Shown here in pieces: positions 1 through 39,551 of a stretch of 39,551 nucleotides of DNA. This DNA is from Fibrobacter sp. Its GTDB lineage: Bacteria > Fibrobacterota > Chitinivibrionia > Chitinivibrionales > Chitinispirillaceae. Position 1 is the first letter of the stretch. Each line of letters starts with the position of its first letter. The position numbers and the translations under genes are program-made. Below the pieces are notes generated by a model that was given only the letters and a program-made list of their open reading frames with translations, did no database searches and had not been told where the DNA came from. The stretch covers positions 1-39,551 of the forward strand of contig JAAYIG010000117.1 of NCBI GenBank assembly GCA_012523595.1. Direction: 5' to 3'.

Positions 1-96
1 ATCGAAGGTTTTTACAATTGCAAAAGGATTCATTCTACTTTGGGATATTTATCACCAGCAGAATATGAATCTGTCAAACGGAAGAAAATTGCTTAG
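1..96 (+). CDS. IS3-family transposase OrfB, C-terminal end (partial)
   Basis: The window opens inside a reading frame of 31 residues ending at a TAG at 94-96. Its sequence contains FYNCKRIHSTLGYLSPAEYE, the conserved C-terminal end of the DDE integrase (OrfB) of IS3-family elements (IS150/IS911-like). The family catalyses copy-out/paste-in transposition. The catalytic D, D and E residues lie upstream of the window, so activity cannot be judged. A typical IS3 right end follows immediately, which supports the call. The frame is open at the left edge. Confidence 0.88.
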   Translation: MEGFYNCKRIHSTLGYLSPAEYESVKRKKIA

Positions 97-126
97 TCAC
101 GTGTCCATTTTTTCGGGGCAATTCCA
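1..126 (+). mobile_element. right end of an IS3-family insertion sequence
   Basis: After the transposase stop codon comes a 26-bp segment (101-126) beginning GTGTCCATTTTTTCGG and ending GGGGCAATTCCA. This matches the usual look of IS3-family terminal inverted repeats, which end in CA. The boundary at about 126 is inferred from that CA and from the response-regulator reading frame resuming directly after it. The left end and the target duplication lie outside the window. Confidence 0.75.
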
Positions 127-169
127 TATCTTCATCGTCTTCAATAACCAAAAGGCGTTCTGAAGGCAT
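127..169 (-). pseudogene. response regulator, N-terminal fragment cut by the IS
   Basis: Reading leftwards from an ATG at 169-167, the frame gives MPSERLLVIEDDED and then runs into the IS end. The string LLVIEDDED is the first beta-strand and acidic pocket of a CheY-like receiver domain. A good ribosome binding site (GGGAG) lies 5 to 6 bases upstream of the ATG, so this is a genuine gene start. Beyond residue 14 or so the frame continues into IS sequence and stops after about 31 codons, so the gene is disrupted here. The rest of the receiver and any output domain would lie on the far side of the IS, outside the window. Confidence 0.72.
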
Positions 170-316
170 AGCGCTCCCTATTAGTTTTGTTATACATTGA
201 AGTATAATTTATCCAATAATAAAACACCCGGAAATGTCTGAAGGGCCCTTTTACATGGATACCTATCACAGATTCTGCTTTTGACAAAAAACTCATCTCC
301 GATATTTTCCATTCAG

Positions 317-1600
317 TTAGACCAGTGTTTTCAGAGAATCGTTTTGAAGGGAAGCAAAATTATTCTTAATTGTCCTGTATATAGAAAAAACCATAAATAT
401 TGAGATCGATACTTCCGCTGATAAATACGCCAGTGCTGTGCCGTTACCGGAAAAAAGCATGCTGAAATAATACGTAGATAAAGCGGATACAGATAGACCA
501 ATTGATGTAGCCATCAGAAACTTGGATTTCATCTCCATTGGTAAAAAGAATTGAGTGCCTCCAATATCATTAATTGCAAGGATTGGGAGCAATAAGCATA
601 AAATTCTCAAAATAGAGATAGAATCCTGAAAGTCATTACCGTAAATAACTTTGATTATAAGACTGGAACTGAACAATACTGTTAAACAGATCATGATCGA
701 AAAAAGCAATGTGACAAGCGAAGTTTTTCCAATCTCTTTAAGGAAACGAGATCGATTGTAAGCATAGATTTTGGATAAATGCGGATAAAATGACATTCCT
801 AATACAGACTCAATACCTAAGAGTGCTTTAATGATTCTTTCTGCAGCAGAGTAATATCCTACTGTTTTCTCACTGGCAACGAATCCCAGGAAAACCACAT
901 ATATATTTGTGTAAATTGCGCCGAGCACAGTAGAAAGATAAAGGGGAAAAGCTCTTTTTAAAGTAGTCAATGCAAAATTTATATCTATCAGTGAAAGCGA
1001 AAGAAAGGAAATGCCATCCTTTTTAACAAGATAAAGTGAGTATGCCAAAGAAAAAAAGGTTGAAACAGTAGTGATTATCACTACGACTATTGTATCGCTG
1101 TGTGTTTTAACAAACACGAAAATACCGACTGTATAGACAAGAGCACCAATAAGGTTTGAAGCAGCAATTCTCCACATTTTTTGCTGACCCTGGAAATACC
1201 AGTGAGGCATCAATGTGTTCGACAGTATTGATGGTGCAAAAGCTGCCAGAAGTAATTTTATATTTGCGAAAAATGGGAAATAAAGAATACTGATTGTGAT
1301 TAGTAAAAAAGTGAAAATTGTAAATACGCATTTGATCATAAATGCGTTGGTCATAAGTTTGCTTATGTATTGCTTGTCAGAAAGATGAACGGCAACTTCT
1401 CGTGTGGAATACACTGAAATCCCAAGCTCAGTGAAAAGAAAGAAATAAGTCGTTAGCGCTTGTGAGAAAGCCAGTTTTCCAAGCCCTTCTGCACCTATTA
1501 TGCGCGCAAGATAAGGGACTGTTATAAGAGGAATAAATAACTGCAGGATCTTTGCTATGCCTAGCGGTCCGGCATTACTCATGATAATTTTTTTTATCAC
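317..1600 (-). CDS. wzx: Wzx-type polysaccharide flippase
   Basis: This 427-residue protein has many hydrophobic segments spread over its whole length, consistent with about 12 to 14 membrane helices. The N-terminus (GPLGIAKILQLFIPLITVPY, then LARIIGAEGLGKLAFSQALT) is characteristic of the MATE/MOP-superfamily RfbX/Wzx group. These proteins flip undecaprenyl-diphosphate-linked oligosaccharide repeats across the inner membrane. Its start overlaps the stop of the upstream glycosyltransferase by four bases (ATGA), so the two genes are likely translationally coupled and in one operon. It is the last gene of the minus-strand block before the IS-disrupted response regulator. Substrate specificity cannot be read from the sequence. 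Confidence 0.88.
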   Translation of the reverse strand: MIKKIIMSNAGPLGIAKILQLFIPLITVPYLARIIGAEGLGKLAFSQALTTYFFLFTELGISVYSTREVAVHLSDKQYISKLMTNAFMIKCVFTIFTFLLITISILYFPFFANIKLLLAAFAPSILSNTLMPHWYFQGQQKMWRIAASNLIGALVYTVGIFVFVKTHSDTIVVVIITTVSTFFSLAYSLYLVKKDGISFLSLSLIDINFALTTLKRAFPLYLSTVLGAIYTNIYVVFLGFVASEKTVGYYSAAERIIKALLGIESVLGMSFYPHLSKIYAYNRSRFLKEIGKTSLVTLLFSIMICLTVLFSSSLIIKVIYGNDFQDSISILRILCLLLPILAINDIGGTQFFLPMEMKSKFLMATSIGLSVSALSTYYFSMLFSGNGTALAYLSAEVSISIFMVFSIYRTIKNNFASLQNDSLKTLV

Positions 1601-2706
1601 TGTAAATTCTTCTTTTGATGGCTCATTGCATTGATAAATGCCTTTTCCAGCTCGACAGCCGATTTATCCCAGGTATATTCTTGAACCGATTTGAATCCTT
1701 CCTCTGCGATTTGATTAAGCTTGTCGCGGTTAAGTATTAACGATTCAATTCCGCAAAAGGCACTGTCAACATCTCCAGGAATTATAAGCTCGACATTATC
1801 CCCATTGTAAATAGATTCAATGCTCCCAATTTTAGTCCCAACAACAGCACACTTACATGCCATTGCTTCAAGTGGTGTCATTCCCCATCCTTCACATTGA
1901 CTCGGAAAAAGGAAAATGTGTGAGGATTGGTAAATATTAAGGAGCTGATAATAACTTGGGTTCAGATAATATTCAAAATCCAGATCAATTTCAGGTTTAT
2001 CGAACATTCCAAATACAATTATTCGTATCTCAGAATACTTTTTTTTGATCCTGGATAATGCTTTAAGTCCCACAAATGCCCCTTTCGGAACATAAGTATG
2101 GTAAAGCATCGATACTGTTAGAGGATATTGGTTCTTTGTCTCAGGTGGATAAAACCTGTCAAGTCTGACTCCATTATTAATTTGAGCTTCTACTTCAACA
2201 CCAATGTCATTACGTAACAGATTTGTAAGCCAGGAAGAGATTGTGATCAAATTTAAAGGTAATCGAAAGGAGGCATCAACTAACCTTTTGTCATCCCAGA
2301 TTTCGTAACCTTGAATGAAATAAAACTTTGCACCTTTACTTCTGTTCAATTTATATACATCGTAAGCAGTGGGCCATGATGTGGCCATACAGATATCAGC
2401 ATTTCTGATAAAGAGATTACTTATAACTGGAACAGGGAAAATTTTGACACTGTTTTTGTGCCATTCAATTTGTCGTGGCTTTTTTATCAGGTTGTAACCT
2501 AAAATTTTGAAGAAAAGTAATAGTCGTCTGGGAAAACTGCTTGTAGCTGGAAGTATGTTCTTCCAATAAGGTATAAAAGGGAAATATACTTTCACATCGT
2601 GTCCAAATTCAGTGAGCTTTAAATAATATTCAAGGACAGCTAAGATTCCACCAGATTTGTTATGGAATGGAATTATAAAGTTAATTTTAAGTTTGTTGTT
2701 TTCCAT
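1597..2706 (-). CDS. GT4-family glycosyltransferase
   Basis: A GT-B fold glycosyltransferase of about 369 residues that probably adds a sugar to a lipid-linked polysaccharide intermediate in the cytoplasm. The N-terminus INFIIPFHNKSGGILAVLEY is the typical first Rossmann strand and glycine-rich acceptor loop. Near the C-terminus, FLFPSQCEGWGMTPLEAMAC carries the EX7E-like donor motif of GT4 enzymes. A longer frame exists from a GTG at 2742, but the ATG at 2706 (MENNKLKINFIIP) fits the family better; neither start has a strong ribosome site. It overlaps the flippase start by four bases. Donor and acceptor are unknown. Confidence 0.85.
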   Translation of the reverse strand: MENNKLKINFIIPFHNKSGGILAVLEYYLKLTEFGHDVKVYFPFIPYWKNILPATSSFPRRLLLFFKILGYNLIKKPRQIEWHKNSVKIFPVPVISNLFIRNADICMATSWPTAYDVYKLNRSKGAKFYFIQGYEIWDDKRLVDASFRLPLNLITISSWLTNLLRNDIGVEVEAQINNGVRLDRFYPPETKNQYPLTVSMLYHTYVPKGAFVGLKALSRIKKKYSEIRIIVFGMFDKPEIDLDFEYYLNPSYYQLLNIYQSSHIFLFPSQCEGWGMTPLEAMACKCAVVGTKIGSIESIYNGDNVELIIPGDVDSAFCGIESLILNRDKLNQIAEEGFKSVQEYTWDKSAVELEKAFINAMSHQKKNLQ

Positions 2707-3014
2707 TAATCCGCAGGAAGAGATATTGCAGAGATAGTTCACTTCTTAAAAAAATAATCTATTTATCTGATATGAGCCAGAATTGCCGATTAAAAATCTG
2801 ATACTGCCTAAAATTTAGGTTATTTTTTAGAATCTTAGTATTTTATTCAAGAGTAACTTGATTTCATAGATAATTTACCTGAGAAATAGGCTGCCGGGGA
2901 TAGACTCTGAATTATGAGTTCTGATTGGATTTTGATCGAAGGCAGAGTATATCAAAGAAAATCGCGCATTTTTCAAACCTGCGACCTAAAATCATACCAG
3001 GATTGTAATCAATA
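2707..3014. other. divergent intergenic region between two glycosyltransferase genes
   Basis: About 308 AT-rich bases separate the minus-strand GT4 gene from the plus-strand GT2 gene and must hold promoters for both directions. I see no convincing -35/-10 pair, operator palindrome, hairpin or small ORF. Confidence 0.4.
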
Positions 3015-3971
3015 ATGACACCTCTTGTTTCTATAGTAATACTTAACTGGAACGGGAAAGAACATATCGATGAGTGCCTTTCAAGTGTTTTAGCTTCAAA
3101 TTATCCCAATTTTGAAGTCATAGTGGTTGATAATGCTTCAACAGACGGATCTGTAGACATTATTAAACAAAAAAAAAGAGTAATCCTGATACAAAATAAG
3201 TGTAATACAGGATTTGCAGCAGGTAATAATATCGGTTTTTCGGCTGCAAAGGGGAAATACATTGTAACACTGAATAATGATACCTGTGTAGCTTCAGACT
3301 GGTTGAACGAGCCGGTGAGAAGGTTTGAAAATGATGAAAAAACAGGGATTATAAGCTGCCGTCAGATGGATTATTATAAAAGAGATATAATTAACGGGCT
3401 TTATCATTATCCTGATGAGACACTTCTTTTCAGAGCCAGAGGGTTTGGAGAAAAACTGGACTATGAGCACATGAAATCCGGGTTTGTTATCAGTGCCAAT
3501 GGAGCATCTTCAATTTTCAGAAAAGAGATGCTTGATTCTATAGGTGGTTTTGACGAACGATTTTTTGCATACCATGAAGATTGTGATATCGGAATGCGTG
3601 CTTTTTTGGCAGGATGGAATTGCTTGTATGTGCCTGAGGCAGTAATTTATCACAAGGAGGGGGCTAGTTTTAAAAAAAAGAATAATACCTTTAACTATTA
3701 TTTCCACCGTAACCGTTTCTGGTTTCTGTACAAATTTTTTCCGGTATCCTCTTTACTTCGGCATTCTTTCCAGATATTTTTTTGGGAATTACGAATTGCC
3801 AGAATTAAAATTTTTAAAGAACGAATCGGAAAGCAATATCTTCGCGCAATTAAAGACTCCTTCACGGGCTTCTCGATGTTCAAATCGGAAAGAAAAAGAA
3901 ATACAGTTCTTTTTCGGGCAAAGGAAACTGAGTTCAACAAATTCTTAAATGAAAAAATTCTGCTGAAATAG
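3015..3971 (+). CDS. GT2-family glycosyltransferase (rhamnosyltransferase-like)
   Basis: A 318-residue GT-A fold enzyme resembling WbbL/RfbF-type rhamnosyltransferases. The first strand PLVSIVILNWNGKEHIDECL and the segment VIVVDNASTDGS are diagnostic of GT2. The metal and nucleotide-sugar binding site is visible as TLNNDT (in place of DXD), and YHEDCDIGMRAFLAGW carries the ED motif of the catalytic base. The C-terminal 90 residues are basic and aromatic, likely a membrane-associated tail. It is a single plus-strand gene placed between two minus-strand blocks, converging on the methyltransferase at 4011-4730 with only 39 bases between stop codons. The acceptor sugar is not predictable. Confidence 0.87.
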   Translation: MTPLVSIVILNWNGKEHIDECLSSVLASNYPNFEVIVVDNASTDGSVDIIKQKKRVILIQNKCNTGFAAGNNIGFSAAKGKYIVTLNNDTCVASDWLNEPVRRFENDEKTGIISCRQMDYYKRDIINGLYHYPDETLLFRARGFGEKLDYEHMKSGFVISANGASSIFRKEMLDSIGGFDERFFAYHEDCDIGMRAFLAGWNCLYVPEAVIYHKEGASFKKKNNTFNYYFHRNRFWFLYKFFPVSSLLRHSFQIFFWELRIARIKIFKERIGKQYLRAIKDSFTGFSMFKSERKRNTVLFRAKETEFNKFLNEKILLK

Positions 3972-4010
3972 TGTGCAGCCCTGTTCCGACCGGATGAAGC
4001 CTGTAGTATG

Positions 4011-4730
4011 TTACTTGACCAGCTTTACAATCTGAGTGTAGTAGGTAGAAACAACGGGCGCTGCTTTAATTTGTTGTTTGCATGCATCTAAAATGTAATT
4101 TAAAATGCCCATTCCTGAAATTACCATCGGTGGTTTGAGCCTGTTGTAAAGAAAATGCTTCCGGAAACCAGCTTTTTTAGCTGAATTGATTATTATCCTG
4201 GGGTGCATATCTCTTTCTGTTACACCAAATCGCTCGATTGTTTTTTTGGTGCCTTCAGATTTACTGTGACCATATCCTGGTTCACACGTTAAGCAAATGC
4301 CTCCTTTTTTTAAAGCCCTGTAAACGCTTTGCAAGGCTTTAAACTCATCAACTGAATGGTGCAAAGAGTCATAGAACAGGGCATAATCAAATTCTTCATT
4401 GAAATTCATAGATTCATAATCACAACACAAAAAATGCAGATTCGAGAGTCTGTATCGGGATTTGTTTTTTTCCGCTAAATTGATCATATCTTCTGAAATA
4501 TCTTGTCCTGTAACATTATACCCTCTGAGCGCAAAAAATATACTGGTCCAGCCTGTACCAACACCCAGGTCTAAAATTCGAGCCGGTGGTGGTGGCAAAA
4601 TATGCATAAATGTACCCATGTCAAATAAGTACCGCGGGCACTCGGGATCAGAAAAGGGTTTGTTGAATGCATGCTCAACTTCGGAATCTTTCAAGTTCTT
4701 TATATATTCCAGCTCTCCCTGTTTAGCCAA
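4011..4730 (-). CDS. class I SAM-dependent methyltransferase (paralogue 1)
   Basis: A Rossmann-fold methyltransferase of about 240 residues. Motif I is ILDLGVGTGWTSIFFALRGY, followed by the acidic DIS residues and a motif-IV-like FDYALFYDSLHH; GGICLTCEPG resembles motif VI. It is a close paralogue of the gene at 8859-9581, sharing runs such as QDISEDM, LAEKN, DSLHH and GGICLT. The frame is open from a GTG at 4742, but that GTG directly abuts AAGGA. A TTG at 4730 lies 11 bases after AAGGAG and gives the same N-terminal length as the paralogue, so I prefer it. Last gene of a four-gene minus-strand block. It probably methylates a sugar or lipid-linked glycan; the substrate is unknown. Confidence 0.82.
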   Translation of the reverse strand: MAKQGELEYIKNLKDSEVEHAFNKPFSDPECPRYLFDMGTFMHILPPPPARILDLGVGTGWTSIFFALRGYNVTGQDISEDMINLAEKNKSRYRLSNLHFLCCDYESMNFNEEFDYALFYDSLHHSVDEFKALQSVYRALKKGGICLTCEPGYGHSKSEGTKKTIERFGVTERDMHPRIIINSAKKAGFRKHFLYNRLKPPMVISGMGILNYILDACKQQIKAAPVVSTYYTQIVKLVK

Positions 4731-4754
4731 TTTTATCCGCACTCCTTGTTTGTA

Positions 4755-5834
4755 TTATGAAGATTTTCCAGAAAAAGTCTTTAACAGAAGTTGTGCTGTC
4801 TTCTCCCATGAATATTTAGATAATACTTTTTGATATCTGCTTTTAAAAGGAGTAGCGATAAATCTGTCCAGATCCAATATTTTATCAGCGATATCCTCCG
4901 GTTTATATGGATCACAATAAAGTACCGAATCTTCTGCTATTTCCTCCATGACGGAGCCTTGGGAAGTAATAACCGGACATTCCATTAGAAGTGCCTCAAG
5001 TACAGGAAGGCCGAAACCCTCATATAAAGAGGGGAAAATGAAAGCTTTACACAACTGATACTCTTTGCTAAGCTGCTGCTCTGTAATGTATCCTAAAAGT
5101 TTTACCTGGTCCTTGACGGGACTGTTTTCGATATAGTCTTTAATTTCTTTATTGTTCCAGCCCGGAGGGCCGGCAATGTGTAATGCTACTAATTTCCCTT
5201 TTTGTAAAAGAATTTCCAAAGCTTTGAAAATATTAATAAGGTTTTTTCTGGGTTCATAATTACCAACAAATAAAAGGTGCTCGCCTCTTTTCACATCCAT
5301 TGTGCCATACGCTTCTTTCCAGTCAGGATGCCCGCAATAGACCGGATCAACTTTTGTTTTAAGAAACGGAAAATGTTTCTCTATATCAGCTTTAATGAAA
5401 TTTGAGATCGTTACGACTCTGTGTGATTTCTTAAGAGTTGGGGGAATAAAAAGTTTCATTATCCGGAGATTGGAACTATGTATGGTCTGTGGATAATGAA
5501 TGAAAACCAGGTCATATATTGTGCTGACAATTTTGACATTTTTCATCCCGAAAAAAGGGCAGATCTGCTCCGGGACCCATAAGGTATCTATTCTATATTG
5601 TCTACAGTACAGTGGTACTTTACATTGTAACCAGAGCAAGCCTGGAATTTTAGTTTTATCACTGATTTTTTTCCAGTTTTTATTCTCAGGCACGTAACCT
5701 GAAGGATTTTTCTCAAAAATGAAATAGGTGTTGTCCGGGTCTATTTTTTGCAAGGCATCTAAAACACTTGTAATAAACCGCCCAACACCAGTAAGAGGAC
5801 CTGTGATATTTCTTATAACAATACCGATTCGCAA
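4755..5834 (-). CDS. GT4-family glycosyltransferase (mannosyltransferase-like)
   Basis: A 359-residue GT-B enzyme. The N-terminus MRIGIVIRNITGPLTGVGRF shows the glycine-rich loop typical of WbaZ/MtfB-like mannosyltransferases. The donor domain includes LLFVGNYEPRKNL and the EX7E motif in FPSLYEGFGLPVLEALL. The start is a TTG, preceded by GGAG with six bases of spacing, which supports it despite the rare codon. It is closely related to the gene at 6612-7718: both have the VG-N-EPRKNL segment and the SVM-EIA-D motif near the C-terminus, suggesting duplication. It lies 24 bases upstream of the methyltransferase and 23 bases downstream of the FkbM gene in the same block. Confidence 0.86.
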   Translation of the reverse strand: MRIGIVIRNITGPLTGVGRFITSVLDALQKIDPDNTYFIFEKNPSGYVPENKNWKKISDKTKIPGLLWLQCKVPLYCRQYRIDTLWVPEQICPFFGMKNVKIVSTIYDLVFIHYPQTIHSSNLRIMKLFIPPTLKKSHRVVTISNFIKADIEKHFPFLKTKVDPVYCGHPDWKEAYGTMDVKRGEHLLFVGNYEPRKNLINIFKALEILLQKGKLVALHIAGPPGWNNKEIKDYIENSPVKDQVKLLGYITEQQLSKEYQLCKAFIFPSLYEGFGLPVLEALLMECPVITSQGSVMEEIAEDSVLYCDPYKPEDIADKILDLDRFIATPFKSRYQKVLSKYSWEKTAQLLLKTFSGKSS

Positions 5835-5857
5835 CTAAAACTCCATATATTTCAGGA

Positions 5858-6637
5858 TTACTTGCCACTGCAGGATAGCATATATTCGAATGGTTCTCCG
5901 CTCTCGCTGGTATCCAAGGGTACTGCTGAATAACCGAACTGTGACAAGTATTCCAAACAGGATATCCGTAACTCGCTGGAGTGTACTGAAAGTAAGATTA
6001 CAGGATGATTTTTTTGTAGAAGCGATTTGCTTCCGTGCAGTACTTTTAACTCAGCTCCTTCTACGTCAATTTTAACAATATCAGGGAAAACACCGGTTGT
6101 TTGTACAACGCTATCTATTGTCAAAGTAGGCACGATGTCAAATTTCGTTTCAGAAGATTCTGTGTTTTCAAGCAGATGGCCTAAAGCGCAATCGGGAGTG
6201 TTATTAAAAAGAGAAATTGAGGTGTTATCTGAACAGGCTGCAGGGATTATCATTGCGTTTGTAATTTTATTGATGCGTATATGTTTAGCCAGATATTCAA
6301 TATTTCTTATTGATGGTTCGAATGCAAAAATTTTCCCATTTTTCCCGATTATTCGAGACCCTAATAATGTGTAATACCCTATGTTTGCACCCACATCGAA
6401 AACTATAAAACCGTCTTTCAGTGCGCTTTTAAATGCCTCGGTCTGCTTTGGTTCAACAAGGCCGAAAAATATCGTAGCACCTCCTCCTTCACCTGAAGCG
6501 GCACCGTGTATAAATTTCAGGCCGAATAGAGGACCACGAATAACTGGATATGCTATTTTGGGTATTAAATGGGCAGATATTATCCTGAGTATTGATCTAA
6601 TCTTTTTCATATTAATCGAATTTTGTTGACCTTTCAT
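5858..6637 (-). CDS. FkbM-family SAM-dependent methyltransferase
   Basis: A 259-residue protein with the FkbM signature. Motif I is FIVFDVGANIGYYTLLGSRI, followed by IFAFEPSIRNIEYL and later DIVKIDVEGAELKVLHGS. FkbM enzymes O-methylate hydroxyl groups of sugars or polyketides, and in polysaccharide loci they usually methylate a sugar residue. The ATG at 6637 overlaps the end of the upstream GT4 gene by 26 bases; an in-frame ATG at 6610 (MKKIRSIL) would avoid the overlap. Neither has a clear ribosome site, so the start is uncertain. Its position between two GT4 paralogues points to one glycan pathway. Confidence 0.86.
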   Translation of the reverse strand: MKGQQNSINMKKIRSILRIISAHLIPKIAYPVIRGPLFGLKFIHGAASGEGGGATIFFGLVEPKQTEAFKSALKDGFIVFDVGANIGYYTLLGSRIIGKNGKIFAFEPSIRNIEYLAKHIRINKITNAMIIPAACSDNTSISLFNNTPDCALGHLLENTESSETKFDIVPTLTIDSVVQTTGVFPDIVKIDVEGAELKVLHGSKSLLQKNHPVILLSVHSSELRISCLEYLSQFGYSAVPLDTSESGEPFEYMLSCSGK

Positions 6638-7718
6638 CGTTTATTAAACAAAGTAAATCCTTTGCAGCGTTTTTCCATGAGAATTTGCTTATTACCTTTT
6701 CTTTGTTTTTAGTATACTTATTCCTGTCAAAATCAGAATTATAAATGGACATAATTGCCTCAGATATAGAATTCGGGCTCTGAGGATCAAAATAAAGGGC
6801 TGCATCCTGGGCAATCTCCTGCATTACAGAGCCTTTGGATGTCAAGACCATGCAATCGAGTGAGAGTGCTTCCAGAACAGGAATCCCGAATCCTTCGTAT
6901 ATAGATGGGAACAGAAATGCTTTGCAGTACAAGTATTCCTTCTGAAGCTCTTTTTCGCTGATGAAACCCTTAAAAACTATGGTTTCCCTTACAGAGCTTT
7001 TTCTGATGTATTCATTAGTTCTCTGATATTTCCAACCATTGAGACCAACAACATGTAATGAAATATCCTTACCATTTCCGGATTTGATTAATTCGAGTGC
7101 CTTTACCAGATTGATTAAATTTTTCCGTGGCTCAAGGTTACCCACAAACAGCAGGTATTCATCTCTGTTTTGTGAATCATATTTCGAAGGTAGCTCCCAT
7201 CGATGCGGGGCACCGCAACTGATTACCTTTATTTTTCCTGGTGATAATTTCGGAAAAGAGCGTAAAATATCATTCTTAATGAAATCAGAAATAGTGATTA
7301 CATATTTCGACCTGGTCATCGAAAGAGGTGTAAATAATTTACTGACCAGGAGCCTTTTCCAGTCCATGGTTTCAGGATAATGAACAAATGTCAGGTCGTA
7401 AACAAATGTGAATACTTTGACTTCTTTTGGAACAAGGAGAGGGGCAACATAATCCGAAGCAAGAAAAACGTCTAGTCTGAGCTTTTTAATCTGGGAAGGA
7501 ATAAATAACTGGGTTGCTACAATTGCATGAACGTTTTTTCGCACAGTAATTTTTGACCATTTTTCATTAAACAGATGATAGTCGCAGCCGGCATATTCAA
7601 AAAGAAAATAACTGTTAGTACTGTCGATTGTCTGAAGATTATCCAGTATATTCCTGAGATAGTTTGGAATACCAGAAAAACCAGCAGACAGTATTCGTAT
7701 ATCTATTCCGATTCTCAT
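6612..7718 (-). CDS. GT4-family glycosyltransferase
   Basis: A 368-residue GT-B glycosyltransferase beginning MRIGIDIRILSAGFSGIPNY, with the glycine-rich acceptor loop in the first 20 residues. The donor half has LLFVGNLEPRKNLINLVKAL and the EX7E segment FPSIYEGFGIPVLEAL. It is the first gene of the minus-strand block 7718 to 4011 and is a clear paralogue of the gene at 4755-5834. Its ATG lies about 53 bases from the likely start of the divergent gene at 7772, so a compact divergent promoter must sit in that gap or inside the coding regions. Donor and acceptor are unknown. Confidence 0.86.
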   Translation of the reverse strand: MRIGIDIRILSAGFSGIPNYLRNILDNLQTIDSTNSYFLFEYAGCDYHLFNEKWSKITVRKNVHAIVATQLFIPSQIKKLRLDVFLASDYVAPLLVPKEVKVFTFVYDLTFVHYPETMDWKRLLVSKLFTPLSMTRSKYVITISDFIKNDILRSFPKLSPGKIKVISCGAPHRWELPSKYDSQNRDEYLLFVGNLEPRKNLINLVKALELIKSGNGKDISLHVVGLNGWKYQRTNEYIRKSSVRETIVFKGFISEKELQKEYLYCKAFLFPSIYEGFGIPVLEALSLDCMVLTSKGSVMQEIAQDAALYFDPQSPNSISEAIMSIYNSDFDRNKYTKNKEKVISKFSWKNAAKDLLCLINDERSTKFD

Positions 7719-7771
7719 TTCCAGGGCAAAAAGTATTTTTCAATAAACACTTTCATCATTACAGGTTTATT

Positions 7772-8836
7772 TTGACTCTCTATTTTACTACCAACAGAAT
7801 AAAAAACCCTCTTACTGGAGGGGAAAAGTACGTTCAGGCTCTTCTGGAAGGTGCCAGTGCTGCCGGATTCAAAGTCCAGATATGGGAAGCAGTAAATCTT
7901 CCCTGGATATTAAAAACAATCCCCTTAATGAATATAATCCATTGCCTTAAAATTCTGAAAGCAGATAAAAATTCAATATTAATGATCGATCTTGATTTCC
8001 ACTTCCGGTATTTTTTATCTGTCCCGGTTGCAAGATTCTTAAAAAAAATGAAGGTTGTTGGTGTATTATTCCATTACAATTACTCCTTTAAAAAGAGATC
8101 TCTCAAAAGGACGATCCAGTATAATGTCGAAAGGTTTGTTTCCAGACAATGCGATTTTTTAATTACATTGAGTACTTTTAGTTTACATAATTTTATCCGC
8201 GTCAGTAATAAGACTGTGCCCAACGTAATTCTCCAGCCGTATGTAAAACAGAGCCGTGAAGAAGATGCTGAAGTCTCCAGGAGATTTTCGGAAGAAAATC
8301 GTTTCCTTCTTGTCGGTAATATAGAGTACAGGAAAAATGTAGATACGGTTCTCAGGGCATTAGGTACATTGAATTGTAGTTTTCGCTTTGATATTGCAGG
8401 CCAGTGTGTATCTGAGCAGTACAGATGCTATCTTCAGAACCTTATTAGAGAGTTAAAACTGGGTGAGAAGGTCCATTTCCATGGGAGGGTCAGCTCTGAG
8501 CAGTTGGCTAATTTATATAATGGAAGCAGTTTGTTCATTCTGGTATCCCGAATGGAGGGTTTCGGAATTGTATATGCAGAGGCAATGAAATACGGTTTGC
8601 CTATCGTTGCTTCAAATACAGGGGCTGTGCCGGAAATTGTTGAAAATGGGAAAAATGGTATCCTCTGTGATCCAGAAGATCCGGATGCTATTTCAAAAGC
8701 AATTTTAAAGATCATTAATAACCAGGAATTGCGGAATACATTTTCAGAGAATAATTACAGGAAGTTCAAATCATTTATCGACAGGTCTGCTTTTGTAGAA
8801 AAGGCTACTGAGATTTTCAAAAGTTTTCAGGTGTGA
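7772..8836 (+). CDS. GT4-family glycosyltransferase
   Basis: A GT-B enzyme of about 354 residues. The recognisable N-terminus is LTLYFTTNRIKNPLTGGEKY, so translation most likely begins at the TTG at 7772, with ACAGG seven bases upstream. The frame is open back to 7664, but that extension lacks family features and would overlap the divergent gene. The donor domain has FLLVGNIEYRKNVDTVLRAL and the EX7E motif MEGFGIVYAEAMKYG. It is more distant from the 4755 and 6612 genes than they are from each other. It heads the plus-strand block glycosyltransferase, methyltransferase, GT-C protein. Confidence 0.84.
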   Translation: MTLYFTTNRIKNPLTGGEKYVQALLEGASAAGFKVQIWEAVNLPWILKTIPLMNIIHCLKILKADKNSILMIDLDFHFRYFLSVPVARFLKKMKVVGVLFHYNYSFKKRSLKRTIQYNVERFVSRQCDFLITLSTFSLHNFIRVSNKTVPNVILQPYVKQSREEDAEVSRRFSEENRFLLVGNIEYRKNVDTVLRALGTLNCSFRFDIAGQCVSEQYRCYLQNLIRELKLGEKVHFHGRVSSEQLANLYNGSSLFILVSRMEGFGIVYAEAMKYGLPIVASNTGAVPEIVENGKNGILCDPEDPDAISKAILKIINNQELRNTFSENNYRKFKSFIDRSAFVEKATEIFKSFQV

Positions 8837-8858
8837 CTGTCAATCTTTGAGGTTTATT

Positions 8859-9581
8859 ATGACAAAAATTGCAGAAATAATGTATTTAAAGAATCTTGGA
8901 GGAGATGGTCAGATACATGCGCTTAACAAGCCTTTTTCGGACCTTAACTGTGGAAATTATCTGATAGATATAGGTCAAATAATTTCACTTCTGCCTCCTC
9001 CTCCTGGTAAACTCTTAGACCTGGGTGCCGGATCATGCTGGACCAGTGTGTTTTTTGCCAAAAGAGGCTATGATGTTACTGCTCAGGATATTTCTGAAGA
9101 TATGCTCAAACTTGCTGAAAAGAACAGATCTCTTTACAATGTCGATAAACTGAGATTTATCTTGTCAGATTATGAGCAGCTAAAACTGAATGAGGAGTTC
9201 GATTATGCGGTGTTTTTCGATTCATTGCACCATGCAGTAGATCCTCAGGCTGCAATTAATTCGGTTTTCAAAGCTCTTAAGCCAGGCGGTATTTGTCTTA
9301 CTGTTGAACCGGGTAAAGGACATTCAAAGCTGGAACAAACCATTCGAGTGGTAGAAAAAATGGGTGTAACTGAAAAGGATATGCCCCCTTCATTGATAAT
9401 AAAACTTGGACGTAATGCCGGATTCAGAAAAATGAAAGTCTATTTACGGCAGAATAACAAACCAATAGAAATCCTGCCGTTTTTTTCCCGCGGGAGCTTT
9501 ATTGGTATTCTTAAACTTGCCTTGAGATTGCTTCCTGGTATTGGAACAGCAAGAACAAACATTACCATGATGATAAAGTAA
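8859..9581 (+). CDS. class I SAM-dependent methyltransferase (paralogue 2)
   Basis: A 240-residue Rossmann-fold methyltransferase with motif I LLDLGAGSCWTSVFFAKRGY, then QDISEDMLKLAEKN, FDYAVFFDSLHH and GGICLTVEPGKGHSK. The ATG at 8859 is preceded by GAGG with seven bases of spacing and is preferred to an in-frame TTG at 8847. It is a close paralogue of the gene at 4011-4730, in opposite orientation at the other end of the same glycosyltransferase block. A notable difference is CW in motif I (GAGSCWTS against GVGTGWTS), which replaces a glycine of the SAM-binding loop. It likely methylates a glycan; substrate unknown. Confidence 0.83.
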   Translation: MTKIAEIMYLKNLGGDGQIHALNKPFSDLNCGNYLIDIGQIISLLPPPPGKLLDLGAGSCWTSVFFAKRGYDVTAQDISEDMLKLAEKNRSLYNVDKLRFILSDYEQLKLNEEFDYAVFFDSLHHAVDPQAAINSVFKALKPGGICLTVEPGKGHSKLEQTIRVVEKMGVTEKDMPPSLIIKLGRNAGFRKMKVYLRQNNKPIEILPFFSRGSFIGILKLALRLLPGIGTARTNITMMIK

Positions 9582-9730
9582 ATCTTTATCCATTCCTGGA
9601 TTGACCCTTTTATATCACTAGTTGAGGCACTTCTTAACGCTCCTCATTCATCGTTGCGGGCGTTGCAAAAGGCTAGCTCCAGAATATAATTTGTCAAATA
9701 TAAGAATTCTGCAGATGATGGGAGGAAATC

Positions 9731-11323
9731 ATGCTTTTTGGAGTATTTCCCAAACGAAAAATTCTGATAATCTCACTGAATCTGATACTTGTAGTTTTAT
9801 TCTGTGTTATTTTTTTTTTTGCAAACAGCCTTCCTGAGATCTGTTTATATGAGGATGAAGCAGATTATGTATATGTTGTGCGGAAGGGTTTTATTGCCAA
9901 CTACATGGATTCCGGAACACTTCCATTTACGCAGTTTCTAAAACTTGGTTTTTCAGCAATAACCAGCCAGAAATCAAAAACCGAATTGTCCAGGATTATC
10001 CGCTCAGCCGATGATATTTCAGTTTATAGACATTGGCACGGTCCCTTATACTTTTACTACCTGGTAACAGGTAAATGGATACATAAAAATCAAGATCATC
10101 TGATTAGAATGTATTCCTTAATGGTGCAGCTTTTTTGCGCTATCACTGTTTTTGCAGGCTTTTTGTTTCTCCTGGGTTATTCTAACAGTATTACAACTTT
10201 TTTTCTTACTGCTCTTTGTGTTCTCGGCAGTACTTCTTTGTATTTCTCAACAGCCATCCTTTCAACACATGGTGTTTTCACTCTGGCTTGTATCGGCTGT
10301 CTGTTTGTGCTCATAAAGGCGGTACAAAGCGGTAAAGTGATGTATTACCATATCAGTGCCGGAATAATGGGTGTAGTTTTTTTAAGTAATGAATACGCGG
10401 TATTAATGATGGTGACATGGGTATCAAGCCTTTTGTTTGCAGAAATGAAGCGAAAGGTGGGATTCCGGAAAATTTTGCGTATTTTTATTGTGTCAATGAT
10501 AATCTGGCTCGGGGTGATCTTTATCTTATGGCCTGCATCACTTCTTAAATTCTCTCTAATTAAGAGTTATATGACCCAGGCGTATTTTATGGTTTTCAGA
10601 GGATCGGCGTTTTCACCAATGCCCGTATGGAAATATTGGATAAGCAGGTTCAGTGCTTTACCATTTGATATGGGAATCTCTTTTTCCGGTCTGTCACTTG
10701 GATTACTCATTTTACTCAGAAAAAGACAATACTTGTTTTTCCCACCGGTTTTCTACATGACACTGGTATTATTAACTACTTTACGCAATCAGAGTCTCAA
10801 TCCAACATATACTGTGACTTTTGTAGTTACAGGGATCATAACTTTTGGTATCGCTCTTTCAACGCTTCCGGGTTTAAGATCTTTTTATAAAACCGGATTA
10901 TTATCCCTGATGTGTATTCTACAGATTTACTATTTAACATGTAAATTATTCCCTGAACAAAAAAACATTTTATCGCCAAAAACAGAAATAATCCGTTTTC
11001 TTGAATCTGAGCAACCCCGCAATCTGCTTTCGGTACGCTACATGATACCTATAATCCGTCATTATTATCCATCGATAAAAGTAGATAGTTTTACCGCTGA
11101 AATTTACTCACATGATGAAGGGCTTGCTGATGTGAAAAGATCAATTGAAAGCGGGCCAGAATATGATGGAATGATATTTCATGGGCAATATCTATCGCAA
11201 TATCTCGAGATCATCGATGATCGATATTACTTCGATCCTGTTTCATTCGGTTCTGAGAATGGAGTCGAGAGCTGGACTTATCTCCGTTTAAAACCCAGGA
11301 AAAATGAGACTGTTCAAATGTAA
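9731..11323 (+). CDS. GT-C-like membrane glycosyltransferase (GT39/ArnT-like)
   Basis: A 530-residue protein with about ten hydrophobic helices in the first 430 residues and a soluble C-terminal domain of about 100 residues. After the first helix, the loop contains EICLYEDEADYVYV, resembling the acidic catalytic loop of GT-C enzymes that use polyprenyl-phosphate sugars and act on the periplasmic side. A histidine-rich VYRHWHGPLYFYY follows, similar to the second loop of ArnT/PMT-like proteins. The start is well supported by GGAGG five bases before the ATG. A 149-base gap separates it from the methyltransferase; I see no gene or hairpin there. It could modify the finished glycan or lipid A; it is not close enough to any named family to assign a substrate. 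Confidence 0.72.
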   Translation: MLFGVFPKRKILIISLNLILVVLFCVIFFFANSLPEICLYEDEADYVYVVRKGFIANYMDSGTLPFTQFLKLGFSAITSQKSKTELSRIIRSADDISVYRHWHGPLYFYYLVTGKWIHKNQDHLIRMYSLMVQLFCAITVFAGFLFLLGYSNSITTFFLTALCVLGSTSLYFSTAILSTHGVFTLACIGCLFVLIKAVQSGKVMYYHISAGIMGVVFLSNEYAVLMMVTWVSSLLFAEMKRKVGFRKILRIFIVSMIIWLGVIFILWPASLLKFSLIKSYMTQAYFMVFRGSAFSPMPVWKYWISRFSALPFDMGISFSGLSLGLLILLRKRQYLFFPPVFYMTLVLLTTLRNQSLNPTYTVTFVVTGIITFGIALSTLPGLRSFYKTGLLSLMCILQIYYLTCKLFPEQKNILSPKTEIIRFLESEQPRNLLSVRYMIPIIRHYYPSIKVDSFTAEIYSHDEGLADVKRSIESGPEYDGMIFHGQYLSQYLEIIDDRYYFDPVSFGSENGVESWTYLRLKPRKNETVQM

Positions 11324-11359
11324 GACTCAATTGATGGTTATTGAAACGCTTGCTTCTGA

Positions 11360-12787
11360 TTACATAAATTTCAGCCTTTTACTGGCAATGGCAGCCATGC
11401 GCAAAAGCAGGAAGCCATGTTTCCATCGGCTGATGTTTGTAGTTCCGTAAGATCTTTCAGCATAGCGGATGGGAATGTCAACTATCCGCATATTAAGCTT
11501 TGATGCACCAAAGAGCAGGTCGAAATCACCGAAAGGATCAAAGTCACCGAAATAGGAACGGTTGTTACGGATCTTCTCATAATCGGATTTGTATAAAACT
11601 TTAGTTCCACAGAGTGTGTCTTTTACCGGCTGGCCGAGAAGCCATGAAAAGAACACGCTGAAGAATTTATTCCCCAGGAGATTAAAAAACCTCATTGCCC
11701 TGTCCTGCATAGGATAAACAAGCCGTACCCCATTGGCGAATTCAGCTTTACCTGATACTATGGCTGTGTAAAATTTTCCAAGCTCCTCCGGTTCAACAGT
11801 CAAATCTGCATCCAGTATCATAAGAAGATCACCAGTGGCTTTTTCAAATCCCAACCGTACTGCATCACCTTTACCTTTTCCGCTCTGACTATGTAATTGA
11901 CACTCTCTGTGGGGATAGTTTTCGAGAGCGCTTTTAATTGCCTCATAGGTATTATCAGTAGAATTACCCTCTACGAAAACTATCTCAGTTCCACTTCCAA
12001 GTTCCGGTACTCGCTTTAAAATATTATCGATATTACCAGCTTCATTCCGGGCCGGAACTATAATTGAGACTTTAGGCGGATTTTTTCTGATCGAATCAGA
12101 TAAAAGGGGGCGGGCAACTATGAAATTTGTGAGGCAAAAATTATTGAAAGGCCATAACCTGGCAATCCATTTGTTAAATACCGAGGTCAGGATGGGGAAA
12201 TAAATGGGAAAGAGAATCTCTCTCCAGCAGCGCAGAGTTTCATACCCGGAGAGGTGAAGTAGGTTGCGGATGTCGTCAGGAGTAAGCCAGTTCTGCTTCA
12301 GAACCGGCGTAGCCAGTCTGCAGGAGGATGCTATGGATAGGGGTATATCCCACACTTTACTATAAGTATTAATTATAACCCGGGTAGAAGGCTTGCATAA
12401 ATTAATTGTTTTTTCCAGAACTTTCTGTACATTCCACAAATCATTGACAATATCGGAAAGTAGGATATAATCGAATTTCTCGGTTGTCTCCCACTCATGA
12501 ATGTCGGCTGTATGAAACTCCAGATGAGGATACGCAGCACGGGCAAGTTTAACAGCCTCTGCTGAGAAATCTACTCCTACTCCTCTGCTGGGATTTAGAG
12601 ACCCAAGGAGTCGTCCGTTTCCACAACCGAATTCCAGTACACAGGACCCGGGGGGAATAATGAATTTGTACACCTGTGAAAGTCTGCTGTGATAGTATTT
12701 GCTGAATGGGTATTTCCTGTTTTTACTGAAGGTATTCTCCCAGTGGGTTACTCGTGCTTTTTTGTGCAATTCATAACTTTGGTTCAT
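11360..12787 (-). CDS. fused SAM methyltransferase - GT2 glycosyltransferase
   Basis: A two-domain protein of about 475 residues. Residues 1-215 or so form a class I methyltransferase, with motif I VLEFGCGNGRLLGSL and FDYILLSDIVNDLW at motif IV. Residues from about 230 form a GT2 domain of the dolichyl-phosphate mannosyltransferase (DPM1/GtrB) type: KVSIIVPARNEAGNID, VEGNSTDNTYEAI, ILDADLTVEPEEL (DXD-like) and DTLCGTKVLYK. No C-terminal membrane helices are present. The frame is open from a TTG at 12811 without a ribosome site; the ATG at 12787 (MNQSYELHKK) is preferred. It may make a polyprenyl-phosphate sugar for the GT-C protein next door at 9731; this is inference. Confidence 0.82.
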   Translation of the reverse strand: MNQSYELHKKARVTHWENTFSKNRKYPFSKYYHSRLSQVYKFIIPPGSCVLEFGCGNGRLLGSLNPSRGVGVDFSAEAVKLARAAYPHLEFHTADIHEWETTEKFDYILLSDIVNDLWNVQKVLEKTINLCKPSTRVIINTYSKVWDIPLSIASSCRLATPVLKQNWLTPDDIRNLLHLSGYETLRCWREILFPIYFPILTSVFNKWIARLWPFNNFCLTNFIVARPLLSDSIRKNPPKVSIIVPARNEAGNIDNILKRVPELGSGTEIVFVEGNSTDNTYEAIKSALENYPHRECQLHSQSGKGKGDAVRLGFEKATGDLLMILDADLTVEPEELGKFYTAIVSGKAEFANGVRLVYPMQDRAMRFFNLLGNKFFSVFFSWLLGQPVKDTLCGTKVLYKSDYEKIRNNRSYFGDFDPFGDFDLLFGASKLNMRIVDIPIRYAERSYGTTNISRWKHGFLLLRMAAIASKRLKFM

Positions 12788-12826
12788 TTTCACATCTTTG
12801 CCCTGTTTCAAAGGTAGGCTGGATTT

Positions 12827-13945
12827 TTACTGGCATTTTCTGTTTGATAGAACTTCAAGAGTCTGGGAAGAAGTCTTATGCCAGTTGAATTTCGATTTTA
12901 TTTTTTGACAATTACCAATGAGCTTTTTTCGCTTTTCTTCCGATAAAGATAACTGAAGAATACCACTCTCTATGCTTTTTACATCATAAGGATCTACAAG
13001 TATTCCGGCATCACAAACCACTTCCGGAAGAGCGGTATTGTTTGAGGCTAACACAGGTGTTCCACAACAGATGGATTCAAGAGCAGCAATACCGAAACCC
13101 TCATACAAACTGGGAAAAGCAAACAAAGTGGCCCCGCTGTAAAGTGCGGGGAGATGGTCATCTGAAACATAACCTGTAAAAATGACATCTTTCTCCAGGC
13201 CAAGATCCTTTACTTTCTGGTAAGTGGTATCATACCACCATCCCTCTCCTCCGGAAATAACCAGATAATGGCCGATCTCTTTACGTACTGTTGCGAATGC
13301 CTGAAGCAGTCGTTCAAGATTTTTCCGCGGTTCCAGAAAACCTGTAAATAAAATATACTTCCCCGGTATTTTATAAAAGGATTTTATCTCATCGATCAAT
13401 TTTTGAGAGGCCGGACCATTGAATCTTTGATCGGCTGCCTCATAAATTACTTTAATCTTGTGTTCAAAAGGACCAATGTATCGCAAAATGTCTTTTTTAG
13501 TGAATTCGGAAACGGCGATTACTGTATCAGATGCTCTGATGGATAAATGAATAATCGGCTTGAACAGGCGCCTCGATAATGGATACAGCTTTTCCAAAGG
13601 AAAAAAACTCAGGTCGTGAATAGTGACAACTGATCTGATTCCGGGTAGAAACAATGGACAGGTATAATTTGGCGAGAACAAGGTATCAATTTTGTATTTT
13701 TTACAGAGAAATGGCAATGCAAGTTGCTCCCATATCAATCTATGAAAAACACTGGATGGAGCAGCAGGTATCAATTTGAAATTCGGGGGGAGAGAGCCGA
13801 ACAGGCTTTCCATTGCCTTAGATATGAAGATATAATAGCAGTTTTGATTGTCGATATCAGCAAAAGCTTTTGTAATATTCAGAATGTAAAACGAGGCTCC
13901 GCCTTTCCGTTTACTCAAAGCCGAGGCATTAATCCCTATTACCAT
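12827..13945 (-). CDS. GT4-family glycosyltransferase
   Basis: A 372-residue GT-B glycosyltransferase starting MVIGINASALSKRKGGASFY, with the acceptor-side glycine-rich loop. The donor domain shows ILFTGFLEPRKNLERLLQAF and the EX7E segment FPSLYEGFGIAALESICCGT. Its ATG shares one base with the stop codon of the upstream DUF362 gene (TAATG), a strong sign of translational coupling. This ties the glycosyltransferase to the DUF362-pyrF transcription unit. It resembles mannosyltransferases of the WbaZ/MtfB type, but specificity is not predictable. Confidence 0.87.
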   Translation of the reverse strand: MVIGINASALSKRKGGASFYILNITKAFADIDNQNCYYIFISKAMESLFGSLPPNFKLIPAAPSSVFHRLIWEQLALPFLCKKYKIDTLFSPNYTCPLFLPGIRSVVTIHDLSFFPLEKLYPLSRRLFKPIIHLSIRASDTVIAVSEFTKKDILRYIGPFEHKIKVIYEAADQRFNGPASQKLIDEIKSFYKIPGKYILFTGFLEPRKNLERLLQAFATVRKEIGHYLVISGGEGWWYDTTYQKVKDLGLEKDVIFTGYVSDDHLPALYSGATLFAFPSLYEGFGIAALESICCGTPVLASNNTALPEVVCDAGILVDPYDVKSIESGILQLSLSEEKRKKLIGNCQKIKSKFNWHKTSSQTLEVLSNRKCQ

Positions 13946-15180
13946 TAGAGAAGATCCCTGATTAGTTTCCCGTACTGCTTCTCTTGCTCCTCGAAAAAGC
14001 CCAATGAACCCTTAAAATTCATTGCCATTGTCGGGCAGACAGAATAGCAGTACAGGCATTTAATACAGTTTTTGTTTTCAGATACGGTTTCACACTCAAA
14101 AGGAGACAGGCCTGTCGGGCAGTAATCCCTGCATTTACCGCATGATATACATCTGGATTTGTTAACTGAAATCGATTCTATTGCAGGTTCTTCCTTCTTA
14201 AAAACCTCCTGTGTCAATTTCAGGTTGAACATTAATTTTCTTACAGCCTGCAGTGAACAGATTTGCTCTATTACTGGAGCATGGCGGATCTTTTGAAGAT
14301 ACTTCTGCCATCGCTGATCTGTTACAAGCCTTTGAGTAAGTGACAGGGATGGCAGCTTCAGGTTGCATGGATGTAAATCATCTTTCAGGAAAGATTCTTT
14401 AAGCATCTCTTCAGATATCAATCCCTGGACGGATGCCTTTTTCAGCACAGGAACCCTGTTATGATCTTCTATACCGATGATCCTGCTTACAACCAGGTCG
14501 ATCCTGAAAGGATCATTACCAGCCAGGATAATTCCTGTTTTTTTCGGAGTGCCGGTAGTAGGTCCGTTACCCTCCATCGAAATGATCCCGTCAACAATAT
14601 ACAGATGCGGTTTTATTCTGTTGTTGAGATGAATAATGTTTTTAAAAAGGCTCTCATGTACCTTTTTTTTATTCTGCTGACCTGCAAGACATCCGATCAG
14701 GCTTTTGCAGCAGCAGGAAAGGACAGTTTCAGTATGGGTTTTTATCTTTGGAAGATTGATAAAGAAATCGTTATCGAGAAAAATCCGGGCGACCCGGGCA
14801 ACTGTTCCTTTTTCAAAAGTTACATCTTCGGTTTCAGCAGCGAAGTTGGCATTGAAGATTTTTACACCTGTCAAATCGCATAACTTATCAACACGAAGCC
14901 GTTCGATTACATTTATCCCCTCTCTGTGAAACCCTCCGGCATACCCTTCAGCAACAGTAATATCTGTATATCCTCTTTTTTTCAATGCGAGAATAACCGA
15001 ATACAAAAGCCTCAGATCGGTAGTGTTTCCGGTGAGGGCATTCATGTTACTGTTAAGGTTTGGCTTGATGACGATTCGGGAAGATTTATCTCCGGGAAGG
15101 CCTGTTTCAGAATCGAAAACTGCGTTTACAGCAGCATTAATCTCTGTAAAGGTCTGTGCTTTGTAAATATCTGCCTTCAC
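13945..15180 (-). CDS. DUF362 protein with two 4Fe-4S cluster motifs
   Basis: A 411-residue protein with the DUF362 domain in the first 300 residues (SRIVIKPNLNSN, FINLPKIKTH, KSLIGC) and a bacterial ferredoxin-type C-terminus. The latter has two cysteine sets, CISCGKCRDYCPTG and CIKCLYCYSVCPTMAM, each able to hold a 4Fe-4S cluster. DUF362 function is not established; the ferredoxin part points to electron transfer or an iron-sulfur sensing role in the cytoplasm. The GTG start is preceded by AAAGGAG with seven bases of spacing. It lies 11 bases downstream of pyrF and overlaps the next GT4 gene by one base, so it belongs to the pyrF operon. Confidence 0.85.
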   Translation of the reverse strand: MKADIYKAQTFTEINAAVNAVFDSETGLPGDKSSRIVIKPNLNSNMNALTGNTTDLRLLYSVILALKKRGYTDITVAEGYAGGFHREGINVIERLRVDKLCDLTGVKIFNANFAAETEDVTFEKGTVARVARIFLDNDFFINLPKIKTHTETVLSCCCKSLIGCLAGQQNKKKVHESLFKNIIHLNNRIKPHLYIVDGIISMEGNGPTTGTPKKTGIILAGNDPFRIDLVVSRIIGIEDHNRVPVLKKASVQGLISEEMLKESFLKDDLHPCNLKLPSLSLTQRLVTDQRWQKYLQKIRHAPVIEQICSLQAVRKLMFNLKLTQEVFKKEEPAIESISVNKSRCISCGKCRDYCPTGLSPFECETVSENKNCIKCLYCYSVCPTMAMNFKGSLGFFEEQEKQYGKLIRDLL

Positions 15181-15191
15181 TGATACTCCTT

Positions 15192-15905
15192 TCAGAAAAC
15201 GGCTGTTTCCTTCCAGATCTCCTCTGCTGCTTTCGCCGGATCTTCAGCACCGGTTATCGGCCTTCCCACCACAAGCAGAGTAGCACCGCTTTTAACTGCT
15301 GCTCCGGGTGTGGCTACTCTTTTCTGGTCACCGATATCGGCGCCGGCAGGGCGAATACCGGGGGTTATTACATGGAAATGTGCTGGAAGATCAGGTTTGA
15401 CAGAGGGGAGATCGGCCGCTGAACATACGATTCCGTCAATTCCAGCCTGAACTGCAAGGGAGGCCAGATGTTTTACATAGGTGTTTACTTCCATGGTAAC
15501 AGCCAGTTCATTCTTGAGAGCATCGGGGCCAAGGCTTGTCAGAAGGGTGACACCAATAATTTTAGGGGGATTGTCACTGGACTGGCGTGCACTTTCAGCC
15601 GCGGCCTTCATCATCTCCAGCCCCCCCTGGGTATGGATTGTCAGGTAATCTACTCCCAGCGAGCAGGCTGATTTGACCGCTTTGGCGACCGTGTTTGGTA
15701 TATCATGGAATTTGAGATCCAAAAAGATCTTTCGTCCGGACCTTCGTATTATATCAAGAACCGATGGCCCGAAACGGGTAAACTGCTCCAGTCCGATCTT
15801 GTAAACACCAATCCACTCTGAGGTTTTTTCTATTAACTCTTCAATTTGTCCACTGGATGTAACATTGTCCAGCGCCAGCGCCAGGAAATCTCGATTGTTT
15901 GTCAT
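15192..15905 (-). CDS. pyrF: orotidine 5'-phosphate decarboxylase
   Basis: A 237-residue TIM-barrel enzyme that converts OMP to UMP, the last step of de novo pyrimidine synthesis. The catalytic signature is FLDLKFHDIPNT, with D63, K65 and D68 forming the charged DxKxxD network. HVITPGIRPAG and the phosphate-binding VVGRPITGAEDPA near the C-terminus are also typical. The length matches the bacterial type-1 family. It is the first gene of a minus-strand unit running into DUF362 and two glycan genes. UMP feeds UDP-sugar synthesis, but the linkage may be accidental. No strong ribosome site or promoter was found upstream. Confidence 0.95.
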   Translation of the reverse strand: MTNNRDFLALALDNVTSSGQIEELIEKTSEWIGVYKIGLEQFTRFGPSVLDIIRRSGRKIFLDLKFHDIPNTVAKAVKSACSLGVDYLTIHTQGGLEMMKAAAESARQSSDNPPKIIGVTLLTSLGPDALKNELAVTMEVNTYVKHLASLAVQAGIDGIVCSAADLPSVKPDLPAHFHVITPGIRPAGADIGDQKRVATPGAAVKSGATLLVVGRPITGAEDPAKAAEEIWKETAVF

Positions 15906-16116
15906 AGCTTAAAAATGGTAAATGTGAGGTTTATATTCAATTATAGTGAAAATGCAGTGTTTCTGGTTCTGAATCGGATAACAACCATAATGTCCATATC
16001 ATTTAAAAAAATGCGGGATGCGACCAGACACGAGAGTATTTTTCCATATCTTTAATTATTTCAATAGTTTTTTCAGACCTTATAGCTTAAATTCAAGAAT
16101 CCAGGAGTCCTTTTTT

Positions 16117-16605
16117 ATGCAAACCTGTCCTTGTGGATCGCAGCAATCCTATCAATCCTGTTGTGAACAGTTTGTTACATGCAGTGCGGATGCACCTACC
16201 GCGGAAAAGCTGATGAGGGCACGTTACAGTGCTTATGTGCTCGGGGCTGTCGACTTCATAATTAATTCTACTATCGAAGAAAAACGCAAGGAGTGCGATG
16301 AAAAGGCGATCAGAAAATGGTCTCAGGAATCAGAGTGGTACGGTCTTGAAATAAAACAGGTAACCGATGGAGGGCCGGAACATAAAGAAGGAGTTGTTGA
16401 ATTCATAGCTCAATTCTCCGAAAATGGAGTCCGCCAAAGTCTGCATGAAAAAGCCTCTTTTAAAAAGGTGGATGGGAAATGGTTTTATGAGGACAGTGAG
16501 ATTCAAAAACCGAAGCCTTTTATAAGGACTGAGGCTAAAATCTCCCGTAATGACCCCTGTCCCTGTGGAAGTGGCAAGAAATACAAAAAATGCTGTGCGG
16601 GTTGA
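16117..16605 (+). CDS. YchJ-like protein with two SEC-C zinc motifs
   Basis: A 162-residue protein of the YchJ/UPF0225 type. It carries an N-terminal SEC-C motif [13 protein letters not shown] and a C-terminal one, [16 protein letters not shown], flanking an NTF2-like middle domain with the conserved [23 protein letters not shown] motifs bind zinc. The precise role of YchJ proteins is unknown. The ATG at 16117 has AGGAG nine bases upstream; a longer open frame from 16018 lacks family sequence. It is divergent from pyrF with about 210 bases between, and converges on the comF-like gene. Confidence 0.9.
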
Positions 16606-16646
16606 TTTTGCCAAAGAGATTGCAGGAATGAGGCGAGGATATGAAT

Positions 16647-17408
16647 TCAATCTCTGGCCAGGCTGACAACCCTCACCCCTTTACATCCTGCCGCTAACAG
16701 CGCTTCGGTGCATGATGCTGTAGTAGCTCCGGTAGTTATTACATCGTCAACGAGTATTACTGTTTTTTCCCTCAATATCTCCTCTTTACCTTTTGCAACT
16801 GAAAAAGCACCTTTCACATTGCTTTGCCTCTCAGATCTGTCTAGTTTGACCTGAGTGCGGGTACGCCTTTTCCGGAAAAGAATATCAAAAAGAGGAATGA
16901 TTTCTGTTCTGTGTCCATTGTGCTTTTGTTGTTGTGCTGATAGTCCTGAAATCAATCCTCTTGCCAGCCACTCAGCCTGATTGTACCCACGCTTCCTCCT
17001 GCGGAGCCAGTGGAGCGGGATGGCTGTAACGATATCTACTCCCTCAAGAACCGACTCCGGAACAGTTCCGGAAAAGAGGGCACCGATATAATGAGCCAGT
17101 TTCTTTTTCCCGCCGTACTTAACATGACGCATGATTCCCTGAACGGTATCATCGTAGTCAAGAAACGAATAGATACTCTCGAAAGGATAATCCCACACCA
17201 TTTCACAGGCACAATCTCTAAGTGTTCTGTTCTGGGAACATCTGGGACAACGAATCCGTTTTTTGTTGTTGTCAAGTAGATGGTTCAAACATCCCTCACA
17301 GAGCCATTTGCTATGAAGAGAACGGGGCTTATCACAAATTATACACAGTGGAGGAAAAATAAAATCCTCAAAACGACTGAGAATCGAATTGAGGATCTCT
17401 TTATACAT
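16647..17408 (-). CDS. comF: ComF-family phosphoribosyltransferase-like protein
   Basis: A 253-residue protein with an N-terminal zinc-ribbon-like region (CIICDKPRSLHSKWLCEGC, then CPRCSQNRTLRDCAC) and a C-terminal phosphoribosyltransferase domain. The PRPP-binding loop is VILVDDVITTGATTASC, and AIPLHWLRRRKRGYNQAEWL is the conserved ComF central motif. The family includes ComFC and E. coli GntX, linked to DNA uptake or use of DNA as nutrient. It follows lgt with about 70 bases between and may be cotranscribed with it. Confidence 0.9.
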   Translation of the reverse strand: MYKEILNSILSRFEDFIFPPLCIICDKPRSLHSKWLCEGCLNHLLDNNKKRIRCPRCSQNRTLRDCACEMVWDYPFESIYSFLDYDDTVQGIMRHVKYGGKKKLAHYIGALFSGTVPESVLEGVDIVTAIPLHWLRRRKRGYNQAEWLARGLISGLSAQQQKHNGHRTEIIPLFDILFRKRRTRTQVKLDRSERQSNVKGAFSVAKGKEEILREKTVILVDDVITTGATTASCTEALLAAGCKGVRVVSLARD

Positions 17409-17478
17409 GTTATTTTGTCATGAAATGTTGACTAAAGAACAAAAGAAACCCTGTGGATTATCCAAAAGGTTTAAAAGA

Positions 17479-18357
17479 TTATTTTGAGACAGTTTCCGGT
17501 AACTTCTCCTCTGTGTCGGAGTTTTCCTGCACAGTTCCGACTGTGCCTGCTGGCTTTGCCGCTGGCTCATCTCTGAAGAGGTAATTTTTCAGTATTAATG
17601 ATGAAAAAAGGATGAAAAGCACGATACACACAACCTGGTTGTGGCTCAGAGGTCCCAACTTCTCATCGGTACCGTAATAACGGCTGAAATCCACGATAAA
17701 GCGGAGAACCGAGTAGAAAAGGCCCAAAAGGTAGAATTGGAACCCTGTGAAGAGCTTTTTTCTGGAAAGAAGGAGGAGAATAATTGCAATTAATAGACCT
17801 CCTGCCGATTCGTAAAGCTGCGAGGCATGTAGTCCGGATGCGTGTATATGTTGCTGGTAAACACCGGCAGGACTCTCAAGGGGGAAACTTACACCAAGTG
17901 AACCGGTATTTGATGCCCCGTAGCAGCAGCCATTAAGGAAACAACCGATTCTGGTCAGAAAAATACCTATTCCCACGCTGGGAGCAGAAACATCTGCATA
18001 GGGAAGAAAGGGTATCTTTTTAATCTTGAAATAAAGGATCCCGGCGACAATTGCTCCTATAAAACCACCGTACATCACCAGACCACCGATTCCAATTGAC
18101 CCGTTCTGAAAGGGGTTGAAAATGGATATCAAATTTCCTCTGAATTCCTCAAAATGCAGAAAAACGTAGTATAGGCGTGAACCGACTATGGCAGAAAGGA
18201 TGATCCAGAATCCCATATCGGCGATAGTTTCCGGGTTAAGCCCTTCTTTTTTAGCCTTGTAACTTGAGAGCCAGATACCAAGCAGAAAAGACAAGGCAAG
18301 CATGAAACCATAAGAATGGATGGGAAAAGAGAATACTTTGAAAAGAACCGGATGCAT
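17479..18357 (-). CDS. lgt: prolipoprotein diacylglyceryl transferase
   Basis: A 292-residue inner-membrane enzyme that transfers diacylglycerol from phosphatidylglycerol to the lipobox cysteine of prolipoproteins. Family motifs are all present: IHSYGFML near residue 13, GGLVMYGGFIGAIVAG near 91-106, the Lgt signature RIGCFLNGCCYG at 136-147, and HASQLYES at 177-184. About seven hydrophobic segments are visible. The last 35 residues are a charged, proline and glutamate-rich tail beyond the usual enzyme core. AAAGG lies upstream of the ATG. No lipoprotein gene is adjacent. Confidence 0.95.
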   Translation of the reverse strand: MHPVLFKVFSFPIHSYGFMLALSFLLGIWLSSYKAKKEGLNPETIADMGFWIILSAIVGSRLYYVFLHFEEFRGNLISIFNPFQNGSIGIGGLVMYGGFIGAIVAGILYFKIKKIPFLPYADVSAPSVGIGIFLTRIGCFLNGCCYGASNTGSLGVSFPLESPAGVYQQHIHASGLHASQLYESAGGLLIAIILLLLSRKKLFTGFQFYLLGLFYSVLRFIVDFSRYYGTDEKLGPLSHNQVVCIVLFILFSSLILKNYLFRDEPAAKPAGTVGTVQENSDTEEKLPETVSK

Positions 18358-18554
18358 AGTAGCCTTTCTTTAAAGGTCTGGTCTGGCGTTGGAGATAAGA
18401 ATCGTGAACTTTGAATACGACTAAAAAGGGATAAAATTAAAAATACGATAGGACCGGAGAGAGTGGGTAAAAATTGAAGTTTATATGTATTTGGCAAGTT
18501 TACTGTCTGCCTGGTGATTAAACGATCCTTGCTTTCAGTTCCTCGTTAGAAAAC

Positions 18555-18628
18555 AATGTCTGAACTGTGATTTATTTGATTCGCATGATTTTTTGATTAA
18601 AGTAATCTCTATTCATAGTTCAGACATT
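18555..18628. repeat. 16-bp inverted repeat with 42-base spacer
   Basis: The arms AATGTCTGAACTGTGA (18555-18570) and TCATAGTTCAGACATT (18613-18628) are inverted copies matching at 15 of 16 positions. They lie between the propeller gene stop and the lgt upstream region. No T-run follows, so this is not a standard terminator. It may be a small non-autonomous element or a hairpin in the transcript. Confidence 0.6.
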
Positions 18629-18641
18629 CCCAACGCTTAAT

Positions 18642-19697
18642 TTACTCCTCAATCCTGTACCTTTTCAGGTGCTCCGGTGTAACAACTACAAGCACTCTTT
18701 CGGTTGGTGAAAATGTGACACACACAGCGGAGTTTCCATATTTTCCCAGTTCTTTCCAGGTCTGTGTATTGTAAATTTTCCCACCTCCGGCAAACAGTGT
18801 TCCATCCGGCGAGAATGCATGGCAGAACCCGTTAAACTGCCTTATCAGTGTCCCGTCATTGCTTTTGATTAACAATACTTTGCCCATGAATGTTTTTTCT
18901 ATTGTAATGGCTATGGCGCTGTCTCCCGGAGAGAAAGAAAGAAGAGGGAGACGGGCTCCGGGTACAGTTCCGGGTTTATCGGAGAAGTAAGGAAGATCAC
19001 GGTCAAGAACACCTGTGCGGCTGTCAAAGATACGGACTCTGGATTGATAATCGAGAAGAAGGTTTTTGTATTCAAAAGCCGCGATTTTTGATCCGGAGTT
19101 GGAAAAGGCCACGTCTGCAAACAGAGATCCTCGCGGGGGATCTAACTTGTAGAGAAGGGAATAGGCGCGGGTGTCAAGTACAAATATTTTCCCGTCAGCC
19201 ACAGCTGCCATCGTGCTTCCATCAGGTGAAAAAACTGCCCTGGTGGTATTCTGAGAAATAGTAACAGAACGTACCTGTTTCCAGTTTTCAGATTCGAAAA
19301 AAAGAACTTTGTCACCTCCGGCAACAACCAGAGTATCTCCTTTGGAGAGAAAAGTCACAGAATAGCCGGAAAGAAGCTCAGGTAGAGGTAGAAATGCCAT
19401 CACCCTGCTATCGTCTTTTTTTTCATGGTAATAAAAAACCCCGGCAGAGCGTGAGAAATCACGCTCTGAAAGTCTGGATGGAACCGCAGCAATCTGGCCT
19501 GTCTGGGTTACAGTGAATATCCCCACACTTCCTGCGGTAATCATATTGGGAACCGCAAAAAACTTTCCGGTAGATGAATAGGAGACATTTTTGATATTTA
19601 CCGGCCTGAGTTTTATTGTGGGGCCAATCCCTTTAACCCCTGCAGACCCGTAAAAAACAGTAGTCAACACTAATGAAAGGGATATTAAATACTTCAT
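18642..19697 (-). CDS. exported WD40-like beta-propeller protein, function unknown
   Basis: A 351-residue protein with a Sec signal peptide (MKYLISLSLVLTTVFYGSAG). The rest consists of repeated beta-blade-like stretches of about 45 residues carrying motifs such as FSPDGSTMAAVADGKIFVLD, VAFSNSGSKIAAFEY, FSPGDSAIAITIE and FSPDGTLFAGGGKIYNTQTW. This is the look of WD40/YVTN propellers and suggests a protein-interaction platform in the periplasm or at the cell surface. No catalytic residues are evident and there is no C-terminal sorting module. It is a single gene with the inverted repeat at 18555 just downstream. I do not recognise a specific family. Confidence 0.7.
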   Translation of the reverse strand: MKYLISLSLVLTTVFYGSAGVKGIGPTIKLRPVNIKNVSYSSTGKFFAVPNMITAGSVGIFTVTQTGQIAAVPSRLSERDFSRSAGVFYYHEKKDDSRVMAFLPLPELLSGYSVTFLSKGDTLVVAGGDKVLFFESENWKQVRSVTISQNTTRAVFSPDGSTMAAVADGKIFVLDTRAYSLLYKLDPPRGSLFADVAFSNSGSKIAAFEYKNLLLDYQSRVRIFDSRTGVLDRDLPYFSDKPGTVPGARLPLLSFSPGDSAIAITIEKTFMGKVLLIKSNDGTLIRQFNGFCHAFSPDGTLFAGGGKIYNTQTWKELGKYGNSAVCVTFSPTERVLVVVTPEHLKRYRIEE

Positions 19698-20099
19698 TTC
19701 AACTCTCCTGGATTGTTTATACCTTAATTATACATAGAAAATTACATGCCGCCATAAGATGTTACAGTAGAATGCAGAATACTGATATGCCCGGGAGAAA
19801 TAGACTATTCGGGGACTCTGGCCTTGAACCATCCTTTTGTATTGACATAATAAGAGATGCAGAATGTGATACTTCCCTTTTACTTAATCTGAATATCCTC
19901 GCCTGTGCCCACCTTGTGTGGTAGAATCCCCCCGCTGGAAGCGCCCCCCTTATTTAAGGGGGATAAAGGGGGATTTCTTTCCCTCTCTTTTTCCTAAACT
20001 ATTTTACTCTTCCACTTTATGCTAAGTCCCTGAACCTTAATACATTATATAGATACTAAATCTGTGAATGCTCTCCTGTTAACTCAACAGAGATTATTG
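19698..20099. other. intergenic region with a GC-rich palindromic repeat
   Basis: About 400 bases separate two divergent genes. The region contains no convincing gene; an 83-residue plus-strand frame at 19673-19924 has no recognisable features. Its notable content is an imperfect palindrome at about 19925-19976 whose halves start AATCCCCC and end GGGGGATT, with the core CCCCCTTATTTAAGGGGG. Downstream is an AT-rich stretch before the GH8 gene, where the promoter must lie, but no clear -35/-10 pair was found. Confidence 0.45.
19925..19976. repeat. GC-rich palindromic intergenic element
   Basis: The perfect core CCCCCTTATTTAAGGGGG (arms CCCCCTTA and TAAGGGGG around a short centre) lies inside a larger imperfect palindrome running from AATCCCCC to GGGGGATT. 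Similar C-run/G-run palindromes are dispersed in many bacterial genomes as REP-like elements. Only one copy occurs in this window, so its repeat nature here is inferred. Confidence 0.45.
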
Positions 20100-22562
20100 A
20101 TGAACCCGAAATCCCCATTATTATCCAGTTTAGTTCTGGTTTATTTGTTCTTTCTATTACCCCTGAATGCAGCAGGATGGAATCTTCCATACCTGAAAAG
20201 TGCCAGACACGACTTCTCAGGGTATTACTCAGAAGACCTGAAATCCTTGTTACAATCAGACCCTGATCTGGCCAGAGGAAAACTTCAGAATGGCTGGACT
20301 TATTTCAAACAGACCTTTATCTCAGCAAATGGCCTGATTAAAAACAGCGGATCAGCATCAGAGGCTCAATCAAAAGGACAGGGCTATGGGATGCTTCTTG
20401 CCGTTCTCAATAATGACCAGACTGCATTCAATCAGATCTTCGAAGCGGCAAATCAGTTGCTTTGGAGCGAGGATAAGAAGTCATATTTCTGCTGGTCCTG
20501 GGATGATAGTTGTACAGGAAAAGGTGCTGCTACAGATGCAGATCTGGATATCGGGCTTGCTCTTGTTTTCGCTGATGAACTTCAGAAGTATGGATACTGG
20601 AAAAAGTACAATCAAAACGGGATCACATATCAAAGCAGGGCACTGGAGATTATCAAGTCCATTCGTCTAAATATGTGTTCCGACGAGAGATATCTTTTAC
20701 CTGGTGATAACTGGAGCAGCAGTGGAATAAGCAATCTCAATCCGGGTTATTTTGCCACTGCCTGGATGAAAGTGTTCGATAATTATCAGAAAGAAGTGGA
20801 CTTCAGTGCGGTTGTGGAAAAGTGCTATGCTGTTTTACAAAAACTACCTCATTACAACAAAGGCCAGGCAGCAGACTGGGTAGATACAACCGGTGGACAG
20901 GCATCACTGGGTAAAAAGTACCCTTATAAAGGTCTTGGGATGCAGAACGCGGGAATTATGGCTCAATGGAGAATTGCCATGGATGCATTGTGGTTCAATG
21001 ATCCACGGGCAATCGCATATTGTGAAAATACAAAGCTTACTCTTACGCAGTACTCTAATTCCAATCCAGGAATGATCCTTCTTCAGATGGGGCTGTACGA
21101 TGATCAGGGCAAGTATTGTGAAAACACCAATACTTGTGAAGAGGTGGCCCTCTGGTCATGTGCGATACTGGGATCGAAGAATACTGATTACTCCACAAAA
21201 GGGCTTAACAGCCGTGTTTTGGGGAAAATCATGGGGAGTACTGTTTCATCACAGCTCTATTTCGGATCAACCGATTCTGAACAGGTTTCTATGGTTCGGC
21301 AGGCTGTTACAATGCTTGGTTTTGCTGCAATTACTGGCCAGTTTCCCGATATCAGAAGTGACATGCAGGACCCGTCTTGTAACTTCCTTCTCTCCGGGCT
21401 TATTTCAGTTGCCTCCCCTCTTGAACTCAGCAGCTTGACAGTTGACCTCCGGTCACAACAGCAGATCAAGGTATCAGCCAGACTTGACAGAAGTGCCCCA
21501 TGGTCATTGACTTTTGAAGGGCGGGAGTCGGGGAAAACAGAGATTTTCAGTGGTATGACAGAATCTATCCAGGTGGTTTTTACCGGTGCAGGATGGTATA
21601 AAAAGGAGAAGGTCGATGTCAGGCTTGATGTCACAGGTGTTGATTCTCTGACCCAGGATTCTTTCTTGTCCGCATCTTTTGATATTACCGGTGTCCCGGA
21701 TCTTCCATTTGTACCTGGAAGTACTCTACTGCTCCATGATTTTGAAAACGGCAACGGGGTTAATGCGCTTGGAGGATCATGGTACCTCTTTGATGACAAA
21801 TCTACAAGCGGAAGTTCCACAATTACTCCCTCGGATCCCGCGCTGCTTGTTCTCGATGGTGAGGGGCATCCTGGTTACGGAATCAAGATACAGTTTGAAA
21901 TCGATCAGTATGCCGGAGTGGGTACGACCTTTCTTGATTCAGGAACAGTTGACTTGAGCATGTTTGAGAGTGTCTCTTTCAGCTATAAAACAGAGGGTGA
22001 AATCAGTGATATTCTCTTTATGGTCGGCACAGCAAACATCAAAAACTTCGCCTATAATCTCAAGACAATCCCTGCTTCTAAAAACTGGAAAGAGGAAACG
22101 GTAAGATTTACAGATCTCAAACCGCCTTCCTGGTCACCGACCACTATTATGGATCTAAAAGTAACTCAGAAGATACAATGGCAGGTCCAGGGGGTTGGGC
22201 AGAGGGGAACTCTTTACCTCGATAATATCAAATTAAAACTGAAAAAAGGTATGCTCCCTGGAAATGACATCCTTTATGCTGTAACACCTATTGTCAATAA
22301 CGTGAGGACCAGAAAACCACTGTGGCAGGTGTCAGTATCACAGGTGATGAAAAACCTGGTTATTGAGATCGATAACAGGGATGTTTCCGGAATTGAGATG
22401 TACAACGTGGCTGGAAAACGTGTTATGGCTTCAAATTCAATATCCTTCAACAATTCGGGCCGGATTGTGATTCCAATTGGCAGAAAGCTTTCACCCGGAC
22501 ATTATACAGTCGTGCTCTACGACAGAAAAAATCGAATAAGCCACGGGATTCTCTGGTGGTAA
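20100..22562 (+). CDS. GH8 cellulase with CBM11-like module and sorting-like C-terminus
   Basis: An exported multidomain endoglucanase of about 820 residues. The signal peptide is residues 1-25 (LVLVYLFFLLPLNAAG). The GH8 domain spans about 27-440. It shows the proton-donor region SEAQSKGQGYGMLLAV (E88) and the family signature ATDADLDIGLAL with D146 and D148. An Ig/FlgD-like region follows at about 445-545, and then a CBM11-like beta-sandwich (GGSWYLFDDKSTSG to GTLYLDNIKLK). The last 70 residues (GIEMYNVAGKRVMASNS, LSPGHYTVVLYDRKN) resemble a T9SS type A sorting domain. The enzyme should cleave beta-1,4-glucan by inversion. The in-frame GTG at 20064 is less likely because the signal peptide begins at 20100. 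Confidence 0.92.
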   Translation: MNPKSPLLSSLVLVYLFFLLPLNAAGWNLPYLKSARHDFSGYYSEDLKSLLQSDPDLARGKLQNGWTYFKQTFISANGLIKNSGSASEAQSKGQGYGMLLAVLNNDQTAFNQIFEAANQLLWSEDKKSYFCWSWDDSCTGKGAATDADLDIGLALVFADELQKYGYWKKYNQNGITYQSRALEIIKSIRLNMCSDERYLLPGDNWSSSGISNLNPGYFATAWMKVFDNYQKEVDFSAVVEKCYAVLQKLPHYNKGQAADWVDTTGGQASLGKKYPYKGLGMQNAGIMAQWRIAMDALWFNDPRAIAYCENTKLTLTQYSNSNPGMILLQMGLYDDQGKYCENTNTCEEVALWSCAILGSKNTDYSTKGLNSRVLGKIMGSTVSSQLYFGSTDSEQVSMVRQAVTMLGFAAITGQFPDIRSDMQDPSCNFLLSGLISVASPLELSSLTVDLRSQQQIKVSARLDRSAPWSLTFEGRESGKTEIFSGMTESIQVVFTGAGWYKKEKVDVRLDVTGVDSLTQDSFLSASFDITGVPDLPFVPGSTLLLHDFENGNGVNALGGSWYLFDDKSTSGSSTITPSDPALLVLDGEGHPGYGIKIQFEIDQYAGVGTTFLDSGTVDLSMFESVSFSYKTEGEISDILFMVGTANIKNFAYNLKTIPASKNWKEETVRFTDLKPPSWSPTTIMDLKVTQKIQWQVQGVGQRGTLYLDNIKLKLKKGMLPGNDILYAVTPIVNNVRTRKPLWQVSVSQVMKNLVIEIDNRDVSGIEMYNVAGKRVMASNSISFNNSGRIVIPIGRKLSPGHYTVVLYDRKNRISHGILWW

Positions 22563-22584
22563 CAGCGATTAGCTGTTTCCATTT

Positions 22585-22684
22585 CGGGGTCGGAATCGGT
22601 ATCGGCATCGGAATCGAAAATTCCTGTTTTTTAATTTAACCCTTTGAGTTTTCCGGAAAAAAGATGATACCGATTCCGACCCCG
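22585..22684. repeat. 19-bp perfect inverted repeat of the GATACCGAT family
   Basis: The arm CGGGGTCGGAATCGGTATC (22585-22603) is repeated in perfect inverted form, GATACCGATTCCGACCCCG, at 22666-22684, with 62 bases between. The left arm continues with further degenerate CGGxATC units to about 22615. A near-identical 21-base copy lies at 34217-34237. The element sits between the GH8 stop and the FlgT-like gene and could form a long hairpin at the end of the GH8 transcript, though no T-run follows. Confidence 0.75.
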
Positions 22685-22774
22685 ATGAAGAAAAGGCCGG
22701 CACGATCAAATATGCTTCCCGATTCTCTCCATATTGTATTTTGATTTCTGAAATTGAAATCAATGGAGGCCAGT

Positions 22775-23905
22775 ATGCGTCGTTTAAAAATAGTTGTATT
22801 GTTTTCCTTCGCTGTTATCCTCACTGCTTTCGCACAGGAGGATCTGATTGTGGAGGGAAGCGGGGAGAGTGTGAATCGTGACGAGGCATTGATGGCGGCG
22901 AAGCGGGATGCGATTGAAAAGGGGATAGGAACAATCTTGCTTTCCCAGACTGAAGTCGAAAATTTTATGGTTAAAAGGGACATGATTGTCACAAAAACCA
23001 TAGGAGCAGTTAAAAAATACGATATCATCTCGGAATCAAAAGCAGCAGATGGGCTGGTGAAGATCAAAATAAAGGCGCAGCTTTCCAGAAATGCTATGCG
23101 GGAGGACCTGGCTGCGTTCCATGTACTGATCGAATCGATGGAAAAGCCAAGAGTCATGGTTATTATCAGTGAAAACAATATTGGTAATGAGGAGCCGTCA
23201 AATCAGTCTGCCGAGAGTGCAGTGCTGAAGTTTCTAAAGGATCCATACGAGTTTGAGCTTGTAGACCCGGGTATTGTAGCCGGTATCAGGAGTTCAAAAC
23301 AGAAAATGGCAGAGTTGGCAGGTGATGCAAAGGCTGTGGTTGCTTTGGGGATGCAACATGGAGCCGAAGTGGTCATTACAGGAAATGCAGTGAGTCGTAA
23401 GGCTGAAGAGATTTCCAAAAATCTGGGAGGGATGGTTTCTGTTCAGGCTGATATTACACTTAGAGCAGTTAATTGTACAACAGGCAGGATTATCGGATCG
23501 GAAAGCGCACATGCTGCAAAGGTGCATGTGAGCCCTAATACTGCCGGTAATCAGGCCATTGATAAAGCAGCCCAGATAGCTGCCGGTAAACTCCTCGATG
23601 CCATTATCAAAGATTGGCAGAACCAGCTTAATAACGGAGTCCCGATAAGTGTGACTATAAACGGAGTCTCAGCATTCAAGCATAAAACAGCAGTCATTAA
23701 CTCTCTGAAGACTCTGGCAGGGGTAAGCACTGTCAGGGAGAGAAACTGGAATGGGGAAAACGCTGTACTGGTGGTTGATGTACAATATAAAGGAAACGCG
23801 AACGGTTTTTGTTCAAAAGTGGATGGCTTCAAGCTTAAGGACGATGGCGGAAGTCTGGCTGTTACGGGTGTAAATGGCCAGGATGTAACGCTGGCCGCAC
23901 AGTAA
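22775..23905 (+). CDS. FlgT-like exported protein
   Basis: A 376-residue protein with a Sec signal peptide (MRRLKIVVLFSFAVILTAFA). The N-terminal domain (IVEGSGESVNRDEALMAAKR, DAIEKGIGTILLSQTEVEN) resembles the FlgT N-terminal/LPP20-like fold. The middle domain (VVITGNAVSRKA, VQADITLRAVNCTTGRIIG) resembles periplasmic proteins that build surface assemblies. FlgT forms part of the flagellar H-ring in Vibrio, but no flagellar genes are in this window, so the role may be different. The ATG at 22775 has GGAGG six bases upstream, which decides against the in-frame TTG at 22754. ispG follows only 13 bases downstream, so they are likely cotranscribed. Confidence 0.7.
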   Translation: MRRLKIVVLFSFAVILTAFAQEDLIVEGSGESVNRDEALMAAKRDAIEKGIGTILLSQTEVENFMVKRDMIVTKTIGAVKKYDIISESKAADGLVKIKIKAQLSRNAMREDLAAFHVLIESMEKPRVMVIISENNIGNEEPSNQSAESAVLKFLKDPYEFELVDPGIVAGIRSSKQKMAELAGDAKAVVALGMQHGAEVVITGNAVSRKAEEISKNLGGMVSVQADITLRAVNCTTGRIIGSESAHAAKVHVSPNTAGNQAIDKAAQIAAGKLLDAIIKDWQNQLNNGVPISVTINGVSAFKHKTAVINSLKTLAGVSTVRERNWNGENAVLVVDVQYKGNANGFCSKVDGFKLKDDGGSLAVTGVNGQDVTLAAQ

Positions 23906-23918
23906 AATTGAGATTTTC

Positions 23919-24974
23919 ATGCAGAGTATCTCCAGAAAAATAACCAGGAAAATCAATGTAAGAGGGATTACGATCGGAGGAGACGCTCCGATTGTGATAC
24001 AGTCGATGACCAACACAAAACCCTCAGATATTGATGGAACGCTTGCTCAGATCGATCGATTGACAAAAGCGGGATGTCGTATAGTACGGATCGCTGTTCC
24101 TGACCAGAATGCGGCTGCTTCTTTCAAGACGGTAAGGAGCCAGACCGATGTGCCGCTTGTAGCCGATATTCATTTTGATTATCGTCTGGCAATTGCTGCA
24201 ATTGAGGCTGGCGCAGACAAGATCAGGATCAATCCCGGTAATATTGGTTCCCCGGAAAGAGTAAAAATGGTTATAGATGCTGCTAAAAGCGCAGGCGTTC
24301 CGGTGCGGATCGGTGTAAATTCAGGATCTCTGGAAAAAAGACTGCTGGAAAAGTATGGCGGGCCAGAGCCTGAGGCTCTTGTGGAGAGTGCTCAGGGGTA
24401 TATCGCCACCATGGATAAGCTGGGATTCGGGGATATAATCCTGTCGATCAAGGCCAGCGATGTGTTGACCACGATAAAGGCTTGCCGTCTCCTGTCGCAG
24501 AACACCGATGTACCCCAGCATATCGGAATTACAGAATCGGGGACCCTAAGAAGTGGTTCAATCAGATCCGCTGTGGGCATAGGTACTCTGCTGGCTGAAG
24601 GAATAGGGGACACAATAAGAGTGTCACTTGCAGGTGATCCGGTACAGGAGATAGGAGTTGCCAGGGAGATCCTTAAATCGCTGGGTCTAGCAAAGGGTCT
24701 GGTAGTAATTGCCTGTCCTACCTGTGGGCGAACGCAGATTGACCTTGAATCACTGGCGGTACAGGTGGAGGAGATTGTCTCTGGCATAGAAAAGCCCCTG
24801 AAGGTAGCGGTTATGGGATGTGTGGTGAACGGGCCGGGGGAGGCCAGGGATGCTGATATAGGAATTGCCGGAGGAAAAGGTGAGGGATTGATCTTTGTAA
24901 AGGGAAAACCGGCAATTAAAGTACCCGAATCCAAACTTCTGGATACATTCAAAGAATACCTCAGTCAATTATAA
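23919..24974 (+). CDS. ispG: 4-hydroxy-3-methylbut-2-enyl diphosphate synthase
   Basis: A 351-residue enzyme of the MEP isoprenoid pathway that reduces MEcPP to HMBPP using a 4Fe-4S cluster. The cluster ligands are visible in ACPTCGRTQIDL (C266, C269) and GCVVNGPGEARDADIG (C301, E308). The N-terminal TIM barrel begins with VNVRGITIGG-like residues and APIVIQSMTNTKPSDIDGTL. The length fits the short bacterial form without the plant-type insert. It lies 13 bases after the FlgT-like gene. The product feeds undecaprenyl phosphate, the lipid carrier for the glycan locus to the left. Confidence 0.96.
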   Translation: MQSISRKITRKINVRGITIGGDAPIVIQSMTNTKPSDIDGTLAQIDRLTKAGCRIVRIAVPDQNAAASFKTVRSQTDVPLVADIHFDYRLAIAAIEAGADKIRINPGNIGSPERVKMVIDAAKSAGVPVRIGVNSGSLEKRLLEKYGGPEPEALVESAQGYIATMDKLGFGDIILSIKASDVLTTIKACRLLSQNTDVPQHIGITESGTLRSGSIRSAVGIGTLLAEGIGDTIRVSLAGDPVQEIGVAREILKSLGLAKGLVVIACPTCGRTQIDLESLAVQVEEIVSGIEKPLKVAVMGCVVNGPGEARDADIGIAGGKGEGLIFVKGKPAIKVPESKLLDTFKEYLSQL

Positions 24975-25107
24975 GCCACCGATTATTTTACATGAGAACG
25001 TAAAGTTGAGCGGAAGGTTTTCTTCCAGCATTCAACCCAGTATGAGATGTGTCTTAAAGTGTCCCCTGCATTATTGGGTTCAGGGCTTTTCCGGCTCCCG
25101 GCAGCAA

Positions 25108-25138
25108 TAAAAAAGGCCGCCGTTAACTCCGGCGGCCT
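25108..25138 (-). terminator. rho-independent terminator of the small CBM gene
   Basis: An 8-bp perfect stem, GGCCGCCG (25115-25122) and CGGCGGCC (25130-25137), has a 7-base loop. On the minus strand it is followed by a run of six T residues, 25 bases after the stop codon of the gene at 25163-26152. Confidence 0.88.
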
Positions 25139-25162
25139 CTCCAAATAAAACCTGTTTATAAG

Positions 25163-26152
25163 TTACTTTGTAATATTAAGTGGCTGAGAAAGCCGTCCTT
25201 CCTTACTGTCAAGCACTACCAGATAACGTCCGTTGGGAAGGCTGCTGCTGTTCCAGTTGATTGTCTTTGCAGAAGTGGTACCATTGTAAAGGGAACGCAC
25301 CTTGTTTCCCAGCATATCGTGAATGGAAAGGGTAACGCTTTGTTTCTGCGGCAGATTAAAGGATATTGTAGATGGATTTACTGAGAATACAGTTGCAACT
25401 CTGAAAGATTTGGCGCGATTAACGCTGCTTGACGAGAACAGATCCCCGTAGGTTAAACCAACAAGCTCGATGTCGTCAACAGAAAAATCGGCATCACCAG
25501 ATTTAACCTGAAAAGCCATTTTGTTAACAGCAGAAGCTCCGTGGCTCCATGTCCATCCTGCTTTGTCCATTTCGGAATAGGCTTCAGGAAGAAGATCATC
25601 AACTGGAATATTCACAGTGGTCCAATCTGCGGTGAGTTTGATTGAATACCCGTATTGGCCCCAGTCATATCCTCCATCAGCAAAGTCTTTAGTATCAAAT
25701 TGCATTCTTACAGTTCCACTTCCTTTTACCTTCAATTTCACTGCAGTCATTTTGCTGAAATCGAGATATTTCTCTCCTTCACCGACGAGATTGCATCCAA
25801 CTGCGGCATAAGGATAATCCAATGAACTGGTAGATGTTGAGATGAGAACATGCATAAAACTGTCAGGGACCATGGTTATTTCATTATCTTTAGCAACAAT
25901 TCTTTCTCCAGCGGCATTTTTCACTGTTGAACCGCTTTTATCATCAAACGTATACCAGTATCCTCCTCCCAGGTAAGCAGCACCTTCTGTAACACAACCA
26001 TATACCTCACCCAGAGTATTCTGGTGAGGAGCTCCACCATAAGCATCATTGAAATCATCAAGAAATGCCGGAGCACTCAGATTGACATCGTCCTGAGCAA
26101 ATGCCGCTGCGGAAAAAAGGCAAACAGCGATAATGGTACGAAAGATAGACAT
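25163..26152 (-). CDS. exported single CBM11-like protein with sorting-like C-terminus
   Basis: A 329-residue protein with a signal peptide (MSIFRTIIAVCLFSAAAFAQ) and no catalytic domain. Residues about 25-235 form a beta-sandwich like that in the GH8 protein, with GGGYWYTFDDKSGSTV, PYAAVGCNLVGEGEKYLDFS, WTTVNIPVDDL and ADFSVDDIEL. These fit the CBM11/CIA30-like carbohydrate-binding fold. The C-terminal 80 residues (VTLSIHDMLGNKVRSLYNGT, LPNGRYLVVLDSKEG) resemble the T9SS type A sorting domain. It could bind beta-glucan at the cell surface, helping adhesion or presenting substrate to the neighbouring cellulases. The ATG at 26152 has AAGGGG upstream. It has its own predicted promoter and terminator, so it is a single-gene unit. 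Confidence 0.8.
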   Translation of the reverse strand: MSIFRTIIAVCLFSAAAFAQDDVNLSAPAFLDDFNDAYGGAPHQNTLGEVYGCVTEGAAYLGGGYWYTFDDKSGSTVKNAAGERIVAKDNEITMVPDSFMHVLISTSTSSLDYPYAAVGCNLVGEGEKYLDFSKMTAVKLKVKGSGTVRMQFDTKDFADGGYDWGQYGYSIKLTADWTTVNIPVDDLLPEAYSEMDKAGWTWSHGASAVNKMAFQVKSGDADFSVDDIELVGLTYGDLFSSSSVNRAKSFRVATVFSVNPSTISFNLPQKQSVTLSIHDMLGNKVRSLYNGTTSAKTINWNSSSLPNGRYLVVLDSKEGRLSQPLNITK

Positions 26153-26256
26153 ATGGTACACCCCTTCAAAAGATTTATAAGCACTAACCATATTCTGCCA
26201 ATTTCAGGAAGAATATGGGATAATTATCAGGATAGACAGGAATTCTGTAAAGATAA

Positions 26257-26285
26257 ATTATATTCCTCTGTAATCCCTGTATCAA
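26257..26285 (-). promoter_or_regulatory. predicted sigma-70-type promoter for the small CBM gene
   Basis: On the minus strand, TTGATA (26285-26280) is followed after exactly 17 bases by a perfect TATAAT (26262-26257). Transcription would begin near 26250, giving a leader of about 98 bases before the ATG at 26152. Confidence 0.55.
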
Positions 26286-26385
26286 GAAATTTACACAAAA
26301 ATTGATTCTGAAGCAACTACAAACGATTTAAAGTTTTTCCCTAAAATTAAGCAGTCTGTTTAATCTTATAGTCTGATCAAAGAAA

Positions 26386-26409
26386 GCCGCTCAGGATTTC
26401 TCCTGAGCG
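26386..26409 (-). terminator. terminator after the GH9 gene
   Basis: A 9-bp perfect stem, CGCTCAGGA (26388-26396) and TCCTGAGCG (26401-26409), has a 4-base loop. It lies ten bases after the GH9 stop. On the minus strand the stem is followed by GCTTTCTTTG, a moderate T-rich tail. Confidence 0.8.
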
Positions 26410-26419
26410 AATCTTTTAC

Positions 26420-28894
26420 TTATCTGGCATTTATAAAATTAATTTTGCTGCCGTTTGCTTTGCCATCAATATAATGAACAACAGTATACATCCCGGAAGG
26501 AAGCCTGGAAAGAGAGACAGAGGCCATCCCATTATTCTTTCCGTTTAATCCCTGTTTCAGGACAAGTTTCCCTTTCATATCGAAAATGGCTACATCGAGA
26601 CGGCTTCCGGAGTATTCCGGTAATTTGTAAGTCAGTGATCCATTGGATATTAAGGGCTTCAGATAGCTCTGAAGGATCATTTCCGGCATTTTGTATCTGG
26701 ATGAGACGACTACCTGCATCTGATCCACGAAAACATTGTCAAGTGTTAGCTGCGCGAAACCTATCGAATCGTAAACAGTAAACCGTAGAGCGGTAATGTT
26801 GTTGAGATCAAGTGGAACTGATGCAGTTTTCCATGAGGGTTGAGTGAAATCAGCAATATTGAGCCGATATGTGTTTCTTACCTTCATAACAGGGACAACT
26901 GTGCTGTAGTAAGCACCATCTGTGATATTTGCCTGTTCGAGTTCAACATAGACAGTTGCTTCTTTGTTTGATTTCATATCAAAAGCGATGGCTTTTGCAG
27001 GACCAATTGAAATCGGACTGCCACCATTGAGGGTTGCTTTTACACCTGCATAGATTGAATTGCTCTGGGAGGCAACATTACAGGTGACCCTTAAAGCACC
27101 TGAACCTTCATCAGTTACTATCGACATTACACTTGTTCCAGTGCCAAAAGCCACCCATTTGTTACCGTTTATCTGGTGAGTCGAATCTTTGTCATCAAAA
27201 TTATCCACCAGAACATCACCAGTGCTTGTTGCAGGTTTTTTGGCAGCCTCGATGATGATATTTATCCCTTTAGCTTTGACAATATCATAGGCAACAATAT
27301 TACCCTCGATACTGAGATTGGCAGCAACAGTTTCCCCGCTTAAAAAGAATCCATTATCCGCACTTCCATCCCACTCTTGACTGATACTTGTTCCGGTTCC
27401 GGTAAAGGATTTTGATCCATAAGCACCGCTGATCTTAACAGTCCAGGCAACCGACTTTGAAAAACCCGCGGTAAACTTTACTTTCTGCGAGGAGAAGTTT
27501 ACCCCCTCCTTGTTGGTTGCACTGAAGGCCTGGTTGACCTTTACATCAGTTCCTGGATCATTTATGGCCTTTAAGAATGCAACCGCGCCTGTGATACCTG
27601 CATTATAATCGATTGCCACTTCACAGTGTTCCGGTGTACCATCATTGCTCCAGTTACCGTTGTCATCCGGTCCGCTGACAAGTCCGCCTTGAGGCCCGGA
27701 TCTGGTGGTTCTATAATGGATATAATTTGCCGGAGAGTTGTTAAAACCGATTACATAAGATCTCTTAGGGTCGCCGAAGTAACCTGCAACCCAGTCAACG
27801 TGGTTTTTAATGCGCTTAGAATAGAGTGCCCGTGTGTCATCAGAATTGCTAACAATGTAAGCTAGTGCATATTCAAAAGCAGCAGATCCGGCTTCACGGG
27901 CAGTTCCCCATCCACTGTTCTTGAAGATGTCCTTGAAAACGCCCGTGGTTTGTATTTTGGTCTCTATGAATGAGACATTACTGGTTAGAGCAGAAGACCC
28001 TCCCAGACCCTGGCGCCAGACCTCAAAAGCTGCCAATGGTCCTATGTAAGCATAACCCATGATGCTATAAGGGCTTGTGATCGATTTTTTTGCCCAGGTT
28101 TTGTAAATCGGATTCTCATCGTTGGTTGCACGGTATAATTCAACTCCGGCTGCAACCATCTTGTCATTTATCTGCCTCTGTAATTTGCCCTCCACATCAG
28201 GATAATAGTAGAGATATTTACCATGTTTCTGCTGAGCGCTACAATAGAGGTTATTATCCCCGCCTGCCTCAATTTTTTTCCTTGCAAATTCGAATGCCAC
28301 TTTTGCCTTAGCGAGGCACAGATCTGCATAGCTTTTATCGAACTTGCGGTATAAAGTGGACATCAGGGCAAGACAGGCGGCGTATGTTGCCGGAATGTCG
28401 GCGCCGCTGCAGAGGAGGATCTGATTTCCACTGCGTCCACTCTCATATTTCACACCCCAGGTCTCATGCTCATCTGCTGCTTGTCCTACATCCAGAACGA
28501 TCGTATTGTCATTAATTACAGCTTTGGTCAGATAATCTGTGGCAAATTTTACCTCAGTGAGGATATTGGGGATGCCGTTTGATACGGTATATGCACTGGG
28601 GAAAACATCGTAACCTTTCAGAAGGCAGTAAACAGTGTAGCCCAGAGGCATTCCGAATTTGATATAATCACCTGCATCGTACCATCCTCCATCGAGCTTA
28701 TTACCATTATAGTTATCTCCGCCATGCCAGGCATTGGCATAACCCGGGTTACAGTTGCCTGCCGAACCACTGGCGAGACCAGCCCTCTGGTAGCAGTAAA
28801 ACTTGATGAGCATGTCATGAAGCTGGTTGTAATTCTGAGCCCAGACCTGGGAGACGAGTGAGAGTGCTAACGCCAATAGGATCAATTTTTTCAT
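26420..28894 (-). CDS. GH9 endoglucanase with Ig-like, CBM-like and sorting-like modules
   Basis: An exported cellulase of 824 residues. The signal peptide covers 1-20. The GH9 domain runs from about 22 to 445. It contains DGGWYDAGDYIKF, with the nucleophilic-water aspartates D73 and D76, a YIHYRTTRSG motif near 391-400, and the general-acid glutamate E425 in EHCEVAIDYNAGITGA. A FlgD/Ig-like domain (SISQEWDGSADNGFFLSGE) follows at about 455-555. Next is a CBM11-like sandwich (VLVDNFDDKDSTHQING to AQLTLDNVFVDQM), and finally a sorting-like C-terminus (AIFDMKGKLVLKQG, LPSGMYTVVHYIDGK). GH9 enzymes hydrolyse beta-1,4-glucan with inversion. It lies 65 bases downstream of the GH5 gene, probably in one operon. 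Confidence 0.94.
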   Translation of the reverse strand: MKKLILLALALSLVSQVWAQNYNQLHDMLIKFYCYQRAGLASGSAGNCNPGYANAWHGGDNYNGNKLDGGWYDAGDYIKFGMPLGYTVYCLLKGYDVFPSAYTVSNGIPNILTEVKFATDYLTKAVINDNTIVLDVGQAADEHETWGVKYESGRSGNQILLCSGADIPATYAACLALMSTLYRKFDKSYADLCLAKAKVAFEFARKKIEAGGDNNLYCSAQQKHGKYLYYYPDVEGKLQRQINDKMVAAGVELYRATNDENPIYKTWAKKSITSPYSIMGYAYIGPLAAFEVWRQGLGGSSALTSNVSFIETKIQTTGVFKDIFKNSGWGTAREAGSAAFEYALAYIVSNSDDTRALYSKRIKNHVDWVAGYFGDPKRSYVIGFNNSPANYIHYRTTRSGPQGGLVSGPDDNGNWSNDGTPEHCEVAIDYNAGITGAVAFLKAINDPGTDVKVNQAFSATNKEGVNFSSQKVKFTAGFSKSVAWTVKISGAYGSKSFTGTGTSISQEWDGSADNGFFLSGETVAANLSIEGNIVAYDIVKAKGINIIIEAAKKPATSTGDVLVDNFDDKDSTHQINGNKWVAFGTGTSVMSIVTDEGSGALRVTCNVASQSNSIYAGVKATLNGGSPISIGPAKAIAFDMKSNKEATVYVELEQANITDGAYYSTVVPVMKVRNTYRLNIADFTQPSWKTASVPLDLNNITALRFTVYDSIGFAQLTLDNVFVDQMQVVVSSRYKMPEMILQSYLKPLISNGSLTYKLPEYSGSRLDVAIFDMKGKLVLKQGLNGKNNGMASVSLSRLPSGMYTVVHYIDGKANGSKINFINAR

Positions 28895-28920
28895 TGTGAT
28901 GCCCTTCTGTATGAGTTACA

Positions 28921-28950
28921 CGCCTCGGTGTACAGGTGCACACCGAAGCG
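28921..28950 (-). other. intercistronic hairpin between GH5 and GH9
   Basis: CGCCTCGGTGT and ACACCGAAGCG form an 11-bp stem with one mismatch around an 8-base loop. It lies between the GH5 stop and the GH9 start. No T-run follows on the minus strand, so it looks like an mRNA-processing or stabilising hairpin rather than a terminator. Confidence 0.5.
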
Positions 28951-28959
28951 AATTCAGGA

Positions 28960-30738
28960 TTATTTTCCGCTTACAACCGTTTTAAATAATTTTGCTCCGT
29001 TGAGGTTATCAAGCCTGATAAGCCACATTCCGCCCGGCAGACCGCTGATGTTCAATTCCGATTTACTCTGATTGATAGAACCGCTTCTGATGACCCGGCC
29101 GTTAGCTCCAATGATGGAATAAGCCGTGAATCCGTGGCTGTGAGGGAAATCTATCCTGAATCCCCTTTTGTTAACCACTATCTCTGGATCAGCGTTATTT
29201 ATTCTGTACTGCGGGAGTGCGTTGTCGATAGCGGTTATGACATTTGTGAGTTCGATCCATTCGATCATGTAACCGGAGCCGGTTGTGTTCACAAACCGGA
29301 GTTTTACTGTATGTTGTCCGGCAGGGACATTTATATTGGTGACAATCGAGGTCCAGGTGGTACTTTTCTGTACGGAAATCTCACCTGCTTTTGTATTATC
29401 CACATAAACCTCTATATTGCCGTCTCCTGCTTTTGCCAAAGTCCGGATAACAATTTTACTTGTAGCGACTGACAGGTTGAATTTATAGGAAACCCAGTTA
29501 TCATCTCCCGATGTGTTGACCTTAAGACAAGAATCATTAGCTGTTCTGACATCTATCTGGTCTCTGTCCACAAAGCTGACTTTTGCCTGCTGTACACTGC
29601 CGTAGTATCTGTTGAATTGTCTGGCTGCACGAGTACCAGGCATATTAAAAGAAGCATCCTTTGCAGGACCTTCAATTCCTGATTTCCATTCCGGTTCATA
29701 CTCATCAGTCGACTGAGCCGCAAGCAGGTCCTTTACTATCTGACCGGATTCGCTGGGGTTTGTGCCTCCGGAGAAGCAGCTCGATCTTTCGTGAGATGAA
29801 ACAGACCAGTTGCACCAGCTTAGCTTGTATTTGCCGTTGATATATTTGTCAAACCACCAATTTGTATTTGTTCTATCGAGTTGGTTCTTTCCCTCTTGCC
29901 CGCCGTTAGAATGAGATGTCCCCCATTCGCTGACAAATATCGGGACGCGTCCCAGTCCGTTACCCAGATATGTTGATTCCATTCCAACCCCGCCATCATC
30001 ACCATTTATTACATAGTATGCATTGGGGCCATGGCTGGCAGCATAAAAATGGAAAGCGTAGGCTACATTTTTATAAGGATTGCCGCTGTTATCTTTGATT
30101 TGATCGGATGCAGCTATTCCGACAAACTGGCAGTAATAGGGTGTACCCAGGATAATGAGGTTATTGGCGCCCTCATTACGGATCGCCTGAGTAACATTTT
30201 TAAGGTAGGACTTTATGGCCCCCCAGGTTTTCGCTGCATCCTCAATAGTGCCGGTGGTAGCGCCGCCGGCTGTGATTGGTTCATTATAGACTTCAAAAAT
30301 CACATTCGGAGTATTTTTGTACTTTTGGGCCTGTTCTTTGAAAAAAGCTATTGCCTGCTGCTCTTCATTGTGCGCATTATGGGAGTGCCAGTCGATAATC
30401 ACATAGATTCCCTTGGAAATGGCTCTTTCAATAACTGTTTTGACGCCATCCCATCCACTGCCATTGGCATATGCTACCCGGACCACAGAGCACTTCCAGG
30501 AATCAACAAGGAAATCTACAGTGCTTGTATTATAATAGGTGTACCCGGGCCAGTCGGTTCTGCTCCAATAAAAGCTCATGCCTCTAAGCTGGACGATATT
30601 TCCATTCTTATTCAGGAGGTAGGCTCCACTGGTTGTAAGATTGCCATGTCTCGCCACAGGAGTTTGTGCTGAACTGAGAATCGCAGTTCCAAGTATCAGG
30701 GTTGCGGTAATTAACCCCTTAAATAGATGTTTATTCAT
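28960..30738 (-). CDS. GH5 endoglucanase with CBM6-like and sorting-like modules
   Basis: An exported cellulase of about 592 residues. The signal peptide is about 1-25. The GH5 TIM barrel (about 28-325) begins with VARHGNLTTSGAYLLNKNG and resembles the GH5_2 group. The acid/base glutamate is E153 in IFEVYNEP, and the nucleophile is E271 in IFVSEWGTSHSNGG; HFYAASHG is also typical. A CBM6/CBM35-like beta-sandwich lies at about 395-510 (GNIEVYVDNTKAGEIS, GQHTVKLRFVNTTGSGYMIE). The C-terminus (YSIIGANGRVIRSGSINQSK, LPGGMWLIRLDNLNG) looks like a T9SS sorting domain. The second of two adjacent ATGs (30738) is better spaced from AAAGGAGAG. It retains configuration during hydrolysis of beta-1,4-glucan. 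Confidence 0.93.
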   Translation of the reverse strand: MNKHLFKGLITATLILGTAILSSAQTPVARHGNLTTSGAYLLNKNGNIVQLRGMSFYWSRTDWPGYTYYNTSTVDFLVDSWKCSVVRVAYANGSGWDGVKTVIERAISKGIYVIIDWHSHNAHNEEQQAIAFFKEQAQKYKNTPNVIFEVYNEPITAGGATTGTIEDAAKTWGAIKSYLKNVTQAIRNEGANNLIILGTPYYCQFVGIAASDQIKDNSGNPYKNVAYAFHFYAASHGPNAYYVINGDDGGVGMESTYLGNGLGRVPIFVSEWGTSHSNGGQEGKNQLDRTNTNWWFDKYINGKYKLSWCNWSVSSHERSSCFSGGTNPSESGQIVKDLLAAQSTDEYEPEWKSGIEGPAKDASFNMPGTRAARQFNRYYGSVQQAKVSFVDRDQIDVRTANDSCLKVNTSGDDNWVSYKFNLSVATSKIVIRTLAKAGDGNIEVYVDNTKAGEISVQKSTTWTSIVTNINVPAGQHTVKLRFVNTTGSGYMIEWIELTNVITAIDNALPQYRINNADPEIVVNKRGFRIDFPHSHGFTAYSIIGANGRVIRSGSINQSKSELNISGLPGGMWLIRLDNLNGAKLFKTVVSGK

Positions 30739-31125
30739 CATCTCTCCTTTTCTTTCAATCGTTTTCAGCCAAACAATCCTGATATTCTTAGAATAGCACT
30801 GGAATTTTTCTCGGTCCAACTGCTAATATTATAGTTGCTTTGGTGCAGCAATAAGTTCATTTATAGGTAAAAAATGAAAATTATTGACAACTATGTTAAA
30901 ATAATTATTTTATATCGAATCAGGTTGAAGAAATTTCGTTAATTACATTGAATTACCTGTTTGTGTAATTCTATATTTCAAGGGCAGTAGTTCAATTTTG
31001 TCAGGTCCTCTAATAATCTCAATCCCGGAATGAACCTTTCTGTTCAATGCGAATACTAAGAAGTAAAATAGAAGTTCGGACTCAATCGTTACTTTAATTC
31101 ATAACCTTTTCAAAGGGGATTTTTT
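30739..31125. other. divergent promoter region between GH5 and the double-CBM gene
   Basis: About 387 AT-rich bases with no gene. On the plus strand, TTGACA at 30884-30889 is followed after 16 bases by TATTTT, a weak promoter candidate for the double-CBM gene, which would leave a leader of more than 200 bases. On the minus strand a perfect -10 hexamer lies at 30828-30833. No clear operator or riboswitch was recognised. Confidence 0.35.
30828..30833 (-). promoter_or_regulatory. candidate -10 box for the GH5-GH9 unit
   Basis: A perfect TATAAT on the minus strand lies about 90 bases upstream of the GH5 ATG. The -35 region at 17 bases spacing is poor (ACTTAT), so an activator may be needed, or this may be a chance match in AT-rich DNA. 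Confidence 0.3.
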
Positions 31126-32895
31126 ATGGGTCGTTTTACTCTCAAGACCGCTCTCTTAGGACTGGCCTCGGTCCTGTTAGCATCTTCGTCCTTGTTTGCT
31201 GTTGATTCCAAAGTAGATGATCATGAGGACGGCACAAACCAGAACGATTTCCTGTATTACTGGTACTACTACGATGATAACTCCGGCCTCGGTACTAATG
31301 ATCGTCCGCAGGTAGAGACTCCAGGTACTCCTTCAGTCATTAACGTGGAATTCGAAGAAAAAAACCGCGAAGCTTATGGTAATCCCAATGATACATGGAA
31401 GGTAAAGGAATACACTTTTACTGTAGGCGATGATGGCAGTAATAAATATGCTACCATGCCTTTCACATTCGGCTCAAGCTGGAAAGCATCCTATGGTACT
31501 GCATACCCTTACGTGGGAATAGGTACTATGCTTACAGAAGAAGGTAAGTCACTCGATCTTACCGGTGCAACAGCAGTGTCGTTCAGAATCAAAGGCAGCG
31601 AAGCAATGTCTGTTGATTTCAAAATCCAGACCAAAGATATCGATGATGATTCTACGTTTGGTTACTATCAGAGTAGCTTTGATGTCACTGACGATTGGCA
31701 ACAAATCACTATTAATATTGCCGATCTCGCACAGCCTGCATGGGCTCAGAAAGATGCCCCGTTTGATTTTGATATCACCCAATGCACAAAACTGGCGTGG
31801 GAAGTCAAGAAAGAATTCAACATGACCGTAACCGAGGCGACTCTCGATATTGATGATGTCTGGATTATAGATTATGAGTGGGTTTCTCCTTTTATATGGA
31901 CAGACGTAGTGCCTGTAGCTTCCAGCACACTTCCAGCAACTGGTCTGTTTTCTAATTTTGATGTAACTCCAGCTAATGCTTCTCCGCTCGGTACCTACTG
32001 GTATGCTTACAATGATGTGGAAATCGGCGGAACTTCAACTGTTCTGGAAGGGGCATTGCCGGATGAAGAGACTGGTCGTCTTCTGATCACAATCACAGAA
32101 GGTGCTGCTAAACTGTTGTATGCACTTGGCCCGACAATTGATAAAGGCGGTGTTTCTGTTCAGGCTTTTATAGGAATTGGATGTAATCTCTATGATTCCG
32201 CAACTGCCCGTTACTGGAATGCCACTGCCGCAGGCGCAAACAGTGTTTACTTCCATTACTATGCTAATAGCGATCTGGACAAGATTACAGTGGAGATCAG
32301 CGACAACTATGATGTGGCTGATGTAAATAGCCCGACAAAAACCATATCTGACCGCGGTGATGGAGTCTTGTGGTTTATAGATCTCCCAGCAACCGGCGAT
32401 GAATGGTATGCTGTGGAAATTCCTTTCAGTGCTCTTAAAATTCACGAATCATGGGAAGGCGCAAATGCGATCCCATTCAATGCAACTAAGATGGCAAAGC
32501 TGCAGTTTAAAGTTCAGGGTCCGCAAGATGCCAGTGGTTACATAGGTGTTGATAACATCTACTTCCCCGGCGTATCCGAGTACAAATTTACTGATGGTTC
32601 CCCTGTTCTCAAACCTGCTTCGCAGATTGCAAGGACATCGGGTCTCAAGGTCAACTACCTCAATGGCAAGGTCAATGTAAACTGGAATGGTGCAAAACTT
32701 GCTAAAGGTAAAATCAGCCTTATCAACAGCCAGGGTGCCGTGTTTGCAAGTTCATCAATTAAAAATGCTGCAAAGCTTTCAGAGACACTCTCCGCATCCA
32801 AACTGGCTGCCGGAATGTACTTCGTGAAGTTTAATGCTACCGATGTTAATGGCAAGGCTATTAACATTATGTCACCGGTACAGGTTGTGAAGTAA
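31126..32895 (+). CDS. exported non-catalytic protein with two CBM11-like modules
   Basis: A 589-residue protein with a signal peptide (LLGLASVLLASSSLFA) and no recognisable catalytic domain. Module 1 (about 28-250) contains FLYYWYYYDDNSG, AYPYVGIGTML, DWQQITINIADLAQPAW and ATLDIDDVWII. Module 2 (about 268-490) contains GTYWYAYNDVEIGG, VQAFIGIGCNL, EWYAVEIPFSALKI and GYIGVDNIYFPG. Both match the sandwich fold seen in the GH8 and 25163 proteins. The C-terminal 85 residues (GKISLINSQGAVFASSS, LAAGMYFVKFN) look like a sorting domain. The ribosome site AAAGGGG and the strong terminator at 32921 make this a single-gene unit. It is probably a surface glucan-binding or adhesion protein. Confidence 0.78.
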   Translation: MGRFTLKTALLGLASVLLASSSLFAVDSKVDDHEDGTNQNDFLYYWYYYDDNSGLGTNDRPQVETPGTPSVINVEFEEKNREAYGNPNDTWKVKEYTFTVGDDGSNKYATMPFTFGSSWKASYGTAYPYVGIGTMLTEEGKSLDLTGATAVSFRIKGSEAMSVDFKIQTKDIDDDSTFGYYQSSFDVTDDWQQITINIADLAQPAWAQKDAPFDFDITQCTKLAWEVKKEFNMTVTEATLDIDDVWIIDYEWVSPFIWTDVVPVASSTLPATGLFSNFDVTPANASPLGTYWYAYNDVEIGGTSTVLEGALPDEETGRLLITITEGAAKLLYALGPTIDKGGVSVQAFIGIGCNLYDSATARYWNATAAGANSVYFHYYANSDLDKITVEISDNYDVADVNSPTKTISDRGDGVLWFIDLPATGDEWYAVEIPFSALKIHESWEGANAIPFNATKMAKLQFKVQGPQDASGYIGVDNIYFPGVSEYKFTDGSPVLKPASQIARTSGLKVNYLNGKVNVNWNGAKLAKGKISLINSQGAVFASSSIKNAAKLSETLSASKLAAGMYFVKFNATDVNGKAINIMSPVQVVK

Positions 32896-32920
32896 GAAGT
32901 ACAGTATAGTTTAGTTTCTC

Positions 32921-32953
32921 AAGCCGGATACAGTGATGTATCCGGCTTTTTTT
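32921..32953 (+). terminator. strong terminator after the double-CBM gene
   Basis: A 12-bp perfect stem, AAGCCGGATACA (32921-32932) and TGTATCCGGCTT (32937-32948), has a GTGA loop and is followed by a run of T residues. It lies 26 bases after the stop codon. Confidence 0.95.
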
Positions 32954-33016
32954 ATGTGCGTTCTAATGTTCTTATCGGTATCGAAAAGAATAGAGAGGTT
33001 TAAAAGGAGATCTGTT

Positions 33017-33088
33017 ATGTACCGATATCGATTTGTGAGAGGAAACATTTTGAACTCATCTTCATTCGTTATTAATTTTACGATATGA
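33017..33088 (+). CDS. 23-codon leader ORF overlapping the SDR gene start
   Basis: An ATG at 33017 is preceded by AAAAGGAGA, one of the better ribosome sites in the window, and opens a frame starting MYRYRFVRGNIL. It ends in a TGA at 33086-33088 that overlaps the ATG of the SDR gene (ATGA). The SDR start itself lacks a ribosome site, so translation may reach it by coupling through this leader. The peptide has no recognisable function, and the sequence partly overlaps a degenerate GATATCGAT-type repeat, so it may also be fortuitous. Confidence 0.45.
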   Translation: MYRYRFVRGNILNSSSFVINFTI

Positions 33089-33963
33089 AAAAATTACTTA
33101 TCACGGGCGCGTCTGGATTTTTGGGCTGGAATCTCTGCAGGGCAGCATCTCTGAAGTATCAGGTCATTGGTGTCTGCAACAATCACAGGGTTGAGGTTCC
33201 GGGTGTAACCTTTGTCAAATGTGACCTGCTACAGTACAGTTCTCTCAAGGATCTGTTTCAGAGAGTCAGGCCCGATGCTGTTATTCATTGTGCTGCTGTG
33301 TCAAACCCCAATTACTGCCAGCAGCATGTATCAGAAGCATATAAAGTGAATGTTACACTCTCATCCTCTGTTGCGGGGCTGTGTAATGAGCGGGAAATCC
33401 CCTGTGTTTTCACCTCTACGGACCTGGTTTTTGATGGCGAAAGTGCCCCTTACGATGAGGGGAGCATAGTTTGCCCTGTGAATGTGTACGGTCAGCAGAA
33501 AGTGGCTGCAGAACTGGAGATGCAGGTCCGTCATGACCAGTTGGTGATCTGCCGGATGCCTCTTATGTACGGTGATACACCCGAATGCGCGGCGAGTTTT
33601 ATTCAGCCCTGGATAAAAAGCATGAAATCCGGGGAAAATCTCTTGCTTTTTACCGATGAGGTCCGCACAGTGGTGAGTGTATCAGATGCTGCAAAGGGAC
33701 TGCTTTTAGCCCTGGAGAGGGCAAGAGGAATAATTCATCTGGGGGGGAGGGAGAGAGTATCGCGTTATCAATTCGGTTTAAAGCTTGCCGGAGTACTGGG
33801 AGTGGCAGGTGAACTGCTTACTGCCTGTACCAGTAAGGACTTCCCGATGCCCGCACCCCGTCCGGCGGATGTTTCCCTCAACAGTGAAAAAGCTTACTCA
33901 ATCGGTTATGCACCCGGGCTGATCGAAGAGGAATTGCCTAAGCTGGAGTGTGTGAAGGGGTAG
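33085..33963 (+). CDS. RmlD-like NAD(P)-dependent SDR reductase
   Basis: A 292-residue extended SDR protein similar to dTDP-4-dehydrorhamnose reductase (RmlD). The dinucleotide-binding motif is GASGFLG at residues 8-14. CTSTDLVFDGESAPYDE-like residues (STDLVFDG at 111-118) and the catalytic pair Y135 and K139 in YGQQK are present. RmlD reduces dTDP-4-keto-6-deoxymannose to dTDP-rhamnose, but no rmlA, B or C gene is nearby. Function as another nucleotide-sugar or ketone reductase is equally possible. The start is supported by homology (MKKLLITGASGFLG) although no ribosome site is present; the leader ORF at 33017 may provide coupling. Confidence 0.82.
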   Translation: MKKLLITGASGFLGWNLCRAASLKYQVIGVCNNHRVEVPGVTFVKCDLLQYSSLKDLFQRVRPDAVIHCAAVSNPNYCQQHVSEAYKVNVTLSSSVAGLCNEREIPCVFTSTDLVFDGESAPYDEGSIVCPVNVYGQQKVAAELEMQVRHDQLVICRMPLMYGDTPECAASFIQPWIKSMKSGENLLLFTDEVRTVVSVSDAAKGLLLALERARGIIHLGGRERVSRYQFGLKLAGVLGVAGELLTACTSKDFPMPAPRPADVSLNSEKAYSIGYAPGLIEEELPKLECVKG

Positions 33964-33967
33964 AAAG

Positions 33968-34049
33968 CGGAGGACGAGGGATTCGAACCCCCAAGACCTT
34001 GCGGTCGGCGGTTTTCAAGACCGCTGGATTACCATTATCCTAGTCCTCC
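33968..34049 (-). tRNA. tRNA-Ser (anticodon UGA)
   Basis: Read on the minus strand from 34049, an 82-nt class II tRNA folds cleanly. The acceptor GGAGGAC pairs with GTCCTCC, and the anticodon arm is GCGGT-CTTGAAA-ACCGC with anticodon TGA. The long variable arm contains GACCGCAAGGTC, and the T arm is GGGGG-TTCGAAT-CCCTC. The discriminator is G, as expected for serine tRNA. CCA is not encoded. It lies five bases from the SDR stop codon, on the opposite strand. Confidence 0.95.
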
Positions 34050-34216
34050 GGGGTTGATGAAATATAGGTTTTGAGTGCTGCTGCTGGCAAGGAAACTGAG
34101 CCAGAAGGGACCCCTTATCAGGAATTGAAGTTTCACGCGTAAGCGAGGAGACTTTTTATTCTATACCTATTCCGTCCATTATCTTTTATTTCCACTTACT
34201 CATTCTTTCTTTATTC

Positions 34217-34237
34217 GATACCGATACCGACCCTGAT
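34217..34237 (+). repeat. copy of the GATACCGAT intergenic repeat
   Basis: GATACCGATACCGACCCTGAT matches the 21 bases at 22666-22686 at 19 of 21 positions. It lies just upstream of the hsp20 regulatory region, in non-coding DNA. Confidence 0.65.
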
Positions 34238-34248
34238 TGAGGATCAAT

Positions 34249-34267
34249 ATGAAACATTTTGTTTCAT
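34249..34267. promoter_or_regulatory. palindromic upstream site, possible enhancer of the hsp20 promoter
   Basis: ATGAAAC-ATTTT-GTTTCAT is a perfect 7-bp inverted repeat with a 5-base centre, lying 62 bases upstream of the -24 element. Distance and symmetry fit a binding site for a dimeric sigma-54 activator. A second palindrome, GTCAATTGAC, lies at 34316-34325 just before the promoter. Confidence 0.5.
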
Positions 34268-34329
34268 CATGTTGTTGCATTTGGAAACGGATTCCGGCAT
34301 TAACATCATATAACTGTCAATTGACGGTA

Positions 34330-34345
34330 TGGCATGACTGTTGCA
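34330..34345 (+). promoter_or_regulatory. sigma-54 (-24/-12) promoter of hsp20
   Basis: TGGCATGACTGTTGCA matches the RpoN consensus TGGCAYR-N4-TTGCW at every defined position. The invariant GG and GC are correctly spaced. Transcription would start near 34356, about 43 bases before the ATG at 34399. Confidence 0.75.
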
Positions 34346-34398
34346 TATCCTCTCTGGTGAAAAAATGAGATAAAAGCAATAAACAAACAGGAGGTATT

Positions 34399-34836
34399 AT
34401 GAATGCACTGATCAGGTACAGCAATCCAATGGCAGCGGTCTCGGACTGGATTGACGAAGTGTTTGGTGGTAATCTTTTCGAGGCGGCCGATCGTCAACTG
34501 ACATCCGGAAACTGGCCCAGGGTCGATATCGAAGAGAGGGAAAACGCTTATACCATAAAGGCGGATCTTCCCGGCCTGGACAAAAAAGATGTTTCAGTGA
34601 CAATAGAGAATGGAGCCCTTCGTATCGAGGGTGAAAAGAAGCAGGAGTACAAGCAGGAGAAGGAAAAGTACTGCCATTTCGAGCGCAGTTACGGAAAATT
34701 CTGCAGGACTTTTGCCCTGCCGGATTCGGTGGAAGCGGAAAAGATTGACGCATCGATGAAAAACGGGGTACTGGAACTGACGCTTCCGAAGAAGGAGCAG
34801 GCCAGGCCCAAGGCAATTGAAGTGAAAGTAAACTGA
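34399..34836 (+). CDS. small heat shock protein, Hsp20/alpha-crystallin family
   Basis: A 145-residue cytoplasmic chaperone that binds unfolding proteins without ATP. The alpha-crystallin domain spans about 36-135: WPRVDIEERENAYTIKADLP, then GLDKKDVSVTIENGALRIEG, FERSYGKFCRTFALPDSV and the signature KNGVLELTLPKKE. The short C-terminal tail ends KAIEVKVN, with an I-x-V motif of the type that drives oligomer assembly. The ribosome site AGGAGG lies six bases before the ATG. It is a single gene with a sigma-54-type promoter and a strong terminator. Confidence 0.95.
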   Translation: MNALIRYSNPMAAVSDWIDEVFGGNLFEAADRQLTSGNWPRVDIEERENAYTIKADLPGLDKKDVSVTIENGALRIEGEKKQEYKQEKEKYCHFERSYGKFCRTFALPDSVEAEKIDASMKNGVLELTLPKKEQARPKAIEVKVN

Positions 34837-34840
34837 AATT

Positions 34841-34875
34841 AAAAGCCTGCCGGGAAATCTCCGGCAGGCTTTTTT
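34841..34875 (+). terminator. strong terminator after hsp20
   Basis: A 13-bp stem, AAAAGCCTGCCGG (34841-34853) and CCGGCAGGCTTTT (34861-34873), has a 7-base loop and ends in a run of six T residues. It lies four bases after the hsp20 stop. Confidence 0.95.
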
Positions 34876-35241
34876 AACGCTCCCTGAATCCCCTGACGCA
34901 CTAAAAGAAATCTTCCTTGCAGAGAGCCCCCAAAATGCCTCGGTGGGGGACTTTAAGATGGTGCAGGCAGGTGAGTTTTGTGATTAAGAGTGGTAATGTG
35001 GTTAACAGATTACTCTTTACATATTAATAGGTTTTTCCTCGTAGACTCGTCGAAATGACAACCTGGACTGTTGCAGGAAGAAGAATGAAAGTTACAGAAA
35101 TGATCACATCTGGATGCAGGATGATGTAATAAATGTATATTGAATAATATACCTGTCCACAGGAAAAAGAGAGTTTTGCGGGACAGAAGTAAACCTGTGC
35201 GAGTGAAGAAATCCTTCGCTGGAAACAAAACGGAGGCAGAT
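34876..35241. other. intergenic region upstream of the metallopeptidase-like gene
   Basis: About 365 bases without a supported gene. The only structure I see is a hairpin with arms CCCCCA (34927-34932) and TGGGGG (34944-34949), without a T-run. The frame that reaches back to 35140 is an extension lacking signal-peptide features. No clear promoter was found. Confidence 0.4.
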
Positions 35242-36465
35242 ATGAATCATAAAGGCTCTGTTATCTTAACTCTGTTTTTACTGGGACTTTTCAATTATTC
35301 TGTTATTGCTCAGACCGGCAACATCACCTATACACTTCATCGTGAAAACAACCCCACACAGACACAGCAGAATGCTTATGCAAAGATCCAGGTCGCAATG
35401 GATTCGGCACTGGGCTACTATAACAAGTATACCTCTATTACAAAATTTCTGAATGTCTATTATAATCCTGATGTATCGACTGCAGATGCCAATTTTAACG
35501 GAACTATCAGATTTGGCAAAGAAAATTACATGGTTGTGCACACTGCAATGCACGAAATCGCCCATACAGTGGGGGTGGGGACCACAAATGAATACAGAAA
35601 CCTGATGCAGAACGGGGTTTTTACAGGTGCATACGCTACAGCGATGATAAGGGAGGTCACCGGAGATCAAAATGCAGTAGTTAATGGCGATAACCAGCAT
35701 TTCTGGCCTTACGGACTTAACTATGCCAACGAGGTAAAGTCTTCACAGGATCTTATCAATCACTGTAAGATTGTCGGTGCTATGTACAGTGATATGTTCC
35801 GGGAGGAATTCTTCAGAACCTGCCGTCTGAAGTCAAGGTTGGATGGCAGGTGTATGACTGTCCTTACCGATAATTCACTGCGGCTTGGCGATTGCAACAG
35901 TTCCGCATCAGTTGTCAGGATGATCTCTCTTAACGGAGAAAACGTTTTCAGGCTCGAGTTTGGAAACAAGGTCCTTGATATTCCTAATGAATCGACCTCG
36001 GCCGGAATAGTAGTCGGGCTTTACAACTGGAATGGAGGCGGACATCAGAGGGTAATCTTTGAATTTGAACAAGACACCAACCTCGCACGCCTGAAAATGC
36101 AGCACAGCGGACTCTATCTCAGGGCTGACGGGGATAGAATTATTCAGGACAGAGGCACAGTCTCTCCTGAGAGCCAGTACTGGGAACTGGTTGATGATCA
36201 GGTTAAATCAGTTTATTCGGTACAGAACAGACATAGAATTACAGAAGGGATCAGAGTTATCAATGGTCTCATAACTGTAAATTCATCTGTTCTGGAAGGG
36301 AAAACCGTTAAATTGAAGATAACAGATCTTCATGGACGTGTAATAAGGTCTGTTCTTTTGTCTGGAGATGCTGTCATATCTACAGCAGGATTTATCCCTG
36401 GTGTTTACATCATCAATCTTTACGGGAACGGAAAAAATTTTACCAGCCGTTTTATGGTAAGGTAA
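35242..36465 (+). CDS. exported metallopeptidase-like protein with beta-trefoil and sorting-like domain
   Basis: A 407-residue exported protein. The signal peptide is 1-24 (VILTLFLLGLFNYSVIAQ). Residues about 25-190 hold a zincin-like domain with HEIAHTVGVGT: H104, E105 and H108 form the HExxH zinc site and G111 fits the metzincin turn, but T114 stands where the third histidine or aspartate ligand is usual. Residues about 190-325 look like a ricin-type beta-trefoil (LDGRCMTVLTDNSLRLGDCN, LDIPNESTSAGIVVGLYNWN). The C-terminus (LKITDLHGRVIRSVLLSG, FIPGVYIINLYGNGK) resembles the T9SS sorting domain. GGAGG lies upstream of the ATG. It may bind plant polysaccharide and cut associated protein, or be non-proteolytic. 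Confidence 0.75.
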   Translation: MNHKGSVILTLFLLGLFNYSVIAQTGNITYTLHRENNPTQTQQNAYAKIQVAMDSALGYYNKYTSITKFLNVYYNPDVSTADANFNGTIRFGKENYMVVHTAMHEIAHTVGVGTTNEYRNLMQNGVFTGAYATAMIREVTGDQNAVVNGDNQHFWPYGLNYANEVKSSQDLINHCKIVGAMYSDMFREEFFRTCRLKSRLDGRCMTVLTDNSLRLGDCNSSASVVRMISLNGENVFRLEFGNKVLDIPNESTSAGIVVGLYNWNGGGHQRVIFEFEQDTNLARLKMQHSGLYLRADGDRIIQDRGTVSPESQYWELVDDQVKSVYSVQNRHRITEGIRVINGLITVNSSVLEGKTVKLKITDLHGRVIRSVLLSGDAVISTAGFIPGVYIINLYGNGKNFTSRFMVR

Positions 36466-36628
36466 GCGACACACTATCGGGCTATCTACTGGTGACCGCT
36501 CTGAAGGTTATTTACCCCGGGGGTACCTTTTCTGTCTTGCAGAAACCCTTCCTTTTCTCTCCTTGCTTCATCTCTGTTCGGCTTTTATCTTAAAGCTGAA
36601 CTGTGATAAGGTTTCCATCGAGGAATAT

Positions 36629-38338
36629 ATGTTTATGAGTACAAAAAGTGTATGTATGTTGCTTTTATCGGGTGTCCTTTTTCTACCCTGTTCCCAGGTT
36701 CTAAGCGGAAAAGTGATTGATAAGCAGGGAGCGGGAATTGATGGCGCCCTGGTTGAGCTCTTAAATGCCAATCTGTCTGCAACTACTGCAAATGATGGTT
36801 CCTTTTCCATCTCAGTACCAATGAGTACAAAACCTGGAGTAATCCGGAGGGTATATCAGGCGCCTCAGCTCATAGGCAGTACTCTTCATTTTGCTGTCAG
36901 CGATAATTCTGCGCATGTGACTGTGAGTGTTTATACGCTCAACGGGAAATTTATCTATAACGCACTGGACCGCAAACTTGGAGCAGGTTTTTACAGTCTG
37001 AATCCGATCAGCCGGTCACTCAAGGCCAATATCTATGCTGCAAAACTTCAGATCGGTAATGAGAGTACTTTTTTTAAACTGCCCTGGATGAAAGAGATGA
37101 ATCTTTCTGATTTACTCCGGAAAGGAAACAAGGCTGCAACTGTTAGAATATTACAAAAAAGAATGGTTGCTGTTGACAGTGTGAGAGTTTCCAAAACCGG
37201 CTACACTGCAGTTTCTATTCCCGTAGGTACCTATGATACAACCATGACAATTACACTGGAACCCTATACTCCATCATATCATATTAATCCTCCTGACCCC
37301 TGTTACAGCAGGTTTTATGTAGATGGCTGCATAGAGGGTGATCTTAACAGTGCCTGCGGGGGCAGATGCAGGGTAGCGAATTCCTGCAGCCCGCCGGAGG
37401 ATCCAAGCAAAGCCAATCTGCCCAAGACTTTTATCTGCCCGAGGTTCATGCTTTTCAGCACCGAGATGCTCCAGGCAGCAAAAGACGATGCAGCGCTTTA
37501 CGGTTGGGATGCTGATGATCCGCCTTTCAATTATGGAGTGGTGGGACATGATCCCGATATCGGGGGAGTTGATGACGGGCCGAGCAGTTGCTGCCAGTGT
37601 TACCAGATCATATTTGAGGAACCTGAACCAAGTTCACCCAAACATCCAGAACTCCCTTATCCCAAGCCTTTGATTGTCCAGAGTTTCAACACTGCAGCCA
37701 GCGGACCTTATGGGTTTGATGTGTTCATGGGTGCAGGAGGATACGGGGCATTCAATTCCTGTTATGATGATCCTGATTTCGGGAATACCTCAAATTTCGA
37801 TGAGTTTATCTATGATAAATATCCTTATCAGAATCCAGGCAGCGGGGGTATCTCTTTCCTTCGATACGAGGCTGAGTGCCGGGGGAATGCATGGCCTCCT
37901 ACTATCGAAGCGTTGCAATCAACTGCCTGTCAGGAGAAGATTGAGGAAATGTGTAATCAGGCACTGGTGAGTTCAAACCCGCAAGTTACTGAAGATACGC
38001 GCCGTTCCTGTATCGAGTCAAACAAGCCAGGCTCACTCTATCATCAGAACTGGAAAGTTATGGTGAAGCGTGTGCGCTGCCCGGATAATCTCACACGGGT
38101 CACCGGATGCCGGCTGATAGAGAATCATCTCCCTCTTCCATTTCCGGAGGTGCAGACTCCTGCCGATGCCACTGCCAATGGTACATTTAGAAGCGGATAT
38201 CATACTACTACGATGCAGGATTGCTGCAAACCAACATGCGCCTGGACAAACTGGGTGGCAGATCAAAACCTTCCGGTAGATGGGGAGTGGAACGCTTTTT
38301 ATTCCTGTGATAAAAACGGTATACCGTTTACTAAGTAA
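36629..38338 (+). CDS. GH45 endoglucanase, catalytic domain apparently circularly permuted
   Basis: An exported protein of about 569 residues. After the signal peptide comes a carboxypeptidase-regulatory-like half (LSGKVIDKQGAGIDGALVEL, about 25-65). A sorting-like insert (about 80-150; VTVSVYTLNGKFIYNALDRK) follows, then the second half (VDSVRVSKTGYTAVSIPVGT, about 182-212). The GH45 domain fills about 222-569: SSCCQCYQIIF near 319-329, the putative acid D364 in PYGFDVFMGAGGYGAFNSC, RVRCPDNLTRVTGC at 481-494, and finally the family hallmark DCCKPTCAW at 531-539 with the putative base D531. In fungal GH45 enzymes that hallmark is at the N-terminus. GAGG lies close to two in-frame ATGs (36629, 36635). 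Confidence 0.85.
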   Translation: MFMSTKSVCMLLLSGVLFLPCSQVLSGKVIDKQGAGIDGALVELLNANLSATTANDGSFSISVPMSTKPGVIRRVYQAPQLIGSTLHFAVSDNSAHVTVSVYTLNGKFIYNALDRKLGAGFYSLNPISRSLKANIYAAKLQIGNESTFFKLPWMKEMNLSDLLRKGNKAATVRILQKRMVAVDSVRVSKTGYTAVSIPVGTYDTTMTITLEPYTPSYHINPPDPCYSRFYVDGCIEGDLNSACGGRCRVANSCSPPEDPSKANLPKTFICPRFMLFSTEMLQAAKDDAALYGWDADDPPFNYGVVGHDPDIGGVDDGPSSCCQCYQIIFEEPEPSSPKHPELPYPKPLIVQSFNTAASGPYGFDVFMGAGGYGAFNSCYDDPDFGNTSNFDEFIYDKYPYQNPGSGGISFLRYEAECRGNAWPPTIEALQSTACQEKIEEMCNQALVSSNPQVTEDTRRSCIESNKPGSLYHQNWKVMVKRVRCPDNLTRVTGCRLIENHLPLPFPEVQTPADATANGTFRSGYHTTTMQDCCKPTCAWTNWVADQNLPVDGEWNAFYSCDKNGIPFTK

Positions 38339-38370
38339 TACTGCCGGTTTATTAAGATAGAATACTATGT

Positions 38371-38398
38371 GGGGCTGTTGTAAGGCGGCCCCTTTTTT
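38371..38398 (+). terminator. terminator after the GH45 gene
   Basis: GGGGCTG (38371-38377) pairs with CGGCCCC (38386-38392), with one G-U pair and an 8-base loop, followed by six T residues. It lies 32 bases after the stop codon. Confidence 0.85.
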
Positions 38399-38957
38399 GT
38401 CGGTAATACTTGGTTCTTCTTTGATAATACTCAGTGTTCACATCATCTACATTCAGGGCACAGGCATAAATTCCGGTTAAAAAAATAAAGATTTATCAAT
38501 TGATGCAGGTTGGACAGGCATGGGTAGTGTATTGTCGTAGGTTGGGGTAATAATAAATCGATCTGTCACAGGAAGATAAAGTAGAAAACAGTACCATTTT
38601 TGTGAGTTGTTTTGCAGGAAACGAGATTTGTTTCTTTTTTCTGGGCACTGTTTTTCCCCGGAGATGAAATATGGATTTGAATTCCTTAAAAATGGCTTTA
38701 TAGTTCACAAATTCACCCCGGAGGTGAAACAAGGATACTGCAGCTCTCATGCCCAGGTCAATGTCAGTTTCCTGATATCTCCATTAATAGTGAAAAGTAC
38801 GATTATTCAGTGATCAGGCCATGACTTAACTGTTTCTTGATTTTGAAATATCCGCAATAGGGAGGACTTTCTCTTATCACCCATTGGCAGCATATACAGA
38901 AATGCTGTAGACATTAAAAAGTTTTCTCCTCGATGGCCCGTCAACACGACAGAAGGA
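38399..38957. other. gene-free region with two related CCCCGGAG hairpin motifs
   Basis: About 560 bases between terminators contain no convincing gene; the short frames on both strands have no family features. Two related segments occur about 63 bases apart: TTTTTCCCCGGAGATGAAAT near 38651-38670, and ATTCACCCCGGAGGTGAAAC at 38711-38730. The second is a palindrome (TTCACC-CCGGA-GGTGAA). These look like degenerate copies of a small dispersed repeat. Confidence 0.4.
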
Positions 38958-38997
38958 AATAAAAAACGGGAGTGTGGTAATCTGCACACTCCCGTTT
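38958..38997 (-). terminator. terminator of the partial gene at the right edge
   Basis: CGGGAGTGTG (38967-38976) and CACACTCCCG (38985-38994) form a 10-bp stem, extended by AAA/TTT pairs, with an 8-base loop. On the minus strand it runs into TTTTTTATTT. It lies about 30 bases after the stop codon at 39027. Confidence 0.92.
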
Positions 38998-39026
38998 CAG
39001 GCAGTAAAGGAATACTTACCTTTTTT

Positions 39027-39551
39027 TTACTTCTTGATAAATCTTCCTGTAAAATTTCCGATCTTTAGAATGTAAATACCATTATTCAGGCTGCTGATAT
39101 TAATTCTGCGGGAGTTACTTGCCAAAACTGTCTTTCCCAGTACATCCATTATAACAGCAGACTGTTTTGAGTTATTGCCTGTGAGCACAAGGGAATTTCC
39201 TGTCACCTTGAAGGAGAAGGAACTATTCCGTAACTGTCTCATGTCGATTGAACCGATATTGGTATAGCCATGAACTGACCCTTCCACATACAGATCATGA
39301 ATATTCAGATTCCCGCCACCATCAGAGCGGTTGTTGATAATATTCACAATTATCGGAGTGGCCGAAACAAGGCCCGGAATCATGCTGGTAAGGTCAAATT
39401 CATGTGCGCCGCTTTGGTACTGTTCGGGGGAGTTCCATATATTTTCCGTTCCGGTTGCGCCATAGGTTACTCTCAATGTTCTTCCACCGGTAGCATACCA
39501 GCGTATTTTCAGCACGTCAAGAGATTTCAGTTCCAGCCTCATGACACCATC
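39027..39551 (-). CDS. C-terminus of an exported protein with CBM-like and sorting-like domains (partial)
   Basis: The frame is open at the right edge of the window; the methionine at 39542 is internal. About 174 residues are visible. The first 90 form the end of a beta-sandwich (LKSLDVLKIRWYATGGRTLR, HEFDLTSMIPGL, GGGNLNIHDLYVEG) similar to CBM6-like modules. The last 70 residues are a sorting-like module (SAVIMDVLGKTVLASNSRRI, LNNGIYILKIGNFTGRFIKK) of the same type as in the cellulases. The catalytic part, if any, is outside the window. It is oriented opposite to the GH45 gene. Confidence 0.75.
   Translation of the reverse strand, partial: DGVMRLELKSLDVLKIRWYATGGRTLRVTYGATGTENIWNSPEQYQSGAHEFDLTSMIPGLVSATPIIVNIINNRSDGGGNLNIHDLYVEGSVHGYTNIGSIDMRQLRNSSFSFKVTGNSLVLTGNNSKQSAVIMDVLGKTVLASNSRRINISSLNNGIYILKIGNFTGRFIKK

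What the first reader, a model, noticed from the sequence alone, without database searches (positions are those of the whole stretch)
20100..39551. Clustered surface cellulase set with shared sorting-like C-termini
Four hydrolase families (GH8, GH9, GH5, GH45), two CBM-only proteins, a trefoil metallopeptidase-like protein and a partial CBM protein lie within 20 kb. Six complete or partial proteins besides GH45 end in the same type of about 70-residue module, with a G-K-V-x-x-S-like turn and a final L-x-x-G-x-Y-x-V strand. This suggests a cell-surface, cohesin/dockerin-free cellulolytic apparatus. No dockerin or cohesin repeats are visible in any of the proteins.
Basis: partly seen in the sequence, partly recalled or inferred. 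Interest (0 to 1): 0.55.

Follow-up and report, generated by a model that had tools for sequence, protein, structure and literature searches.

The report
Cellulase cluster with relocated sorting domain
A cluster of plant-fibre-degrading enzymes carries the usual tail tag for export to the cell surface, but one cellulase, like many other proteins in this bacterial phylum, carries the same kind of tag near its front end, embedded in another domain, where no such tag is expected.

Summary
Seven window proteins (GH8, GH9, GH5+CBM6, two CBM-only, metallopeptidase/ricin-B, one cut by the contig end) end in type IX secretion (T9SS) C-terminal domains (CTDs). The genome encodes SprA/Sov, PorU and PorV over curated cut-offs. 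A CTD model trained without the window finds these seven tails plus one internal site. No dockerin or cohesin match was seen. T9SS-routed cellulases are already proposed for Fibrobacter succinogenes, so this part is ordinary.

It has a CTD homologue near its N-terminus, nested inside a split transthyretin-like/carboxypeptidase-regulatory domain. This composite module recurs full-length on 13 proteins in this genome and at least 22 and 43 in two relatives; own carriers include GH10, GH43, GH62, glucuronoyl-esterase-like and expansin-like proteins. Of 52 carriers examined, none has a convincing C-terminal CTD. Related GH45s in Myxococcales-type genomes, and GH45s of another Fibrobacterota family, start with a lipoprotein-like Cys instead.

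I infer that the module displays its cargo from the N-terminus, most likely through T9SS and uncleaved. Homology is well supported; function is untested. A 2016 paper listed an internal Por domain without comment in the passages read.

The parts
20064..22562 (+). GH8 endoglucanase-like protein; C-terminal T9SS CTD at 22356-22541
   Evidence: PF01270 E=1.6e-33; TIGR04183 19.7 bits in own-genome search, below cut-off; leave-window-out CTD model 23.4 bits
25163..26191 (-). CBM-only (CIA30-like) protein; CTD at 25187-25378
   Evidence: PF08547 weak and below cut-off, PF18962 29.4 bits over cut-off; TIGR04183 30.3 bits; 52.7 bits
26420..28894 (-). GH9 endoglucanase; CTD at 26468-26617
   Evidence: PF00759 E=2.7e-57; TIGR04183 28.3 bits; 40.9 bits
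28960..30819 (-). GH5 cellulase with CBM6; CTD at 28972-29142
   Evidence: PF00150 E=2.8e-42, PF03422 E=1.4e-8; TIGR04183 20.2 bits, below cut-off; 28.3 bits
31126..32895 (+). CBM-only protein (two CIA30-like stretches, SGBP_B-like); CTD at 32677-32841
   Evidence: PF08547 E=3.5e-9, PF18329 E=5.6e-6; TIGR04183 25.1 bits in the genome search, 21.5 by hmmscan; 26.1 bits
35140..36465 (+). HExxH metallopeptidase-like protein with ricin-B beta-trefoil; CTD at 36280-36462
   Evidence: PF14200; TIGR04183 34.9 bits; 43.2 bits; HEIAH motif seen in the translation, its meaning recalled
36629..38338 (+). GH45 endoglucanase with N-terminal composite module and no C-terminal CTD
   Evidence: PF02015 25.6 bits, below cut-off; PF13620 E=5.7e-7; homologues
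36701..37264 (+). composite N-terminal module of GH45 (split TTR-like domain plus nested CTD-like domain)
   Evidence: alignment A1; full-length match 1-189; AF2 model
36692..36820 (+). first half of the split TTR/carboxypeptidase-regulatory-like domain (model residues 7-49)
   Evidence: AF2; VIA Z 12.8 to SusC NTE 9hfj, 80 residues, 2.4 A, over model 6..202
36839..37087 (+). nested CTD-like sandwich (model residues 56-138)
   Evidence: TIGR04183 15.2 bits; leave-window-out CTD model 22.5 bits, 25.7 on the excised domain; hhalign of the family 98.9%; AF2 of the domain alone pLDDT 84.8, 7 strands
37154..37255 (+). second half of the split TTR-like domain (model residues 161-194)
   Evidence: AF2, VIA
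39027..39551 (-). protein cut by the contig end; CTD at 39030-39191
   Evidence: PF18962 31 bits over cut-off; TIGR04183 32.1 bits; 25.1 bits

Best explanation
This is a T9SS-exported, non-cellulosomal cellulose-degrading surface set of a Chitinispirillaceae-type Fibrobacterota bacterium. Seven proteins use ordinary C-terminal CTDs: Sec export, then SprA/PorV, then probably PorU cleavage and surface attachment. GH45 uses a relocated version of the same signal. A CTD-derived sandwich was inserted into a loop of an N-terminal TTR-like domain. I infer that this nested CTD is recognised by the T9SS translocon/shuttle from the N-terminal side. Because both its ends run back into the TTR domain, it is probably not removed, and it holds the catalytic domain at the surface like an N-terminal anchor. 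Shown: presence of SprA, PorU and PorV, homology and position of the domains, recurrence, absence of a convincing second CTD, and lipoprotein-like N-termini in other GH45s. Inferred: secretion route, non-cleavage, anchoring.
For: Machinery: SprA 438.8 bits vs cut-off 200, PorU 538 vs 420, PorV 164 vs 90. Nested CTD family (47 rows) vs 108 own C-terminal CTDs: hhalign 98.9%, score 78, against a maximum of 14.1 in 40 column-permuted nulls. A nested-family HMM scores 108 of 108 C-terminal tails above both FlgD Ig domains (median 20.8 bits vs 1.7). The A1 profile hits the CTDs of RemZ, RemA and a nuclease from solved translocon complexes, and a GH167, over its nested columns only. The domain alone is modelled with seven strands; Foldseek ranks 2 and 3 are RemA and RemZ CTDs. 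The F/Y-D-x-x-G glycine is kept (96% vs 99%) and a last-strand basic residue is more frequent (87% vs 56%). 52 module carriers: no C-terminal tail above 7.3 bits. Module on 7 of 7 complete Fibrobacterota GH45s of the window's subfamily, 0 of 7 informative Myxococcales/Deltaproteobacteria/Proteobacteria-labelled ones, 0 of 23 PF02015 GH45s of six f8-family genomes, but present on a PF02015 GH45 of the window's own family (L030).
Against: Apart from the Chitinispirillum GH19, the T9SS signals in the papers seen are C-terminal. The nested copies rarely keep the terminal K/R (5% vs 55%, a column filled in about half the rows of each set), and G-x-Y is eroded (G 55% vs 95%, Y 47% vs 88%). PMC10994853 says conserved CTD motifs mainly specify the fold, so their retention shows fold, not recognition. 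As a single sequence the window GH45 domain is hardly closer to the C-terminal family than FlgD is (hhalign 81% vs 82% and 41%; 25.7 bits vs 22.0 and 12.6). Ig-like folds are common: DUF3244 is Foldseek rank 1, fibronectin-III and GH2 sandwiches tie with the mirolase CTD, and no Foldseek match is below 1e-3. Domain arrangement is uncertain (pTM 0.45). FGE-like and CotH-like carriers have no obvious need to be outside. No localisation data.
Confidence: 0.55

Rival explanations
1. The nested domain is an exapted CTD that no longer engages T9SS. With its TTR-like host it forms an N-terminal spacer or binding module; the proteins are periplasmic or reach the surface by another route.
For: Scarcity of the terminal K/R and erosion of G-x-Y; some carriers are FGE-like, CotH-like or DUF6055 proteins; TTR/CPD-like domains serve other roles elsewhere (SusC NTE match).
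Against: Of 15 own carriers, two GH45s and the GH10, GH43, GH62, glucuronoyl-esterase-like and expansin-like proteins (7) belong to or resemble wall-degrading families, and three more are esterase/PETase-like (expansin and two esterase matches below cut-off); enzymes on insoluble wall polymers would be of little use in the periplasm. GH45s elsewhere have a lipoprotein-like N-terminus in this place.
Confidence: 0.33
2. The module is a surface anchor rather than an export signal: the proteins are exported by T9SS or otherwise, and the nested CTD stays bound to a PorV/PorP-like outer-membrane protein, as proposed for type B CTDs.
For: The genome has several PorV-family members, four ORFs over the cut-off. 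Lipoprotein-like N-termini in GH45s without the module. Type B CTDs leave the translocon on other carriers that then anchor them (PMC10994853 passages; PMC12618676 passages).
Against: The nested domain matches type A TIGR04183/PF18962; only one carrier matched CHU_C, below its cut-off. No specific partner was identified.
Confidence: 0.3
3. Nothing unusual: the nested similarity is only a shared Ig-like fold, as with FlgD, and GH45 is simply a protein without a T9SS signal.
For: TIGR04183 gives 19.2 bits to this genome's FlgD (called FlgD by me from its sequence) but only 15.2 to the window GH45. The leave-window-out CTD model gives FlgD 27.7 bits over two domains and GH45 22.5. hhalign of the C-terminal family to single FlgD segments is 41% and 82%, to the single GH45 domain 81%.
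Against: hhalign of the nested family to FlgD segments is 12% and 35%, but 95% to a single window CTD and 98.9% to the CTD family. The nested-family HMM gives FlgD 1.7 bits and scores all 108 C-terminal tails higher. Nested copies on C123, C105 and C199 exceed the TIGR04183 cut-off (27.5, 27.5, 26.1 bits).
Confidence: 0.07

Closest known systems
T9SS type A cargo of Fibrobacter succinogenes (BTD/FPm-1 = CTD; Raut 2019, PMC6851124)
   Same: Cellulases of GH5 and GH8 and hemicellulases with C-terminal TIGR04183-like domains, no cellulosome, T9SS proposed. Seven window proteins are of this kind.
   Different: The passages I read describe only C-terminal domains; its GH45 FSU_1893 is listed with no BTD and no T9SS signal. 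The window GH45 has the domain near the N-terminus.
Chitinispirillum alkaliphilum GH19 chitinase CHISP_3496 (Sorokin 2016, PMC4814513, passages read)
   Same: The text lists a Por sorting domain before a C-terminal GH19 catalytic domain: an internal Por domain in a relative.
   Different: No comment on the odd position in the passages read; carries a ChiC domain; nesting in a TTR/CPD domain is not mentioned there; sequence not examined here.
CTDs of RemZ, RemA and NucA bound to SprA-PorV (PMC10994853; PDB 8gl8, 8gl6, 8glk)
   Same: Seven-stranded sandwich; sequence-profile and fold similarity to the nested domain.
   Different: Those are at the C-terminus and their removal marks export; the nested one has sequence on both sides.
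TTR-like / carboxypeptidase-regulatory domain, e.g. SusC NTE (9hfj) and carboxypeptidase D TTR domain (5aq0)
   Same: The outer domain matches with Z 12.8 (80 residues, 2.4 A) and 12.0 (77 residues, 1.6 A).
   Different: Here it is interrupted by an insertion of about 110 residues (model residues 50-160) holding the CTD-like domain.

Membership tests
T9SS type A cargo (seven C-terminal proteins) | TIGR04183/PF18962-type domain at the extreme C-terminus | tested here: met
   7 of 7 at C-termini; over the TIGR04183 cut-off 5 of 7 in the genome search and 4 of 7 by hmmscan; all seven found by the leave-window-out model
T9SS type A cargo (seven C-terminal proteins) | T9SS machinery in the same genome | tested here: met
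   SprA, PorU, PorV over cut-offs; GldK/L/M/N and the rest not searched
T9SS type A cargo (seven C-terminal proteins) | PorU cleavage of the CTD and attachment to the surface | not testable with these tools
   needs fractionation and mass spectrometry
T9SS type A cargo (GH45) | CTD at the C-terminus | tested here: not met
   GH45 tail gives no CTD hit; the CTD-like site is at residues 136-203 of 625
T9SS type A cargo (GH45) | CTD-homologous seven-stranded domain | tested here: met
   terminal K/R and G-x-Y only partly kept across the family
T9SS type A cargo (GH45) | T9SS-dependent secretion | not testable with these tools
   needs T9SS mutants or a reporter
Cellulosome component | dockerin or cohesin module | tested here: not met
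   neither family among Pfam matches at E<=0.1 in 10 window proteins; the rest of the genome was not searched for them
GH45 | PF02015 catalytic domain over the curated cut-off | tested here: inconclusive
   25.6 bits vs 27; the homologue L155 (70% identical) reaches 27.0

The most novel reading that the evidence does not exclude
Fibrobacterota have a second format of type IX sorting signal: an N-terminal CTD nested in a split TTR-like domain, acting as an uncleaved export-and-anchor module for many proteins. If so, T9SS signals need not be C-terminal, and secretome predictions that call such proteins periplasmic or unsorted are wrong.
Probability: 0.42. Interest if true: 0.8.

Novelty: new variant of a known kind. 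Interest (0 to 1): 0.6.

Why it matters
T9SS signals are described as C-terminal. A family in which the same domain sits near the N-terminus, inside another domain, would show that position and cleavage can be separated from recognition. It could also account for some wall-degrading enzymes of Fibrobacterota that look unsorted, and it gives a natural construct for asking how SprA-PorV reads its cargo. The seven ordinary C-terminal CTD proteins agree with an already proposed picture of Fibrobacterota cellulose degradation.

Tried and rejected
Pure chance or generic Ig fold for the nested domain: held unlikely because of the permutation null and the two-way FlgD comparison. The single-sequence comparisons alone would not separate the window GH45 from FlgD, and the fold does not decide it.

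GH45 as a protein with a hidden C-terminal CTD: rejected. A first tail scan scored 53 tails, among them the short C12 and C90 fragments, FlgD and other non-carriers. For the final count I left those out, and also three ORFs open at a locus end (L029, L048, L052); with 8 named ones added this gives 52 tails (15 own, 29 other genomes, 8 named). Two weak tail hits remain: C164, 7.3 bits, in the stretch after its Cthe_2159 match, and L033, 2.8 bits. Held-out positive control: 51 of 51, lowest 12.5 bits.

Conserved synteny around GH45: within the 3 kb flanks of eight related loci, of 12 window proteins only GH45 itself matched. The cluster is not shown to be conserved.

The module is therefore not a general GH45 feature.

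The module outside Fibrobacterota was tested only in six genomes holding related GH45s (0 full-length; two partial matches in the carboxypeptidase-regulatory columns). Bacteroidota could not be reached. The tally of 116 of 120 phylum genomes includes partial matches to ordinary C-terminal CTDs, and at most 27 candidates per genome were scored there; I use full-length matches (model position 4 or less to 160 or more) only.

Paper searches for a non-C-terminal or nested CTD. The only prior sighting I found is the Chitinispirillum text. The library holds open-licence papers only, and for most hits I saw only the listing.

Full report
What is in the window. The right half of this contig (39,551 bases, the whole contig) encodes GH8, GH9, GH5+CBM6 and GH45 enzymes, two CBM-only proteins, a HExxH metallopeptidase-like protein with a ricin-B domain, and a protein cut by the contig end. 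Between them lie an LpoB/LipL46-like protein, proteins that look like IspG, a sugar-nucleotide epimerase and a small heat-shock protein (named from recall on reading), and a tRNA-Ser.

C-terminal domains. TIGR04183 matches the ends of seven of these proteins: 34.9, 32.1, 30.3, 28.3 and 25.1 bits over the 23-bit cut-off, 20.2 (GH5) and 19.7 (GH8) under it; by hmmscan four of seven exceed it. A model built from 101 other C-termini of the same genome finds 8 of 64 window ORFs: those seven at their C-termini and GH45 internally.

T9SS machinery. The genome (4.1 Mb, 99.5% complete) has SprA/Sov (438.8 bits with its neighbours in the frame, cut-off 200; 59 of 60 phylum genomes over cut-off, 0 of 14 controls), PorU (538 bits, cut-off 420; 16 of 21 genomes, own included, over cut-off; 0 of 14 controls) and PorV (164 bits, cut-off 90). 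GldK-N were not searched. Fibrobacter succinogenes is already proposed to work this way: Raut 2019 (PMC6851124; abstract, passages and first part of section 6) equates the basic terminal domain with the CTD. Suen 2011 (PMC3079729, passages) reports no dockerins or scaffoldins there. Clustering is real but not special: 7 C-terminal CTD ORFs here against 0.51 expected, with 14 and 11 on two other contigs.

The exception. Of 124 TIGR04183 matches (E<=1) in the genome, 102 end within 15 residues of the ORF end, 11 lie near the N-terminus (residues 84-206) of ORFs of 483-839 residues, and the other 11 are looser C-terminal, second-piece or mid-protein matches including FlgD. The window GH45 is one of the N-terminal ones. 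Its first 210 or so residues hold a carboxypeptidase-regulatory-like domain interrupted by a CTD-like domain. Ten own-genome examples were aligned. Counting matches from model position 4 or less to 160 or more, the profile finds 13 full-length copies in this genome, at least 22 and 43 in the genomes of L155 ('Fibrobacter sp.' MAG) and L157 ('Chitinispirillaceae bacterium' MAG) (counted by hand from the listed rows, whose list was cut), and full-length copies in 6 of 7 more distant phylum genomes. The L155 genome shows the same matches as G057, which one search places in the window's genus; from this and the L157 title I call the organism Chitinispirillaceae-type. Pfam matches of 15 own carriers: GH10, GH43, GH62, glucuronoyl-esterase-like, FGE-like (two), Cthe_2159, CotH and DUF6055 over cut-off; PETase-like over cut-off; two esterase-like and one expansin-like below cut-off; the second GH45-like (C210) had no PF02015 match and is called so from its 49% identity to the window's.

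Is it really a CTD? The nested family (47 rows) aligns with 108 own C-terminal CTDs at 98.9% probability, score 78; 40 column-permuted nulls reach at most score 14.1 and the reversed profile 13.3. FlgD Ig domains are the obvious false friend. For single sequences the separation is poor: the C-terminal family gives FlgD segments 41% and 82% and the GH45 domain 81%, and the leave-window-out model gives FlgD 27.7 bits in two domains and GH45 22.5. At family level it is clear: nested family to FlgD 12% and 35%, to one window CTD 95%; a nested-family HMM gives both FlgD domains 1.7 bits and all 108 C-terminal tails more (median 20.8); the C-terminal model scores 39 of 47 nested sites above the better FlgD domain, the window GH45 among them with 25.7 against 22.0. 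Against the PDB by sequence, the nested columns match GH167, RemZ, RemA and an endonuclease CTD (E 2.5e-4, 0.0022, 0.0091, 0.069), and the outer columns match SusC/RagA-type N-terminal domains, SdrD and, weakly, cellulosomal scaffoldin chains.

Structure. AlphaFold gives a split TTR-like domain around a sandwich (pLDDT 76.9, pTM 0.45). VIA gives Z 12.8 to the SusC NTE and 12.0 to carboxypeptidase D, spanning both halves. Alone, the nested domain has seven strands (pLDDT 84.8, pTM 0.73); Foldseek rank 1 is a DUF3244 protein, ranks 2 and 3 are RemA and RemZ CTDs (E about 7e-3), and VIA rank 2 is the mirolase CTD (Z 8.6, 72 residues, 2.3 A), tied with unrelated Ig folds.

Motifs. The F/Y-D-x-x-G glycine (96% nested vs 99% C-terminal) is kept and a basic residue in the last strand is more frequent (87% vs 56%); the terminal K/R (5% vs 55%) is scarce and G-x-Y weakened. 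PMC11285876 (passages) reports that the L-beta3-beta4 loop and the C-terminal strand matter for T9SS function in P. gingivalis, that the loop motif is not conserved in mirolase, and that a CTD C-terminus can be extended without consequence, which makes a nested CTD conceivable. PMC10994853 holds that conserved CTD motifs specify the fold rather than translocon contacts, with a near-C-terminal Lys as possible exception; I did not establish that the nested basic residue is that Lys.

Does it replace the C-terminal CTD? Among 52 module carriers (15 own, 29 from other genomes, 8 named), no tail scores above 7.3 bits with a model of which a half-trained version recovers 51 of 51 held-out CTDs (lowest 12.5 bits). 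GH45 gives a natural comparison. Seven complete Fibrobacterota GH45s of the window's subfamily, from six MAGs, all have the module; seven informative ones labelled Myxococcales, Deltaproteobacteria or Proteobacteria do not, and begin with a lipoprotein-like Cys and a low-complexity linker (L168 and L169 are cut and uninformative; Cys judged by eye). 23 PF02015 GH45s of six unnamed f8-family genomes (taken to be Fibrobacteraceae) also have a lipoprotein-like Cys, many with Asn before it rather than a classical lipobox, and no module or CTD (Cys judged by eye). Yet L030, from a genome of the window's own family, joins the module to a clear PF02015 domain (140.8 bits). A whole-genome look at six of the Myxococcales-type genomes finds no full-length module. 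So the module sits where other GH45s have what looks like an N-terminal lipid tether.

How it most likely works. T9SS cargo CTDs bind SprA-PorV, after which PorV carries the cargo out (PMC10994853, passages). I infer that the nested CTD is read the same way, with the TTR and catalytic domains as passenger, and that it remains in place because cutting before it would free it and the enzyme together. The alternatives are an anchor-only role and a spacer role. No localisation data decide between them.

What is known. None of eight paper searches returned a description of a nested or N-terminal CTD that I recognised. Sorokin 2016 (PMC4814513, passages) lists an internal Por domain before the catalytic domain of a Chitinispirillum GH19, and calls chitinases without a Por domain periplasmic; an unrecognised nested module would change such calls.

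Verdict. The cluster is an ordinary T9SS-exported cellulase set. The GH45 module and its family are a new variant of the T9SS sorting domain in position and context, with function inferred.

Noticed in passing
G000 contigs C103 and C241 (L078-L080, L089-L091): Two other contigs hold 14 and 11 C-terminal CTD ORFs in 46 and 41 kb, more than the window contig's 7.
   Followed up: partly
L181-L201, L203, L204: GH45s of unnamed f8 genomes (taken to be Fibrobacteraceae) look like lipoproteins: Cys shortly after the signal peptide, often W-N-C or V-N-C. This may bear on FSU_1893, which has no T9SS signal in Raut 2019.
   Followed up: partly
L160:1379-3181: A 'Deltaproteobacteria' MAG has a GH45 69% identical to the window's catalytic domain but with a lipoprotein-like N-terminus and a long Ser-Asp repeat linker; possible gene transfer with exchange of the N-terminal part.
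   Followed up: no
G000:C123:7064-7630 (L087): An expansin-like protein (below cut-off) carries the nested module; its nested part also matches CHU_C below cut-off.
   Followed up: no
G000:C199 (L118) and C59 (L093): Two FGE/SUMF1-like proteins carry the nested module; T9SS ring proteins PorK/N also use an FGE fold according to a paper title in a search listing.
   Followed up: no
G000:C91:7303-7506 (L138): FlgD Ig-like domains score with TIGR04183 and with C-terminal CTD models, a source of false CTD calls; PF13860 FlgD_ig also matches a window CTD.
   Followed up: partly
window 33967-34049: A tRNA-Ser (TGA) gene sits inside the CTD gene cluster, next to an epimerase-like gene.
   Followed up: no
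window 317-15905: The left half looks like a glycosyltransferase/flippase cluster, as for cell-surface polysaccharide; only the translations were read.
   Followed up: no
G000:C12:34211-34666 (L151): A 190-residue ORF consists of little more than a module matched to position 156, near a contig end.
   Followed up: no
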